Part shown: one piece after another, positions 1 to 64,000 of the stretch | Position numbering within the stretch: the stretch's first letter is position 1 | How the letters are laid out: each line of letters opens with the position of its first letter | Source: Tenacibaculum sp. 190130A14a | GTDB lineage: Bacteria; Bacteroidota; Bacteroidia; Flavobacteriales; Flavobacteriaceae | Assembly: GCF_964048965.1 (NCBI RefSeq) | Contig: NZ_OZ040189.1 | Span: 2,418,001-2,482,000, forward strand | Direction of reading: 5' to 3' | Length of the DNA stretch: 64,000 bases | Notes under the pieces: model-generated | Told to the model about the DNA's origin: nothing | Database searches by the model: none | Seen by the model: the letters and a program-made list of their open reading frames with translations, nothing else | Program-made: the position numbers and the translations under genes

Positions 1-1
1 T

Positions 2-73
2 GCTGGTAACTATAGAATTGTTATGGATCTTTCAGATTCATCGAACCCTACTTATACCATTACATCTTTGTAA
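2..73 (+). CDS. C-terminal end of a SusE/SusF-like outer-membrane protein (partial)
   Basis: Only the last 23 codons and the stop are inside the window; the gene begins to the left. The visible tail (GNYRIVMDLSDSSNPTYTIT) matches how SusE/SusF-type starch-binding lipoproteins end, with a 'G-x-Y-R-I-x-x-D-L' strand followed by a 'TYTI' strand. It sits about 70 bases before a secreted GH13 enzyme on the same strand, which is the usual order at the end of a sus-type polysaccharide utilisation locus. The identification is an inference from a short tail plus context; another beta-rich surface protein is possible. Confidence 0.55.
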   Translation, partial: AGNYRIVMDLSDSSNPTYTITSL

Positions 74-141
74 ATAATTTGTTTTAATTAAGGTCTGTGT
101 AATGCAGACCTTAATTTTATTTAACTACCCACTACAGAATT

Positions 142-3100
142 ATGAAAAAAATATGCTCCTTACTTCTATATTTTATTAGTTTAACCATATTTTCTCAAGT
201 AACAACTTCTCCTGGTACACCTACCATTAACGATGAAATTACTATTACCTTAAACACAACAGGAACTGAATTAGAAAATCATACCGGCGATATTTATGCG
301 CATACTGGTGTAACTGTTGATGGTACACAATGGGAAAACACCATTGGAAGCTGGGGAAACAATGCCACGCAACCAAAGTTTACTAAAACTGCCGATAATA
401 CCTACACGCTAACCATTACTACAAACGTATACTCATTTTATAGTGTTGATAATTCAAAAACTATCAGCGAGATAAATTTAGTAGCCCGTTCTGACGATGG
501 TTCTAAACAAACTAGGCCAGATATTCATATCCAAATTTTTTCGGCAGATTTAAATATTCAATTTACTACACCGAATAACGATGATGTATTTGATAGTGGC
601 GCCATGGTAACCATAACTGCTGAAGCTACCAAAGATGCTGATTTAGAATTACTCGTTAATAGTACATCTATTGAAACACTTACCAATACAAAAACCATTA
701 GTAAAGATTATACCTTTACTACAACCGGACAACAAACCATCAAAGCTGTTGCTACTGATGGATCTACTACTAAAGAACAAGAAATTAAGCTATATATAAA
801 AACTCCTACAGTTTCTGAAACTAGACCTACTGGGGTTAAAAATGGTGTAACTGTAAACAATGATGGTTCTGTTACTTTCATTTTACTCGCTCCTCAGAAA
901 AACGATGTTTTTTTAATAGGAGATTTTAACAATTGGTCTTTACACCAAGATTACCAACTTAAGAAAGATGGTGATTATTTCTGGATTACCTTAAACGGTT
1001 TAGATCCAAATACTGAATACGCATATCAGTTCTTTATCGATTATAGTAAAAAAATTGTCGATCCATATGCTAAGAAAATATTAGACCAATCTAACGATCA
1101 ATATATATCCGCTAGCAACTATCCCGATTTAAAAAGCTTCCCTGAAAAAGCTTCAGGAATTGTTGCTACCTTTAAAATAAACGAACCTTCTTATACTTGG
1201 CAAACCACTTCTTTTACAAAACCAGCCAAAGAAGAGTTGGTTATTTATGAATTACTTGTTAGAGATTTTTCTACTGAAGACAGTTATCAAGCCGTTATTG
1301 ATAAATTAGATTATTTAGAAACCTTAGGAATTAATGCATTACAACTAATGCCTGTAAATGAGTTTGAAGGAAATGATAGTTGGGGATATAATGTATCTCA
1401 CTTCTTTGCATTAGATAAAGCTTATGGGACACAAAACAAATTCAAAGAACTTATTGATAAGTGTCATGAAAAAGGCATTGCTGTAATTTTAGATGTAGTT
1501 TTTAATCATGCATACAGTCAGAATCCATTAATTCAAATGTATGACTTCAATATTTCTAATGGAACTACTTCAAACAATCCATTTTTTAATGATGATCACA
1601 ATTTTCAAAATGGAGCTTTACGTTTCGGTTTTGATTTTAACCACGAATCTAACTATACCCAACAATACTTCAAAGATGTAATGTCTTACTGGATAGAGGA
1701 ATATCAAATAGATGGATTTCGTTTGGATTTTACAAAAGGATTTACCAACACCTACTACCCTACTTCTGGAGATCAATGGGGAAATAATTATAATAAAGAA
1801 CGTATTGATCGTTTGACCGATTATGCAAATCATGTTTGGAATAATCACGATAATGGTTTTTATATGATTCTAGAACACCTAACCAGTAACGATGAAGAAA
1901 AGGAATTGGCTAATGCAGGAATGATGCTTTGGGGAAAAATGACTGAACCATATAACCAAAACACAATGGGATATAGCAGTAACTCTGATATCTCATGGGG
2001 ATATTACAAAAACAGAGACTTTAATTCTCCTCATTTAGTGGCCTATATGGAAAGTCATGATGAAGAACGTTTAATGCATAAAAATCTTCAATATGGAAAC
2101 TCAAATGGTAGCTATAACGTAAAAGATTTAAATACTGCTTTAGAAAGAATGAAAGCAGCAGGAGCCTTCTATTTTACTATTCCTGGACCAAAAATGATTT
2201 GGCAATTTGGTGAATTAGGCTATGATATTAGTATTGATGAAAATGGCAGAACTGGACGTAAACCTGTTAAATGGGAATATTTCGATGTTCCTCAACGAAA
2301 AAGCATTTACGATAGCTGGAGTAAGTTAATTACCCTTAAAAAAGGAGAGAATATTTTTAACTCTACCAATGTAACCCTAAATACAGGTAATTCAGAGTTA
2401 AAAAGTATTCAAATCACCTTAAATTCAGCTACTGGAGATGAAATTAAGTATGTAACTATTATTGGTAATTTCGGTGTTACTGAGCAAGCTATAGATCCAA
2501 AATTTCAAGAAACTGGAAATTGGTACGAGCTTCTAAATGGTAATAAAAAAATAACCGTTACTAATGTAAATGAACAAATAACATTAGCTCCCGGGGAGTT
2601 TAAATTATATGCAAACAATCCAACCAGTTTATTTCCTATAACAGATAATGATAACGACGGAGTATTGAATGAAGATGATTTATGTCCAGATACACCTGAA
2701 GGTACCGTAGTAGATGTTAACGGATGTGAAGTATTTACTTTACCGAATACCAATTTCACCTTAAACGTTCTAAGTGAAACCTGCAGAAACAGTAACAATG
2801 GTAGTATCTCTATTACAGCTCAAGAAAACTTAAACTATGTAGCTAAACTTACTGGGAATTCAATGTCTTTAACTGCGAATTTCAACACAAACCATAGTTT
2901 TGACAATCTTCCTGCTGGAGCATATGAAGTGTGCATTACTGTTGATGGAAAATCAGGATATGAAATTTGCTTTAATGGTACTGTTACCGAACCAGAAGAT
3001 TTAAGCGTTTTATCGAGAATTGAAAATAATAGTAAGTCTATCATTTTAAATATGTATGGTAGTAAAAACTATACAATTAATTTAAACGGAATAATATATA

Positions 3101-3444
3101 CTACCCATAACAATGAAATAGAACTACCGATTATTGATGGTTCAAATACAATTAAAATTGTGGGTGATAAGTTATGTCAAGGAACCTTTGAAAAGGAATT
3201 CTATTTTGGTGATGAAATAAGTGCTTATCCAAATCCAGCCAACAATTTTTTCAATGTTTATTTAGGAAATCATAAACTTAATTCTACCATTCTATTATAT
3301 GCTTTAAATGGAAAATTAGTTTATAAAAACTCTTCAAATAAACTTACAGAACAAATTGATATTTCAAAAATATCTAACGGCGTATATATTTTACAAGTCG
3401 TAAACAATAAAGAAAGTAAAACAATTAAAATAGTTAAGAAATAA
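142..3444 (+). CDS. Secreted GH13 alpha-amylase-family glucanase with T9SS sorting domain
   Basis: Predicted extracellular enzyme cleaving alpha-glucosidic bonds in starch-like glucans (1100 aa). A Sec signal peptide covers about residues 1-19. Beta-sandwich modules fill 20-225, and a CBM48/E-set-like domain (residues about 230-320, 'FLIGDFNNW') precedes the catalytic barrel. All GH13 regions are visible: DVVFNH at 451-456, the nucleophile D529 in DGFRLDF, acid/base E578 in MILEH, and D640 in SHDEE. A thrombospondin-type-3-like Asp-rich calcium loop (about 835-855) links to beta-rich modules, and the last ~75 residues are a type A T9SS sorting domain ('AYPNPANN', ending 'IKIVKK'). It should therefore be secreted through the Por system, cleaved and surface-attached or released. 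It follows a SusE/F-like tail and overlaps the next lipoprotein gene by one base, so it belongs to a starch-utilisation operon. Exact substrate and product cannot be read from sequence. Confidence 0.93.
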   Translation: MKKICSLLLYFISLTIFSQVTTSPGTPTINDEITITLNTTGTELENHTGDIYAHTGVTVDGTQWENTIGSWGNNATQPKFTKTADNTYTLTITTNVYSFYSVDNSKTISEINLVARSDDGSKQTRPDIHIQIFSADLNIQFTTPNNDDVFDSGAMVTITAEATKDADLELLVNSTSIETLTNTKTISKDYTFTTTGQQTIKAVATDGSTTKEQEIKLYIKTPTVSETRPTGVKNGVTVNNDGSVTFILLAPQKNDVFLIGDFNNWSLHQDYQLKKDGDYFWITLNGLDPNTEYAYQFFIDYSKKIVDPYAKKILDQSNDQYISASNYPDLKSFPEKASGIVATFKINEPSYTWQTTSFTKPAKEELVIYELLVRDFSTEDSYQAVIDKLDYLETLGINALQLMPVNEFEGNDSWGYNVSHFFALDKAYGTQNKFKELIDKCHEKGIAVILDVVFNHAYSQNPLIQMYDFNISNGTTSNNPFFNDDHNFQNGALRFGFDFNHESNYTQQYFKDVMSYWIEEYQIDGFRLDFTKGFTNTYYPTSGDQWGNNYNKERIDRLTDYANHVWNNHDNGFYMILEHLTSNDEEKELANAGMMLWGKMTEPYNQNTMGYSSNSDISWGYYKNRDFNSPHLVAYMESHDEERLMHKNLQYGNSNGSYNVKDLNTALERMKAAGAFYFTIPGPKMIWQFGELGYDISIDENGRTGRKPVKWEYFDVPQRKSIYDSWSKLITLKKGENIFNSTNVTLNTGNSELKSIQITLNSATGDEIKYVTIIGNFGVTEQAIDPKFQETGNWYELLNGNKKITVTNVNEQITLAPGEFKLYANNPTSLFPITDNDNDGVLNEDDLCPDTPEGTVVDVNGCEVFTLPNTNFTLNVLSETCRNSNNGSISITAQENLNYVAKLTGNSMSLTANFNTNHSFDNLPAGAYEVCITVDGKSGYEICFNGTVTEPEDLSVLSRIENNSKSIILNMYGSKNYTINLNGIIYTTHNNEIELPIIDGSNTIKIVGDKLCQGTFEKEFYFGDEISAYPNPANNFFNVYLGNHKLNSTILLYALNGKLVYKNSSNKLTEQIDISKISNGVYILQVVNNKESKTIKIVKK

Positions 3445-4139
3445 TGAACTTTAGAATTTTATATAATCTTGTATTCGTTAGTGTATTATTTATTTCTTGT
3501 GGAGGAGGTGGTGGTTCCGATGATGTAGCTCCTACTCCACCAAGTAAAGCTACTTTAATTTTTCCTGAAGAAAATTCGGAATGTAATGAAGGAACTCAGG
3601 TTTCTGCTACACAGACTACGGTTAATTTTGATTGGTCAGATGCTACCAATGCAACTAATTATGAAATTACAATTAAAAACTTAACCACTGGAACTTCTGT
3701 TAAACATACCAGTAGCACCTCGAATAAAGCTATTACCATAAATCGTGCAACTCCGTATTCGTGGTTTGTAGTTTCTAAAAATGACGGAAGTGAAACCGCT
3801 ACAAGTAACACTTGGAAATTTTACAATGCTGGAGATGCGGAATCTTCACATGCTCCTTTTCCTGCTGATTTGGTAAAACCAACAATGGGAAGTAGCTTTA
3901 ATAGCACTACGACTTCTGTAGTACTAGAATGGACTGGAAGTGATATAGATAATGATTTAAAACAATATAGCATTTTAATGAATACCACAAGTCCTCCTAC
4001 AACTGCTCTCAATACTACATCTTCTAATTCTTTAGAAGTAAATGTAAGTACAAACAATACTTACTATTGGAGAGTGATTACCGAAGATGAAAAAGGTAAT
4101 ACATCTACATCAGAAATATTTCAATTTAAAATAAAGTAA
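3444..4139 (+). CDS. Surface lipoprotein with two fibronectin-III-like domains
   Basis: A 231-aa lipoprotein: a hydrophobic N-terminus ends in a lipobox (LFISC) with the lipidated cysteine at residue 19. The following GGGGGSDD resembles the SDD-type export signals that send Bacteroidota lipoproteins to the outer face of the outer membrane. The rest is two beta-sandwich repeats of about 95 residues with Fn3 character ('VNFDWSDATNATNYEITI', 'VVLEWTGSDIDNDLKQYSI'). The start ATG overlaps the amylase stop (TAATG), so the two are translationally coupled. It probably helps bind glucans or organise the GH13 enzyme at the surface; that role is inferred from context only. No catalytic residues are seen. 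Confidence 0.8.
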   Translation: MNFRILYNLVFVSVLFISCGGGGGSDDVAPTPPSKATLIFPEENSECNEGTQVSATQTTVNFDWSDATNATNYEITIKNLTTGTSVKHTSSTSNKAITINRATPYSWFVVSKNDGSETATSNTWKFYNAGDAESSHAPFPADLVKPTMGSSFNSTTTSVVLEWTGSDIDNDLKQYSILMNTTSPPTTALNTTSSNSLEVNVSTNNTYYWRVITEDEKGNTSTSEIFQFKIK

Positions 4140-4144
4140 TTTTT

Positions 4145-4192
4145 AACAAAAAAGTACAAGCCTCATTTCCCCTAAAAATTTGGCTTGTACTG
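4145..4192 (-). terminator. Rho-independent terminator, last unit of the short-peptide array
   Basis: A 10-bp perfect stem (agtacaagcc 4153-4162 with ggcttgtact 4182-4191) is followed, on the minus strand, by a T-run (4147-4152). It ends the most decayed unit of the tandem array and faces the plus-strand lipoprotein gene. Confidence 0.75.
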
Positions 4193-4219
4193 TAAAAACA
4201 CCCCTGTTTTCCCCATAGG

Positions 4220-4279
4220 TTAAAAATTACTCCTTGAATCCTCTGGGCTCTTTTGGGCCCTCGAGGAATCAATTTTTAA
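4220..4279 (-). pseudogene. Remnant of a third short-peptide gene, now an imperfect palindrome
   Basis: Read on the minus strand, the last codons give AQKSPEDSRSNF and a stop, which aligns with the AQSPEPEPPGGNF end of the intact gene at 4714-4893, including the shared 'AATTTTTAA' ending. The rest of the gene is missing. The remnant is now part of a 60-base imperfect inverted repeat (arms 4220-4250 and 4255-4279, loop tttt). It keeps its own promoter-like element (4297-4325) and terminator (4145-4192). Homology is supported by position and the short alignment only. Confidence 0.55.
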
Positions 4280-4296
4280 CTAACCCCTTCATTTAC

Positions 4297-4325
4297 TGTA
4301 CAGTTACTTTTTAAAACACCCTATT
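4297..4325 (-). promoter_or_regulatory. Bipartite promoter-like element, copy A
   Basis: On the minus strand: AATAGGG, 16 nt, TGTACA. It points at the gene remnant 4220-4279. It is one of six such elements in the window with identical spacing, proposed to be promoters of the ECF sigma factor at 20106. Confidence 0.7.
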
Positions 4326-4329
4326 TTTT

Positions 4330-4365
4330 TTATATAAAAAACACAAATCTTTTTTAATTTGTGCC
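4330..4365 (-). terminator. Rho-independent terminator after the interrupted short-peptide gene
   Basis: Stem cacaaat (4342-4348) with atttgtg (4357-4363). On the minus strand it is followed by a T-rich run reaching the AATAGGG box of element A. Confidence 0.7.
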
Positions 4366-4384
4366 ATTAGCTTTATAATCTAGT

Positions 4385-4558
4385 TTAAAAATTACCTCCT
4401 GGTAGCTCTGAACTTTGCGCTTATGCTCTTCGTGCGTTCAGTATCATATAATTCCCTAAAGCTGTTAATGCAGTATACTTATCATATTTATCTAACTTTT
4501 CTAAGACTTCCTTTCTTGTAATTATTTTTTCGCAATTTGTAGAACTATTATCTCTCAT
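4385..4558 (-). pseudogene. Short secreted-peptide gene broken by an in-frame stop
   Basis: The minus-strand frame from ATG 4556-4558 reads through a 58-codon paralogue of the gene at 4714-4893: it has the ITRKE motif, KYTALTALGNYMIL hydrophobic core and PGGNF end. Codon 46 is TAA (4421-4423) where the paralogues have a CAA glutamine, a single C-to-T change, after which the frame continues to the normal stop (4385-4387). Two conserved glycines are also aspartates (KLDKYDKY against KLGKYGKY). The stop falls at the predicted signal-peptidase site, so a product would be a bare signal peptide. It has its own promoter-like element (4625-4653) and terminator. A sequencing error at one base is possible, but the other substitutions argue for true decay. 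Confidence 0.75.
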
Positions 4559-4624
4559 CAATTTGAAATATTAAACTATTGTGTTCAAAGATTTATGATA
4601 TAACTAATTACTATACCCATCAAC

Positions 4625-4653
4625 TGTACAGTTGATTATTAAAAGCCCCTATT
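4625..4653 (-). promoter_or_regulatory. Bipartite promoter-like element, copy B
   Basis: On the minus strand: AATAGGG, 16 nt, TGTACA, ending 66 bases before the ATG of the interrupted peptide gene at 4558. The AATAGGG box directly abuts the T-run of the preceding terminator, so the array is built of complete promoter-gene-terminator units. Confidence 0.72.
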
Positions 4654-4654
4654 C

Positions 4655-4695
4655 TTTTATATAAAAAAAGCACAAATCAATAATGATTTGTGCTA
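4655..4695 (-). terminator. Rho-independent terminator of the 731-aa gene / 59-aa gene operon
   Basis: An 11-bp perfect stem (agcacaaatca 4669-4679 with tgatttgtgct 4684-4694) is followed on the minus strand by seven T residues and an AT-rich tail. Confidence 0.9.
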
Positions 4696-4713
4696 TAATG
4701 CTCATTTTGTTGT

Positions 4714-4893
4714 TTAAAAATTACCCCCTGGAGGTTCTGGTTCTGGGCTCTGAGCTTGGGCCCTTTGTGGATTTAAAATCATATAAGTCCCTAAGGCGGT
4801 TAATGCTGTATACTTACCATACTTCCCTAACTTTTCTAAGGCTTCTTTTCTTGTGATTTTATTTTCTTGACTTGTCATATTTTGTGTTTTCAT
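4714..4893 (-). CDS. 59-aa predicted secreted short peptide precursor (intact copy)
   Basis: A small gene beginning 6 bases after the stop of the 731-aa secreted protein. The product has a charged N-terminus with the motif ITRKEALEK, a hydrophobic stretch (about residues 29-40, ALTALGTYMIL), then NPQRAQAQ and a Pro/Glu/Gly tail, PEPEPPGGNF. The layout resembles a Sec signal peptide with an Ala-Gln-Ala cleavage site that would release a peptide of about 12 residues; alternatively it stays as a membrane-anchored microprotein. A clear paralogue lies at 24339-24512, in the same place after another giant secreted protein, and two decayed copies follow here. Conservation of frame, ends and context shows it is a real gene. 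I do not recognise a named family. ATG at codon 6 is an alternative start. Confidence 0.85.
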   Translation of the reverse strand: MKTQNMTSQENKITRKEALEKLGKYGKYTALTALGTYMILNPQRAQAQSPEPEPPGGNF

Positions 4894-4899
4894 CGATGC

Positions 4900-7095
4900 T
4901 TATTTTTTTAGAATTACCTTCTTATTTGCTACTCCAATAGTGCTCTTTACATTCACTACATAAACTCCTGTTTCTACTTTTGGCAAAACAATACTATTCT
5001 TTCCGCTTCCTGTAAATTCTCCTTGATATACCAACGATCCTAAAGTGTTGTATAATGTTACTTCAAAGCGCTCTCCTTGAATACCTTCTACAAATAATGT
5101 TTGGTTGGCTGTATAAAGCTTGATATCTTCTGAGGTTACTTCTGGAATAATTACTTCTACTTTGCTATGCAAGTAAAATCTTCCTATTCCATTTTCTGAT
5201 TGTGATAGCGTTACTTGATAAGATTCTTTGGTTAAGTCAATATGCTTTTCTAATAATCTGTCTTCTAAATACACCTCAGCTCCTTCTGGTAAAGAAGTTC
5301 CTGTTGTACTAATGATGATAGATGTTCCTGCTGCTGCTTTAACTCCTACGGGAATAATAACCGTTTCATTGGTTTCTGTTGGTAAAGATTGATATGTAAA
5401 GTTCTTTTCTGATGAACCATCTAATAGTCTAGTGTAAATATCTAAACTTGCTCCATCAAAGTTTCCTACATCATATCCTGCATCTAATCCTTTAGTTGCA
5501 TTGCTTCTATAACTAATGCTAGTGTTTACTTTTATACTTTTAGAAGCTATTGATAGTTCTATAGAAGGTACACTTGCTGTTCTACTAAAAGCACCTCCTA
5601 TAGCAGGTTGTACCTTTCTTTGAGCTTGTTTAAATGATAAAGCACTGATTCCACTAGTAGTTTTTACAAAGAATCCTTGTCCGGGTGCTAATGAACTTTC
5701 TCCACTTGCCAATGTTTTAGCTACATACTTGTTTTGAGTATTGTCCCAAACATAGGCACCTACATAAGTCGGATCAAAACTAGCTAGATTATCATTGATA
5801 AAGTTCGTTCCTGAGTTTTCATTAATTGGTAAGAAAGCTGTGTATGGGTTTCCTACTGCATTCCATTGAGAGGCTGTTACTGTATGGTTTACATCAATCG
5901 TTGCTACAGTTCCTGTAAATGTAACAGCTCCATTGCTTGCTCTTGAAATAGCATAACTTCTTCCTTGTTCAAAAGTAATACTGTTAGAGGCCAAATCATC
6001 AACCGTATAATACACCCATTTATTTCCTGCTGTTCTACTATCATCATAGTATCCTACCGCATACCTATTAGGAGTTACTGTAGTGTTTACTCGAATATTA
6101 TTCGATGCGTTTTCAACAAAGTCTTTTACACTTTGACCAGAGACTGGAGCGGTTACAATGCTCCATTTGTTGGCTACTAAACCTCCACGCTCATAGCTTA
6201 CTTGTCCTGTAGCAGTTCCTTTTACAATCAAACTAGCACTATTTGCTGCTGTTGATGTCATGGTAAAAGTTCCGTTGTTGTCTAAATTACCATCTACTTG
6301 TACTCCTCCATTTTCATTGATTTCAAAAGAAGAAAGTGATGCTACTGTTAAATCGTTGATTTGAACTGAACTTCCTATTACTGGAGTCGTTGCTACATTT
6401 GGTATTACTACATTATCTGTGGTTGTTGGTAGCGCTCCTCCACCCCAATTGCCTGTAACTGTCCAATTAGAATCTACTGTTCCTAACCAAGATACTCCAG
6501 CTACAACAACTGCTCCTGTTGAATCAAAAGAATCGCCTGTTAATTGTACTCCAGGATGATTCGTACAGTCTGGAAATCCAAATGTAGTTGGTCCACAAGC
6601 TGTAAAAAACTGATCTAAATACACTGCTCCTGTTTCAAATGCTACATTTGGTGTTTCATTTATATCAGTATACTTGATTTTTATACTAAATAAATGTTTA
6701 GGTGTTGTGGTTACATTATTCGCCGTAATGGTTCCACTGCTTACTCCTTGCTGGAAAGAAGTAGATACTCTGGAAGTTGTATTATCGTTTACAATAAAAT
6801 CTTTGTAAGCAGGAAAACCATAAACTTCTCCTAAAATACTTCCTGATGGTTGTAAATATTGAAAGTTACCACTTGTATGAATATTACTTCCAAAAGCTGC
6901 TGTATTGTAGGTAAAATAAACTTGACCTGAACCTAATTTAAAATCTGTATCTGAAGCTATATAAATATCGGCTTCATAAAAATCGTCCGTTCCATCATTC
7001 GTATTTCGAGCATTTACGAAAGTAAAACTAATGTTCTGTGCAAATGTTATTGTACTAAATAAGGTTAATACAATTAGTAGTAATTTTCTATTCAT
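4900..7095 (-). CDS. Secreted T9SS surface protein with cohesin-like N-domain
   Basis: A 731-aa protein with a Sec signal peptide (residues 1-19). Residues about 20-200 form a beta-rich domain ('ADIYIASDTDFKLGSGQVYF...') that reads like a cohesin-type sandwich; this is tentative. From about residue 203 to the end it is very similar to the last ~530 residues of the 2636-aa protein at 24523-32433, including runs such as YERGGLVANKWSI, TPNRYAVGYYDD and GNPYTAFLP. That shared module ends in a type A T9SS sorting domain ('GVYVVNVKSTIGVANKKVILKK'), so the protein should be exported and surface-attached. A bipartite promoter-like element (7158-7186) lies 62 bases before the ATG, and a 59-aa peptide gene follows 6 bases after the stop. 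No enzyme active site is visible; an adhesin or scaffold role is likely. Confidence 0.88.
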   Translation of the reverse strand: MNRKLLLIVLTLFSTITFAQNISFTFVNARNTNDGTDDFYEADIYIASDTDFKLGSGQVYFTYNTAAFGSNIHTSGNFQYLQPSGSILGEVYGFPAYKDFIVNDNTTSRVSTSFQQGVSSGTITANNVTTTPKHLFSIKIKYTDINETPNVAFETGAVYLDQFFTACGPTTFGFPDCTNHPGVQLTGDSFDSTGAVVVAGVSWLGTVDSNWTVTGNWGGGALPTTTDNVVIPNVATTPVIGSSVQINDLTVASLSSFEINENGGVQVDGNLDNNGTFTMTSTAANSASLIVKGTATGQVSYERGGLVANKWSIVTAPVSGQSVKDFVENASNNIRVNTTVTPNRYAVGYYDDSRTAGNKWVYYTVDDLASNSITFEQGRSYAISRASNGAVTFTGTVATIDVNHTVTASQWNAVGNPYTAFLPINENSGTNFINDNLASFDPTYVGAYVWDNTQNKYVAKTLASGESSLAPGQGFFVKTTSGISALSFKQAQRKVQPAIGGAFSRTASVPSIELSIASKSIKVNTSISYRSNATKGLDAGYDVGNFDGASLDIYTRLLDGSSEKNFTYQSLPTETNETVIIPVGVKAAAGTSIIISTTGTSLPEGAEVYLEDRLLEKHIDLTKESYQVTLSQSENGIGRFYLHSKVEVIIPEVTSEDIKLYTANQTLFVEGIQGERFEVTLYNTLGSLVYQGEFTGSGKNSIVLPKVETGVYVVNVKSTIGVANKKVILKK

Positions 7096-7157
7096 GATTA
7101 AGTTTATGTTTCATTTTAAATATGGTTCGTAGGGTTTTATACAACGTATACATAGGT

Positions 7158-7186
7158 TGTACATTCTAATTCTTAATCACCCTATT
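7158..7186 (-). promoter_or_regulatory. Bipartite promoter-like element, copy C
   Basis: On the minus strand: AATAGGG, 16 nt, TGTACA, 62 bases before the start codon of the 731-aa secreted protein. It gives this gene and the following peptide gene their own start within the larger minus-strand run. Confidence 0.75.
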
Positions 7187-7223
7187 TTTTTATTTAATTT
7201 TTTAAAAAGAAGTGTTCTTTTAT

Positions 7224-7269
7224 TCAAGATTGAAAAAGCTATTACTTTTCAATAGCCTTTTCATCTTGA
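7224..7269 (-). terminator. Long hairpin after the 1791-aa gene, likely terminator
   Basis: A long imperfect stem (tcaagat 7224-7230 with atcttga 7263-7269, continued inside by aaaagctatt pairing with aatagccttt) lies 17 bases beyond the 1791-aa stop. The T-run on the minus strand is poor, so termination may be partial. Confidence 0.5.
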
Positions 7270-7285
7270 TTTTATAGGTTATTGT

Positions 7286-10200
7286 TTAAAATTGTTTTCC
7301 TTTCCCTATGTTCGGATTTAACAAGGTATTTATATCAGTATTTTGTATTTGACCATTCATATCCATGTCTGCTTTATTATATCCAGATCCCCCTAATAAT
7401 TGGATTACTGCACTAACATCTGCATTTTGAATTTGACCATTATCATCTTGATCTCCTACTGGAATTGCAAAAATTCCATTCCCCATATTAATCACAGCAT
7501 TTGCTGTACCTTTTAAGGAAGTGTTATCTGATGAATAATCAATTGAAGTATTACTTGCTGATAAATTATGTGTGTTTATGGATTGAACACTTAAATGATT
7601 ACGGTGTTTAATTACTATAAAATAGTTGCCAGCCGTTTGTGTAAAGTTTATTGGGGAAACACCATCTATACCAACAATATCTCCATCCCTTTGAAGAAGT
7701 CCCGATTTTCCATCTACAACAACACTACCATCAATAGCATCTCTTAATTCTATCCATATCCAATCAACAATTGCATTTGATCCCGTAGTATTAAATACAG
7801 ATATATCTGTCGTTAACGCATCACTATAAGGACTTGTAGTTGGCAATAATCCTCCTACTCTAAGATCATCTCTCATGAAACTCTCTTCTCCTGTATTTGG
7901 GTTTGATGCTGCTCCTTGTAAAAAAGCCTTAATTGACATAGTAATTGTATTCATCGTATAAACCGCAGTTACACTATTACTCATTGCTACGAATCCACAA
8001 ACGCTGTCTGTAAGTAAACTCTTTTTCCAATTAGTATCATCTCCAGAAGCATTTTGCAGTGTCCCTGTATTTGAATTACTAGAATCATCTGTTATATTGG
8101 TTCCAGAAGCTTGATTATAGTTATAATTTAATACCAAGTTTGTTTCTGATGTTGTATAAACAGTATTCATGCTTGATGTAATTTCCGTTTGTGTACGGAT
8201 TCCATTCCAGACTCTTGTTTGTGCTATTTCTCCACCAAACAACTTGTCAGATGTAGAAGTATTTTCATAGTTTCTTCCTATTCGAATGTTGGATGTTAAA
8301 TCAAAAGTTTCAAATCCATAATAAGTACTGGTTGTACCAATTAAATTTCCATTCACATAAAAATTAACACTTGAACCATTTATAGTAGCAGCTACATGGA
8401 ACCACGTATTTACTGGGTATGTATAACTTGGTGTATTAAAGGTTCCCCCATCATCTACGTCATTATCATGATGACCAGCAAAAATAGTTCCTCCAGAGAT
8501 ATTAATATATAATGGAACAACGACTGAAGCTATACCTGTTCCTGCATATGATTCAAAAGAAATAATGGAAGCGTTTACATCAGTAGCATCTGAAGCTGGA
8601 ATTTTAACCCACGTTTCTATAGTGGCTTGACTTGAACTTGTTAAATGAGAGTTGATTGCAGAAATACTAACGTAATCATCTACATTATCTAAACTCAAAC
8701 TATGTCTTACTCCATTATTACTATTTGCATCCGTTGCTACGACTTTATAAATTCTATCTGCTGAAATTGCTTCTGTTGTAAAAGAAAAATCAGTTCCCGT
8801 ACCCACTACTGGTCCTTGTAATACTTCATTGGATACATTATCTTGTAAATAATAACTTACTCCTGTTTGAGAGTTGGCAACTGATACAATTGCTAATTGC
8901 CCATTGGGTTGCGAAATATTAATTGTTTTCTCCTCCAATAGTTGAATGCTTGCAGTTGGTGTTTGTAACATTTGCAATGTATTGGTCGCTGAAGGCAACG
9001 TCTGATTATCTTGAACTCCTATTATATTATATGTACGGTTAGCTGTTAAAATTTCTTTAGTAAATGTAATTCCACTTCCAGTTCCTGCAATTGGTCCTTC
9101 AATGATACTATCATCTTGATTATTTCTTAAATAATAATGTACACTTGCTTGTGAATTATCTAATGAAATAGTTGCATGGGTATTACACATTACTGAACCT
9201 GTTGTATCTAAAGTTACATTTTGATTAGCTATTACAATGGCGTTCACAGTTAACGATTGCACTACATTTGGTGCAGCACTGTAGGAACCTCCTCCTGCTT
9301 GAGAGGCTGTAATATTGATAGTTCCTTCCTTAAGTATTGTTACCGTATTTCCAGTAATTGAAACAATTGTAGGGTCTGAACTTGTATATGTAACTGTTAA
9401 CCCAGAAGAAGCCGTTGCTGTTAAATTAAATGCTGCATCTCCATATATTACATCACTTAATGCGTTAAAAGTTATTGTTTGTGGAGCACCAATTACTGTT
9501 ACTGTAACATCTTTAGTTGTTGCATTGTATAAACTATTGTCAGAGGTAAATGCACGTAAAGTAACAGTTCCTGCACTTGAACCTGCAGTGAACACATTTC
9601 CATCCATAGAAGATCCTGTTCCTCCATTATCAATAATAGTATATGTAGTAGGTTGCCCTGAAAAATTCAATGCCGTTTCTATCGTTTTAGTTTCTCCAGG
9701 ATTTAATGAAAAGTCAAATAAATTATGAGCTAAATCTGTTTTAGGTGAAAATCCTGTATTAAAGAACAATGTTGAGTAATAGGCAACTGTTTCACTATAA
9801 TTTGCATCAGCTGCTTGGGTTACTTTTATTATAATAGATCCTGCCACATCACTTGTATTCAACAAATTACCGCTAATTGAATGTCCTAATGTTTCCCCTA
9901 TAATTTCAAAAGTGTAAGCTCCAGTAGAGTTTGAGTTCAACGTTGTTGTCATATCTACAGTAGTTACCCCCGAGTTGACCAAATAATAAATTCCACCTCC
10001 TAAAGTTGCTAAAGGTGCATTTATAGTCAAAGTCATGGTTTCGGTAGTACTTTGATATGTTGCCGTAGCTGCTTGAGATGCTTCAATAATAACCGTTCCT
10101 GCATTCCCTATATTCACAGTTTCATTGTTTGTACCGCTTAAGGTTGTTCCCGTTCCACCATCATTAAGAATTCTATAAGTAATTGCACCAGTAGAATTTG

Positions 10201-12661
10201 ATGTAGCATTCAAATTAAAATTTGTTCCCCCTGCATTTACAGCCATATCATTAAAAGTGATTGTTGGATTAATCAATGCTCCATTGTTAACTTTAGAAAA
10301 CTCGTACCCTGTTTGTTGATAACTCTTAAAAAAGTACGGTGCACCAGAATCTGTATATGCATAAATTGTAAAGTAATAAGTTGTACCTGAAGTCAATCCA
10401 GTTATTACCAAATTTGGTGTTGTTGATGCTCCTATATACATTACTTGTTCTCCTCCCTTATAATCAGCATCTGAAGTTGGAAGCGGTCCTCTAAATCCGT
10501 AAGGAGTAAAACTATTTACCGTATTCATCTTTACAATATACCCTTTAGCCGCTCCTCTTCCATTATCAGCAATAGGTGCTCCTGTAAATGAAGCTAAAGT
10601 AAATCCCGTTCCTGTAAAATTATTAATGACGGCATTTGAAGCCAACTTATCTGTTACTCCAGCTGTAAACTTTGATGTACTATGACCTGTATTAGAAAAA
10701 TAATACTGACCATTACACACTCTATAGGAGTATGTTTTGAAAAAATATTCTGTGTTGGGTAATAAATTATGCCCAGTAAAGGCTTGACCATTTGGGAACG
10801 TTCCTACCAAAATTACCTGTTCACCAGAGCCAGAATAATTTACATTCGCAGTAGGTAAACTACTTTGTACTCCTGTAATATCTGTAAATGAATTTTCTAC
10901 GTTTATTTTAACTACTTGCCCTTCTGCATCAGCAGGAACATTTGATAAAATTGGTGATAATCTATTTTCATATGTCAAATCTTCTCTAAAACTTAACAAT
11001 TGTGCATTACCTGATGGAATTCCACATGTTTTAATAGTTACTGGAGTACTTCCTGTTGTTTCAAAATAGTCTCCTCCAGCACAGGTATTGTAAGTATACA
11101 CCTTTACATAATAGGTTCCATTGGCTGTTAATCCAGTAATATTAAGATTTGGATTTGCTGAGCTACCTATATACATAACTTGTTCTCCTCCTGTCGCTGA
11201 ATTATAGACTGTACTGGCAGCTCCAGGAACAGCATTTGGTGCTGTAAAAGAATTTACATCACTTACTTTAACAATATAACCTAAAGCTCCATTTACAATT
11301 GACGGAGCTGTAAAAGAAGTAATACTTAATGTATTTGCACCTGTAGCACTTGCAGTTACATTTGTTACTGCTGATGGAGCTTCACAAACATAATTAGTAG
11401 TAACAACTGTAGAACCTGTAGTTTCAAAATTATATTTTCCTCCACATAAATCATAAGTATAAACTTTTACATAATACGCTTTATTAATCTGTAGTCCAGT
11501 AATTACTTGATTGATATTATCAGTAGTTCCAGCGGCACTTCCTACTTGTCCTGTATACACAACTTGCTCTCCTGTTTTGCCAGAATAGTCTAATGAAGCT
11601 GCTGGTATTGAAGTTCCGCTTACTGGTGCCGAAAAGCTGTTTGTATCACTAAATTTCACTAAATATCCGATAGAAGTATCCGCTCCAACTGGTCTACCTA
11701 GAGTATTAATAGTTGCGGTAGTTGGTGAAGTTGCAGTTACTGAATTAATACTCCCTACACCTGGTAATGTTCCTGGGCAAGTTGTAATAGATACAGGTGT
11801 ACTAGTGTTATTATAATTGATATATCCCTGACAATCACTATAGGTATACACTTTATAATAATAAGTAGTATTTCTTTGTAAATTAGTCATTGTCAAAACC
11901 GATTCTAATGCTCCATTGTCGGTTCCTACATATACTACATGTTCTCCAGAACCACTGTAAGAATTATTTACTGCAACATTAGGTAATGACTGATTTTGGA
12001 TGTAATGATCGGTAAAATCTGTGAATGAATTTGTTCTTGAAAACTTGACTATATAATAAACATCATCAAAGCTGTTAGTTCCTAAAGTATTTAAAGTAAC
12101 ATCGGTATCATTAACTTGTTTAGGTGATGGTGTTGCAATTCCAAACTCATAACAATAGTATAATGAATTTAAAGAATTCGCTTTTAAATTAAAATTATAA
12201 TTAAAACTAGTAGCACTAGTAATTACTTCAATAGCATAATAGTTATTACTATTACCTCCACTTACATTATTACTATATGGTAAACGAACACTATAATCAT
12301 AAATCCCCGAAGATTGCATCAAAGTTCGCATTGTACCAATATTTACTGGAGTTACTCCCCAATTTCCACCGCGATACTCCCAAATTCTGAAATCAAAATT
12401 TGGATTACTATTTACCCAAAGCCTATCTAAATAAAGGAACATATCAGTAGCCTGCGTTACTTTTCGAGAAATAATCCAAAAATCAGAATCAGTACTTGTA
12501 ACTGTTCCTTGATAATTGGCAGACATATGAATTCGGGTTTGAGCAGAGGATATTGCATTGGCAACAGAATTATTATTCTCTACCTCATTAAACGTTTGAG
12601 CAATCATTTGTGTTATTGTTAAACACATAAGTATTGCATACAAGAGTATATTTTTTTTCAT
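7286..12661 (-). CDS. Giant secreted adhesin-like protein: Fn3, Ig-like, LamG and dockerin-like tail
   Basis: A 1791-aa protein with a signal peptide (1-21). Order: an N-terminal beta domain (to about 165); a run of Fn3-like repeats, each ending in 'NTTYYYKVYTY'-type strands (to about 790); Ig-like/Big repeats (about 795-1140); two similar ~90-residue repeats (about 1145-1310); a LamG/concanavalin domain (about 1320-1520, 'ATIETWVKIP', 'WFHVAATINGSSVNFYVNG'); and a C-terminal module (about 1578-1791) with 'LLQRDGDIV' and 'IVIKHRNHLSV'. The last 56 residues contain two dockerin-like calcium loops (DQDDNGQIQNAD and DMDMNGQIQNTD) and end in PNIGKGKQF. There is no type A T9SS domain; this tail probably serves for export or attachment. 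The C-module is nearly identical to that of the next upstream paralogue (12817-17676). Probably a surface adhesin; the ligand is unknown. Confidence 0.85.
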   Translation of the reverse strand: MKKNILLYAILMCLTITQMIAQTFNEVENNNSVANAISSAQTRIHMSANYQGTVTSTDSDFWIISRKVTQATDMFLYLDRLWVNSNPNFDFRIWEYRGGNWGVTPVNIGTMRTLMQSSGIYDYSVRLPYSNNVSGGNSNNYYAIEVITSATSFNYNFNLKANSLNSLYYCYEFGIATPSPKQVNDTDVTLNTLGTNSFDDVYYIVKFSRTNSFTDFTDHYIQNQSLPNVAVNNSYSGSGEHVVYVGTDNGALESVLTMTNLQRNTTYYYKVYTYSDCQGYINYNNTSTPVSITTCPGTLPGVGSINSVTATSPTTATINTLGRPVGADTSIGYLVKFSDTNSFSAPVSGTSIPAASLDYSGKTGEQVVYTGQVGSAAGTTDNINQVITGLQINKAYYVKVYTYDLCGGKYNFETTGSTVVTTNYVCEAPSAVTNVTASATGANTLSITSFTAPSIVNGALGYIVKVSDVNSFTAPNAVPGAASTVYNSATGGEQVMYIGSSANPNLNITGLTANGTYYVKVYTYNTCAGGDYFETTGSTPVTIKTCGIPSGNAQLLSFREDLTYENRLSPILSNVPADAEGQVVKINVENSFTDITGVQSSLPTANVNYSGSGEQVILVGTFPNGQAFTGHNLLPNTEYFFKTYSYRVCNGQYYFSNTGHSTSKFTAGVTDKLASNAVINNFTGTGFTLASFTGAPIADNGRGAAKGYIVKMNTVNSFTPYGFRGPLPTSDADYKGGEQVMYIGASTTPNLVITGLTSGTTYYFTIYAYTDSGAPYFFKSYQQTGYEFSKVNNGALINPTITFNDMAVNAGGTNFNLNATSNSTGAITYRILNDGGTGTTLSGTNNETVNIGNAGTVIIEASQAATATYQSTTETMTLTINAPLATLGGGIYYLVNSGVTTVDMTTTLNSNSTGAYTFEIIGETLGHSISGNLLNTSDVAGSIIIKVTQAADANYSETVAYYSTLFFNTGFSPKTDLAHNLFDFSLNPGETKTIETALNFSGQPTTYTIIDNGGTGSSMDGNVFTAGSSAGTVTLRAFTSDNSLYNATTKDVTVTVIGAPQTITFNALSDVIYGDAAFNLTATASSGLTVTYTSSDPTIVSITGNTVTILKEGTINITASQAGGGSYSAAPNVVQSLTVNAIVIANQNVTLDTTGSVMCNTHATISLDNSQASVHYYLRNNQDDSIIEGPIAGTGSGITFTKEILTANRTYNIIGVQDNQTLPSATNTLQMLQTPTASIQLLEEKTINISQPNGQLAIVSVANSQTGVSYYLQDNVSNEVLQGPVVGTGTDFSFTTEAISADRIYKVVATDANSNNGVRHSLSLDNVDDYVSISAINSHLTSSSQATIETWVKIPASDATDVNASIISFESYAGTGIASVVVPLYINISGGTIFAGHHDNDVDDGGTFNTPSYTYPVNTWFHVAATINGSSVNFYVNGNLIGTTSTYYGFETFDLTSNIRIGRNYENTSTSDKLFGGEIAQTRVWNGIRTQTEITSSMNTVYTTSETNLVLNYNYNQASGTNITDDSSNSNTGTLQNASGDDTNWKKSLLTDSVCGFVAMSNSVTAVYTMNTITMSIKAFLQGAASNPNTGEESFMRDDLRVGGLLPTTSPYSDALTTDISVFNTTGSNAIVDWIWIELRDAIDGSVVVDGKSGLLQRDGDIVGIDGVSPINFTQTAGNYFIVIKHRNHLSVQSINTHNLSASNTSIDYSSDNTSLKGTANAVINMGNGIFAIPVGDQDDNGQIQNADVSAVIQLLGGSGYNKADMDMNGQIQNTDINTLLNPNIGKGKQF

Positions 12662-12772
12662 AAGAGGGCTTAAATTTTGTTCTACTTTTCTAACCTTTTT
12701 GATAAAAGGGCTTTATTATATTGCTATTAATATTTATACAACTCAATTCAGAAACTATTCTTCAAACAATTC

Positions 12773-12808
12773 TTAATTTAAAACCTAACCCTTTACAAGA
12801 TTAGGTTT
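12773..12808 (-). terminator. Hairpin between the two giant genes (weak terminator)
   Basis: Stem aaacctaa (12781-12788) with ttaggttt (12801-12808), 8 bp perfect, just after the 1619-aa stop. It is followed on the minus strand by a mixed A/T tail rather than a clean T-run, so partial read-through into the 1791-aa gene is likely. The rest of the 155-base gap shows nothing else. Confidence 0.5.
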
Positions 12809-12816
12809 CATAAAAA

Positions 12817-15800
12817 TTAGAATTGTTTTCCTTTACCAATATTTGGATTTACTAATGTATTTACATCTGTATTCTGAATCTGACCATTCATATCCATATC
12901 TGATTTATTATATCCTGATCCACCTAGAAGTTGGATGATAGCATTGATATCTGCATTTTGAATTTGTCCATTTTCATCTTGATCTCCTACAGGAATAGCA
13001 AATACTCCATTTCCTAAATCCACTACCGCATTGGCTCCTCCTTGAAGTGATGTATTGTTTGATGATAAATCAATAACTGTATTACTGTTTGTTAAACTAT
13101 AAGCGTTTGCAGAAAGCACACTCAAATGATTTCTGTGCTTAATTACGATATGATAACTTCCAGAAGATTGTGTAAACGTAACCGGTGAGCTTCCATCAAC
13201 AGATACAATATCTCCATCTCTCTGTAACAAAGCTGACTTTCCTTCTACAACAATAGAATTATCAGTACCATCTCTTAATTCTACCCAAATCCAATCTACA
13301 ATTGCATTTCCACCGGTATTTGTAAATACTGAAGCACTTGTAATAAGAGCATCACTATAAGGACTTGTTGTAGGCAGTATACTTCCTGCTCTAAGGTCAT
13401 CTCTCATTAAACTTTCTTCTCCAACATTTGGATTGATTGCCGCTCCTTGTAAATAAATCTTGGGACTCAACGTAATATCAGGATTCGCCACTGTTAGTGT
13501 TTGCATAACCGAAGCAGCAGCTGTATAATTGGTGTTTCCAACTTGCCTTGCTGTAATAATGGTACTTCCCATCCCTACTACACTTACTACATTTCCTGAA
13601 ACAGTTGCCACTGCCGTATTTGAACTAGTGTATGTTATTGTTAATCCTGAAGTAGTACTTGCTGTAAGGTTAAAGTCTGGGCTCGAAGGCGCTACTGAAG
13701 TTAAACTGTTAAATGTAATTACTTGATTCGCTCTGTTAATCGTAAAACCATAGTTATCTGATCCTTTATATTGCGGATCTGATGCACTCACAGTAACTGA
13801 CATCGTATAATCTCCGGCATTTGTTGGGGGTGTATTCGAAGGTCCATAATCGATATCATCCGTATCAGTTCCTTGATAAGAAACTGTATATGTAGGTGTA
13901 ACTACTTGATCATTGCTATCTGTAAAACTTGAAATAGCAGGTCCTTGAGCAGAACCATTATAGGTCAAGCTTCCTGAACCAAAATTTATCATTACATTTT
14001 CTTTTTCAAAAACACTTAACGTGGCTATAGTACTTCCAAAGAAATTTACATCGTTCGTATTTACATATGCATGAACTTTATAAGTTCCTCCATTTGTAGG
14101 AGCATATGTAGATTTCCTGTAATAGGTCCCGTTAATTCCTTCATATGTCATTAGAATATTAGGTTCGGGCGTTGCTGCTACCCCAGGGCTTGTTTCAATA
14201 CTATTTACTGTAACTGATCTTTGGGTACCATCATAATCCTGTGTTAAGTTTGTTAAGTTAATTGTAACTTCTGTTTTGTTTGTTATAATTAAGTTTCCAG
14301 AATAATTGACCGTATAATTATTCGAATTTGCCGCATAAATAGATACCGTATAATTTCCTATTGCTATTGGGGCTGCCTCACTATTATATGCTCCTGTTCT
14401 ATACAAAATTCTTAATGGAATATTTTCTCCTAGTACTCCAGTTGCCGAAGCTTCAAATTCTTTAGGAAGTCCATCATAAGCTTTTGATTGTGGTGTATTA
14501 GGATTGATTGTAATCCCTCTTTGATTAATCCTAAAACTTCCCACTACTTCTCCAAAATAATTAGTATCGGATTCATCTACAGTAGCTTTAACGGTATAAT
14601 CTCCTGCATTAGTTGGAGGTGTATTAGAAGGACCATACGAATTTCCTGAGTAATCATTTCCTTTATATGAAAAGTTGATTGCTGGTGATACAACACTTCC
14701 ATCAGACACTTTAGCTACACTTGTTACGCCAACTGCCTTTCTTGGGTTTCCATCATAAAAAGATATTGCTAAATCTGAACTATTTAATGTAATATTTACT
14801 TGTTCCTTAGTAGTTATTGTAAATACACCTGTTTTTAATCTAATATCATAATTCGCGGTAGTTGATATCATCGGGGTTGAAAATCGATTACTTACATCTG
14901 AAGATTTAGTTTTCTTAGTTATGTTACCATTTTTCTCTGAAGCAAAAGGGTCATCTCGTCCTATACAAATACCTGTAGGACATACACCTGTAGGATCAAA
15001 GCTAGCGGGTGCTTGTGCGCTTTGATCTACTGATATTACATACGTTCCTGCTGTTTCTCCCGGTTCTCTTTTTAAAGGTACCCAAATTTTAGTATCTCCA
15101 TAGGCCAGTTTTCCTTGTGTTATTGAATATGACAAGGCTGGATCAGCACTACTTAATGCTTTTATAATATCATTAGGTGTTATTTCTAAAATATTGGATG
15201 AAGCGGATCTTGTAACCGTAATTGTAGTACTCCCTGCAATAACATTGTAATTTTTATCTTCTGGTATAAATCTGGTATAAATAGTTGTAGGGATTCCACT
15301 ATTGTACGTCAGTGATGTTACTCCTTCTGTTATTTTCCCTGAGTAAATGTTCAAAGAAGCATGATAATAAGTATAATACTCAAATGTTCCAGTAACATTT
15401 GCACTGGCATTTAAATGAGTAGCATCTAAAGGTACTCCTTCTAGAATAGTAGTAGGAGTATTCCAAGAAATTACTGGGTTTCCTTTTGATATAGTTAAAT
15501 TAAAGTCTTTTGTAATTTCATTATAAATACCATTCGCAGGTACTGTAATTCTTAATGTCGTATTTCCAACCGTTCCTGGTGTAAAATCGTTCCCACTTAA
15601 ACTTGACCCTGTAGTATCATTTACTAAACTATAGGAAATAGATCCTGTACTCGTGGTTGTTGCATTTAAAGTAGTTACTCCACTTCCATATATTATTGTT
15701 GGTGGCGTAAAACTTAACCCTAAAGTACTCTGCGTAAAGGTGTATCCCGTTTGTTGATATATAGGAGTTCCGTTACAATCATTGTATGCATATATTGTAA

Positions 15801-17676
15801 AATAATACGGTGTTCCTTCTGTAAGTCCTGTAATATTTAAGTTTGGTGTGATTGATGTGCCCACATGTACAACTTGTTCTCCACCGGCATACGCTGCATT
15901 ACCTGATGGAAGTACTGAACCGCTAGCTAAAGGTGAAAAACTATTTACAGTATTCATCTTTATGACATATCCGTCTGGCGCATTTGTAGTTGCTGTTGGT
16001 GCTGTAAACGAGTTTAGGTCAAAAGAAGTTGTATTTATGTTATCCGTTACCACATTCGAGGCTAACTCGGAAGTAATACCACAGGTTGTATTTTGACTAT
16101 AAATACCAGTTGGGTAAAAATAGTAAACACCATTACAAATCTTATAATTTACTGCAGCAAAATAATAAGTAGTACCTGGTAAAAGTCCGGTTGTAGTGAC
16201 TCTAAAACCAGTAGCTGCTCCCGTATAAATAGCTGCCTGACCAGTTTTACCAGTATAATCCGTGCTCACACTTGGTAAATTTGCTGCCGTTAATATGGTT
16301 GGTAATGTAAAGTTATTCTCGGTACTTATATAAATAATTTTACCATCTGCGTTGTTGTTTCCTGTAAAATTAACAACACTCATAGTGTTATGCGAACTCG
16401 TTGGCTCTGCATATAAATAAATTTGAGCATTACTATTTGGTGGTGCACATACTGGTGTTATCGAAGATCCAACTCCAGTAGATTCAAAATAATAATTACC
16501 ACCACAAAATTCTGCTGTATACACTTTAAAAAAATACGTTGTTCCTGTATTTAATCCAGTGATTAATTCATTAGGCGTAGCTGAGTCTCCTGCATAAACA
16601 ACTTGTTCTCCTCCTGTGTAAACTGAGTTTGCTGTTGGTAAGCTTGTACCATTTGTAGGAGCTGTAAAATTATTAGTTGTATTTGCTTTTACAACATATC
16701 GTTTTGAAGCTCCTATACTTCCAGTTATTGAGCTTATATAACTTGAACTTTCGTTATTTGCAGATAAGTTTAGAACTGTGGCCCTTGCTGGTGCTGCTCC
16801 ACATGTTGTTACAGTAAATACATTTCCTGTTCCTAGTTTCAAATTACCACCACAATCGCTATAATTAAATACTTTCACATAATAGGTAGTGTTTGCATTA
16901 AGTCCAGTTACGGTAACATTTGGAGTATAAGAATTACCTAAATAAACAGTTTGCTCTCCAGAACCATTATATGCCGTTCCTTCTGAAGTAGGATAACTCG
17001 TTCCTGATGTTGGATTAGTAAAGCTATTTACCGTATTGACTTTTATAAGTGATATATTAGTGCTTCCACCAACCGCTGTAATTCTAAAATCATTCTCAGT
17101 TGGGTCTGTAGACAATACAGTACTCGCTCCAGGTGTATTGCATCTTGGAAAATGAACTCTATAACTATATCCTCCTGATCTACCGCCTCCTACTCTAATC
17201 AAATAGTACTCATTTGCAGCGGAGTATGAAATTCCCATTGCTCGATTCGATTGATCAGTTCCTTGATGAATTAAAGTGCTAGAAATTACAGGTCCATCAT
17301 AACTTCCTGTTCTTTTTTCTAACCATACTTCGGGTTGCATAGATCCTAAATTAGATTGAACCGCCATTCCTACATAACCATTAGAAAAAGGAGATCTTCC
17401 TATTTTATAGTAGTCTTCATCACTCCCTACTACTGTACTTCCTCCAATAATTGTGGTGGTATTGGTTGTAGCTACCGTAAGTGTTTTCACACCGGTATCA
17501 TTGGGAAGATTATTTGGTTCCGTTTCGCTTGCATAGTCAAACTGTGCGGTGATTATTGTAGTGGTCAATAAACAGACTATAGTTAGTAAAAACAACTGTT
17601 GCTTTTTACTTAAATTCAGTTGTGATTTAAGCAAACACCATAAATATGTATAAAATGTTAGCGTAGTTTTTTTCAT
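12817..17676 (-). CDS. Giant secreted adhesin-like protein: Fn3, MBG/Ig-like and dockerin-like tail
   Basis: A 1619-aa paralogue of the 1791-aa protein. The N-terminus is an unusually long signal sequence (about 45 residues: a charged/aromatic extension, then LFLLTIVCLLTTTIITAQ). Order: N-terminal beta domain (about 46-175, similar to its neighbour); Fn3-like repeats (to about 655); Ig-like modules; several MBG/YDG-type repeats (about 960-1300, with recurring 'YGPSNTPPTNAGDYT'); a Big-type domain (about 1305-1395); and the same C-terminal module (about 1407-1619) with two dockerin-like loops ending in PNIGKGKQF. No type A T9SS domain and no enzyme motif are present. It starts 63 bases after the 64-aa gene with no terminator between, so both should be transcribed from element D (17964-17992). 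A surface adhesion role is inferred from the domain types. Confidence 0.85.
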   Translation of the reverse strand: MKKTTLTFYTYLWCLLKSQLNLSKKQQLFLLTIVCLLTTTIITAQFDYASETEPNNLPNDTGVKTLTVATTNTTTIIGGSTVVGSDEDYYKIGRSPFSNGYVGMAVQSNLGSMQPEVWLEKRTGSYDGPVISSTLIHQGTDQSNRAMGISYSAANEYYLIRVGGGRSGGYSYRVHFPRCNTPGASTVLSTDPTENDFRITAVGGSTNISLIKVNTVNSFTNPTSGTSYPTSEGTAYNGSGEQTVYLGNSYTPNVTVTGLNANTTYYVKVFNYSDCGGNLKLGTGNVFTVTTCGAAPARATVLNLSANNESSSYISSITGSIGASKRYVVKANTTNNFTAPTNGTSLPTANSVYTGGEQVVYAGDSATPNELITGLNTGTTYFFKVYTAEFCGGNYYFESTGVGSSITPVCAPPNSNAQIYLYAEPTSSHNTMSVVNFTGNNNADGKIIYISTENNFTLPTILTAANLPSVSTDYTGKTGQAAIYTGAATGFRVTTTGLLPGTTYYFAAVNYKICNGVYYFYPTGIYSQNTTCGITSELASNVVTDNINTTSFDLNSFTAPTATTNAPDGYVIKMNTVNSFSPLASGSVLPSGNAAYAGGEQVVHVGTSITPNLNITGLTEGTPYYFTIYAYNDCNGTPIYQQTGYTFTQSTLGLSFTPPTIIYGSGVTTLNATTTSTGSISYSLVNDTTGSSLSGNDFTPGTVGNTTLRITVPANGIYNEITKDFNLTISKGNPVISWNTPTTILEGVPLDATHLNASANVTGTFEYYTYYHASLNIYSGKITEGVTSLTYNSGIPTTIYTRFIPEDKNYNVIAGSTTITVTRSASSNILEITPNDIIKALSSADPALSYSITQGKLAYGDTKIWVPLKREPGETAGTYVISVDQSAQAPASFDPTGVCPTGICIGRDDPFASEKNGNITKKTKSSDVSNRFSTPMISTTANYDIRLKTGVFTITTKEQVNITLNSSDLAISFYDGNPRKAVGVTSVAKVSDGSVVSPAINFSYKGNDYSGNSYGPSNTPPTNAGDYTVKATVDESDTNYFGEVVGSFRINQRGITINPNTPQSKAYDGLPKEFEASATGVLGENIPLRILYRTGAYNSEAAPIAIGNYTVSIYAANSNNYTVNYSGNLIITNKTEVTINLTNLTQDYDGTQRSVTVNSIETSPGVAATPEPNILMTYEGINGTYYRKSTYAPTNGGTYKVHAYVNTNDVNFFGSTIATLSVFEKENVMINFGSGSLTYNGSAQGPAISSFTDSNDQVVTPTYTVSYQGTDTDDIDYGPSNTPPTNAGDYTMSVTVSASDPQYKGSDNYGFTINRANQVITFNSLTSVAPSSPDFNLTASTTSGLTITYTSSNTAVATVSGNVVSVVGMGSTIITARQVGNTNYTAAASVMQTLTVANPDITLSPKIYLQGAAINPNVGEESLMRDDLRAGSILPTTSPYSDALITSASVFTNTGGNAIVDWIWVELRDGTDNSIVVEGKSALLQRDGDIVSVDGSSPVTFTQSSGSYHIVIKHRNHLSVLSANAYSLTNSNTVIDLSSNNTSLQGGANAVVDLGNGVFAIPVGDQDENGQIQNADINAIIQLLGGSGYNKSDMDMNGQIQNTDVNTLVNPNIGKGKQF

Positions 17677-17739
17677 GAGAGGGTTTAAATTTGGTTTTAG
17701 ATTTTGATGTGTTAATCAGAATAAAGAGATGATAAATCC

Positions 17740-17934
17740 TTAAATGTTTTCTGCTTTTCTGATTCGTTGAATGTTTATAATTTTCATTTTGTGACCATTA
17801 AAACTTTTTTCTATCAATACATCGGTAAACCAATGAAGCTTCCCACGATGAATAATTGGAAGAAACAAGAACTTCTGAATGTTCTCTCTAACTTTAAATC
17901 GTCTTTTAGATAAATGTTTTAAATCAACTTTCAT
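17740..17934 (-). CDS. Small basic protein, paralogue of the one at 32493
   Basis: 64 aa, rich in Lys/Arg, with no signal peptide or membrane segment. Its core (FLFLPIIHRGKLHW, then EKSFNGHKMKIINI) aligns closely with the 57-aa product at 32493-32666 (FLFFPLLHNGRVFW, EKAFNGYKMKIIKI). Both sit between a TPR-HTH regulator gene and a giant secreted-protein gene on the same strand, which makes chance ORFs unlikely. The family is not known to me. A cytoplasmic role in regulating or assisting expression of the downstream gene is a guess from position and charge. Element D ends 29 bases before the ATG. Confidence 0.8.
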   Translation of the reverse strand: MKVDLKHLSKRRFKVRENIQKFLFLPIIHRGKLHWFTDVLIEKSFNGHKMKIINIQRIRKAENI

Positions 17935-17963
17935 ATTCGTTAGTTAAATGGTTACTTATAAAC

Positions 17964-17992
17964 TGTACATCTAAATTGTTTTTAACCCTATT
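17964..17992 (-). promoter_or_regulatory. Bipartite promoter-like element, copy D
   Basis: On the minus strand: AATAGGG, 16 nt, TGTACA, 29 bases before the ATG of the 64-aa gene. It is positioned to transcribe the 64-aa, 1619-aa and perhaps 1791-aa genes. Confidence 0.75.
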
Positions 17993-18041
17993 TTTTCGTG
18001 TCAAAACTATTTAACTCCTTATCAAAATTCTAAAAAACCAC

Positions 18042-18065
18042 CTATACAAAAAACTATACAAAAAC
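18042..18065. repeat. 12-bp direct repeat upstream of the 64-aa operon
   Basis: Two adjacent copies of ctatacaaaaaa/c (18042-18053 and 18054-18065), followed by a partial third (aatacacc). The array lies about 50 bases upstream of element D. A similar 11-bp array with the same ACAAAAA core lies in the matching place of the paralogous locus (32740-32771). It is a candidate operator for the neighbouring TPR-HTH regulator. Confidence 0.5.
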
Positions 18066-18130
18066 AATACACCACTACAAATCAACCACTTACACAAAGA
18101 ACTATTTTAATACTAGTAGTTATCTCGATC

Positions 18131-18160
18131 CAAAAAAAAAAGAGAGTTTGCAACTCTCTT
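18131..18160 (-). terminator. Rho-independent terminator of the 610-aa regulator gene
   Basis: Stem agagagtt (18141-18148) with aactctct (18152-18159), followed on the minus strand by ten T residues, directly after the stop codon. Confidence 0.9.
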
Positions 18161-19993
18161 TTAACTTAAATATTCCACTAATGAAATTTCTTTTGGAGCA
18201 GATATCTTTTTACGAAGTCTATACCTACTAATAAAAATACTATCAACTGATACCCCTAACATATTGGCTATTTCATTATTGTCTAAACCTAATTTCTCCA
18301 ATGCAACTAAACGTTCTTCTGATTTTGTAAGTTTGTATCCTTTTCCATTTATCTGAGCAAAAAAATGTGGATGCACCTTAGAGAATTTATCTTTGAACAG
18401 ATACCAGTCATCTTTTGTAAGAATTTTAGCATTAACTAGCTCTTGAATTGAATGAATTGTTTCCTTTTCTGAAACTTGATCTTTTAATACTTCCAATTGT
18501 AGTTTTAATTCATCTTGTTCTTTACTTTTCAATAATAATTGATGTGTAAAACTGTTCAACTCAATTTTGTTTCTTTCAACCTGTTTTTTTAACTGTGTCC
18601 TTTTATTTTTTTCTCTCCACCAAATTCCAAATATTATTAGCATAATCGAAAACAAAATAGCGACTAAAGTATTTCTCTTACTCCTTGAGATCTTTTTATC
18701 CGCTATTAATTTTTGAATATCTTTTTCTTTTTGAACATTATTAAATCTAGCTTGATGAAAGGCCAAAGCATCTGTTAATGCCTCTTTATTAATAGAATCT
18801 TTCAATTTCAAATAACTATTGTTGTGTTTTAATGCTTCTTTATAATTTCCTAATTTTAAATAGACCTTAGATAACAATCTTTCACTTTCTAAAAGGCTTA
18901 TATTTTTAACCGAGTTCATCTCTGAAAACTTTCTAAAATCTTGCAAGAGTTGTAACGCTTTAACTATTTCTCCTTTTTCTATGAAATATTCGGCTTTTTC
19001 AGGAGTTATTGAAAACAGTAGTTTTTTATGCTTAATTTCTTTTTCTAACGTGAGTATTTGATTAAAAATAGTATCGGCTGATTTTAAATTCTTCTCCTTT
19101 AATCTTAATCTTAATTCTATTTGCCTTGATTGAAAAGCATTATTACTTTGAACTACTACGTCAGTGATGAAACTAGTATATCTCTTTGATGAGTCTAAAT
19201 ACTTATTGGCTTTATTTAAATCATTCGCTTTAATTGCCTCTTCGCTTAAAACCAAGTATAAAAATTGTAAAGGAGCATATGATTTATATTTTTTAGTTTT
19301 TATAATTAATTGATGCGTCTTTTCATTTGCTGTCTTACTCAATCCATTTCTACGATAGATTAAATCCAATTCTTTTGCTGTTCGATATATATATGGATAG
19401 TCTTTCAATTTCTCATAAAAATCATGCGCTTTTTCAAGATATTTAATAGCCGAAATAAAATTACCTGAATTGGAGTAAGCCTGTCCTGAAAAATAAAAAG
19501 CATCTGCAGCAAAAATTGAATCATTAGATGCTAAAAATAAATGTGCCGATTTCTGATAATCTTCAATAGCTTTTTTATAAGCCAATTCAGAAAAATATAC
19601 GCCTCCTCTTTTTAAAAGTATATGTGCTTCTGACTTTTCTTGAGTAAAATATTTTTTATATGATAATAAAGAATCACATAAACTCTTGGCTTCTTTATTT
19701 TTACCTTTCATGATGTATTGCTGCACTAAAAATCGAGCTTTAGAAGCTAACAAATCATATTCTCGAAGTTCTTTGGCAAGTAATAAATATTCCTTTAATA
19801 CAGGGACCAATTCTTTATGGTTTTTACGAATCATTTGCTTCGTTAACTCATCTAAAATTTTAAGTTTATCTTTCTTTTGAATAGTTTCTTGAGCTATTGT
19901 TTTTAGAGAATCAATTTCAGTTTGTGCAAATAGTATATTCACAAAAAATACAACCACCACTAAATTAACCAAACATAACCTACTTATAATCAT
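18161..19993 (-). CDS. TPR-transmembrane-HTH (LuxR-like) regulator, locus II
   Basis: A 610-aa membrane-bound regulator. Signal-like segment at 1-24, TPR repeats over about 30-410, a single membrane helix at about 437-457 (TLVAILFSIMLIIFGIWW), a charged coiled coil (about 460-520), and a C-terminal helix-turn-helix (about 555-605: 'LTKSEERLVALEKLGLDNNEIANMLGVS'). The TPR part should be periplasmic and the HTH cytoplasmic, so it can pass an envelope signal directly to DNA. It is a full-length paralogue of the 620-aa protein at 32809-34671. It lies upstream of the 64-aa gene on the same strand, separated by a strong terminator, and is divergent from the ECF sigma gene. Element E in the shared 112-base intergenic region points at this gene, so it is probably part of the sigma regulon. 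Confidence 0.85.
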   Translation of the reverse strand: MIISRLCLVNLVVVVFFVNILFAQTEIDSLKTIAQETIQKKDKLKILDELTKQMIRKNHKELVPVLKEYLLLAKELREYDLLASKARFLVQQYIMKGKNKEAKSLCDSLLSYKKYFTQEKSEAHILLKRGGVYFSELAYKKAIEDYQKSAHLFLASNDSIFAADAFYFSGQAYSNSGNFISAIKYLEKAHDFYEKLKDYPYIYRTAKELDLIYRRNGLSKTANEKTHQLIIKTKKYKSYAPLQFLYLVLSEEAIKANDLNKANKYLDSSKRYTSFITDVVVQSNNAFQSRQIELRLRLKEKNLKSADTIFNQILTLEKEIKHKKLLFSITPEKAEYFIEKGEIVKALQLLQDFRKFSEMNSVKNISLLESERLLSKVYLKLGNYKEALKHNNSYLKLKDSINKEALTDALAFHQARFNNVQKEKDIQKLIADKKISRSKRNTLVAILFSIMLIIFGIWWREKNKRTQLKKQVERNKIELNSFTHQLLLKSKEQDELKLQLEVLKDQVSEKETIHSIQELVNAKILTKDDWYLFKDKFSKVHPHFFAQINGKGYKLTKSEERLVALEKLGLDNNEIANMLGVSVDSIFISRYRLRKKISAPKEISLVEYLS

Positions 19994-20030
19994 ACAAATA
20001 ACAACATTACTACATTAATATCTTTATTAT

Positions 20031-20059
20031 TGTACAGTAAAATTATAGTAGACCCTATT
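20031..20059 (-). promoter_or_regulatory. Bipartite promoter-like element, copy E
   Basis: On the minus strand: AATAGGG, 16 nt, TGTACA, 37 bases before the ATG of the TPR-HTH regulator. It lies in the divergent region shared with the sigma gene but is oriented away from it. Confidence 0.75.
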
Positions 20060-20105
20060 CATTATTCCTTTTTTTTTTAGATTTGTCAAACATTAATTTT
20101 TGTCA

Positions 20106-20627
20106 ATGCCCGAACAACAAAAATCTGTTTGTGAAGAAAAGAACTTTGATTCTTTATTCAATACCTACTACGAAACTGCTACCAACTACATTTATTATAA
20201 ATGTGGAAATTTGCAGCAAGCAGAAGATATTGTTCAGGATGCTTTTGTAAAAATTTGGAAAAGATGTGCTGAAGTAATTTATGAAACTGCAAGATCTTTC
20301 CTGTATACTATATGTAATAATGCATTACGTAACCAGTTTGCGCATCAAAAAGTCGTGTTACGCCATGAGGCAATTCCTAGAAGTGATAGAGATCATGAAA
20401 GTCCTGAGTTCATTTTGGAAACAGAAGAATTTAGAAGTAAACTAGAAAATGCCATTGCAAGTTTATCTGATAAAGAAAGAGAAGTTTTTTTATTAAGTCG
20501 TATTGATAAAAAAACGTATAAAGAAATAGCTGAAATAACTAACATAACTGTAAAGGCCGTAGAAAGAAGAATGAGCAATGCATTTATCAATCTAAGAAAG
20601 ATTTTAGGAAAAGATTTAAAATTTTAA
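20106..20627 (+). CDS. ECF sigma-70 factor of a FecI-type cell-surface signalling system
   Basis: A 173-aa ECF sigma factor that redirects RNA polymerase to a special promoter set. Region 2 is visible as 'AEDIVQDAFVKIWKR' and region 4 as 'LSDKEREVFLLSRIDKKTYKEIAEI' plus the recognition helix 'TVKAVERRMSNAFINLRKIL'. There is no extra domain, as expected for the class. ATG 20106 is preferred over the in-frame TTG two codons earlier. Downstream come a FecR-like anti-sigma factor and an STN-containing outer-membrane receptor, the canonical trio in which ligand binding outside the cell activates the sigma factor. The bipartite element overlapping its stop codon (20626-20654), and five others nearby, are its proposed targets. 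Confidence 0.93.
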   Translation: MPEQQKSVCEEKNFDSLFNTYYETATNYIYYKCGNLQQAEDIVQDAFVKIWKRCAEVIYETARSFLYTICNNALRNQFAHQKVVLRHEAIPRSDRDHESPEFILETEEFRSKLENAIASLSDKEREVFLLSRIDKKTYKEIAEITNITVKAVERRMSNAFINLRKILGKDLKF

Positions 20628-20654
20628 TAGGGTAAATGCATTTATAGTGGTACA
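20626..20654 (+). promoter_or_regulatory. Bipartite promoter-like element, copy F (before fecR)
   Basis: The only copy on the plus strand: AATAGGG (overlapping the sigma stop codon), 16 nt, GGTACA (one mismatch to TGTACA). It ends 26 bases before the ATG of the anti-sigma gene, the placement expected for autoregulation of the signalling trio. Confidence 0.7.
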
Positions 20655-20680
20655 ATAGATAAAGGCACGAAATAAAACAA

Positions 20681-21586
20681 ATGAAAAAATACGAAACCGA
20701 TAAATCTTTTTTAGCACGTTGGGCTGCAAATGAATTGAGCAATGAAGAATTAGCTGAGTTCAAAAAAACCGATGCCTTTAAAGATTTTGACCGTATCAAT
20801 GAAATTGCGCAACAGTTCAAAGGCCCTAAAATTGACACAAAAGCTGCCTTAGCTCGAACCAAGACCAAAATGAATAAAGGAAAGGTTAGATCTTTAAATT
20901 CAAAACTTTGGTATTCTATTGCCGCTTCTATCGCTATTCTAATTTTAGGATACTTTGGTGCTAACTCTACCAAACAATATACAACAGGCATTGGAGAACA
21001 ACTGGCAGTTGTACTTCCAGATGGTAGCAAAGTACAGTTAAATGCGAACTCTAATTTACAACATAAACGTTTCTTTTGGAATTCTAATCGAAAGCTTAGC
21101 TTAGTAGGTGAAGCTTATTTTCAAGTTGAGAAAGGAAGTGACTTTAGTGTTTCTACTTCCTATGGAAATGTTACAGTTTTAGGCACCAAATTTAATGTAA
21201 AATCGAGAAGTAACAATTTTGAATTAAACTGTTACGAAGGAACCGTACGATTTGATCAAAAAGGAACCAATGTTCAAAAGATTTTAAATGCAAATGATCA
21301 AATTTTATTAGTAAAAGAACGCATTATAGAACAAAAACACCAAACGGGTGAGCCTGTTTGGATGAGTGGGATTAGTGTTTTTAAAGATCGTCCATTACAG
21401 GAAGTTCTAAATGAATTAAGTAATTTGTATAATATAACTTTTAAAACAAACAACATAGATACTTCTCAATCTTTTTCGGGAAGTTTTATACATAACGATT
21501 TAGAAAAAGCTTTGAAGACTACCCTTACCCCAATGGGAATTGTCTATACTTTTTCTGATAACGAAAACATCGTATTTTTACAGTAG
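20681..21586 (+). CDS. FecR-like anti-sigma factor
   Basis: A 301-aa inner-membrane protein. The N-terminal ~70 residues are cytoplasmic and helical ('SFLARWAANELSNEELAEF'), suited to holding the sigma factor. One membrane helix lies at about 76-95 (LWYSIAASIAILILGYFGAN). The periplasmic part holds a FecR domain (about 100-205, 'VVLPDGSKVQLNANSNLQH', 'GEAYFQVEKGSDFSV') and a C-terminal DUF4974/STN-like domain ('RPLQEVLNELSNLYNITF', about 245-301) that can contact the receptor's signalling domain. It sits between the sigma gene and the receptor gene, all on the plus strand. Confidence 0.93.
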   Translation: MKKYETDKSFLARWAANELSNEELAEFKKTDAFKDFDRINEIAQQFKGPKIDTKAALARTKTKMNKGKVRSLNSKLWYSIAASIAILILGYFGANSTKQYTTGIGEQLAVVLPDGSKVQLNANSNLQHKRFFWNSNRKLSLVGEAYFQVEKGSDFSVSTSYGNVTVLGTKFNVKSRSNNFELNCYEGTVRFDQKGTNVQKILNANDQILLVKERIIEQKHQTGEPVWMSGISVFKDRPLQEVLNELSNLYNITFKTNNIDTSQSFSGSFIHNDLEKALKTTLTPMGIVYTFSDNENIVFLQ

Positions 21587-21601
21587 CATATTACCCCAAT
21601 C

Positions 21602-24271
21602 ATGAACAAAATTTTTAGTACAGCGATATTACTTTTTAGTATCGTTCAACTCTCTTTTTCACAAGAAAAGTTCAGTATTCATTATAACAATACACCACTT
21701 CAAGAAGTTATCTCTGATATTGAAAGCAAAACTCATGTCATTTTTTCATATTCGAAAGAAATCATTCAAGGCAAAAAAGTAACCTTAAATAAACAAAAAA
21801 TTACTTTAAAACAATTAACCCTTAATTTAACTCAACAAACGGGATTACTATTTGAAATGCTGAGCAGTAACCAAATTGTAATAAGTAAACCCAGAAGGTT
21901 TTGTGGATTTGTGGTTGATGCTGAAACTAATGAGCCTTTACCTTTTACCAATGTTTTAATCAACGAACGTTTATTTACAACCACCAATGAACGTGGATTT
22001 TTTAGTTTTGAAAACCCAGCTAATAACTCAGAAAAAATTACTTTTAACCTACTCGGGTATCAACAAGAGGAGGTTTTAATTTCTACCAATCAGGATTGTC
22101 CTATTATTCCTTTAAAAACTGCCTCATCTGAATTGGATGAAGTGGTAGTTTTAGGGTATATAACTTCAGGGATAGATAGAAATAGTGATGGTTCCATTTC
22201 TGTGGATTCAAAGAGGTTAGGAATTTTACCAGGTTTAGTAAGTCCAGATATATCTCAAAGCATTCAATTGATTCCAGGTATTTCTACTTTGGATGAATCT
22301 GCTACGGGTATTCAAATCAGAGGAGGATCGCCTGATCAAAACCTTGTACTTTATGATGATATTAAACTTTACAACACAGGATATTTTTATGGGATGTTTT
22401 CGCTTTTTAATCCATTTGCTACAGAAAAAGCAACCATTCTTAGATCAGGAACCAGTGCGAGTTATGGTGATCGAATTTCAGGAATTATAGATATTTCTAG
22501 TGGCACAGATATTCCAGAAAAAATGGAAGGAGGGTTAGAGATAGACGGACTCTCTATTAATGGATATATCAAAACCCCTATCTCAAAAAAACTTGCGCTA
22601 TATACATTTACTAGGAGATCTTATAACGATATTGTAAAAACTCCTACATATAAGAGTTATGAAGATAAAATTTTTACAAATTTTGGAACTGTAAAAGATC
22701 GAAATGGCAATATATTGGTCCTTGAAACCGATGATGATTATAGTCCTGAAACTAGTAATAACGATTTTTCATTTGCTGATTTTAATTCTAAAATAATCTA
22801 TAAACCAAATAGTAAAAACACCTTAGCCATTAGTGGTTTATACACTAGAAATCGTTTAGATTTTGATTTTAGTGGAGGAGATGAAGTAGTTGTTGATTCT
22901 TTAAAAACTCAAAATAAAGGTCTGAGTTTTAATTGGACCCATGCTTCAAATGAAAAGCAACAAGAAGAACTTACAGCATATTACTCTGAGTATAATTCTT
23001 TTTATCAAAACAACGAAATCAAAGACGAAACTGGCGATGGAGTTTTAGATTTGGCTGAAATAAATATTCGTAAAAATAACATCGTAGATTTCGGTATTAA
23101 CTTTACTTTTACTACTCAAATAAAAGATTCACAAAAATTAACCTTAGGGTATCAACTTTCCTATACTGATTTGAATATTTTGATTAGTAAAGAAAATCCG
23201 GTTGATAATGAATTAGAGCGTTCTTTACAAGACGATACTAATTTAAAAAATGCATTGTTTGGAGAATATACTTTTAGTTTTAAAAATAAAGGTTTTATTA
23301 ACGCAGGATTACGACTTTCTCACTATAGTTCTTTGAACAGGTTTTTAGTAGAACCACGCTTAAATTTTGAATATCCGTTGAACGATCGACTTCGTTTTAA
23401 AACAGCAATAGAAAAAAGAAATCAGCCTATCTCTCAATTAGTGGAATTCAACCATACTGAGCTTCGTTTAGAAAATGAACTTTGGCGTTTATCAGATGGT
23501 GAACAATTTCCTCTATTAAGTAGTAATCAAGTCTCTGGAGGAATTTTATATCATCATAAAAACTTAAGTATTGATGTTGATGCTTATTACAAAAAACTTG
23601 ATGGTTTAACTACTTTTACAAGTGGTTTTAGTAACCCTCTAGAAAACTTAGAAAAAGGTGAAAGTAGTATTAATGGTATTGATGTTCTCTTAAAATACAA
23701 ATGGAACCATTACAAAATATGGGCTGGTTACACTTTTAATGATATCACATTTGAGTTTCCAAACTTAAAAGATACGCCTGAAAATTTCCCAGGTAATAAC
23801 GATATTACTCATCATTTTAGAATTTCTAATACCTTACAATTAAAAAATTGGCAGTTCTCTCTAGGATGGCAATACAGATCAGGAAAACCAATTACACCTG
23901 TTAACAGTTATGTAATTAAAATAGATGCTGATAACGAGCCTGCTGGTGTAGTTAATTTTGGTGCAGTAAACAGTGAACGTTTACCCGATTTTCATCGTTT
24001 AGATGCTTCTATTTTACATGATTTAAATATTTCTTTGGGGAATAAAAAACTGAAGGCTCAACTTGGTATTTCTTTTCTTAACATTTATAATAGAGTGAAG
24101 CCACTAAACTTAATATATAAAGCTGAACGCAAACCTTTGGATGATGGAGGAATTGCTGTTGAAGGAACCACAGGTTCTAGTCCTGAAGAATTAGAAGTTA
24201 TTTTAGAACAAGTAATTCAACGATTTTCACTTGGTTTTACTCCAAACGCAGTATTTAGAGTCTATTTTTAA
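21602..24271 (+). CDS. STN-domain TonB-dependent-type outer-membrane receptor
   Basis: An 889-aa receptor. Signal peptide 1-20; STN signalling domain (about 22-98, 'TPLQEVISDIESKTHVIFSY'); a carboxypeptidase-D-regulatory-like/CNA-B domain (about 100-180, 'GFVVDAETNEPLPFTNVLI'); plug domain (about 205-305, 'IQIRGGSPDQNLVLYDDI'); and a beta-barrel to the C-terminus. STN domains pass ligand-binding information to FecR, completing the FecI/FecR/FecA-like path. There is no SusD partner next to it, so it may act mainly as a sensor or in export/assembly of surface proteins rather than glycan import. It starts 15 bases after fecR. Its gene end converges on the peptide gene at 24339. Confidence 0.9.
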   Translation: MNKIFSTAILLFSIVQLSFSQEKFSIHYNNTPLQEVISDIESKTHVIFSYSKEIIQGKKVTLNKQKITLKQLTLNLTQQTGLLFEMLSSNQIVISKPRRFCGFVVDAETNEPLPFTNVLINERLFTTTNERGFFSFENPANNSEKITFNLLGYQQEEVLISTNQDCPIIPLKTASSELDEVVVLGYITSGIDRNSDGSISVDSKRLGILPGLVSPDISQSIQLIPGISTLDESATGIQIRGGSPDQNLVLYDDIKLYNTGYFYGMFSLFNPFATEKATILRSGTSASYGDRISGIIDISSGTDIPEKMEGGLEIDGLSINGYIKTPISKKLALYTFTRRSYNDIVKTPTYKSYEDKIFTNFGTVKDRNGNILVLETDDDYSPETSNNDFSFADFNSKIIYKPNSKNTLAISGLYTRNRLDFDFSGGDEVVVDSLKTQNKGLSFNWTHASNEKQQEELTAYYSEYNSFYQNNEIKDETGDGVLDLAEINIRKNNIVDFGINFTFTTQIKDSQKLTLGYQLSYTDLNILISKENPVDNELERSLQDDTNLKNALFGEYTFSFKNKGFINAGLRLSHYSSLNRFLVEPRLNFEYPLNDRLRFKTAIEKRNQPISQLVEFNHTELRLENELWRLSDGEQFPLLSSNQVSGGILYHHKNLSIDVDAYYKKLDGLTTFTSGFSNPLENLEKGESSINGIDVLLKYKWNHYKIWAGYTFNDITFEFPNLKDTPENFPGNNDITHHFRISNTLQLKNWQFSLGWQYRSGKPITPVNSYVIKIDADNEPAGVVNFGAVNSERLPDFHRLDASILHDLNISLGNKKLKAQLGISFLNIYNRVKPLNLIYKAERKPLDDGGIAVEGTTGSSPEELEVILEQVIQRFSLGFTPNAVFRVYF

Positions 24272-24281
24272 CCAATATGTT

Positions 24282-24316
24282 TAAATAAAAAAGCACAAGT
24301 CAAATTGACTTGTGCC
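24282..24316 (-). terminator. Rho-independent terminator of the 2636-aa gene / 57-aa peptide operon
   Basis: A nearly perfect stem (gcacaagtca 24293-24302 with tgacttgtgc 24306-24315), followed on the minus strand by six T residues. It resembles the terminators at 4330-4365 and 4655-4695, pointing to duplication of the whole peptide unit. Confidence 0.9.
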
Positions 24317-24338
24317 GTAATAAGCTCTTAGTTGTTGT

Positions 24339-24512
24339 TTAAAAATTATTCCCTGGTGGTTCAGGACTTTGAGCTTGTACTTTTTGAGGGTTTAGTACCA
24401 TATATGTTCCTAAAGCTGTTAAAGCTGCATATTTTCCATATTTGCTTATCTTATCTAGCGCCTCTTTTCTAGTTATTTTAGGCTCCTGATATTCAAAATT
24501 TTGATTTTTCAT
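24339..24512 (-). CDS. 57-aa predicted secreted short peptide precursor (locus I)
   Basis: A paralogue of the 59-aa gene at 4714-4893, read on the minus strand and beginning 10 bases after the stop of the 2636-aa secreted protein. It keeps the KITRKEALDK motif, the hydrophobic core AALTALGTYMVLNPQ, the VQAQ site and a Pro/Gly tail ending PEPPGNNF. Downstream is a terminator closely related to that of the other copies. Conservation of frame, both ends and context between two distant loci is strong evidence for a translated gene. The name and function of the family are not known to me; a released peptide or small membrane factor for the adjoining T9SS protein are the two readings I favour. Confidence 0.85.
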   Translation of the reverse strand: MKNQNFEYQEPKITRKEALDKISKYGKYAALTALGTYMVLNPQKVQAQSPEPPGNNF

Positions 24513-24522
24513 TGCCTATTGA

Positions 24523-27500
24523 TTATTTCTTCAGAACTATTTTTTTACTCTTTATTCCAACAGCTGTTTTAACTTTTACGATATATACACCCGTCTCAAC
24601 TATTGGTAAATCAATACTATCTTTTCCTGTTCCTTCAAAATTGGCCTGATAAATCAAAGATCCTAATGTGTTATACAAAGATAACTCATATTTTTCGTTA
24701 TAAATTCCATCAACAAACAGCATACGATTCGAATTATACAATTTAATTCCATCTATAGTTACTTCTGGAATGAAGGTCTTAATTTTTGTGTGTAAGTAAA
24801 ACCTACCTACTCCATTTTCTCCTTTAGACAACGTTAATTGATAATCCTCTTTAGTTAAATCAATAAGTTTAGCTAGTTCTTTATCTTCAAAAAATACCTT
24901 TGCTTCTTCTGGTAATGAAATTCCTTCTAAAGATACAACTATTGACGTTCCTTCTTGTGCTTTAATTCCAACAGGAATAACATTGGCATCATTTCCTTCA
25001 ATAGGCAAAGATTGGTAGATAAAATTATTATCTGAAGAGCCATCTACCAAACGTGTATAAATATCAAATCCAGCTCCATCAAAGTTTCCAACATCATACC
25101 CTGGATCTAATCCTTTTGTTCCATTAGTTCGATAACTAATATTTGTTGTTACAATGGTTCCTTTTGATGCCAAAGATAATTTAATGGTAGGCACTTCAGT
25201 TCCTCTACTAAACGCTCCTCCTGTTACAGGTTGTAATGCTCTCTGAGCTTCTTTAAAAGAAATTGAACTTGCACTACTACTTACTTTTACAAGGAATCCT
25301 TGTCCTGGAGCTACATAGGCTGCTGCACTTACCAATGTTTTAGGTACATATTTGCTTTGAGAATTATCCCAAACATAGGCTCCTACATACATAGGGTCAA
25401 AGTTAGCCAAGTTATCATTTACAAAATTGGCCCCTCCATTTTCATTCATAGGTAAAAACGCAGTGTACGGATTTCCTATCGAATTCCATTGTCCTGCCAC
25501 AATTGATTGATTGATATCTGAAGTTTCTATGGTTCCAATAAATGAAACTGCTCCATCCGTTCCACGAGATATTGCGTAGCTTTTTCCTTTTTCAAAAGTA
25601 ATGCTATTGGATGCTAAATCGTCTGTTGTATAATACACCCATTTATCTCCAGAGGCTCTATTATCATCATAATACCCTACTGCATATCTATTAGGTGTTA
25701 CAGTTGGATTTATTCGTATATTGTTTTCTGGATTCTCAACAAAATCTTTAATACTTTGTCCTGAAACAGGTGCAGAAATAATACTCCATTTATTAGCTAC
25801 TAATCCACCTCTTTCATAAGTAACCTGTCCATTTGAAATACCTTTTACAATAAGTACTCCACTTTTGTTTGTTGATGATTTTATGGTTACGACACCATTA
25901 TTTGTAAAATCTTCATTTACCAACACACCTCCATCTTCACCAACATCAAATGAAGTAAAAAAGTCTACAAATAAATCATTTACCTCAACAGTGATATCTG
26001 ATTCTACAATTGGAGTAGTTACACTATTAGGAATAATAACATTACTTGTTGTTTGCGGTGCAGCATTTCCTATCCAATTGTTTGTTTCTTGCCAATTCGT
26101 ATCAACATTTCCAGACCAAACTACCGAATTACAGTTTTCGCTAAAATTAGCTATTACATCTTTATCCCAAGTTGATAAATATGAAGCAGATGCATCGTCA
26201 ACTTCTATACATGTTAAATAATCATTGAATCTCGCATTAAAATCAGCCATGAGATTATTGTTTCCATTTCTAACATCAAGTGACACTAGCAATGTTTGCG
26301 TAACCCCCAACTCTTCTAATTGTGGACAATTCGTAACATCTAAATAAGTGTATTGATTTTTACTTGCTCTAAGTTTCTTAAGATTTGGATTATTGACTGT
26401 TAATGTTCTGATTTTGTTAGAACGTAATTCAACTTCTTCTAAAGTCGGAATAACTGATAAATCTAATTCTGTTAAATCATTTTCAGCAACATTTAAGATT
26501 CTCAAACTTGAATTACTTGAAAGGTTTAATGCAGTTAAGTCATTATAATCTAAATTTAAAGATTCTAATAATGTAAAGGCTTCTATTCCTGTTACATCTG
26601 AAATATTTTGACTACTAATATCTAAAGCTATCACTTTTTCTATTTTAGATGTAGCTACTTGATTATCATTTGCAATTCCATTCCCCATGCTTGAACTATT
26701 TCCGACCGCAACAACATTACCATCTGCATCATGTGTTTCTAAATAATTCTCAAAATTAGCATCTGCTATATATGTGAGTTCGCAATACAAAGCGTAGTTT
26801 GCACTAGCATCTTTATGCCAAATAGCTGAATCTGGATTTATATCGTCTACTTCAATACAATTTAACCCAGTATTTCCTTGAGCGTCAAACCAAGTGAAGT
26901 TAGTATTATTTCCATTAGCTACATTTAAAGAGGTTAATTGATTATTGGCAATTCTTAATTGTAAAATACTTGAACAAGCAGATATATTTAAGTTGGTAAA
27001 ATTATTATCATTAATATTTAATGATCTTAATAATGGATTATTAGAGATATCTATTGTAGACAGGTTATTATTATTACTTTGTAAAGTTTCTAATTTAGTA
27101 AGGCTTGAAATATCAAGAGTTCCAATTGGATTTCCGCCAGTAATTAACTGCATCAATTCAGTATTAGTGCTAATATCTATGTTAGTAAGCTTATTATCTT
27201 CAAGGCTTAGATGTGTAAGTTTTGAATTCTGACTTATATCTATAGTTTCTAGATTAGATCTACGACATATTAATAACTCAATGGATTTAAAGCCTTCTAT
27301 CCCTGTTAAGTCGGAAATATCATTATCTTGAATAATTAGGCTAGTTTCATTTTCTATTAAAGCTGTGTAAACATAATCATCGTTCGCTATACCATTACCG
27401 AAACCTCTACCTTCTAATAAAGCTTCAAAATTATCATCTGGAACATAAGTCATTCTACAATACTCTGCATAGTTCGCGGTTGCATCTTTTAACCAAGTTC

Positions 27501-30500
27501 CTAATAATGCAGCAGCAGCTGGATCCTCTACTGAAATACATGTTAAACTAGGATTACCTGTAACGTCTACATTATCTAAATCAGCATTATTACCACTACG
27601 AAGGTTCAATCTTGTTAATGAAGCATTTTTACAAGACAAATTGTCTAAGGTATTTTGATTACCTAAATCTAAAGTGGTAAGAGAAGTACTGTCACATATT
27701 AATCGACTTAGATTCAAATTATTGCTTAAATCTATTTCAGCAATACTTGTATTGCTGAACGATAAGTAAAACAAATCTAATTGTTTGGTTACATCTAAAC
27801 TTGTAAGCGAATTTTTACCACATTCTAAGTTTTCTAACAATACATTATTTTGAATATTTAACGAAGTAATATTAGTATTCTCACAATATAAAGAGACTAA
27901 ATTCAATTGATTACTTACATCTATAGTATTTACACTATTATTCGTAACCGTTAAGCTTGTTAAATCATTATTTGTAACATCAATACTAGTTAAGTTATTA
28001 TCTGCTAGATTTAAGAACTTTAAAGCGACATTGGTACTTATATCTAAAGTAGTAAGACTATTGTTTGAGGCTTCTAAACTTTCTAAAACGGTCAAACCTG
28101 TAATATCTAAGCTTGTAAGTCCTGTGTTTCCAATAGTTATATTTTCTAATAACTTATTTTTTGTTAAGTCTAAACTGGTATTTGTTAAGGAATTATCATC
28201 AATCCATAAGCGAATTAAACTAACAAAATCTTCAATTCCTGTAAAATCTTCAATTCCCTCATTTCTAGGAGTTAATAATTGTATGTTTTCAATTTTAGCT
28301 GTTGGTACCAAATTGTCATCAATAATTCCATTTCCGAGACTATTCGAACTTCCTAAAGCGACTGTTCCTCCATATTCATTATGTGTTTCTAAATAGGCCT
28401 CAAAATTAGCATCTGGAATGCTTGTAAATCTACAGTATTCAGCAAAACTAGCGGTAACGTCTTTATCCCAACTGGCTAAATAAGCTCCTGTGGGATCATC
28501 AACTTCAATGCATGTTAAATTAGGGCAACCATCTACTTCAAAGTCTGTAAAACTGCTATTGTTTCCATTTCTTGCATTTAACTCTACTAATTCACTATTG
28601 TTTCGTGCACTAAATTCTGTCAACTTGGTATTCTTACTTATATCTATAGAGGTAATATTGGTTTCATCTAAATTTAACTCTTCTAAGTTCGTTAAACCAC
28701 TCACATCAAAAGAAGTAAACGGGTTTTTGGCCAAATTTAGGTAATCCAATAATGGATTATTTTTTAGATCAATTTCAGTAAATTGGTTTAAAGACCCTAT
28801 TATTCTTGTTAAATTGACATTTTTACTTACATCTATACTACTTAAGGTTGTTTCGTGAATTTGCAAATCTTCTAATAAGATATTATTACTTACATCTAAA
28901 CCTGTTAAGTTGTTTGTAGAAATGATTAATTCTTTAAGCGCTGTATTAGTAGCAAGGTTAACAGATGTAAGACTATTACGAGATATTTCTACCCTTTCTA
29001 ATCCTGTTAAATTTGAAATATCAATACTGGTTAGTCCCATACTACTAGCCTCAATTCTTTTTAAATTTGTATTGGCAGTAAGATCCAAATGGGTATTGGT
29101 TAGTACATTATTAAATATAAATAGTACTTGTAGTGAAGTAAACGCTTCCAAACCTGTTAGATCTGTAATCCCTTGAAATCCGACAAACAAATCGGTTACA
29201 TTTTCAATATTGGCAGTTTTCACATAGTTATCATTAGCAATTCCGTTCCCCATACTTGTTGGATCTCCGACCGCTACATTATTATTGTTAGCATCATGTG
29301 TTTCAAGATAATCTTCAAATCTATCATCTGGTATATAGCTCCAGTTACAATCATTACTAAAACTTGTAGTAGCATCTTTTTCCCAACTATTCAAGTAGCT
29401 AGCAGAAGTATCATCTACTTGAATACATAAAAGATTAGAATTTCCTGTTGCATACAATTCTATATCGCTACTATTGTTTCCATTTTTTAAGTTTAAAGAG
29501 GTCAATGCTCCATTTTGAAGTTCTCCGTACTCAAAATCGGGACTATTACTAAAATCTAATTCAGATACTTGGCTACCGTAAGTATACACTTCTATTAATT
29601 TTGTCAAGCCAGATACATCTAAAGCCGTCAATGATGTGTTTCCATTGACACCAATATCTTCAAGATTTACATTTTGAGAAACGTCTAATGATGTTAATGT
29701 TGGAGTATCTTCTATAAATAAATCAGTAAGGTTTACCAAAGTACTAACATCTATAGTGGTCAATTGATTCTCTCCACAACTTAACGTTTGTAAAAGCGCG
29801 TTATTAGAAACATCTAATGTAGTCAATGCATTATCTCCACAATATAGTCTAGTTAAATTGGTATTGCTACTTGTATTAAGTGCTGTTAACTCGTTTTCTC
29901 TTATCCTAAAATCAGAAAGCATCAAGTTAGAACTTATATCTATTGCGGTAAAGTTATTCCTATCTACATTTAAATAGTTCAGGTTCGTATTAGAACTTAA
30001 ATCTATCGTAGACAAGTTATTATTTCCTAGCCATGCCCTTCCTAACTTTGTCAAATTAGATAAGTTTATACTCGTAAGTCCCATATCACTACAAGTAATT
30101 TCCGTTAAATTTGTATTTGCAGTTATATCTAAACTAGAAACCGTATTCCCATAAGCCTGTAACGTTTTTAAGGCTGTGAATCCCTCCAATCCTGTAAAAT
30201 CTGTAATTCCTTGGTTAGAGATATTCAAATAAAGTATATTTTTTATTTGTTCGGTTCCAACATAATCATCATTGGCAATACCATTTCCCATACTCGTAAT
30301 ATCACCTACTGGAACTACTCCTCCAACTGAATTATGTGTTTCTAAATAAGCTTCAAAATTATCATCTGGAACATAGGTTTGAGTACAAAACAATTTATAC
30401 TCCGTTTGGGCATCTTTACGCGTAAATGTTGTCTCTGCATATGATGTATCATCAACACTTACACAAGTTAACCCAGGATTGTTTCGAATATCAAAATCTC

Positions 30501-32433
30501 GATGATCTAAATTGGTGTTGTTTCCGTTTTTAATATTTAAATAGGTCAATTGATTGTAGGCAATTGACAAATCAACTAAAGCAACATTCTTTGAAACATC
30601 TAAACTTGTAATACTATTACTTTCTGCATATAATTCAATTAACTTTACATTATTACTTACATCTAAACTTGTTAAGTTATTTTCATATACCTGTAACTCC
30701 AATAACTCTGGGTTTTGAGAAAGATCTAAACTTGTAAGATTATTTTCCACACAATCTAAGTCTTCTAATATTGGAAGATTGGTAACATCTAAACTTGTTA
30801 AGTTGTTATCATAACATGTTAATTTTTTCAATTTCGTGTTATTCGATACATCAAGACTTGCTATTTGATTCCTGGCGCAGCTTATTGACTCTAGATCAAT
30901 ATTATGAGAAATATCTATTGACGTTAACTGATTTTGAAAAGCATCAATTCTTGTTAATGCAGTATTGTTACTAATATCAATTGATGTTAACTCATTTCTA
31001 AAAACTTGAACTATTTTTAGGTTTACATTTTTAGTAATATCTATACTTTGTAACCCCATTCTGTAACAATTTAACTCTTCTAAAGCTAGATTATAAGAAA
31101 GGTTTAAACTTGTCATTGTATTATCTTGACAATCGAGTTTCTTTAACGCGGTAAATCCTTCAATACCTGTTAAATCTGTAATCCCTAAATTATCAATATC
31201 TAACTCTTCTACATCAGCTATTCTATTGGTTGTTACATAATCATCATTGGCAATACCATTTCCCATACTCGAAGCATCTCCTACTGACACAGTATTTCCA
31301 TTAGCATCATGTGTTTCTAAATAGTTTTCAAAATTATCATCAGGAACATAGGTCCAATCACAATCTTCGTTAAAAGAGGTTCCCGAATCTACAGTCCATA
31401 ACGCTAAGCTAGACAACGAACTATCATCAACAGTAATACATAAAAGATTGTAATTAGCGCGTGCACTAAACGTTTGTATGAGTGCATTATTACCATTTCT
31501 AAAATCTAAAGACGTTAATTCATTATCGTCAAGATCAACTTTGAGTAAATTTGTATTAGCTGTTAAATCTAAACTTGTTATTGGATTCGATTCTGTTGTA
31601 AGCTCTTTTAATGATAAATTTTGGGAAATGTCTAACGATGTTATATCATTTTGAGCACAATTAAGAACCTCTAATTTTTGAAAAGCGGCAATTCCCTCTA
31701 AACTGCCAATATTTTGATTGGAAACATCTAATGATATTACCTCTTTAATTCTCACCGTATAAACATAATTATCATTTGCTACGCCGTTCCCCATTCCATT
31801 TGCTTCTAGAAAAGCTTCAAAATTATCATCTGGAATTGTACTTACTCCACAATTTTCATCAAATGATGTATGAGCATCTACGTTCCATAACACCAAGCTT
31901 GATAAAGCAATATTATCAACAGTAATACAAAACAACTGATAATTTGCTATAGCTCTAAATGTTTTTATAATACCATTATTCCCATTTCTAAAATCAAATG
32001 TTATCAAATCATTGTCGGATACATCAACGCGCTCAAGTTTTGTATTTGCTATCAAGCTTAAGTTAACAAGATCATTTGAGATTGCTGAAAATTCTAATAA
32101 CTCTAAATTAGCTGATAAGTCTATAGTGCTAATACTATTGCCATCTACATTTAAAAATTGAAGACTTTGAAAAGCTTCAATACCAGAGATATTAGAAATA
32201 CCCTTATTGGAAACATTTAAAGAGGTTACATTTTCAATATTCGCAATAATGACATAATTATCATTAGCAATACCGTTTCCCATACTTGATGCATCTCCTA
32301 TTGAAACCGTATTTCCATCGGCATCATGCGTTTCTAAGTAGTTTTCAAAATTATCGTCTGGAACATAGGTTTGTTGTCCTACTACTAAATTACTTAATAG
32401 TAAAAGCAAAATAGATAATAGTTTTAATTTCAT
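24523..32433 (-). CDS. Giant leucine-rich-repeat surface protein with T9SS sorting domain
   Basis: A 2636-aa protein with signal peptide (1-19) and eight large tandem modules starting near residues 20, 198, 361, 686, 1033, 1337, 1663 and 1887. Each begins with a header like 'YVPDDNFENYLETHDADGN' and 'SMGNGIANDNYV', continues with LRRs of the 'LTSLDVSNNTKLKKL' type (about 21-residue period), and closes with a cap containing two cysteines ('LTCISVDD...C'). From about 2106 a beta-rich module shared with the 731-aa protein follows, ending in a type A T9SS sorting domain ('GVYIVKVKTAVGIKSKKIVLKK'). It is likely a surface adhesin or ligand-binding protein secreted through the Por system. Upstream on the same strand are the 57-aa basic protein and TPR-HTH regulator; a short peptide gene follows after 10 bases. 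Confidence 0.92.
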   Translation of the reverse strand: MKLKLLSILLLLLSNLVVGQQTYVPDDNFENYLETHDADGNTVSIGDASSMGNGIANDNYVIIANIENVTSLNVSNKGISNISGIEAFQSLQFLNVDGNSISTIDLSANLELLEFSAISNDLVNLSLIANTKLERVDVSDNDLITFDFRNGNNGIIKTFRAIANYQLFCITVDNIALSSLVLWNVDAHTSFDENCGVSTIPDDNFEAFLEANGMGNGVANDNYVYTVRIKEVISLDVSNQNIGSLEGIAAFQKLEVLNCAQNDITSLDISQNLSLKELTTESNPITSLDLTANTNLLKVDLDDNELTSLDFRNGNNALIQTFSARANYNLLCITVDDSSLSSLALWTVDSGTSFNEDCDWTYVPDDNFENYLETHDANGNTVSVGDASSMGNGIANDDYVTTNRIADVEELDIDNLGITDLTGIEGFTALKKLDCQDNTMTSLNLSYNLALEELNCYRMGLQSIDITKNVNLKIVQVFRNELTSIDISNNTALTRIDAFQNQLTSIDISHNIDLESISCARNQIASLDVSNNTKLKKLTCYDNNLTSLDVTNLPILEDLDCVENNLTSLDLSQNPELLELQVYENNLTSLDVSNNVKLIELYAESNSITSLDVSKNVALVDLSIAYNQLTYLNIKNGNNTNLDHRDFDIRNNPGLTCVSVDDTSYAETTFTRKDAQTEYKLFCTQTYVPDDNFEAYLETHNSVGGVVPVGDITSMGNGIANDDYVGTEQIKNILYLNISNQGITDFTGLEGFTALKTLQAYGNTVSSLDITANTNLTEITCSDMGLTSINLSNLTKLGRAWLGNNNLSTIDLSSNTNLNYLNVDRNNFTAIDISSNLMLSDFRIRENELTALNTSSNTNLTRLYCGDNALTTLDVSNNALLQTLSCGENQLTTIDVSTLVNLTDLFIEDTPTLTSLDVSQNVNLEDIGVNGNTSLTALDVSGLTKLIEVYTYGSQVSELDFSNSPDFEYGELQNGALTSLNLKNGNNSSDIELYATGNSNLLCIQVDDTSASYLNSWEKDATTSFSNDCNWSYIPDDRFEDYLETHDANNNNVAVGDPTSMGNGIANDNYVKTANIENVTDLFVGFQGITDLTGLEAFTSLQVLFIFNNVLTNTHLDLTANTNLKRIEASSMGLTSIDISNLTGLERVEISRNSLTSVNLATNTALKELIISTNNLTGLDVSNNILLEDLQIHETTLSSIDVSKNVNLTRIIGSLNQFTEIDLKNNPLLDYLNLAKNPFTSFDVSGLTNLEELNLDETNITSIDISKNTKLTEFSARNNSELVELNARNGNNSSFTDFEVDGCPNLTCIEVDDPTGAYLASWDKDVTASFAEYCRFTSIPDANFEAYLETHNEYGGTVALGSSNSLGNGIIDDNLVPTAKIENIQLLTPRNEGIEDFTGIEDFVSLIRLWIDDNSLTNTSLDLTKNKLLENITIGNTGLTSLDITGLTVLESLEASNNSLTTLDISTNVALKFLNLADNNLTSIDVTNNDLTSLTVTNNSVNTIDVSNQLNLVSLYCENTNITSLNIQNNVLLENLECGKNSLTSLDVTKQLDLFYLSFSNTSIAEIDLSNNLNLSRLICDSTSLTTLDLGNQNTLDNLSCKNASLTRLNLRSGNNADLDNVDVTGNPSLTCISVEDPAAAALLGTWLKDATANYAEYCRMTYVPDDNFEALLEGRGFGNGIANDDYVYTALIENETSLIIQDNDISDLTGIEGFKSIELLICRRSNLETIDISQNSKLTHLSLEDNKLTNIDISTNTELMQLITGGNPIGTLDISSLTKLETLQSNNNNLSTIDISNNPLLRSLNINDNNFTNLNISACSSILQLRIANNQLTSLNVANGNNTNFTWFDAQGNTGLNCIEVDDINPDSAIWHKDASANYALYCELTYIADANFENYLETHDADGNVVAVGNSSSMGNGIANDNQVATSKIEKVIALDISSQNISDVTGIEAFTLLESLNLDYNDLTALNLSSNSSLRILNVAENDLTELDLSVIPTLEEVELRSNKIRTLTVNNPNLKKLRASKNQYTYLDVTNCPQLEELGVTQTLLVSLDVRNGNNNLMADFNARFNDYLTCIEVDDASASYLSTWDKDVIANFSENCNSVVWSGNVDTNWQETNNWIGNAAPQTTSNVIIPNSVTTPIVESDITVEVNDLFVDFFTSFDVGEDGGVLVNEDFTNNGVVTIKSSTNKSGVLIVKGISNGQVTYERGGLVANKWSIISAPVSGQSIKDFVENPENNIRINPTVTPNRYAVGYYDDNRASGDKWVYYTTDDLASNSITFEKGKSYAISRGTDGAVSFIGTIETSDINQSIVAGQWNSIGNPYTAFLPMNENGGANFVNDNLANFDPMYVGAYVWDNSQSKYVPKTLVSAAAYVAPGQGFLVKVSSSASSISFKEAQRALQPVTGGAFSRGTEVPTIKLSLASKGTIVTTNISYRTNGTKGLDPGYDVGNFDGAGFDIYTRLVDGSSDNNFIYQSLPIEGNDANVIPVGIKAQEGTSIVVSLEGISLPEEAKVFFEDKELAKLIDLTKEDYQLTLSKGENGVGRFYLHTKIKTFIPEVTIDGIKLYNSNRMLFVDGIYNEKYELSLYNTLGSLIYQANFEGTGKDSIDLPIVETGVYIVKVKTAVGIKSKKIVLKK

Positions 32434-32492
32434 CGGAACAATTTGAGAGGTTAGTGAGTTTTACAGTATTTAAAAAGGTGTTTAGTTAAAGT

Positions 32493-32666
32493 TTATGACA
32501 TAAACTCAATCTTAATTATTTTCATCTTATAACCATTAAAAGCCTTCTCAAGTCTTACCCTAGATAACCAAAAAACTCTCCCATTATGAAGTAATGGGAA
32601 AAACAAAAAAGTGTCTTTCTTAACTCTTACCTTACGCCTTTTGTTCTTTCTAATTTTAATCTGCAT
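32493..32666 (-). CDS. Small basic protein, paralogue of the one at 17740
   Basis: 57 aa from ATG 32664-32666, very basic at the start (MQIKIRKNKRRKVRVKK), then FLFFPLLHNGRVFWLSRVRLEKAFNGYKMKIIKI, matching the 64-aa paralogue. The frame is open 17 codons further upstream to ATG 32717, but the extra residues have no counterpart in the paralogue and would cover a 30-base palindrome (32671-32700), so I prefer the inner start. It sits between the 620-aa regulator and the 2636-aa LRR protein on the minus strand; the giant gene starts 59 bases after its stop. No signal peptide or known domain is seen; the function is unknown. Confidence 0.78.
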   Translation of the reverse strand: MQIKIRKNKRRKVRVKKDTFLFFPLLHNGRVFWLSRVRLEKAFNGYKMKIIKIEFMS

Positions 32667-32670
32667 TATC

Positions 32671-32700
32671 GATTCATACTTATGGTTATAAATATGAATC
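32671..32700. promoter_or_regulatory. 30-base palindrome just before the 57-aa gene start
   Basis: gattcata (32671-32678) pairs with tatgaatc (32693-32700), and the inner ttat/ataa pair as well, with one mismatch and a 4-base loop. It lies 4 bases before the preferred ATG, so as RNA it would be next to the ribosome-binding region; as DNA it could be an operator. Confidence 0.5.
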
Positions 32701-32739
32701 AAAGAAAAAAAATACAACGTATTTTATAGTATTTATCTC

Positions 32740-32771
32740 CGGACAAAAAGCGGACAAAAAGCGGACAAAAC
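32740..32771. repeat. Three 11-bp direct repeats upstream of locus I
   Basis: cggacaaaaag is repeated at 32740-32750 and 32751-32761, then cggacaaaac at 32762-32771. The 11-bp period is about one helical turn, as in operators bound cooperatively on one DNA face. It lies between the 620-aa regulator and the 57-aa gene, matching the place and ACAAAAA core of the repeat at 18042-18065. Confidence 0.6.
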
Positions 32772-32808
32772 ACTAAACCACTAATAAACAAACAGATAAA
32801 ACAAGCTA

Positions 32809-34671
32809 TTAAGATGCTTCTAAAAACTCTAATAAGGAATGTCCTTTGGGCGCATTGATCTTTTTTCTCAACCTAGATCTGCTTCGAACAACACTATCTT
32901 GAGATATTGCTAACATACTTGCAATTTCATTGGTATCTAAGTACAATTTTTCCATAGCAATCAAACGTTCTTCCGATTTAGTTAAATCGAATCCTTTACT
33001 TTTTATTTTTAAGAAGAAACTCGGATATACATTTTTAAACTTTTCTTTAAAAGTATACCAATCGTCATTCGTTAAAATTTTATTCGTTGTTAAATCTTGC
33101 AACTTATCAATAGACTTTTGCGCTCCTATTTCTTCTTTGAGTTTTTGTATTTCTTCTGAAAGTGATTCCTGAGTTTTACTCTTCTCTAATAGCAATTGTG
33201 TAAACTCTGCTAACTCCTTTTTATTCTTGGCTATTTTTTTATCTAAAGCTTTTCTCTTCTGTTTCCCCAATAACCAGATATAATAAGAAACGGTTATTGA
33301 AATTATTACAATTGACAATAATAGTAACCACAACATGTTTCGTTTACTTTTTTCTATTTCTTGATCTTTTTCAAGTAAAGAAATTTGCGTTTCTTTTTTA
33401 TAAATTTCGTTGTCTTTTCTTTCTGACTCAAATTGTGATTGATAATATAAAAACCTATTCGTTCTTACTTCATCTTCGAATGCTTCATTCGCCTCTATAT
33501 ACTTTTGTTGATGCTGCGCTCCTTTTATGTACTCCTTTTTTAATAAATATAATTCTGCTAATTCTCTTTCCGCCTGTATGTAATTACTAATGTCATTAAC
33601 CTTTTCCTTTTTTGCCACGAACTCATTTAATATTTCTATTGCTTTACTATAATTCCCTACCTTTTTATAGTACTGTGCTTTTGGTAATAACATAACTGAA
33701 TTATAGTACTCTGGTGCATCCGTTAAAAAACGTTGTTCATTTGCTAAATCTAAATGTTTCTTCGCCTTTATTATATCATTTTTATTCAAATAGTACTTTA
33801 ATTTACCAACCTCTGCATGTATTTTAATTCTTGATTTGACTACAGGATGTGAAATACTATCAGCATAATACAATGCTGAATCTACATACCTTTTTGCCGT
33901 TTCGAATTCTTTTTTACTCAAATAATTCCCTGCTAATTGAATATAAATAGTACTTATCCCTTTATATTCTTTGCCTTTTAAGAGCTCTTTTAAAACTTTT
34001 TTTCTTTCAAAAATAGCTTTGTCATAAAACTTGTTTCTTCCGTAAATACTAGCTAGTTCAGATAAAGCATAATTAGCATATAGTTTATCTCCTAATATTG
34101 CATACAACTTATAGGATTCTTCATATCTTTCTAATGATGTTAAAAAGTCCTTTAAGTTTACATATACCTGCCCAGCAAAATATCTAGCATCTGCTGCAAA
34201 AATTGAATCTCCACTTATCAAAAATAAATCTCCTGATTTATCATAGTCTTTTGCAGCTTTTTCTAATAATTCCTGATTAAAATAAGCTCCTGCCCTTTTT
34301 AAAAGTAAATGTCCTTCTGATTTTTCAGTTGTAAATTTTTCTTTGTGTTTTAACATTTGCTCAACTACATATATGGCAGAATCTGCTTTACCTCCATAAA
34401 TATACTTTTGCGCAATAAAACGTGTTTTAGAAGCCGCTAAATCAAAATCTCCAAGTTTTTTAGCTAATTGAATAACGTCTTCCAAATATTTGAATTGTTC
34501 TGGATGCTTTTCTTTTATCATTTGATGAGATAAAGTATCAAGTAATTTTAACTTTAATTCATCCTGTTTTGCTTCAATTAATTGTTGTTGAAGTGAGTCT
34601 ATTTTGGTTTGTGAGAAACCAGATAGCACTATACCGAATATAAAAATTGCGAGGGAAAAATTTCTAATCAT
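32809..34671 (-). CDS. TPR-transmembrane-HTH (LuxR-like) regulator, locus I
   Basis: A 620-aa paralogue of the regulator at 18161-19993. Signal-like segment 1-20 (ending GFSQ), TPR repeats (about 30-400), membrane helix at about 447-468 (LWLLLLSIVIISITVSYYIWLL), coiled coil (about 475-530), and C-terminal HTH (about 560-612: 'LTKSEERLIAMEKLYLDTNEIASMLAIS', then 'SRSRLRKKINAPKGHSLLEFL'). The TPR region is predicted periplasmic and the HTH cytoplasmic. Downstream on the same strand are an 11-bp repeat array, the 57-aa basic protein and the giant LRR protein, its probable targets. No AATAGGG-N16-TGTACA element lies upstream, so unlike its paralogue it seems to be outside the sigma regulon. Confidence 0.85.
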   Translation of the reverse strand: MIRNFSLAIFIFGIVLSGFSQTKIDSLQQQLIEAKQDELKLKLLDTLSHQMIKEKHPEQFKYLEDVIQLAKKLGDFDLAASKTRFIAQKYIYGGKADSAIYVVEQMLKHKEKFTTEKSEGHLLLKRAGAYFNQELLEKAAKDYDKSGDLFLISGDSIFAADARYFAGQVYVNLKDFLTSLERYEESYKLYAILGDKLYANYALSELASIYGRNKFYDKAIFERKKVLKELLKGKEYKGISTIYIQLAGNYLSKKEFETAKRYVDSALYYADSISHPVVKSRIKIHAEVGKLKYYLNKNDIIKAKKHLDLANEQRFLTDAPEYYNSVMLLPKAQYYKKVGNYSKAIEILNEFVAKKEKVNDISNYIQAERELAELYLLKKEYIKGAQHQQKYIEANEAFEDEVRTNRFLYYQSQFESERKDNEIYKKETQISLLEKDQEIEKSKRNMLWLLLLSIVIISITVSYYIWLLGKQKRKALDKKIAKNKKELAEFTQLLLEKSKTQESLSEEIQKLKEEIGAQKSIDKLQDLTTNKILTNDDWYTFKEKFKNVYPSFFLKIKSKGFDLTKSEERLIAMEKLYLDTNEIASMLAISQDSVVRSRSRLRKKINAPKGHSLLEFLEAS

Positions 34672-34806
34672 AAATAAAGTTGAATCAACTAAAACATCTA
34701 AATACTAGGTTCTAAAATTAAAGTAATTAAATCTAGCTTCCAAATTTCATTGATTCTAGTTAATCGTAAAAAATAATCATGAAATTACCTTATTAAACTC
34801 CTATAA

Positions 34807-34838
34807 AACAAAAAACTCTGAGTACATACTCAGAGCTT
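34807..34838 (-). terminator. Rho-independent terminator after lgt
   Basis: A 9-bp perfect stem (ctctgagta 34816-34824 with tactcagag 34827-34835), followed on the minus strand by a T-run. The rest of the gap to the 620-aa regulator shows nothing recognisable. Confidence 0.9.
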
Positions 34839-34861
34839 TCTATTATAAATTATTAATTTTT

Positions 34862-35716
34862 TTATGAGTTCTTTCTGTTTCTAAACATTAACCAAACTCC
34901 TACTAGAATTAAAGGAATACTTAATAATTGTCCGGTATTTAAACCTAAAATAATATCTTCTCTTCCTTCTACCTGTGGTTCTTTAAAGTATTCAATAACT
35001 AAACGTAGTCCCCATAATCCAATCATAAACAGTCCAAACAAGAATCCTTCTTGTTTTTTCTTATCTGTTTTCCAATAAAAATACCATAGAGCAAAGAATA
35101 AAACTAAATAACTAAATGCTTCATATAATTGAGTTGGATGACGTGGTACCGTTTCTCCTGCTTTCTTAAAAATAACTCCAAAACTAGAACCTGTTGGTTT
35201 TCCATAGATTTCTGAGTTGAAGAAGTTTCCAAAACGAATAAAGAATGCTGATAGGGCAACCATAATCCCTAACCTATCTAAGATGAACAAAAATTTTCCT
35301 TCAAGGTGTTTTTTAGCATAAAAATACATGGCTATAACAATTCCAATAGCTGCTCCATGACTGGCAAAACCAGTATAACCAGTAAACTTCCAGCCTTTCA
35401 CCAATCCAAACAACATTTCTGCCCCTTCTTGCCTTTTCATTGGAAGTATTATTTCCCATAAATTATTTTGATAATCTGCCCAACTATAGAAAAATACTTC
35501 TCCTAAACGCATTCCTATAAGCATAGAAACAAATACATACATAAACAACGGATCCAACTTTTCTACTGGAATCTTATCTTCTATATAAATTTTCTTCATA
35601 AAATGAAGACCTAATACGAAGGCTATTACAAACATTAAGCTATACCACCTAACTCCAAAACCTCCAATATTAAAAATTTCAGGATTCCAATCCCACACTA
35701 TGGATAAATAATTCAT
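34862..35716 (-). CDS. lgt: Prolipoprotein diacylglyceryl transferase
   Basis: An inner-membrane enzyme (284 aa) that transfers diacylglycerol from phosphatidylglycerol to the lipobox cysteine of prolipoproteins, the first step of lipoprotein maturation. It is a multi-pass protein carrying the Lgt signature region (RFGNFFNSEIYGKPTG), and 'HPTQLYEAFSYL' further on. Length is normal. It is the last gene of a minus-strand run with yidD, a GNAT gene and cysS, with 6 bases to yidD, and is closed by a strong terminator. Its substrates in this window include the lipoproteins at 3444, 52316, 55316 and 59554. Confidence 0.96.
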   Translation of the reverse strand: MNYLSIVWDWNPEIFNIGGFGVRWYSLMFVIAFVLGLHFMKKIYIEDKIPVEKLDPLFMYVFVSMLIGMRLGEVFFYSWADYQNNLWEIILPMKRQEGAEMLFGLVKGWKFTGYTGFASHGAAIGIVIAMYFYAKKHLEGKFLFILDRLGIMVALSAFFIRFGNFFNSEIYGKPTGSSFGVIFKKAGETVPRHPTQLYEAFSYLVLFFALWYFYWKTDKKKQEGFLFGLFMIGLWGLRLVIEYFKEPQVEGREDIILGLNTGQLLSIPLILVGVWLMFRNRKNS

Positions 35717-35722
35717 GTATAT

Positions 35723-35977
35723 TTACTTTATATTTTTATTCTTTTTTTCCTTTACTTCGGGTACAGGATCATATCCACTTCCCCCCCATGGATGACAACT
35801 GAAAATACGTTTTGTTGCCAACCAGCCTCCATAAAACAATCCATGTTTTTTTAAGGCTTCGATTGTATAACTTGAACAAGTAGGATCATATCTACAAGTG
35901 GCAGGTGTAAACGGTGATATTGCCGTTTGATAAAAACGAACCAATAATATAAACGGATATGCTAATATTTTTTTCAA
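35723..35977 (-). CDS. yidD: Membrane protein insertion efficiency factor YidD
   Basis: 84 aa, the usual length. A short amphipathic N-terminus is followed by the family core with conserved cysteines and tryptophans: '[19 protein letters not shown]' and '[17 protein letters not shown]'. YidD sits at the inner membrane and assists YidC in inserting membrane proteins. It lies between lgt and a GNAT acetyltransferase gene with only a few bases between, so it is co-transcribed. Confidence 0.96.
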
Positions 35978-35978
35978 A

Positions 35979-36494
35979 TTAATTCCAATCTTCTTTTAAC
36001 AATGCATACCTTCTATCAGTACAATTATCGTATTCATTATAAAACTCTTTTACAGGTGTTAAAAACTTTGACAAAACCTTGTTAGAAGCTATGTTTTCAA
36101 CCCAAACATCAGCCGTAATTTTATCTAGCTTTAGCTCTGAAAAAGAAAAATCAATCATCCTTTTTGTAATCTCTGTTGCATATCCTTTTCCCCAGTAAGG
36201 TTTTCTGAAACGATATCCCAATTCTCTATCACCTTCATCATTGGTAAGAAATGCCACAAGACCTATCAGTTCATCTTGACCGTCTTCAAAAACTCCTAAA
36301 ATATTTAATGGGTTTTCAGAGATATTTCCATCAAAACCAATGGCCTTCTCGAATTTTATATTGATATTTTCTTCTGAAGGACATTGTTGAGGAATTGCCG
36401 CTATAATTTCTTTTGCTGTTAACAACTCTACAAACTCCTTTTTATGAATTTTAGTTATTGCTTTCACCACAAGTCGTTCAGAAGTAAAAATCAT
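35979..36494 (-). CDS. GNAT-family N-acetyltransferase (RimJ/RimL-like)
   Basis: 171 aa with the N-terminal '[12 protein letters not shown]' strand and the acetyl-CoA-binding stretch '[20 protein letters not shown]' (about residues 93-112), typical of the RimJ/RimL-like group that acetylates protein N-termini or small amines. The substrate cannot be read from sequence. It is tightly packed between cysS (6 bases) and yidD, so part of the same transcript. Confidence 0.88.
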
Positions 36495-36500
36495 GAGAAT

Positions 36501-37982
36501 TTAATTTACTGAAAATGTTGTTCCTTCTCTACCATCTTTCAACTGAATACCTAAAGCGGCTAACTCATCGCGTATTTGATCAGATAAAGCCCAATCTTTA
36601 TTTTCTCTAGCTTCCTTTCTCATTTGTATCAGCATCTCCACAACCCCATCTAACTTATTTGTTCCTTGTTGTGTCTCTTCTTCTACTAAGCCTAAAACAT
36701 CAAATACAAATGCATTTAAAGTTGCAGTTAATAGCGCCAAGTCATCTTTAGAAATTTCTGCTTTTTTATCTTTTAATAAATTGATAAACTTAACTGCTTC
36801 AAATAAATTAGCTATTAAAATAGGCGTATTAAAGTCATCATTCATAGCATCATAACATTTCTGCTTCCATGCTAAAACATCAAAATCAGAAGTAGCTTTA
36901 CTCTCTTCTACTGATTTTAACATCTTTAATGCTTCCATTAACTTATTATACCCCTTTTCAGAGGCCAATAAAGCCTCTCCTGAAAAGTCTAAAATACTGC
37001 GATAGTGAGCTTGCATGTTAAAGAAGCGTACTACTCCAGCACTAAATGCCTTTGGTAAAATCGTATTGTCTCCTGTTAAAATTTCTTCTGGTAAAATATA
37101 GTTCCCAGTAGATTTAGCCATTTTTTGACTGTTTAACAATAACATATTCGCATGCATCCAATAGTTTACAGGTTGTACTCCTGAACATGTATGAGATTGC
37201 GCAATTTCACACTCATGATGTGGAAATTTTAAATCCATTCCTCCACCATGAATATCAATTTGTTCTCCCAAATATTTTGAACTCATTACTGAACATTCTA
37301 AATGCCAACCAGGAAAACCATCACTCCAAGGAGAAGGCCAACGCATAATATGACGTTCATCTGCTTTTTTCCAAAGTGCAAAATCTTGTGGGTTTTTCTT
37401 ATCTGATTGCCCGTCTAAAACTCTTGTATTATGAATAGCATCTTCTATCGTACGTCCAGATAAAATTCCATAATTACTATTCTCATTGTATTTCAATACA
37501 TCAAAATACACAGAACCATTCACTTCATAAGCCATTCCTTTATCCATGATTTCTTTAATCATTTCAATTTGCTCAACGATATGTCCTGTTGCTGTTGGTT
37601 CTATACTTGGTGGTAAGAAATTATATTTAGTAGTTACATTATGAAAGTCAACAGTATAACGTTGTACTACTTCCATTGGTTCAATTTCTTCTAAGCGTGC
37701 TTTCTTAGCAATTCTATCTTCGCCTTCATCTGCATCATTTTCTAAATGCCCCGCATCTGTAATGTTTCTTACATATCGAACTTTATATCCTAAATGCAAT
37801 AAATAACGAAACACCATATCAAAAGACATGAATGTTCTAATATTTCCTAAATGTACATTACTATATACCGTTGGACCACATACATACATTCCTACACGTC
37901 CTTCGGTTACAGGTACAAAAAGCTCTTTACTTTTTGATAGCGAATTGTAAATTTTAAGTTGATTTTCTTTGTATAATTCCAT
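36501..37982 (-). CDS. cysS: Cysteinyl-tRNA synthetase
   Basis: 493 aa; charges tRNA-Cys with cysteine. The class I HIGH-type motif appears as VHLGN (43-47) after the zinc-ligand region '[11 protein letters not shown]'. The zinc site continues with '[10 protein letters not shown]' and '[18 protein letters not shown]', and the KMSKS-type motif is KMAKSTGN near residue 287. The C-terminal '[30 protein letters not shown]' is the family's anticodon-binding tail. Length is normal. It heads the run cysS-GNAT-yidD-lgt. Confidence 0.97.
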
Positions 37983-38084
37983 AGAAAAAGTGTCTAATAA
38001 CTGACGCTAAGATAGGCACTTTATAAAGAATATAGAAATGGAATTTTAGTGAAGTTTTTTCATAGTATTTTTCAACTTTTCATC

Positions 38085-39605
38085 TTACTCACGAACAGTT
38101 AATTGCGTATATTTTCCTTTAATTTCAAGCGTTTTATTATTAGTAGAAAGTACAAAGTTTCCGTTAATTTTTTTCGATTTATCATTTACGGAAAACTCCA
38201 TAGCTGGTTTATTTCGATGCGCAGCTGATTTTTCTCCTATAACATACTCTAATTTGTTCTTTACTTTAGATAAATTAATATCGGCACTTGAAGAGTTTAA
38301 AAACACTTTAAAAGTACTATAATTCGGACTTACCTCTAAAATTGTTAACTCTCCAAACTTATTAATTACTTCAACATCATTCAAAATTTTACTGATTTCT
38401 ACTTCCGAAGAGTTTGTATCTAAAGTTGTATTCGTAACCGATGCAACTTTGGCATCGGTTACGTTATTTAAAAATAATGTACAGGCATTTAATGATTCTA
38501 TGGTTACTGGTGAAAATGACACATTTAACTTCCCACCATTAATTTCATCTGCTTTAAAAGCTCCATAGCTAACCTTCCCGTTTACTTTTCCTTTAGGTAG
38601 CTTAATTTTACAGTGACGGGTATTTAAATCAAACGTAGCATTTTTAGGTACTTTAATAACGATTTTCTTTGTCACTTTAACTTTCTTCCCATTTACTGTA
38701 AACTCATTACTATCAGAAGAAAACGAATAACTAAAACGTGTATTTTTTAATTGCTTTTGTGCTTCTGCTACAGCCTTTTTTATTTCTTCTTTATTTATTC
38801 TTCTTATTTCTTCTCTAGCCTTTAGCATTGCAGCCCTTTCTTCCTTAAGAATTCTTCTTTTTTCTTCAAGAACTTTTCTCTTTTCATCTCTTAGTCGTTG
38901 ACGTTCTTTTCTATGCGCTTCTCTTTCTTTTTTCAGTTCTTTTGCTCTTTCTTTTAACTCTTTCTTGCGCTTTTCTTGCTTTTTCTTGAATTTTTTATAT
39001 TCTTTTGACTTCTTAAATTCCTCCCATTCTTTTTTTGATTTGATGGTAATACTATTTACACCATCCTTCCATTCAATAAAATAATTATCTCCATCTTTTG
39101 CGTACTTGTCGAAATCGAAATCAAAATCTTCTAAATCTGGCAAAACCAAAGCGTCAAAATCAATATCTGGAATTTCTATTTCGGTCACATTAGGAAGTAC
39201 AATTACTTCTTCTTCTACATGAGGTGCGACCCTATATACCCCAGGAAAACTATTTCCATGTTGATTAAACATTACAAAGTTATCTTTACCAAAAGAATAG
39301 AAATTTCCTCTATTAGCATTAATTTGAATTTTAGCTTTATTACCCAAAGCTTCAAATTTCCAATTATTTAGATACTTTTCGGCTTCTTTTTTACTTAAAC
39401 CATCTACTTCAATAACTGCTTCTACAGCTACTTCATTTCTATCCCATGTAGTTACATCTATTTCAGCGTTAGACGCTTTAATATCAACTACTACATCTTT
39501 ATTTGTATAAAACTTCTCGCTAAATTTTTTATCAAATTTTTGTGCTACTAATGTTCCTGTAACAAATAATAGTAATACACTTGTTTTAAATTGTTTGAAT
39601 GTCAT
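38085..39605 (-). CDS. Exported DUF4097-like protein with a charged coiled-coil insert
   Basis: 506 aa from ATG 39603-39605, where a signal peptide begins (MTFKQFKTSVLLLFVTGTLVAQ); an upstream in-frame ATG at 39629 lies further inside the anti-sigma gene and gives a worse signal. The N-terminal part ('VDIKASNAEIDVTTWDRNEV') and the C-terminal part after about residue 285 look like the beta-helical DUF4097 family. Between them lies a long Lys/Arg/Glu coiled coil (about 200-285). It overlaps the anti-sigma gene by 20 bases and belongs to the sigma/anti-sigma operon, so it is probably an envelope protein controlled by or sensing for that system. Its function is not known. Confidence 0.8.
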   Translation of the reverse strand: MTFKQFKTSVLLLFVTGTLVAQKFDKKFSEKFYTNKDVVVDIKASNAEIDVTTWDRNEVAVEAVIEVDGLSKKEAEKYLNNWKFEALGNKAKIQINANRGNFYSFGKDNFVMFNQHGNSFPGVYRVAPHVEEEVIVLPNVTEIEIPDIDFDALVLPDLEDFDFDFDKYAKDGDNYFIEWKDGVNSITIKSKKEWEEFKKSKEYKKFKKKQEKRKKELKERAKELKKEREAHRKERQRLRDEKRKVLEEKRRILKEERAAMLKAREEIRRINKEEIKKAVAEAQKQLKNTRFSYSFSSDSNEFTVNGKKVKVTKKIVIKVPKNATFDLNTRHCKIKLPKGKVNGKVSYGAFKADEINGGKLNVSFSPVTIESLNACTLFLNNVTDAKVASVTNTTLDTNSSEVEISKILNDVEVINKFGELTILEVSPNYSTFKVFLNSSSADINLSKVKNKLEYVIGEKSAAHRNKPAMEFSVNDKSKKINGNFVLSTNNKTLEIKGKYTQLTVRE

Positions 39606-40170
39606 TTTGAGTTGGATTTTTAAATTCACGTAATTGTTTTTGCATACGTTTTAACAGCTGTAAACGCAATTGCAAGTTTCCAATCAATGCATTGATAGTA
39701 TCATCGTTAACTCCTTTTGTATTGAGCTCATCGGTTAACGATTTATATTCTTTTGTTAGACTTTCTAATTGTAATAAATACCCATCAAATAATTCTTTAT
39801 TTTCATTAGTTAGTTCTAACTGACTTAGTTCGTAATTAATAGAGTTTACGTAGTACGCCTCTACCGTTTTCAATTCAGGAGATATACTTCCTAAACTTAA
39901 TCCCTCAGGTTTTGATGATGCCTCATCTTTTGTTGAAACCACTGGTTCAATTGGTTCTATATTACTTTTAGGATAAAAAGTAATCGCAAACCCTAAAAGT
40001 AAAACAATAGAAGCCGCAGCATATAACCATTGATAGTTTCTCTTTTTAACTACAGGAGTATCGTGTAACTCTTCCATTAGTTTTTGTTGAAAACGTGCTC
40101 TATGATTTGTTGATAATTCAACCTTCTTCTCATTCTTCTCTTGTAATATTTCTCTGATATCTTTAGACAT
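39586..40170 (-). CDS. Membrane-anchored anti-sigma factor-like protein
   Basis: 194 aa: a short charged cytoplasmic N-terminus ('NHRARFQQKLMEEL'), one membrane helix (about 46-65, WLYAAASIVLLLGFAITFYP), and a periplasmic helical/coiled-coil part (about 95-190). It starts within the last 8 bases of the ECF sigma gene, the usual coupling of sigma and anti-sigma, and overlaps the following DUF4097-like gene. There is no zinc-binding HxxxCxxC motif, so it is not a ZAS-type anti-sigma. The role is inferred mainly from context and topology. Confidence 0.75.
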   Translation of the reverse strand: MSKDIREILQEKNEKKVELSTNHRARFQQKLMEELHDTPVVKKRNYQWLYAAASIVLLLGFAITFYPKSNIEPIEPVVSTKDEASSKPEGLSLGSISPELKTVEAYYVNSINYELSQLELTNENKELFDGYLLQLESLTKEYKSLTDELNTKGVNDDTINALIGNLQLRLQLLKRMQKQLREFKNPTQNDIQTI

Positions 40171-40714
40171 GATGAGCTGTTTTTAATTGTTCTTGTACTT
40201 GTTTTTTACCTCTCATTAAATGAGTTCTTGACGTAACTTCTGATATTCCTAATATTTCAGAAATCTCTTTATGATCATACCCTTCTAATAAAAATAAGGT
40301 AAGTACCACTCTATATTTTTCTTTTAATTTTTGAATGCAGCTTACTATCTCTTGATAAGAAATAGTAGAAGCTACACACCAATCATCTTCTTCAACTACC
40401 GAAGATGTAATTTCTTCATTTATGGAAATCAATTCTAATTTTTTCTTCTTTAACCAATCAATACTCTGATTAATTACTATTCTTTTCAACCAAGCTCCAA
40501 AAGCCACTTCTTCTTTATATGAATTGATATTTTTAAAGGCTTTTATAAAAGCATCTTGCATAACATCTTCAGCTACAAATGAATCTTTTACGTAGCGTAA
40601 GGCAACTGTGAACATTGCTTCACAATACAAATCATACAACTGCATTTGTGCTTTTGCATCATTTATTTTACAAGCTTCAATTACTGAATGATGTAGCTGT
40701 TTGGTTGACTTCAT
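40163..40714 (-). CDS. ECF sigma-70 factor (RpoE-like), second system
   Basis: 183 aa. Region 2 is 'AEDVMQDAFIKAFKNINSYKEEVAFGAWLKRIVINQSIDWLKK' and region 4 'KYRVVLTLFLLEGYDHKEISEILGISEVTSRTHLMRGKKQVQEQL'. It belongs to the general RpoE-like group rather than the FecI type at 20106. It is translationally coupled to a membrane protein that is probably its anti-sigma factor. No AATAGGG-N16-TGTACA element lies upstream, so the two sigma systems appear separate. It is divergent from meaB. Confidence 0.92.
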   Translation of the reverse strand: MKSTKQLHHSVIEACKINDAKAQMQLYDLYCEAMFTVALRYVKDSFVAEDVMQDAFIKAFKNINSYKEEVAFGAWLKRIVINQSIDWLKKKKLELISINEEITSSVVEEDDWCVASTISYQEIVSCIQKLKEKYRVVLTLFLLEGYDHKEISEILGISEVTSRTHLMRGKKQVQEQLKTAHHV

Positions 40715-40814
40715 TTTTGATTTCTTACTCTAAAGACGATTGTTTTTTAACGGCGTTGCATTTTGCTTAATTTTTATTTCTAAATTTACATTATTATTTG
40801 CTTTACCACTGTTA

Positions 40815-41885
40815 ATGACATCAAAAAACAAATCGGCACTATCGGAAAAAGATGGAGTTTCTCAACCAGAAACTACCAGTAAATCTTCTGCTCAAAAAAT
40901 TAAACGAAATCGAAGAAAACAAACATCTGTGGAAGAATTTGTTACTAAGATTTTAGAAGGTGATATTACTTTTTTAAGTAGAGCAATTACACTGATTGAG
41001 AGTACCAACTTAAAGCATCAAGAAAAAGCCAATCAAATTTTAGATGCTTGCCTTCCTTATGCTAATAAGTCTGTAAGAATTGGAATTACCGGAGTTCCAG
41101 GGGTTGGAAAAAGTACTTTTATTGAGTCTTTTGGTAAACATTTAACAGCTTTGGGTAAAAAAGTAGCTGTTTTAGCTGTTGACCCTAGTAGTTCTATTAA
41201 TAAGGGAAGTATTTTAGGTGATAAAACACGAATGGAACAATTGGTTACCGATGAAAATGCCTTTATTCGTCCCTCTCCCTCAGGAACTTCCTTAGGAGGA
41301 GTAGCTCAAAAAACTCGTGAGAGCATTATTTTATGCGAAGCCGCTGGGTTTGATTCTATTATTATTGAAACTGTTGGTGTTGGACAATCAGAAACTGCCG
41401 TACATTCTATGGTTGATTTCTTTTTATTGTTGAAATTGGCAGGTGCTGGAGATGAATTACAAGGTATTAAACGTGGAATTATTGAGATGGCCGATGCTAT
41501 TGTTATTAATAAAGCAGACGGTGATAATGCGAAAAGTGCAAAAATGGCTAAAGTTGAATTTAACCGTGCTTTACATTTATACCCACCCAAAGAAAATGGT
41601 TGGCAACCTAAGGTAATGGTTGCAAGTGCTTTGCATCACCAAGGTATAGATGCTATTTATGACATGATTAACGATTATATTACCAATGCTCAGCAAAGTA
41701 ATTTCTTTAACAAAAAACGGAAACATCAAAATGAGTATTGGCTGTTAGAAACCATTAATCAACAATTAAAAAATAACTTCTATAACAATCCTGAAGTAAA
41801 AAATCAATTACAAATTGAAATTGAAAATTTAGAAAAAGGAACTACCACTCCTTTTAATGCTGCTAAACGCTTACTAAAAAAATAA
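40815..41885 (+). CDS. meaB: Methylmalonyl-CoA mutase-associated GTPase MeaB
   Basis: A 356-aa G3E-family GTPase (ArgK/MeaB) that protects and loads adenosylcobalamin into methylmalonyl-CoA mutase. The P-loop is GVPGVGKST (about residues 100-108), followed by 'VLAVDPSSSINKGSILGDKTRM', 'ETVGVGQSE' and the specificity motif NKAD. The frame is open further upstream, but the earlier residues are hydrophobic and start with TTG; ATG 40815 gives the family's hydrophilic start. The mutase genes are not in the window. It is divergent from the second ECF sigma operon. Confidence 0.93.
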   Translation: MTSKNKSALSEKDGVSQPETTSKSSAQKIKRNRRKQTSVEEFVTKILEGDITFLSRAITLIESTNLKHQEKANQILDACLPYANKSVRIGITGVPGVGKSTFIESFGKHLTALGKKVAVLAVDPSSSINKGSILGDKTRMEQLVTDENAFIRPSPSGTSLGGVAQKTRESIILCEAAGFDSIIIETVGVGQSETAVHSMVDFFLLLKLAGAGDELQGIKRGIIEMADAIVINKADGDNAKSAKMAKVEFNRALHLYPPKENGWQPKVMVASALHHQGIDAIYDMINDYITNAQQSNFFNKKRKHQNEYWLLETINQQLKNNFYNNPEVKNQLQIEIENLEKGTTTPFNAAKRLLKK

Positions 41886-41896
41886 AGATTCAGAAA

Positions 41897-41957
41897 AAGA
41901 AGGCTTAAAACTAGTCATACTTATAAAGCATAACATTTACGATTTTAAAGCCTTCTT
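41897..41957. repeat. Inverted repeat after meaB
   Basis: A 10-bp perfect inverted repeat (aagaaggctt 41897-41906 with aagccttctt 41948-41957) around a 41-base spacer, in the 221-base gap between convergent meaB and the flavoenzyme gene. No T-run follows on either strand, so it is a weak candidate terminator. Nothing else is seen in the gap. Confidence 0.4.
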
Positions 41958-42106
41958 AGATCAATCAAAAAACTAAAAGTTAGTAGTAATTAACTAACCT
42001 TCAAAATACCTTTACCTCCTTGGGTAATAGGTTTTATCTAACCATGTTGGATATTTTAATCCGTATTTTTCTCTCATTATATGCTCGACTACACAAAATA
42101 CTCCTG

Positions 42107-43336
42107 CTACCTATCCTTGTTAATCTGAATACGCCTATCCAGTAATGAAAATTCATTCTTCTTGGTAAGGTTGTCGTTTGTCCATTGAATTTTAAAGGGA
42201 GTTAAATCATATGGTGTTTCTCCCTCAACTGCTAAATCCGCAAGAATTTTACCCAATAAAGGAATAAACTTTGCTGCCCAACCACCTGTATACACGAAAA
42301 TATTCTCATTGTTATGTACCCATTCTGGTAGTGTATCAAGCAACAACTCTTTATTATCATTACTTAAAGTTATTAAACAAGTGGATGTAAACTCGGGCTC
42401 ATCGTTTAATCCAACCATATGGTCTTTTACCCAGTCTGAATTTAACTGTAAACTCTTTTCACTAGGAATTCCAGTTCTCCCACTAGGATCTTTAATTACT
42501 CTATCTGGTATATCTGGTGCGACTCTTATATAACCTGGATTTGCCCAATCTTCTTCTGGGAACCCATAGAATAAGCTTGTATTTTGTGGTTCTTGAAACA
42601 CAAACCAAGTTGGTAACTTAATATCTTCTGTTTTCTTGTAATATGCAGATGACATTTCCCAAATATCAACATTTACAGATACTCCAAAATGTTTTAAAAC
42701 ATCATTCACATAAGCTCCTGGAGTAATTACTAATTTTTCTGTCGAAAAAGATGCCTGCGCCGTTACTACTTCTATAATACCATCTTGTTCAGAAAATATA
42801 TCGATAACTTTATCAAACTCTCTTAAATCAATATTAGAAGCTGCATTTGCAATATTAAATAACGCTTGAAGTGTTGCTTTCAAATTGATTATTCCTCCAT
42901 CTTTTTGGAAAAAACCATTATAATCTTTCGGAAGATCTTTAAACGGAAATTGCTTTTCTATTTCAGATGCCGATAACTTTGTATACGGAATTGATAGTTC
43001 ATCCATTACATCCATGGCAGCTTGAATACCTCCTTCTTGAGAACTAATTTTTGGATCTCCAAACCATAATGAACCTACTTTATCTATTAATGTTTCTTCT
43101 GACTTTTCTTGAAGCTTATCCCAATAAGGAATAGCATCAACAGCCAATTGTGCCATGTATTCTTGGGCATATTGTACTCTAAATTGACGTGAAAGTCCAG
43201 CAGAACTTCCTTTATTATTAAAAAATCCAAACTGTTCTAAAACGAGTACTCTTTTATCAGTGTTCGCCAATTCAGCCGCCGTTGCCAGCCCCATTGCTCC
43301 ACCTCCTATTATTATAATATCATAATCTTCTTTCAT
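42107..43336 (-). CDS. Sarcosine-oxidase-like FAD-dependent amine oxidase
   Basis: A 409-aa DAO-family flavoenzyme. The FAD ADP-binding motif is IIIIGGGAMG (7-16), with the family's 'SSAGLSRQFR' at about 43-52. Cys320 lies in 'TCLITLSNDNKELLLDTLPE', the place where monomeric sarcosine oxidase and N-methyltryptophan oxidase bind FAD covalently, so a covalent flavin and oxidation of an N-methyl amino acid or related amine with release of hydrogen peroxide are likely. The exact substrate is not readable. It is monocistronic on the minus strand, convergent with meaB. The 150-base upstream gap holds no feature I can name. Confidence 0.87.
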   Translation of the reverse strand: MKEDYDIIIIGGGAMGLATAAELANTDKRVLVLEQFGFFNNKGSSAGLSRQFRVQYAQEYMAQLAVDAIPYWDKLQEKSEETLIDKVGSLWFGDPKISSQEGGIQAAMDVMDELSIPYTKLSASEIEKQFPFKDLPKDYNGFFQKDGGIINLKATLQALFNIANAASNIDLREFDKVIDIFSEQDGIIEVVTAQASFSTEKLVITPGAYVNDVLKHFGVSVNVDIWEMSSAYYKKTEDIKLPTWFVFQEPQNTSLFYGFPEEDWANPGYIRVAPDIPDRVIKDPSGRTGIPSEKSLQLNSDWVKDHMVGLNDEPEFTSTCLITLSNDNKELLLDTLPEWVHNNENIFVYTGGWAAKFIPLLGKILADLAVEGETPYDLTPFKIQWTNDNLTKKNEFSLLDRRIQINKDR

Positions 43337-43486
43337 GATAATTGGGTTTGGTTAGTTAAATTTTGGTTACCCCAATTTCTCAATTTTAAGGCCTCTTTAG
43401 AATATTTAATCCTTAGACGAATAATTACAAGTCATAGGAGGCTCTTTTTACAGTATAAAAGTTATATTTATTGAAAATTTAGAGGA

Positions 43487-43837
43487 ATGAGTAAAACGGA
43501 AAACAACCTGATATCTTGGAATGATTTTACTAAAATTGAAATGCGTGTGGGTACGATTATTTCAGCAGAGGTATTCGAAGAAGTAAAAAATCCTGCTTAT
43601 AAAATGCAAGTTGATTTTGGAGCGCATGGTATTAAAAAAACCTCAGCTCAAATAACTCAGCTATATAATGTAAAAGAATTGATAGGGAAACAGGTCGTAG
43701 CCGTAATCAACTTTCCTAAAAAACAAATTGCAACTATGATGAGTGAATGTTTAATTTTGGGTGGATTGGGAGATAACAAAGAAGTTACCCTGCTCACTCC
43801 AGAAAGGCCTATTAAGAACGGTAGTAAAATTGCATAA
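43487..43837 (+). CDS. csaA: CsaA-like tRNA-binding-domain protein
   Basis: 116 aa, a stand-alone EMAP/Myf-type OB-fold ('IEMRVGTIISAEVFEEVKNPAYKMQVDFG', 'KKTSAQITQLY', ending in 'LTPERPIKNGSKIA'). CsaA proteins are dimeric and have been described as export-related chaperones; the fold also binds tRNA. Length is normal. The next gene starts at the stop codon (TAATG), so the pair is coupled, although the partner is an unrelated membrane protein. The gene symbol follows the closest known family. Confidence 0.88.
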   Translation: MSKTENNLISWNDFTKIEMRVGTIISAEVFEEVKNPAYKMQVDFGAHGIKKTSAQITQLYNVKELIGKQVVAVINFPKKQIATMMSECLILGGLGDNKEVTLLTPERPIKNGSKIA

Positions 43838-44217
43838 TGAAACCCTTATCTCATAAAACCCTTTTTTTAATTGATGCCACAGGCGCTCTTTTATCATGTT
43901 TCTTATTAGGTTTTGTACTTGTAAAGTATCAATCTTATTTTGGAATTCCTCAGCAGACATTATACACTTTAGCAATATTTCCTTTTGGCTTTTTTTTGTA
44001 TGATTTATATTGTTTGATATTTGTTAAATCTCTTCTCTATAAGTACTTAAAGCCTATTGCATACTTTAATATCATCTATTGTCTAATCTCTCTTGTATTA
44101 GTTGTAGCACATATGAAAGATATTACTCTCTTAGGATGGTTATATATCTGTGTAGAAATAATAATTGTATTGATGCTGGCTAAGATTGAGTTGAATGCTT
44201 CAAGTTTGTCTAATTAA
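43837..44217 (+). CDS. Small four-helix membrane protein of unknown function
   Basis: 126 aa with about four hydrophobic helices (about 10-28, 40-62, 71-92 and 98-119), probably with both ends in the cytoplasm. The ATG overlaps the csaA-like stop by one base, so translation is coupled. I do not recognise a family; 'FPFGFFLYDLYCLIFVKS' in the middle may help a search. It converges on mscS, with 22 bases between the two stops. Confidence 0.75.
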   Translation: MKPLSHKTLFLIDATGALLSCFLLGFVLVKYQSYFGIPQQTLYTLAIFPFGFFLYDLYCLIFVKSLLYKYLKPIAYFNIIYCLISLVLVVAHMKDITLLGWLYICVEIIIVLMLAKIELNASSLSN

Positions 44218-44239
44218 TTGCAATTCTTGCAAGTCCAAA

Positions 44240-45094
44240 CTAAACTTTGAATATTTTATTAACTGGTATTGGTAAATCAACCCCTTCTTTTACAAAACGT
44301 TTGTGTACAACTTCTTTCAATGAACATTTTGTTTTGAACTCTAAAAATGGCTCATTTAACCAAACATAAGCTCTCATATGAATATGGTCTGGATGAACAT
44401 CAATTACACGAACATCTACCTGATCTTTATTCTCAATAACCTGTTCTGTTGTTCGGTTATCAATCACATTCGGAAGTTTTATTGCTTCTTCTTGTATTAT
44501 TTTTCTTGCCAAATCTATATCAGCCTCAATTCCTATTTTAAAATTATTAAAACTTAAAATATAAGAATCTTCAATCGTATGATTCAAAACAGAATCGGTA
44601 CTGATAACAGAATTGGGTATAATCAAACGTTTGTTTTCAAAATTATTAATAACTGTATGTCGTAGTGTAATATCCTCTACAATTCCCATACGAGTATCGT
44701 CTAATTTTATGTAATCTCCTACTCTAAAAGGTTTAAACAATACAATAAAGGCTCCAGCAATTAAATTAGATAACGCAGCTTGTGCGGCAAAACCAATAAT
44801 GGCAGCAATAATACCTGCCCCAGAAAAAATAAGTGTTGCTTTGCTTCGTAAAGTAGGAATAGTTAACACAATATAAATCAGTGCAAAAATTCCTATAAAA
44901 AACTTTACCGAATTTCTAAAAAATAGAATACTAGTTTTCCCATATCTATCAGTTTTTCTATTCTTAATAAAAAGTAAAATTATATATCGAATAACTCTTG
45001 AAATCAACCAAGATACAAGTACAACCGTTAAGATATAGCCTAAGATTCCCCAAAAAGAATCTAAATCGAACTGATATTTAAATATTTTGCCCAC
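44240..45094 (-). CDS. Small-conductance mechanosensitive channel (MscS family)
   Basis: A 284-aa inner-membrane channel that opens on membrane tension to release solutes after osmotic downshock. N-terminal helices (about 15-75) are followed by the pore helix (about 87-115, 'AGIIAAIIGFAAQAALSNLIAGAFIVL') and the beta domain ('FRVGDYIKLDDTRMGIVEDITLRHTVI'), with the C-terminal domain to the end. It is a minimal MscS without extra domains. Its ATG overlaps the racemase stop, so it closes the parE-parC-racemase-mscS run. Confidence 0.92.
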   Translation of the reverse strand: MGKIFKYQFDLDSFWGILGYILTVVLVSWLISRVIRYIILLFIKNRKTDRYGKTSILFFRNSVKFFIGIFALIYIVLTIPTLRSKATLIFSGAGIIAAIIGFAAQAALSNLIAGAFIVLFKPFRVGDYIKLDDTRMGIVEDITLRHTVINNFENKRLIIPNSVISTDSVLNHTIEDSYILSFNNFKIGIEADIDLARKIIQEEAIKLPNVIDNRTTEQVIENKDQVDVRVIDVHPDHIHMRAYVWLNEPFLEFKTKCSLKEVVHKRFVKEGVDLPIPVNKIFKV

Positions 45095-45780
45095 TATTTA
45101 GATAAACTAAATGCCTTCGATGCATGGATTGTTGTAGTATCAAAAACAGGAATATTTACATCCTTTTGTTGAATTAACAACGGAATTTCTGTACATCCTA
45201 AAATGATACCCTCGGCTCCTTGCTTTTCTAGCTTTTTAATAATACGAAGGTACTCATTTTTTGATTCTTCTTTTAATTCCCCTTTGGCTAACTCATTATA
45301 AATTACACCATGAATCACCTCTCTATCGCCTTCTTCTGGAATAATTGAATCAATCTTATACCTCATTAAAACATCTTTGTAAAAGGTCTTCTCCATAGTA
45401 TATTTAGTACCAAGTAAAGCTACTTTTGCAAGCTCTTTACTTTGAATAGCCTCTGCGGTTGCTTCCGCAATATGAACTATTGGAATACTTACATGTTTCT
45501 CAACAGCCTCTACTGTTAAATGCATGGTATTTGCACAGATCACAATACTACTTGCTCCAGCACGCTCTAAGTTTAAAGCAGCATCAACCATCATTTCATC
45601 AAGTAAATCCCATCTTCCTTCTGATTGATATTGAGATACAGCCCCAAAGTCTAACGAATTAATGAGTACTTTAGCGGTATGTTTACCCCCATAAGTTTCA
45701 TTGGCAAGTCTATTTAAGACTTGATAGTACATTATGGTTGATTGTGGCGTTACTCCTCCTATTAATCCAATAGTTTTCAT
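45094..45780 (-). CDS. Aspartate/glutamate racemase family protein
   Basis: 228 aa. Both catalytic cysteines of the cofactor-independent racemases are present: C82 in 'VICANTMH' and C196 in 'ILGCTEIPLL'; the N-terminus 'KTIGLIGGVTPQSTIMYY' is also typical of the aspartate racemase group. It would supply D-aspartate or D-glutamate for the cell wall or other uses; which substrate is not clear. It starts directly after the parC stop and overlaps mscS. Confidence 0.92.
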   Translation of the reverse strand: MKTIGLIGGVTPQSTIMYYQVLNRLANETYGGKHTAKVLINSLDFGAVSQYQSEGRWDLLDEMMVDAALNLERAGASSIVICANTMHLTVEAVEKHVSIPIVHIAEATAEAIQSKELAKVALLGTKYTMEKTFYKDVLMRYKIDSIIPEEGDREVIHGVIYNELAKGELKEESKNEYLRIIKKLEKQGAEGIILGCTEIPLLIQQKDVNIPVFDTTTIHASKAFSLSK

Positions 45781-48495
45781 TTAAAACAATGCTGTTTGAC
45801 TATCGTCGTCTTTATTTTCTTTTTTCTTTTTTATGGCTCTAGCCAATGCTTTTTTTGCCTTATCTTCTTTCGATTCTTCAAAGTCCTTTTTTACTTCTGG
45901 GACATCTAATAAAACAGCTTCATCTTCTACAATTTCTTCTTCTTCATTTACTTCAATATCTTCCACCTTCTCTTCTACTGGTTCTTCATATGGTAAAGAC
46001 TCTAACAAATTAACGGTTCTTATTTTATCAGTTGTTAACTGATTTCCTAATGCTTTAATTCCTTTAATTGAAATAAAGTCTTCAAAGTTTACTTCAATTT
46101 TCTCTAAACTTCTTTTAGAAAACACAACTTCTGCCATAGGGCGATAATCTGTTGCAATAATTTCAAGTTTTGATTTTTCATGATCAGAAATAAACACTTC
46201 TTCTTTATCTGGATTTTCAATTAGAAAACGTTTTACATAATAACGTTCTTTATTTCCATCAAAATAAATAGCCGAAATTGGTTTGTTTGGGTTCCATTTT
46301 TCTAAAACAATCATATCATTTTCAAAATGCATCGCTAAATCTGGAGTGACAGCTTTAATTTTTCCTGATTGTGTAGCGATTAAAATTTTGTCTTCTGCTT
46401 TAAACTCTCCTAATAAATCACCTCTGCCATCAACATTTAAACGTTGTACAGCATCGTCAAACCATATTTTTCGTGGTTTTAGTGTAGAAGCTCCAGCTTC
46501 TTTAAACTCAACTTTTTTGATTGGGTGTTTACTTACCAAGTTACCTCTAACTGCTCGTCCTTTCACCGCTAAATCAGCAAAATCTATATCCCATTTTAGT
46601 TTTTTGACACTTCCAACAGAACGTAATAAAATAGTCACTACTTCAGCTTCTCCATTTGGATTTGCTGTGAAGTAAAGCACTTTAGATTTAGGATTATTAT
46701 TCGCTAAATTATATTCTTTATCACGCGTCACAGAAGTAACATTAAATCTTTTCATATAAGATGGACCTCTTGCACCATCTTTATAGATCATGTTATATAC
46801 CGTTCGTTTATCTTTCTTCTTAAAAACTGCAATATGTATTATTCCTTTACCTACAAATGTTTTAGATCCAACCTTGGTAACTAACATTGTTCCATTATCT
46901 CTAAATACAATAATATCATCAATATCGGCACAATCATCAACAAATTCATCTTTTTTTAATGAAGTTCCAATAAAACCTTCTTCTCTATTTACATAGAGTT
47001 TAGAATTACGCATAACCACTTTGGTTGCCACGATATCATCAAAGATTCTAATTTCTGTTTTGCGTTCTTTATCTTTTCCGTACTTAGATTTTAAGTCTTT
47101 AAAATAGTCAATAGCAAATTCTATTAAATTATCTAGATGATTTTTTACTTCAGCAATCTTTTCTTCTAAACTTTCAATAAACTGTTTTGCTTTATCAATA
47201 TCAAACTTAGAAATTTTCTTAATTCGAATTTCTGTCAATCGAACAATATCTTCTTCAGTTACTGCTCTTTTCAAATGCTTTACATGTGGTTGTAATCCTA
47301 AATCAATCGCTTCAATAACTCCTTCCCAAGTTTCTACTTCTTCAATATCACGATAAATTCTGTTTTCAATAAAAATACGTTCTAATGAAGAAAAGTGCCA
47401 TTGTTCTTCTAATTCATTTAAATGAATCTCTAATTCACGTTTTAAAAGCTCTACCGTAAAATCTGTTGATTTCTTTAAAACTTCTGAAACTCCTATAAAA
47501 ACAGGGCTGTTATCTTCAATAATACAACACAATGGTGATATTGAATTTTCACAGTTAGTAAATGCATATAAAGCATCTATGGTTTTATCTGGAGATACAT
47601 TTGGAGGAAGGTGCACTAAGATTTCAACATTTGCAGCCGTATTATCTTCAATTCGTTTTATCTTAATTTTTCCTTTTTCATTGGCTTTTAAAATACTATC
47701 AATTAAAGAGGTAGTAGTGGTTCCAAATGGAATCTCTGTTATAACTAACGTTTTTTTATCGTGTTGTGAAATTTTTGCACGAACTCGTACCTTCCCTCCT
47801 CGTTTACCATCATTATAATTGGTAAAATCCGCTATTCCACCAGTTAAAAAATCTGGTACAATTCTAAAACTTCTTCCTTTTAGGTACTTAATTGAAGCAT
47901 CTATCAACTCGTTAAAGTTATGCGGTAATATTTTAGTAGATAATCCTACAGCAATACCTTCTGCTCCTTGTGCTAATAACAACGGAAACTTAACAGGTAA
48001 ATTGACTGGTTCTTTTTTACGACCATCATAAGAAGCCTGCCATTCCGTAGTTTTTGCATTGAATACTACATCTAACGCAAATTTTGACAAACGTGCTTCA
48101 ATATATCGAGAGGCTGCTGCACGGTCTCCAGTAAATATATTACCCCAGTTTCCTTGCATATCAATCAACAATTCTTTCTGTCCCATTTGTACCATTGCAT
48201 CAGCAATAGATGCATCACCATGTGGGTGATATTGCATGGTATGACCTACGATATTAGCTACTTTGTTATAACGTCCATCATCGAGATCTTTCATGGAATG
48301 CATAATACGACGTTGCACCGGTTTAAATCCGTCTTCTATAGAAGGTACCGCACGTTCTAAAATTACATAGGAAGCGTAATCTAAAAACCACTCTTTGTAC
48401 ATTCCTGTAACCTTTGTAATGGTTTCAGTTGTTTCCTGATTGTTTTCGTTTGTTAACTCTTCGTCGTGTTCGTAATTGTTGTTCTCTTCACTCAT
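45781..48495 (-). CDS. parC: DNA topoisomerase IV subunit A
   Basis: 904 aa. This subunit cuts and rejoins DNA to unlink daughter chromosomes. The catalytic tyrosine is Y131 in 'RAAASRYIEARLSKFA'; 'FKPVQRRIMHSM' and 'YHPHGDASIADAMVQM' precede it. The C-terminal beta-pinwheel is of the shorter ParC kind with a long acidic tail (about 830-904). Its partner parE lies upstream on the same strand with three genes between. The Bacteroidota type-IIA pair at such a locus is normally topo IV rather than gyrase, and the absence of a GyrA box supports this. Confidence 0.92.
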   Translation of the reverse strand: MSEENNNYEHDEELTNENNQETTETITKVTGMYKEWFLDYASYVILERAVPSIEDGFKPVQRRIMHSMKDLDDGRYNKVANIVGHTMQYHPHGDASIADAMVQMGQKELLIDMQGNWGNIFTGDRAAASRYIEARLSKFALDVVFNAKTTEWQASYDGRKKEPVNLPVKFPLLLAQGAEGIAVGLSTKILPHNFNELIDASIKYLKGRSFRIVPDFLTGGIADFTNYNDGKRGGKVRVRAKISQHDKKTLVITEIPFGTTTTSLIDSILKANEKGKIKIKRIEDNTAANVEILVHLPPNVSPDKTIDALYAFTNCENSISPLCCIIEDNSPVFIGVSEVLKKSTDFTVELLKRELEIHLNELEEQWHFSSLERIFIENRIYRDIEEVETWEGVIEAIDLGLQPHVKHLKRAVTEEDIVRLTEIRIKKISKFDIDKAKQFIESLEEKIAEVKNHLDNLIEFAIDYFKDLKSKYGKDKERKTEIRIFDDIVATKVVMRNSKLYVNREEGFIGTSLKKDEFVDDCADIDDIIVFRDNGTMLVTKVGSKTFVGKGIIHIAVFKKKDKRTVYNMIYKDGARGPSYMKRFNVTSVTRDKEYNLANNNPKSKVLYFTANPNGEAEVVTILLRSVGSVKKLKWDIDFADLAVKGRAVRGNLVSKHPIKKVEFKEAGASTLKPRKIWFDDAVQRLNVDGRGDLLGEFKAEDKILIATQSGKIKAVTPDLAMHFENDMIVLEKWNPNKPISAIYFDGNKERYYVKRFLIENPDKEEVFISDHEKSKLEIIATDYRPMAEVVFSKRSLEKIEVNFEDFISIKGIKALGNQLTTDKIRTVNLLESLPYEEPVEEKVEDIEVNEEEEIVEDEAVLLDVPEVKKDFEESKEDKAKKALARAIKKKKENKDDDSQTALF

Positions 48496-48532
48496 ATATA
48501 AATGTTTAAACGACTATTCGCTTAAAAGTTTA

Positions 48533-49405
48533 TTAGTTTAAATCCTCTTCTGATCTTTTTACAGCTTCTTTAAATTCCATATAATTGCTATACCATTTAT
48601 CTATCACAAAAATACCTCTATACTTATCTTTTAAACTTGCATAAATTCTTATTTCTGATGGTTTAGACAATTTATCAAATTGTGCTTTAAAACGATATAC
48701 TCTACCCAATACATTGTCAGATAAATATTGCTCTAACTGTAGTGAATTAATAGCTCCATTTTTTAATTTTATAGAATCACACTCCTTTAACATAATAGGA
48801 ATCCAACCTTTTCTAAAGGAACGATATTCTGTATTTTCTTTAGTTATCAAGGGCATACTATCTAACTTACAAATATTATAAGATTCAAAAGCAAACTGTT
48901 TTAATTCATTTTTACGTTTATCTGAAATATCAGTTAAACTTTGTATAAATAATTCAGGTCCTTTATTACCTCTGTAAAAATTGTCATCCCAATATATCTT
49001 AGTAGCATATCCGTAATACTTACCTCTAAAACTAAGGTAAACCCTGCATTCTTGAGGAACATCTGCTAGTGTTCTAAAAATTTTATATCTAAAAACTAAA
49101 TTGTTGTTTCTATCTTTTAAAACTTGCGCTAATTCAATTTCTATAACACTTCCATATCTTTCTTGATACCATGTACAGTTTTTGTTTAACTTAGAGATGG
49201 TATACCAATTTAATAATTGTTTTTCTGCAGTATTTGCATCTAATTTAACATAGGTACCATCATTGCATACATTTATTGTATTCTTTGCAAATTCAAAAAT
49301 TGCATTCTTTTTGTTTTGATCTATTTCTGAGACATCTATCTGTTTAAATTGCGTCCACCCATTTATAGAGATCATCAATACAAAAAACCAAATATTCTTT
49401 CTCAT
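48533..49405 (-). CDS. Exported protein of unknown function with an internal duplication
   Basis: 290 aa with a signal peptide (1-19, ending GWTQF). The mature part is two similar halves of about 130 residues: 'FEFAKNTINVCN' with 'CRVYLSFRGKYYGYATKIYWDDNF' in the first, and 'FAFESYNICKLD' with 'EIRIYASLKDKYRGIFVIDKWYSNY' in the second. No known family is recognised. It lies between a 62-aa membrane protein and parC on the minus strand, in the parE-parC run. Confidence 0.78.
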   Translation of the reverse strand: MRKNIWFFVLMISINGWTQFKQIDVSEIDQNKKNAIFEFAKNTINVCNDGTYVKLDANTAEKQLLNWYTISKLNKNCTWYQERYGSVIEIELAQVLKDRNNNLVFRYKIFRTLADVPQECRVYLSFRGKYYGYATKIYWDDNFYRGNKGPELFIQSLTDISDKRKNELKQFAFESYNICKLDSMPLITKENTEYRSFRKGWIPIMLKECDSIKLKNGAINSLQLEQYLSDNVLGRVYRFKAQFDKLSKPSEIRIYASLKDKYRGIFVIDKWYSNYMEFKEAVKRSEEDLN

Positions 49406-49406
49406 A

Positions 49407-49595
49407 CTATTTCTTTTCTCTTCCTTTAGCCGTTATATAAATTAAAACAAAAGCTAGAAAAGAAAATATCATCCCTATGTAATGACTTTTATTATGAACC
49501 CAAGATAGATTGTCTAAATCTACTCTGAACAAACTAACAAAGAACAGAACAGTTGCTATAATCAAATAAACTTTAAATCTATTAATGTTTTTCAT
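49407..49595 (-). CDS. Small two-helix membrane protein
   Basis: 62 aa with two hydrophobic helices (about 9-23 and 39-56) separated by a short polar loop and a basic C-terminus. It starts 64 bases after the signal-peptidase-like gene, and one base separates its stop from the next ATG, so it is probably real and co-transcribed with the exported 290-aa protein. No family recognised. Confidence 0.6.
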   Translation of the reverse strand: MKNINRFKVYLIIATVLFFVSLFRVDLDNLSWVHNKSHYIGMIFSFLAFVLIYITAKGREKK

Positions 49596-49659
49596 ATACT
49601 CTTATCTATAATAATTTTCCTTTTTCCACTAAACGTTAATCTTTCTTTATAGTTTTGTT

Positions 49660-50334
49660 CTATCTATATAAAACAACACCAAGTATTTCAGTATCATCTA
49701 TCAAGCCTATATACCTAGAATCCAAAGAAAAATCTCTATTATCTCCAACTAAAAACACTTTTCCTTCTGGTATCTTTAGTGGTCCAAAATTATCTTTATT
49801 CCACTTATGATTATATACTTTCTGGATATCTTCTTCCATCTCATTTTTCAGTTTTAACAACCTTTTTCCTTCTATCTTTTTTTCTTCAACATATTGATCA
49901 ATCAATGGAGTCTTTAACTTTTTTGTCTCGATATTGAACGTTGTATAAGGATTATCTATTACCTCTTCAATCTCTTTTCCTTTCTCATAAGAAAATTCAT
50001 ACATATGCATTAATACCAAGCTTTCATCAATATTAATGTTATTAATATAAAATACCCCCTTACGAATTTCAATTATATCTCCCTCTTTCCCCAATAGTCT
50101 ATGCACTCTTACATGTTTCCCTATAAGATCATCATTAAAATTATAACAAACAAAATCTTTATTTTCAGGTTTTATCAAGTTTGATACGAACATAAAAGAT
50201 TTAAAAGGAATATTAGGTTCATTTGCCATAGTAGGGTTATGATAAAGCTTCAAAATTCCAGTAACTCCCAATATTTGATAAACACCAAACAATATAGCTA
50301 AGGCAATTAATACTCTCTTTAAATTTCTATTCAT
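49660..50334 (-). CDS. Signal peptidase I-like (S26) protein lacking the usual Ser/Lys pair
   Basis: 224 aa. One N-terminal membrane helix (about 8-28) and the S26 fold are recognisable: box D-like 'VRVHRLLGKEGDIIEIRKGVFYINN' (76-100) and box E 'GDNRDFSLDSRYIG' (198-211). The catalytic serine expected before 'MxP' is not there: the region reads NPTMANEPN (33-41) with T35 or A37 at the site, and the general-base lysine is replaced by H78. It may be inactive, use a Thr/His pair, or have another role. A long insert (about 112-178) also separates the boxes. It starts 2 bases after parE. Confidence 0.75.
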   Translation of the reverse strand: MNRNLKRVLIALAILFGVYQILGVTGILKLYHNPTMANEPNIPFKSFMFVSNLIKPENKDFVCYNFNDDLIGKHVRVHRLLGKEGDIIEIRKGVFYINNINIDESLVLMHMYEFSYEKGKEIEEVIDNPYTTFNIETKKLKTPLIDQYVEEKKIEGKRLLKLKNEMEEDIQKVYNHKWNKDNFGPLKIPEGKVFLVGDNRDFSLDSRYIGLIDDTEILGVVLYR

Positions 50335-50336
50335 TA

Positions 50337-52193
50337 TTACTTCTCCTCTATTAAATCTTGCTCTACTTTTAAGTTTTCAATAATGAACTTTTGTCTGTCT
50401 GGTGTATTCTTTCCCATGTAAAATTGTAGCATTTGTTCAATAGACATTTCTTTGTCTAACATGACTGGGTCTAAACGAATATCGTCTCCTATAAAATGTA
50501 CAAATTCATTTGGTGAAATCTCCCCTAATCCTTTAAATCGAGTGATCTCTGGTTTTCCTCTCAACTTATCTATTGCTGTTTGTTTTTCTTCTTCAGAATA
50601 ACAATAAATTGTTTCTTTCTTATTTCTTACTCTAAACAAAGGAGTTTCTAAAATATACAAATGACCTTCTTTAATTACTTCTGGAAAGAACTGTAGGAAA
50701 AATGTAATTAATAACAAACGGATATGCATTCCATCAACATCGGCATCGGTTGCAATTACAATGTTATTGTATCGTAAATCTTCTAGTCCATCTTCAATAT
50801 TTAGAGCTGCTTGTAATAAATTGAATTCTTCATTTTCATACACTATCTTCTTCGTTAATCCATATGAATTTAAAGGCTTTCCTTTCAAACTAAATACGGC
50901 TTGTGTATTTACATTTCTTGATTTGGTAATAGATCCACTTGCCGAGTCTCCCTCCGTTATAAACAAAGTAGTATCTAAATATCCATCTTTCTTAGTATCT
51001 CCAAAATGAATACGACAATCACGCAATTTCTTATTGTGTAAACTTGCCTTTTTTGCTCTTTCTCTTGCTATTTTACGTATTCCAGAAAGTTCTTTACGTT
51101 CTTTTTCTGCCTGTAAAATTTTCTTTTGAAGCTTCTCAGCAGTTTCTGTATTCTTATGTAAGTAGTTATCTAATTTTGTCTTTACAAAGTCGTTGATATA
51201 GGTACGCACTGTAGGTAATCCTCCACCCATTTCAGTAGATCCTAATTTTGTTTTTGTTTGACTTTCAAAAACTGGCTCCATTACTTTTATAGAAATGGCG
51301 CCTATGATAGACTTTCGAACATCAGAAGCTTCAAAATTCTTCCCATAAAACTCTCGGACAGTTTTTACAACAGCTTCTCTAAATGCGGCTTGATGCGTTC
51401 CTCCTTGTGTTGTATTTTGACCGTTTACAAAAGAGTGATATTCTTCTGAATATTGCGTTTTACTATGTGTAATTGCTATTTCAATATCATCACCGCGTAA
51501 GTGAATAATTGGATACAACATGTCCTCCAGATTGTTGTTGTCTTCCAATAAATCTTTTAATCCATTTTCTGAATAATATTTCTCTCCATTAAAAACAATA
51601 GTTAACCCTGGATTCAGATATACATAATTCTTTAATAGACGTATAACATACTCTGGACGGTACTTATAGTTTTTAAAGATGGTATCATCTGCAATGAAGG
51701 TTACTTTTGTTCCTCTTCTTCTAGATGTTTCATCTAATAAATCCTGGTTCGTCAAGTTCCCTTTTTCAAATTCAGCAGAAGCTGATTTACCATCACGTGT
51801 AGATTCTACTCTAAAATAAGTAGATAAGGCATTTACTGCTTTGGTACCCACACCATTTAACCCTACTGATTTTTTAAAGGCTCTAGAGTCATACTTACCC
51901 CCAGTATTCATCTTAGAAACTACATCTACTACTTTTCCTAATGGAATACCTCTACCGTAATCTCTTACAATTACTTTATTTCCTTGAATAGAAACTTCTA
52001 TGGTTTTTCCAGTCCCCATAACAAACTCATCAATCGAGTTGTCGAGAACTTCTTTTACAAGAATATAAATTCCATCATCTGGTGATGAACCGTCTCCGAG
52101 TTTACCAATATACATTCCTGGACGCATTCGGATATGTTCTTTCCAATCGAGCGAGCGTATATTGTCTTCGGTATATTTTGTTTCCTGAGCCAT
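50337..52193 (-). CDS. parE: DNA topoisomerase IV subunit B
   Basis: A 618-aa GHKL ATPase subunit that drives strand passage by topo IV. Visible are the ATP-binding residues 'VLDNSIDEF' and 'VRDYGRGIP', '[14 protein letters not shown]', the '[10 protein letters not shown]' switch region, and the TOPRIM motifs '[11 protein letters not shown]' and '[13 protein letters not shown]'. Length fits ParE (no GyrB insert). It heads the minus-strand run ending at mscS. Confidence 0.94.
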
Positions 52194-52244
52194 AAAAATT
52201 GTGAGAATTTGAAGTGCTTGCTAAAATAACATTTACCGTCAAAA

Positions 52245-52281
52245 AACAAAAAACTCTGTCGATATAGTTATCAACAGAGTT
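52245..52281 (-). terminator. Rho-independent terminator of the cadherin-like lipoprotein gene
   Basis: An 8-bp perfect stem (aactctgt 52252-52259 with acagagtt 52274-52281), followed on the minus strand by a T-run. Confidence 0.85.
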
Positions 52282-52315
52282 CAATTAATTTTGTTTAAGT
52301 ACAGTTTTTATATAT

Positions 52316-52675
52316 TTATCGAGCTACTCTTCTAACATTTACAGTAATTGTTGCCGATGATTTCAATTTCCCATCAGTAACCTCGACATCTACCAAATAT
52401 TTTTGGATACTTATTAACTTGGATGATTTTAATGACAATTTTCCTGCGTTTGTAATCTGAAACAAACTTAAATCATCCTTTTTTATCGAATACGTCAATT
52501 CATCATTCTCTGCATCTGAAGCAACCACCTGCAATGATATAATCGATTTTGGATTTACATTAAATGTTTGATCTACAATAACAGGAGCAGTATTTTTTTC
52601 TGCCACCTCATCACTTGAACAAGAAGTTAATTGTACTGTTAAGGCTAACCCCAGTAAAGCAATTATTTTTTTCAT
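52316..52675 (-). CDS. Small lipoprotein with one cadherin-like domain
   Basis: 119 aa. The lipobox LTSC places the lipidated cysteine at residue 19, followed by SSDE. The rest is one cadherin-like beta-sandwich ('VNPKSIISLQVVASDAENDELTYSI', 'LVDVEVTDGKLKSSATITVNV'). Monocistronic, with its own terminator. A role in surface or periplasmic contacts is possible; no direct evidence. Confidence 0.82.
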   Translation of the reverse strand: MKKIIALLGLALTVQLTSCSSDEVAEKNTAPVIVDQTFNVNPKSIISLQVVASDAENDELTYSIKKDDLSLFQITNAGKLSLKSSKLISIQKYLVDVEVTDGKLKSSATITVNVRRVAR

Positions 52676-52825
52676 TTTTATTATATAATTTGTGTTTCGA
52701 CCACAAACATATATTGCTCTTACAATAGAAGTTTTAAATTGTTTCCTAATGACTTCATTTTACTTCCAAATAATTCAAAAAATGAAATTTTCCTGTGATA
52801 ATCAAATCACTCTCTATAAGCAAGA

Positions 52826-53491
52826 CTATATCAAACCAAAATCTTTTGTGATAGCTATCAGCTGTGTTGGGTTGTTTGCGTTAAAATTTTCCTTTAGAAG
52901 TTTAAGCCTTTTTTCTATTGAACTAACACTACAGGGTTTTACCTTTTTTGATTTTAATGCATTGCTTATTTCTCTTTGATCAAAACCATCTGCCAAATAT
53001 TGTAACAAATTCACATCGTAATCAGTAATATCAAAGGTTTCCTTGTTCTTTAAAGCATGTGCCAAATTTTGAGAAATAAAGAATATTCCTTTATATACTT
53101 TTTGAACTGCTCTCTTTAGTTCTTTTTGTCCATGCACCGACTTCCAAACATAAGCGTCTACTTCTATTTCGTGACATAATTGTTGTACTCGGTATGGTTT
53201 GTCTTCAATTGAAAACACCATTGTTTTTAAACTGGGTTGCAATAACTTTGCTTCTTTTATTAGCTCTTCTCCGATAGTTAACCGTTGAGGATTGGGGTTT
53301 TCTAAAAACGATAAATCACTAATTAACAAATCAAACGGCTCTCCTTTTAGGTATGCATTTTTAATTTTTAAATAAGCTTCATCACAATATTTTGCATATT
53401 CTATTTCAGGAATCTGTAACTCCTCTAAACATTGCATGATTCCGCTTGACATAAAATCTGTGTCTTCTGCTATTAGTACTTTTTGAAACAT
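52826..53491 (-). CDS. Response regulator with atypical HTH output domain
   Basis: 221 aa. The receiver domain (1-125) has the acidic pair at D10/D12 and the phospho-acceptor D59 in 'LLISDL'. The C-terminal ~65 residues read as a LuxR/GerE-type HTH ('LLQYLADGFDQREISNALK'), but with a short basic insert (SKKVKPCS) before the recognition helix 'SSIEKRLKLLKENFN'. It starts 2 bases after the histidine kinase stop, its obvious partner. Targets are unknown; the lipoprotein heading the operon is a natural candidate. Confidence 0.88.
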   Translation of the reverse strand: MFQKVLIAEDTDFMSSGIMQCLEELQIPEIEYAKYCDEAYLKIKNAYLKGEPFDLLISDLSFLENPNPQRLTIGEELIKEAKLLQPSLKTMVFSIEDKPYRVQQLCHEIEVDAYVWKSVHGQKELKRAVQKVYKGIFFISQNLAHALKNKETFDITDYDVNLLQYLADGFDQREISNALKSKKVKPCSVSSIEKRLKLLKENFNANNPTQLIAITKDFGLI

Positions 53492-53493
53492 AA

Positions 53494-55284
53494 CTACTTT
53501 TTAAATTGAAATTTTGCCTGAAATCCTTTTGTTTCCTTTGTTTCAAAAGTAATGTAACCTCCGATGGATTTAATACGGGTTTCCATATTTTGCAATCCAT
53601 TTTTAATATTTAATGTATTAACACCAATCCCATTATCTTTATACGTAACTTTTATACTGTCTTTCTTTTGGGCAAATGCGATAACTACTAGACTTGCATT
53701 ACTATACTTTTTCATATTTACCAAAAGTTCTTGTAAAACCCTGTACATCACTATTTGCTTCTCTTTTGCTATCTTATGAATTTGAATCGTAGAAATGTCT
53801 TTACTCATAACCCTACAATGATCAGTGGTAAAATCTTGAAACAACTGTTTTAAATAAGTTTCAAACTGACGTCCTGTAACAACTGGACTGTTTTCATGAG
53901 ATATATTTCGAGTTTGTGTATAGATTTTTTCAAGATTTTGCAACAAAGATTCTCCTGTATTTCCTTGTTGTACTTTATTCATTGCCAGATATACATCATT
54001 TGCTAGCTCATCATGAATCTTTTTGGCCAACCTAGTTTCAGTATTATATACTTCAATTACTTTTTCCTTCTGCGTTTTTTGTCTTTTATAAAAAAAGTAA
54101 ATAATAAATATGATAATAGAACCCAAACCAATAAAAATCCATTGTTGTTTTTGCGATCTATATTGCTCTGCATTTAACTGAGCTTTTAATTTTTGTTTTT
54201 CTAGCTCTTCATTATTGTAGATAACTTTTACCAGTTTATTTTGAGAGTTACTACTAGCTTTTATAATACTGTCTTTAAGAAAATTTCTTTCGAAATAAAG
54301 ATCTCTTAATTTTGATTCATCTACCAATTCTACAATTTTATCTAAAGCTTCAATTCTGCTATTGGTTGCTTTTAATTCTACAGACAACGCATACATCCTA
54401 TTAGCATAATCTAAAGACAGTTGTTTATTGGTACTTTTATAAAAATCTGATAAATACGAGTAATTACTCAGCAATCCTCTTTGATCATTTATTTCAATTT
54501 TTATTCTTTGAGATTTTAAAAGCTCTTCAACTTGTACATCACTATTTGCTTGAAATTTAGCATACGCATAATTCCCTAGAATTGTTGATCTTAAACGTGG
54601 ATCGATACTATCAAAAAAATTATTCTCTCGAAGTTCTTTATAAATAACGACTGCTGTATCATACTTTTTTAGACTAATATAGTTCTTACCTATATTATTT
54701 TTATATCTAATTCTCTTTTCTTTATTTTCTATTAAATGAAGGGCTTTATCATACCATTTAAAAGCTTCTTTATATTTTCCTTGCTCATTAAGGTTTATGC
54801 CTAGACAGTTATATAAAGAAGAAGCAATCTTTGATTTTTTATTCGTTAAATATCGAAGTCCCATTATGGCTGTTGAATCACTTCTAGCAAACAACTCATT
54901 ATCTGATTCAATACTTGCCAAGCTAAATAATCTGTAAGCTACCAATATACTATCTTCTGCTAGTACATGATTTTCCTTAGATTTTTTATAATAGTAATAA
55001 GTACTATCTAATTTTTCTAGCTTTCTGTAATTGATTCCTATCCTATAATACAATCCTCCTAACTCACTAAATGTCAAATCTTTTGACTTAACAAATTTAT
55101 TTAAGTGATAAATAGCACTATCATATTGCTTAAGATTATCAAATTTTTTATTAAGTATTTTAATCTCTTCATAATCCATATTTTTGGATTTAAAGTTTAA
55201 AACATGAACTCCTTCTTTTCTTGTGCAAGAAATTTGGAGAAATAGAAAGATTAAAATGAGGGATAAAATCTTTATCTGTTTCAT
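53494..55284 (-). CDS. TPR sensor histidine kinase (HisKA_3/NarX-DesK type)
   Basis: 596 aa. A lipoprotein-like or signal-anchor N-terminus (about 1-20, 'FLFLQISC') leads into periplasmic TPR repeats (about 35-340), one membrane helix (about 385-402, WIFIGLGSIIIFIIYFFY), a HisKA_3 dimerisation domain with phospho-acceptor H424 in 'KKIHDELANDV', and a HATPase domain ('ELLVNMKKYSNAS', 'DNGIG', about 500-596). It phosphorylates the adjacent response regulator. The input is probably an envelope or peptide signal sensed by the TPR part; unverified. Confidence 0.9.
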   Translation of the reverse strand: MKQIKILSLILIFLFLQISCTRKEGVHVLNFKSKNMDYEEIKILNKKFDNLKQYDSAIYHLNKFVKSKDLTFSELGGLYYRIGINYRKLEKLDSTYYYYKKSKENHVLAEDSILVAYRLFSLASIESDNELFARSDSTAIMGLRYLTNKKSKIASSLYNCLGINLNEQGKYKEAFKWYDKALHLIENKEKRIRYKNNIGKNYISLKKYDTAVVIYKELRENNFFDSIDPRLRSTILGNYAYAKFQANSDVQVEELLKSQRIKIEINDQRGLLSNYSYLSDFYKSTNKQLSLDYANRMYALSVELKATNSRIEALDKIVELVDESKLRDLYFERNFLKDSIIKASSNSQNKLVKVIYNNEELEKQKLKAQLNAEQYRSQKQQWIFIGLGSIIIFIIYFFYKRQKTQKEKVIEVYNTETRLAKKIHDELANDVYLAMNKVQQGNTGESLLQNLEKIYTQTRNISHENSPVVTGRQFETYLKQLFQDFTTDHCRVMSKDISTIQIHKIAKEKQIVMYRVLQELLVNMKKYSNASLVVIAFAQKKDSIKVTYKDNGIGVNTLNIKNGLQNMETRIKSIGGYITFETKETKGFQAKFQFKK

Positions 55285-55315
55285 CCCTCTAAAATATTAA
55301 ATAAATACCTATTTT

Positions 55316-55540
55316 CTATCCTTTACGACTAGTATCTTCATCTGAGTCGTCATCATAATCATCATCATAATCATCTTCCGGTTCATCATCCGGATCTGGA
55401 TCAGGGTCTTGTTCATTTCCTCCTGTACTAGGAAGCTCTTGTTCTGTTTCATTGGGAACTAAATCATTTGATAAATCTGTACACGAAGTAAATATTCCAC
55501 ATGTAAACAGAATTGCTAGGACTAGAATTAATTTTTTCAT
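55316..55540 (-). CDS. Small acidic lipoprotein heading a two-component operon
   Basis: 74 aa. Lipobox FTSC with the cysteine at residue 20. The mature part is short and very acidic: DPDPDPDDEPEDDYDDDY-type runs end in TSRKG. It may bind calcium or other cations, or be a surface-exposed spacer. It starts just inside a large leader hairpin (55542-55629) and is followed after 31 bases by the histidine kinase, so it is likely part of that signalling operon, as a target or accessory sensor. Confidence 0.75.
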   Translation of the reverse strand: MKKLILVLAILFTCGIFTSCTDLSNDLVPNETEQELPSTGGNEQDPDPDPDDEPEDDYDDDYDDDSDEDTSRKG

Positions 55541-55541
55541 T

Positions 55542-55629
55542 TCTTTTAAAATTTTGAGCGTTAGAATTCCTTTCCAAACATTTTGCTCGATTATCTTGTT
55601 CGTTTGGAAAAGCCTAAAATTTTAAAAGA
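55542..55629 (-). promoter_or_regulatory. Large leader hairpin before the acidic lipoprotein gene
   Basis: A perfect 14-bp inverted repeat (tcttttaaaatttt 55542-55555 with aaaattttaaaaga 55616-55629) encloses a second perfect 8-bp one (ttccaaac 55572-55579 with gtttggaa 55602-55609). On the minus strand the second arm ends right before the start codon and covers the ribosome-binding region, so the fold could hide the start. The GC-rich stretch at 55630-55651 can also pair with itself. The remaining bases up to 55924 are AT-rich with no gene or other feature seen. Confidence 0.55.
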
Positions 55630-55924
55630 GTCGCGCGTCTCTTTCGCGGGAAGTAAAGATTAAAATCAGTAGTATTTTACAACTTCCCTTCTGTGAAAAT
55701 TCTCTGATTATAAATCTTACAATTTAAAGAAAACCAAATATATCTTATGAACAATATGGTTTTCCCTAATACAAATATTAAAATTTTTAAAATTTCATCA
55801 TTTATCAAAAATTGTCCATTTTTTAATCAATTATTGTTTGTTGTTTTATGGATAACCGTAATTAATAGAGATACAATAAAAGTAGTTTTGAAGAATTATT
55901 CAATAATTTCCTAACCTACTTACT

Positions 55925-56284
55925 ATGATTGAAAAACTTATTACTGATTTCTTCTATGCTATAGAAAAAAATGAATCCATTACTTCGAGACATGGAAAAG
56001 CCGTTTTTTTTATTGAAGAAATCTTAGAAAAGAAACATGAGAAATTTAATTATGTAAGTATTCAAACCATTAGCAGACTTCATAGAAAATTCGTAGAAAA
56101 CGAAAAAAAAATTTCTGTTGGAGTACCGAACGGCTTTATCAAAGATGCAATGGCGCAATACTTAAATTACACTAATTATGACGATTACAAACTAATTAAC
56201 TCTCCTACTGTTTTTCTGGGTAAAAAAAAAATTCATTATTCAAACAAGAATCATATTTCTAAACTAAAGTTAAAAGTAGCTTAA
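55925..56284 (+). CDS. Conserved-type small protein of unknown function, possibly DNA-binding
   Basis: 119 aa, mostly helical and basic at the end, without signal peptide. The pattern 'VSIQTISRLHRKFVEN', then 'FIKDAMAQYLNYTNYDDYKLI', resembles a helical domain common in Bacteroidota in which an HTH-like 'S-x-x-T-I-x-R-L' part precedes an 'A-x-Y-L-x-Y-x-x-Y-x-x-F/Y' helix; such proteins are usually unnamed. Monocistronic on the plus strand, convergent with guaB across a shared terminator. Confidence 0.68.
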   Translation: MIEKLITDFFYAIEKNESITSRHGKAVFFIEEILEKKHEKFNYVSIQTISRLHRKFVENEKKISVGVPNGFIKDAMAQYLNYTNYDDYKLINSPTVFLGKKKIHYSNKNHISKLKLKVA

Positions 56285-56346
56285 GAAATTCGATTGATAC
56301 TATACATGAATTTAATGAAGGGTATTCTAAACAATGTTTAAGAATA

Positions 56347-56380
56347 AAAAAGCCGTTGACATTAGTTCAACGGCTTTTGT
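56347..56380. terminator. Bidirectional terminator between the 119-aa gene and guaB
   Basis: A 9-bp perfect stem (agccgttga 56351-56359 with tcaacggct 56367-56375) with A/T runs on both sides, so it can stop transcription from either direction. Confidence 0.92.
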
Positions 56381-56397
56381 TTATATAAGTGATTTAG

Positions 56398-57924
<1,527 letters not shown>

Positions 57925-58038
57925 TTATGAATACTGACATATTATATTAACGTTAAGTGTACATATTTCTCTTTTTACGCTTGTACTTTCTTTTAATACA
58001 CTTAAGGAATAAAATCAATTTTACAGATGGTTTCCTAC

Positions 58039-58046
58039 TAATTTTG
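58039..58046 (+). promoter_or_regulatory. Candidate -7 box of the DUF1842-like gene
   Basis: TAATTTTG fits the Bacteroidota housekeeping -7 consensus TAnnTTTG and lies 76 bases before the ATG. A clear -33 TTG partner is not seen, so this is weak. Confidence 0.3.
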
Positions 58047-58121
58047 ATAACAGATGAAACAAAGTTGCGCAACCCGAACTCATCTATTAACAAATTTATA
58101 ACCTCAAAAACTTATTTAATT

Positions 58122-58526
58122 ATGGCTACTTTAAAAGAACCAAAAACGTTAATCGACTCTGCTTATTTAACAAAAGGAACTATTGGAAACGTGGGAATGC
58201 CTGGTGCACCTATTGCTCATTTCTCATTAGTTGTTTCTCCTGCTTCTAACACTGTTTCAGGTATCGTTGAAATTACTCAAGCTGTTGATAGAGCTCCAAT
58301 CAGAGTACACGTTGCTGGTAACATTCGTTATACAGGATATGGTAATGTAACGAAGATCGTAACATTGGCTGGAGAGTATGTAGTATCTGTTCCACCACCA
58401 GCAATTGGAAGTTACTTAGAAAAATTTACTGCATACATGGATATCGATAACGATTGGAATGGTACTGGTGGTTTTACCTATGGTAACAACAAAGTAGAAG
58501 ATGTACCTGTAAAATCTGCAAACTAA
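58122..58526 (+). CDS. DUF1842-like protein
   Basis: 134 aa from ATG 58122; the frame is open for 55 more codons upstream, but those residues do not belong to the fold and contain promoter-like DNA. The core 'FSLVVSPASNTVSGIVEITQA', 'RVHVAGNIRYTGYG' and 'VSVPPPAIGSYLEKFTAYMDIDNDWNGTGGFTYG' resembles the DUF1842 family, small soluble beta-rich proteins without a known role. No signal peptide. It has its own terminator (58549-58583) and opens a plus-strand cluster of unknown genes facing a two-component system. Confidence 0.78.
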   Translation: MATLKEPKTLIDSAYLTKGTIGNVGMPGAPIAHFSLVVSPASNTVSGIVEITQAVDRAPIRVHVAGNIRYTGYGNVTKIVTLAGEYVVSVPPPAIGSYLEKFTAYMDIDNDWNGTGGFTYGNNKVEDVPVKSAN

Positions 58527-58548
58527 AAAATTTATACTAACATAGTAT

Positions 58549-58583
58549 TGAAATCATTCCTTTAACGAGGAATGATTTTTTAT
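58549..58583 (+). terminator. Rho-independent terminator of the DUF1842-like gene
   Basis: A 10-bp perfect stem (aaatcattcc 58551-58560 with ggaatgattt 58569-58578) followed by T residues on the plus strand. Confidence 0.9.
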
Positions 58584-58708
58584 ACCTCCTAAAAACACTT
58601 ATAACCCCAAAAAGAACTTCCATTCCTTTTTTTTAAACGTATAAGGTTGAATCTATACTTTCAACGAAAACGTTTTCTAACTTTAACACAACTAACTAAC
58701 TCTTTACC

Positions 58709-59434
58709 ATGACTACTACACCTTCTCCTTCTATTAATGAAACCGTGTCAAAAAAAGTAATTGATGAGTTGACTAACGAAATCAATAATATGCTTTCTTA
58801 TGCCATATATAACGGTATTACTATTAATACCAATATTAATACACTCATTGAAAGCAAAAATGTTGAGAACCTTATTGATGCGCATAACCTACTCGTTAAA
58901 AATATAGCTCCAGCGACTCCTAAGTCAATTGAGTTTACCAAGAATATTCGTATCAACGAAAAAAATAAATCAATCTTTAACAGATTGCCATTGGTAAGAA
59001 ACTTGATCTTTTTATCATTGTTCTTTTTAGCCATGTTTATTGCAACTGGGCTATCTCCCAATGTAAATAACAATTCACTCGATGAAGGTGTGTTAAATAA
59101 TAATGGATGGTCATTACTATTAAATATTTGCTTCTTAGCTTCAATATCTGGATTAGGTGTTTTGTTTTTTTTATTAAAGAAAGTAAGTGATTCAATCAAG
59201 GAAAGTACATTGGTTTCTGAAGAAGCCATTTCATATATAGCACAAATTATCTTAGGGATTATTGCAGGAATATTAATGTCTGAAATCATTTCATTCTATT
59301 CTAATAATCCAAAAAGTATCAATTTATTTAATAAAAGTGCCATGGCGTTAATTGGAGGCTTTTCTTCCGATGCTCTCTTTAGCATTTTACAAAGTATGAT
59401 AGATCGTGTTAAATCAATATTTGTTACATCTTAA
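58709..59434 (+). CDS. Membrane protein of unknown function
   Basis: 241 aa. A polar N-terminal helical part (1-90, 'VIDELTNEINNMLSYAIYNGI') is followed by two strong membrane helices (about 97-115 and 135-157), a cytoplasmic or periplasmic linker, and two weaker ones (about 173-192 and 207-222). No family recognised. It lies between the DUF1842-like gene and a lipoprotein gene on the plus strand; a structured 119-base gap with an imperfect inverted repeat (roughly gggagatgatata against tatctctccc) separates it from the latter. Confidence 0.75.
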   Translation: MTTTPSPSINETVSKKVIDELTNEINNMLSYAIYNGITINTNINTLIESKNVENLIDAHNLLVKNIAPATPKSIEFTKNIRINEKNKSIFNRLPLVRNLIFLSLFFLAMFIATGLSPNVNNNSLDEGVLNNNGWSLLLNICFLASISGLGVLFFLLKKVSDSIKESTLVSEEAISYIAQIILGIIAGILMSEIISFYSNNPKSINLFNKSAMALIGGFSSDALFSILQSMIDRVKSIFVTS

Positions 59435-59553
59435 AACTTAAGGGGCTGTAATGGGAGATGATATATGCTAACAACTACGAATAAAAACTACATTTATAAT
59501 AGTACCCATGTTAAAATGTATCTCTCCCTTACAAGTCTCCTAAAAATCAAACT

Positions 59554-60141
59554 ATGAGACTCAACTATATTCTTATTCTTACTTCTTTTTGTATACTAAG
59601 CTCTTGTGCCAGTTTACCAAGTGCAAGTACAACGCTTACACAAGAAGTAATTAATGAAGCAAACGACATGCATTCATTAAATAAATCTTTGATTCAACGT
59701 ATTTTTGATGAAAAGAAAAAACAGGTTAGTTTCTTTATTGACAAGACCTATACTCCTGCTATTATTAAAAAATATGAAGCGCTTTTACCAGATACATTAA
59801 ACTACAGGAAAGAGCTTCCAAACATTATACAAAGTATAATTCCGGTTATCATGCAAAAGAAAGATTCTTTACTAGGCGTTATTGATAATCAAGAACAAAA
59901 GTTAATGAGTCAACTTGATAACAGTTATACAGAATATTCAAAAGCAGCGTCTTCTTTACAAAACTTGATTAATTCTGCAGTTAAAATAAAGTCTACAGAA
60001 GAAAGTATATTGAATAGTGTTGATAAACTTACCGATAACAAACTTAACTTTAAGAAAATAGCATCGAATTTAGATAGCATTTTAAATAAATCAAGTAGTT
60101 TTTTCTCAAAACTAGATACTATTGAAAACACATTAAAATAA
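59554..60141 (+). CDS. Coiled-coil lipoprotein of unknown function
   Basis: 195 aa. The lipobox LSSC gives a lipidated Cys at residue 18. The mature part is entirely helical, with heptad-like stretches (about 30-75 and 105-195), as in spacer or tether proteins of the envelope. The stop is followed one base later by the 89-aa gene, so they form a tight pair. No named family. Confidence 0.78.
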   Translation: MRLNYILILTSFCILSSCASLPSASTTLTQEVINEANDMHSLNKSLIQRIFDEKKKQVSFFIDKTYTPAIIKKYEALLPDTLNYRKELPNIIQSIIPVIMQKKDSLLGVIDNQEQKLMSQLDNSYTEYSKAASSLQNLINSAVKIKSTEESILNSVDKLTDNKLNFKKIASNLDSILNKSSSFFSKLDTIENTLK

Positions 60142-60142
60142 C

Positions 60143-60412
60143 ATGGCAGCAATTAATTGGGATCAACTAGCAAAACAAGCTGGAAATCAAACAGACGCAG
60201 AATTTAATCAACAAATAACACAACTTACAAACCTTAATTTATCTGAGGTAGATACTTTTATCTCTGAAAGTAAAATAAGTAATGACAATGCTTTAAAAGT
60301 TTTAAAAGTAATTGACAACGCCACACTTTCTAACAATGAAAAAGCCAATTCAATTTCTACAATAGAAAACGGAATTGGCTTTTTGGTAAAGTTAGCTTCA
60401 AAGGCTATCTAA
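60143..60412 (+). CDS. Small soluble helical protein of unknown function
   Basis: 89 aa, acidic and helical, without signal peptide ('MAAINWDQLAKQAGNQTDAEF', then 'GIGFLVKLASKAI' at the end). It directly follows the lipoprotein gene. Its end overlaps the 3' end of the convergent LytTR regulator gene by 8 bases, so the two transcripts can pair. No family recognised. Confidence 0.72.
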   Translation: MAAINWDQLAKQAGNQTDAEFNQQITQLTNLNLSEVDTFISESKISNDNALKVLKVIDNATLSNNEKANSISTIENGIGFLVKLASKAI

Positions 60413-61148
60413 AAATGGTATTGTCTTTTATGAATGCATTTTTATAGCGTTCACTAAAAGGTACCTTTTCAGCATTTTCTAGAATTATTAAATTATCTTC
60501 AAAATAAATTTCTTTAATCTTTTTAAGGTTGACTAAGTAATTTCGATGTACTTGTTTAAAGTCAGGATTAGACAACATTTCTTTCATTTTGATTAGAGAA
60601 AGTTTAATAAGGTATCTTCCTTCATTACAATGTAAGCTACAGTACTTTTCTTTCACTTCTACATAATTAATAGCAGTGACATCTACTTTAGAGACGCTTC
60701 TCCCTTTTTTTACAAACAAAAATGAAGGACTTACCACGGCACTTTCCTCATTATAACTAATGCTATTGGATTGCTCATAACATGATTCAATAGCCAACTC
60801 TAATGAATACAATAACTCCAATTTATTATAAGGTTTTAATAAATACACCATTGGATTGGTCAACTTTGCTTCATCAAATATCGCTCTACTTTGCATACTC
60901 GTTAAAAACAAAAACGGAAGGTCTATTCCTTCTTTATTCATACGACTCGCAAGCTCTATTCCTTCAGGTTTCCCATTGATCATAATATCTAAAATGACCA
61001 CATCAAAAAAGCGATTCTTTATCTCCTTTTCTGCCTCAATAATATTTCTTACTCTGACAACCTCATAAGTGTTCTCTTCTAAAAAAGATATAAGCTCATT
61101 GGCTTCACTATCTAAATCTTCTAACAATAATAATCTTAACGCGTTCAT
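60405..61148 (-). CDS. LytTR response regulator
   Basis: 247 aa. The receiver domain (1-120) has E10/D11 and phospho-acceptor D54 in 'VVILDIMINGKPEG'; the LytTR DNA-binding domain (about 145-247) contains 'INYVEVKEKYCSLHC', 'FKQVHRNYLVNLKKI' and 'VPFSERYKNAF'. It is 11 bases downstream of its histidine kinase. Likely targets are the facing plus-strand cluster and the operon itself. Confidence 0.92.
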   Translation of the reverse strand: MNALRLLLLEDLDSEANELISFLEENTYEVVRVRNIIEAEKEIKNRFFDVVILDIMINGKPEGIELASRMNKEGIDLPFLFLTSMQSRAIFDEAKLTNPMVYLLKPYNKLELLYSLELAIESCYEQSNSISYNEESAVVSPSFLFVKKGRSVSKVDVTAINYVEVKEKYCSLHCNEGRYLIKLSLIKMKEMLSNPDFKQVHRNYLVNLKKIKEIYFEDNLIILENAEKVPFSERYKNAFIKDNTIFR

Positions 61149-61159
61149 TGGGAGACATT

Positions 61160-62857
61160 TTATACTTTTTGTAAAACTATTTTCACGGTAGTTCCTTTTC
61201 CTAACTCACTACTAAAAGTAAGTTTTCCATTATTTTTCTTAATTAATGTTTGACATAAAATTAACCCTAAACCAACTCCTTCAGATCGATCTATCTTATC
61301 AATTGATAAATCAGTTAATGCATTAATTTTTTGCAACTGTTCTTTAGATATTCCTATTCCAGTATCATGGATTTTAATATACGAAAATTCTTCCGATTCT
61401 TTTCCAGCACTTATTTTTATACGCCCTTTTCCATCCATATACTTAATAGCATTGTCTATTAAGTTACGTACGACAATCTTAATAGATTCTTTATCTATTT
61501 TCACTAATTGATTTTCAACTTCACTACTAATAGCTATTTCTTTGGCTTCCATCAACGTACCATAATCAAATAATATATGTTCTATCAAAGGCTTCAAAGC
61601 ATGCTCTCCTTGATTAAACAATAACTGATTACTTTGTTCTAAAGACCAATGCAATACATTGTTTAATAAATGGCTGGTACTTTTAGTTACCGCAATAGCA
61701 GTATTATTGGCTTCTTTGATTCCGTCTATATCTTTAGTATCAATATGTTTTTTTAATTGTTCATGTTGATACTGAATGGTATTCATTGGTGAACGTAAAT
61801 CATGAGAAACCACCGAGAACAGATAATTTTTTGTTTTATTGGCAATATTTAGGTCTTCCTTTTGCTGGGTAATAAGCACATTCTGCTTCTTCAATTTTTT
61901 ATAGAGAAATGCTAAAAACCCAAGGAAAATTAACAAACCTGAGGCTCCAGCAATTAAACTATGCTGAACTACTCTCTGTCTTTTGATTTTCTCGTCTTGT
62001 AAAGCTATTTCACTTTCTTTTTGTGCAACTGCTAATTGTTTATCCTTTTCGGTAAGTTCCCAAATTTTATCTCTATTAAACAGAGAATCCTTCCATTTAA
62101 TAAACTCTCGATAATACTCTACGCTTTCCTTATAACGTTTACGGTTACGTTCTACGACCGCCATATTTTGTGCGGTGAACTGCTTTAACTCAACATCTGA
62201 AAATAACTTTGCTAAATCATAAGCCTCTTGAAACAAAGGAATCGCATCATCATCTAAATATTGATTATAATATACATTTGCTAAATCCATTTTTGCTCTT
62301 ACTAAAGAAAGTGTATCCTCCTTATTTATTAAAGCTAATTCTTTATCAAAGTATTCTCTTGACTTATCATACTCTTTTTTATGTACGTAACATAATCCTA
62401 TATTATGATAAGCCTCTTTTCTTCTAGATTTCTTAGTCCTTTCTTTAAATTTTTCCCATTCAAGGTAATATTTTAATGAAGAATCATAATCTTTTAAACT
62501 TAAATAAATTCTCGCAGATTTTAAACGCTTCAAATTAGGGTAATTTCCATAATCAGAAATTTCAGACATACTAGCTAATGCCTTTTTTAAAAGTCTTTTT
62601 CTAATAGCACTAATACCCAATATATAATTTAAAATATCCTTTTCGTCTTGAGATTTAACTTTATCAATTGCTTTTGAACTATAAATATAAGACGAATCGT
62701 ACTGCTTTTTTACAAAAAATGTATAAGCAGTACAAAATTCTTCTTTTTTTTCTTCACAAAACCTCTTCGCATTTATATCTAAAATACTTTTCTCTGTTTG
62801 TGAAACTAAAGACTGTGTAGTAAATAATAGAAATAAAAATACCTTAATCTTCTCCAT
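61160..62857 (-). CDS. TPR sensor histidine kinase (HisKA type)
   Basis: 565 aa. Signal peptide (1-19), periplasmic TPR repeats (about 30-270), one membrane helix (about 299-316), HisKA with phospho-acceptor H352 in 'SVVSHDLRSPMNTI', and a HATPase domain (N-box 'VVRNLIDNAIKYM', 'DTGIGI', 'GVGLGL') to the end. It starts 14 bases inside the 161-aa gene, so translation is coupled to that protein, and is followed by a LytTR regulator. The pairing of an unknown 161-aa protein with the kinase suggests that it is a sensor partner or an output. Confidence 0.92.
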   Translation of the reverse strand: MEKIKVFLFLLFTTQSLVSQTEKSILDINAKRFCEEKKEEFCTAYTFFVKKQYDSSYIYSSKAIDKVKSQDEKDILNYILGISAIRKRLLKKALASMSEISDYGNYPNLKRLKSARIYLSLKDYDSSLKYYLEWEKFKERTKKSRRKEAYHNIGLCYVHKKEYDKSREYFDKELALINKEDTLSLVRAKMDLANVYYNQYLDDDAIPLFQEAYDLAKLFSDVELKQFTAQNMAVVERNRKRYKESVEYYREFIKWKDSLFNRDKIWELTEKDKQLAVAQKESEIALQDEKIKRQRVVQHSLIAGASGLLIFLGFLAFLYKKLKKQNVLITQQKEDLNIANKTKNYLFSVVSHDLRSPMNTIQYQHEQLKKHIDTKDIDGIKEANNTAIAVTKSTSHLLNNVLHWSLEQSNQLLFNQGEHALKPLIEHILFDYGTLMEAKEIAISSEVENQLVKIDKESIKIVVRNLIDNAIKYMDGKGRIKISAGKESEEFSYIKIHDTGIGISKEQLQKINALTDLSIDKIDRSEGVGLGLILCQTLIKKNNGKLTFSSELGKGTTVKIVLQKV

Positions 62858-63329
62858 CAGCTGGCATAGTCACTGTCCCTCTATCTGTTTCTGGATCTTC
62901 ATCTTCATCTCTTACCCAAACAACATCAGCAGAAGCCCCAGATATCACCTGATAGGTAAATTGGATATAGTATAAATCAAACTTCTCTGCTTCTTCCGCA
63001 CAATTAAACTCTACACGAAATTCTCTTCCTTCTAACGTATCAAATCCTCCTTGTTTATTCAAAACTTGCACTGAATTGATACCATAGTAGTTTAAATAGA
63101 TTTGATTTCCTTGTAATTGCAACCCACTGGTATTTTCTACTGGATTTAGAGTATTGTCAGGTAAATAAGCTAATACGGTTACCGTATAAGGTGTACCATT
63201 ACCTCCTTCTATACCCGACATATTTACCAAAGGCCCTGTAGGTTTATTAGCCGCTTCAATGTTAGTATCAAATTTTCTGAAATCTTTTAGCGTTAATGTT
63301 ACACCATTAACCGTCACTGGGTTCCCCAT
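62844..63329 (-). CDS. Unknown beta-rich protein coupled to the histidine kinase
   Basis: 161 aa without signal peptide ('NPVTVNGVTLTLKDFRKFDT' at the start), beta-rich in the middle, and an acidic C-terminus (VRDEDEDPETDRGTV). No family recognised; like the DUF1842-like protein it is small, soluble and beta-rich. Its 3' end overlaps the kinase start by 14 bases. Confidence 0.75.
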   Translation of the reverse strand: MGNPVTVNGVTLTLKDFRKFDTNIEAANKPTGPLVNMSGIEGGNGTPYTVTVLAYLPDNTLNPVENTSGLQLQGNQIYLNYYGINSVQVLNKQGGFDTLEGREFRVEFNCAEEAEKFDLYYIQFTYQVISGASADVVWVRDEDEDPETDRGTVTMPADGED

Positions 63330-63468
63330 AGTTGTATATTTAGTTTAGTTAGACAAACTAAATTTACAATAAAAATTGAAAGAAAAAAGAAAATGATGGA
63401 AGTTCCTAAAAATATCTTTTCTAAAAAAAACTTAAGCCTCTGAATCTAAAGACACAATAAAATCTTTG

Positions 63469-64000
63469 TTAAGCATTCTCAAATAACAGTTCTACATATG
63501 CTCCATTAGGGTTCTTATACACTTCTTGTGTCTTTCCTTGTTGCAATACGTTTCCGTTTTGTAAGACTAAAATTTCATCAGATACCTCTAAAGCATCTTT
63601 AATATCATGAGTCACAAAAATAGCCGTGGTATTGGTTTGTTTTAAGATGGTTACAATATCTTGTCGTAACTGATTTCTTAAAATCACATCTAGATTACTA
63701 AAAGGTTCATCTAATATTAATAATTCTGGATTTGGAGCAATGGCTCTTGCTAATGCTACTCGTTGTTGTTGTCCACCTGATAATTCATGTGGATAGCGTT
63801 TTTCCATTCCTTCTAACCCCACTAAAGCTAACACTTCTTTTACTCTTTCTTGCTTATGAGGGTTTTTAGAAATTCCATAAGCAATATTCTTAAAAATTGT
63901 CAAATGTGGAAATAAAGCATAATCTTGAAAAACCATACCTACATTTCTATACTGAGGTTCAACAAAAACTGTATCAGATGCTACTAGGGTATTGTTTAAT
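63469..64000 (-). CDS. ABC transporter ATP-binding protein, FbpC/PotA-like (partial)
   Basis: The gene runs off the right end of the window; the frame stays open to the last base, so the inner ATG at 63936 is not its start. Visible are the Q-loop 'GMVFQDYALFPHL', the signature LSGGQQQRVALARA, Walker B 'LLILDEPFSNLD' and the H-loop 'IFVTHD', with 'LFPHLTIFKNIAYGI' typical of the iron/spermidine importer group. The protein ends shortly after the ATPase core without the C-terminal TOBE domain that most members have. Walker A and partner permeases would lie to the right. Confidence 0.9.
   Translation of the reverse strand, partial: LNNTLVASDTVFVEPQYRNVGMVFQDYALFPHLTIFKNIAYGISKNPHKQERVKEVLALVGLEGMEKRYPHELSGGQQQRVALARAIAPNPELLILDEPFSNLDVILRNQLRQDIVTILKQTNTTAIFVTHDIKDALEVSDEILVLQNGNVLQQGKTQEVYKNPNGAYVELLFENA

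Follow-up and report, generated by a model that had tools for sequence, protein, structure and literature searches.

A near-confined promoter signature appears to connect a FecI-type sigma factor with an adjoining block of giant surface proteins in Tenacibaculum

FecI/FecR/receptor sets are very numerous in Bacteroidota. The locus studied here, from the marine bacterium Tenacibaculum sp. 190130A14a, contains one such set next to genes for giant surface-type proteins, and it raises the question whether the six AATAGGG-N16-(T/G)GTACA elements distributed over it are promoters of the FecI-type ECF sigma factor whose gene lies among them. A preliminary description had proposed this for the window, by which we mean the whole stretch of 64,000 nucleotides that was analyzed. 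Scanning the window recovered all six elements with 0 mismatches, at the coordinates and on the strands that had been claimed for them. The features of the locus are as follows.

4297..4325, minus strand: predicted ECF promoter before the remnant of a third peptide cassette; predicted start ~4290
4625..4653, minus strand: predicted ECF promoter before a decayed PGxGF peptide copy; predicted start ~4618
4714..4893, minus strand: 59-aa PGxGF peptide, directly 3' of the 731-aa gene
4900..7095, minus strand: secreted protein, 731 aa, carrying a type A T9SS sorting domain (TIGR04183, 26.9 bits, cut-off 23)
7158..7186, minus strand: predicted ECF promoter serving the genes for the 731-aa protein and the PGxGF peptide; predicted start ~7151
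7286..12661, minus strand: giant surface-type protein, 1791 aa, with laminin-G-like and fn3 domains
12817..17676, minus strand: giant surface-type protein, 1619 aa, with MBG and fn3 domains
17740..17934, minus strand: 64-aa protein, first gene after the 17964 promoter, with conserved homologs in related loci (48-62% identity, tblastn)
17964..17992, minus strand: predicted ECF promoter of the 64-aa/1619-aa/1791-aa genes; predicted start ~17957
18161..19993, minus strand: TPR protein with a weak LuxR-type HTH, 610 aa (TPR_12 above cut-off, GerE below cut-off)
20031..20059, minus strand: predicted ECF promoter of the TPR-HTH gene; predicted start ~20024-20025
20078..20085, plus strand: TAnnTTTG -7 box (TAGATTTG), likely housekeeping promoter of the sigma gene
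20106..20627, plus strand: FecI-type ECF sigma factor, 173 aa, limited to regions 2 and 4 (Pfam Sigma70_r2, 38.9 bits, cut-off 24; r4_2, 56.1 bits, cut-off 25.7)
20626..20654, plus strand: predicted ECF promoter of the fecR-receptor operon (AATAGGG-N16-GGTACA); predicted transcription start ~20661
20681..21586, plus strand: FecR-type anti-sigma factor, 301 aa (FecR, 74.6 bits, cut-off 24; FecR_C, 37.8 bits, cut-off 24.4)
21602..24271, plus strand: outer-membrane receptor of the TonB-dependent type, 889 aa; its domains are CarboxypepD-like and Plug (Plug 38.9 bits, cut-off 23.9), and STN matches weakly

The sigma gene more likely starts at ATG 20106 than at TTG 20100. It is likely driven by a housekeeping promoter, as predicted from the TAnnTTTG box, a -7 consensus given in the available part of PMC9723704; this box was found in 18/18 sigma orthologs (9 from Tenacibaculum and 9 from Aquimarina), and an ECF box on the sense strand before the sigma gene was absent in all 18. 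The receptor gene begins 15 nt past fecR. Its product had been labelled an STN receptor, and a match to STN was indeed obtained (E 2.7e-4), but at 21.1 bits the score is below the Pfam curated cut-off of 28.4, and the match emerged only from a search restricted to the first 116 aa. Comparison of the receptor with PDB sequences gave no match up to E 0.1. Likewise, the 731-aa protein justifies the labels 'adhesin' and 'T9SS', its T9SS type A domain scoring above cut-off, but the two giants had no T9SS domain or other match in NCBIfam, nor had two PGxGF peptides. The 64-aa protein had no match in Pfam or NCBIfam. Targets from related loci scored 24.6 and 29.6 bits against the mosaic adhesive trimer fibre N-terminal domain NF053851, the cut-off of which is 60.

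The exactness of the elements is their rare feature. Base composition predicts 0.0039 exact matches per window and 0.24 per genome, and a search of the complete 3.94-Mb genome yielded exactly six, every one of them within a single 16.4-kb locus. All six sites with one mismatch in this genome fall within reading frames, and no further sites with 1-2 mismatches were found in the 64,000-nt window. The raw count is weak at such a loose setting, with 9 of 100 shuffled windows reaching 6 matches, and the loose shuffle test was left out of the evidence. The letters of the spacers vary among the six sites, whereas the boxes and the spacing are constant.

To place the elements relative to genes we measured the distance from the second box to the next ATG, which had been given as 26-66 nt for the intact targets. 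It is 26 nt for FecR, 29 for the 64-aa protein, 37 for TPR-HTH, 62 for the 731-aa protein and 66 for the decayed peptide copy; at the 4297 site no ATG-started frame of at least 25 aa was found within 220 nt. The fecR promoter overlaps the stop codon of the sigma gene. An antisense frame of 147 aa (20587-21030, minus strand) also lies over this site and was judged spurious because it is opposite the sigma end and FecR.

We examined the same properties in the nine Tenacibaculum genomes that carry an ortholog of the sigma factor. Of 79 TAGGGT-N-TGTACA sites in these genomes, 39 have exactly 16 bases between the boxes and every other spacing is represented by only 0-5 sites; a fixed N16 spacing and a single orientation relative to the gene are as in ECF-sigma-dependent promoters (~16-17 bp). 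Among the 53 TAGGG-N16-KGTACA sites, 46 are in promoter position and 7 inside genes, the latter number being close to the 10 matches of a reversed control pattern; the motif is not equally frequent inside genes. The gene-overlap test was run on both strands; the seven in-gene sites (three in genome G003, two in G148, one each in G141 and G004) were set aside, and an eighth site overlapped by a frame of at least 100 aa, the fecR promoter of the window, was kept since that frame is antisense only. An ATG-started frame follows 21-78 nt downstream of 44 of the 46 promoter-position sites, the exceptions being the 4297 site of the window and a site at 14602 of locus L112. After the second box, a T is found at base 6 in 42/45 sites and a purine at base 7 in 44/45, one of the 46 sites being too close to the edge of locus L119 to have a sufficient flank; in one of the six window sites (20031) this pair is displaced by one base. 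The conserved T/purine likely marks the predicted transcription start, in line with the 6-10 bases after TGTACA that had been proposed for it.

The distribution of the motif follows that of the sigma factor. When orthologs were defined by an identity of at least 75%, 9 of 166 Tenacibaculum genomes, namely this one and 8 others, carried the sigma gene. Each of these nine has 2-6 exact copies, which amounts to 34 exact sites compared to 12 in the 157 other genomes; many of the sites in close relatives are orthologous and hence not independent. At least two exact sites were present in 9/9 genomes with the ortholog and in 1/157 without it (Fisher p ~5e-14, a nominal value as the genomes are related). 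Of the 12 sites in genomes without the ortholog 11 lie inside genes. The motif is not equally common where the sigma factor is missing. Beside FecR, TAGGG-N16-NGT occurs at 30/30 Tenacibaculum sigma loci, of which 9 encode orthologs and 21 encode sister sigma factors of 55-62% identity. Among the orthologs the FecR box reads GGTACA in the window and its four closest relatives (5/9) and TGTACA in the other 4/9.

Orthologs of the sigma factor were also identified in 9 Aquimarina genomes, and the sigma-FecR-receptor set is present at 18/18 ortholog loci of the two genera. A further match of the sigma scan, at locus L136 (Ruminococcaceae, 24% identity), was discarded as noise. In Aquimarina the first box and the spacer are retained, the second box is mostly TGTA(T/C)T, and the same gene families lie behind. 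The FecR-side box was found in 9/9 Aquimarina loci as TGTATT (7), TGTATA (1) or TGTACT (1), and in the fetched stretches 41/41 matches to TAGGGT-N15-TGTANW lie outside frames and before relatives of the same families. Genome-wide, 8/9 and 8/11 matches to TAGGGT-N15-TGTANT in two Aquimarina genomes are contained in stretches of 33 and 42 kb around the sigma gene, respectively; two of five Aquimarina genomes were not above the control genome-wide (6 versus 5 in G166, 9 versus 15 in G167).

Sister sigma factors, one of which is encoded in the Tenacibaculum sp. 190130A14a genome itself, mostly have a second box with TGTT. Matches to the sister-sigma pattern outnumber those to the control (68 versus 17), yet are dispersed over the genomes; locality is therefore a feature of the clade of the local sigma factor and not of all such sigma factors. 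It could be argued that the promoters are real but are read by another ECF sigma factor or by several, for example by the paralog at position 2046679 of this genome (G000). This paralog is 54% identical, and both its own fecR and a divergent gene carry the TAGGG box and the 16-bp spacing, which makes some overlap possible, but its boxes end in TGTTTA or TGTTTT, and genomes carrying only sister sigmas are without TGTACA promoters. We consider this explanation unlikely. The sigma factors themselves differ at residue 75 in region 2, which is R in 9/9 TGTACA sigmas, L in 9/9 Aquimarina sigmas and L or F in the sisters, although these contrasts in boxes and residue represent only two or three clade-level events. 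The alignment (A1) covers 26 of 30 sigma loci, with L053 (internal stop), L060, L066 and L069 left out. The assignment of the elements to the local sigma factor is backed by the co-occurrence, by the FecR-side box and by the change of the -10 box in Aquimarina and the sisters.

Could the elements instead be operators bound by a transcription factor, with the TPR-HTH protein encoded nearby as the likeliest candidate? TGTACA is palindromic, and the TPR-HTH gene has a copy of the element upstream, autoregulation being common. However, the TPR-HTH gene was not found in the fetched stretches around the sigma gene at the Aquimarina loci L129 and L130, where the FecR boxes are intact, whereas the sigma-FecR-receptor set is never missing. 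Moreover, the second box varies with the sigma clade, and the invariant spacing and direction, together with a start-site signature 6-7 nt further on, are traits of promoters, which makes operators a very improbable explanation. Even less credible is the spread of the elements by duplication of one promoter-gene cassette, in which case the shared letters would be inherited from one ancestor and reveal little about a single sigma factor: the 4297 and 4625 sites do lie within tandem copies of a peptide cassette that are 71-78% alike, but this idea is largely refuted for the remaining four sites, as spacers differ where boxes and spacing do not and the boxes are retained before unrelated genes across two genera.

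We conclude that the six elements are very probably promoters (-35 AATAGGG, 16-bp spacer, -10 TGTACA) that the local FecI-type ECF sigma factor recognizes. The proposal of a local regulon of a dedicated ECF sigma is supported by the locus confinement, the co-occurrence and the promoter placement, which, like the motif, the start-site signature and the occurrence of the same gene families in two genera, were computed directly. By analogy with the known FecIR family, the sigma factor would be made from its housekeeping promoter and held by FecR until the TonB-dependent receptor receives a signal from outside and brings about its release. The freed sigma factor would then bind the elements and transcribe fecR and the receptor gene, a feedback giving more sensor and more anti-sigma factor. 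Its other targets would be the gene for the TPR-HTH regulator, the genes for the 64-aa and giant proteins, and those for the 731-aa T9SS protein and the small peptide that goes with it. The targets would presumably be displayed at the cell surface and may have an adhesive role. We tentatively extend this to a contact- or surface-sensing switch, in which one receptor might activate neighbouring, exchangeable surface fibres and new fibre genes would join by acquiring the promoter. Paralogous FecI-type systems of one cell would then share the -35 box and 16-bp spacer and be insulated only by the -10 box, being TGTACA, TGTA(T/C)T or TGTTNT.

Known systems resemble this locus in part. FecI-FecR-FecA of E. 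coli and relatives, as described in the available text of PMC9249621, likewise combines an ECF sigma, FecR and a TonB-dependent receptor in one locus with an ECF-type -10/-35 promoter; there, E. coli-type fecIR is without autoregulation and the target is iron uptake, whereas in Tenacibaculum a sigma-type promoter separate from the sigma gene precedes fecR and the receptor gene, and the predicted targets are surface-type proteins. PorXY-SigP of P. gingivalis also ties a Bacteroidota ECF sigma to type IX secretion, but in the accessible part of PMC7712824 SigP is reported to control components of the secretion machinery, while the predicted Tenacibaculum targets are cargo-type surface proteins, accompanied by FecR and a receptor; none of the genes that come first after the 46 sites was recognised as part of the secretion machinery (most judged by their first residues, 10 by HMM). 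Motif SM6 of F. psychrophilum, in the available part of PMC9723704, is a putative Flavobacteriaceae ECF promoter motif that is similarly associated with T9SS genes and with a sigma/anti-sigma pair. It differs by a CGT box in the -10 region and by T9SS core gene targets; the CGT box is absent from the Tenacibaculum elements, which have -10 TGTACA and -35 TAGGG. PUMA3/VreI of P. aeruginosa, as described in the available text of PMC2729926, shares a FecIR-like switch with targets beyond iron uptake; it differs in phylum, sigma clade and targets. Dma/Das (ECF21) of Bacteroides thetaiotaomicron is another case of envelope-spanning ECF sigma control in Bacteroidota, but its anti-sigma factors are built differently and vesicles are affected; the available text of PMC13088901 does not mention FecR.

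Cell-surface signalling by FecIR is thus already known, and it is the promoter code and the adhesin regulon that look new: we found no description in the open-licence literature of a promoter motif for FecI/FecR/receptor sets in Tenacibaculum or Aquimarina. The motif is readable in the sequence and identifies a complete local surface-protein regulon, so that the targets of an orphan outer-membrane receptor become open to direct testing. TGTACA, TGTATT and TGTTNT constitute a natural series for studying how paralogous sigma factors avoid cross-talk, and the tracking of the -10 box by residue 75 would, if true, be a readable code for insulating sigma factors. A dedicated sigma factor thus appears to turn on an adjoining block of giant surface proteins through a near-confined promoter signature, which is also conserved beside the same kinds of genes in the related genus Aquimarina and may serve as a marker for marine flavobacterial surface fibres that are likely deployed together.

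All six elements of the form AATAGGG-N16-(T/G)GTACA, which the preliminary description had read as promoters of one ECF sigma factor, were recovered as exact copies in their proposed places. The locus contains the following features:

20106-20627, plus strand, FecI-type ECF sigma factor gene (sigma)
20681-21586, plus strand, anti-sigma gene (fecR)
21602-24271, plus strand, TonB-dependent receptor gene
17740-17934, minus strand, 64-aa basic protein, family unassigned
4714-4893, minus strand, 59-aa PGxGF peptide
Minus strand, TPR protein with a weak HTH match
Minus strand, two giant proteins of 1619 and 1791 aa
Minus strand, 731-aa protein with a T9SS type A sorting domain
Minus strand, two decayed peptide cassettes

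The start of the fecR promoter falls within the sigma stop codon, and fecR and the receptor gene are 15 nt apart.

Base composition predicts 0.0039 exact matches per window and 0.24 per genome. The genome-wide search that the preliminary description had proposed returned six exact copies in the source genome (G000; 3.94 Mb, single contig), all confined to 16.4 kb. Six further sites carry one mismatch, all within reading frames when both strands are considered; the two-mismatch count in the window is not significant on its own, because six were reached in 9 of 100 shuffles. A sigma with 75–100% identity is present in 9 of 166 genomes of the genus Tenacibaculum (which include T. aiptasiae and T. 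agarivorans), the next best match being 62%. Exact sites number 2, 2, 3, 3, 4, 4, 5, 5 and 6 in these nine carriers, 34 altogether, versus 12 in the other 157 genomes, where only G050 has two; frames of 100 aa or longer contain 11 of these 12. The motif is thus not equally frequent in genomes without the sigma. A reversed control pattern gave six matches over the 166 genomes and zero in the nine. The Fisher value for co-occurrence is about 5e-14, which is only nominal since the genomes are related.

The fixed spacer likewise held up. When TAGGGT-N-TGTACA was run through the nine genomes with spacings of 9 to 23, 16 bases separated TAGGG from TGTACA in 39 of 79 sites; 17 bases never occurred and every other spacing accounted for at most 5 sites. 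TAGGG-N16-KGTACA gave 53 sites versus 10 for the control in these genomes. Equal occurrence inside genes, which would speak against promoters, was not seen: 7 of the 53 sites lie within genes and 46 elsewhere, 44 of the latter having an ATG-started frame 21–78 nt downstream. Downstream of the second box, T occupies base 6 in 42 of 45 sites and a purine occupies base 7 in 44 of 45. This is the look expected of a transcription start and would place that box at roughly −12 to −7. This signature fits five of the six window sites, that at 20031 being shifted by one base.

Among named genomes, nine Aquimarina records proved on scanning to carry the sigma ortholog (73–79% identical). The −35 box and 16-bp spacer on the FecR side are as in Tenacibaculum in 9/9 loci, with −10 boxes TGTATT (seven), TGTATA (one) and TGTACT (one). 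TAGGGT-N15-TGTANW lay outside frames in 41/41 cases in the stretches examined, preceding fecR and ELWxxDGT, FNYQ, FG-GAP, thioredoxin-like and 731-like proteins, families that also occur behind Tenacibaculum sites; the comparison with related sigma carriers agrees with the proposal. In two of five Aquimarina genomes searched whole, 8/9 and 8/11 matches are gathered at the sigma gene in stretches of 33 and 42 kb; in two others the genome-wide count is not above control (6 vs 5; 9 vs 15).

Sister sigmas (55–62% identical) have a FecR-side TAGGG-N16-TGT in 21/21 loci, with −10 boxes TGTTNT (19), TGTTTA (one) and TGTCTT (one), and for the paralog in G000 (54% identical) the −10 box is TGTTTA at its fecR but TGTTTT before a divergent gene. 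The −35 and spacer are thus common to the clades, and the −10 varies with sigma clade. Sigma region 2 changes together with the −10 box: at residue 75 the nine TGTACA sigmas have R, the nine from Aquimarina have L and the sisters have L or F. This link is a correlation between clades, resting on few independent events. Sister-type sites in the nine genomes number 68 versus 17 in the control, yet are scattered.

Sites in the nine genomes precede fecR, the TPR-HTH gene, the 64-aa family, giant fn3/MBG/laminin-G proteins, FG-GAP, ELWxxDGT and FNYQxVxRD fibre-like proteins, PGxGF peptides and a thioredoxin-like protein. A T9SS sorting domain scored above cut-off in 7 of 10 site-associated proteins scanned from related genomes. 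In the window, such a domain was found in the 731-aa protein and in neither of the two giants. For two FNYQ proteins, the match to the N-terminal domain of the mosaic adhesive trimer fibres of Bdellovibrio (PMC10769870) stayed below cut-off; one of the two has a C1q-like end. On contig 18 of G003 (L116), five ECF boxes lie inside about 9 kb: each of four genes for fibre-like FNYQ proteins has a promoter to itself, as does a peptide. Homologs of the 64-aa protein (48–62% identical) occur in related loci of G003, G045, G094 and G165, usually with an ECF box near.

PGxGF copies lie at 4714-4893 and 24342-24512, with a decayed one at about 4388-4558 (all minus strand). These peptides of 55–60 aa have a hydrophobic stretch of the form (S/T)RKEAL... 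that ends in AQA, followed by a short SPE..PGxGF tail that resembles a released peptide. Homologs number 5269 at E ≤ 0.001 among 7008 candidates, and no Pfam or NCBIfam family scored above cut-off. In 27 of 30 loci a gene upstream is on the same strand and has an end that looks T9SS-sorting-like by eye, and four related genomes have an intact copy with its own ECF promoter; one guess is that the peptide accompanies T9SS cargo as a partner or marks it. Elsewhere in the genome, the end of the 731-aa gene together with the peptide recurs as a near copy at G000:C1:1705261 (L141, L179), where the genome-wide search gave no exact ECF box. A second TPR-HTH-like protein (620 aa; 32809-34671, minus strand) adjoins a PGxGF peptide and a 2636-aa leucine-rich-repeat-like protein (24523-32433, minus strand) whose end is similar to the 731-aa protein; the ECF box is absent there.

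No paper on the AATAGGG-N16-TGTACA motif was found in searches of an open-licence library. The F. psychrophilum transcriptome has a reported ECF-like motif, SM6, in which the −10 box is CGT and the targets are T9SS core genes (PMC9723704); the present motif differs from it. P. gingivalis SigP is reported to control secretion components (PMC7712824). According to PMC9249621, E. coli fecIR is not autoregulated, whereas here the fecR-receptor pair stands behind an ECF box. A TAnnTTTG box lies upstream of the sigma gene and no ECF box was found on its sense strand, both in 18/18 orthologs; the gene is therefore likely transcribed by the housekeeping polymerase. Since fecR and the receptor follow an ECF box, active sigma should raise the levels of both its inhibitor and its sensor. 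By analogy with the known family, the signal would pass from receptor to FecR to sigma. Identity to orthologs is 67–85% for the receptor in best full-length alignments and 52–76% for FecR, which would fit a conserved signal.
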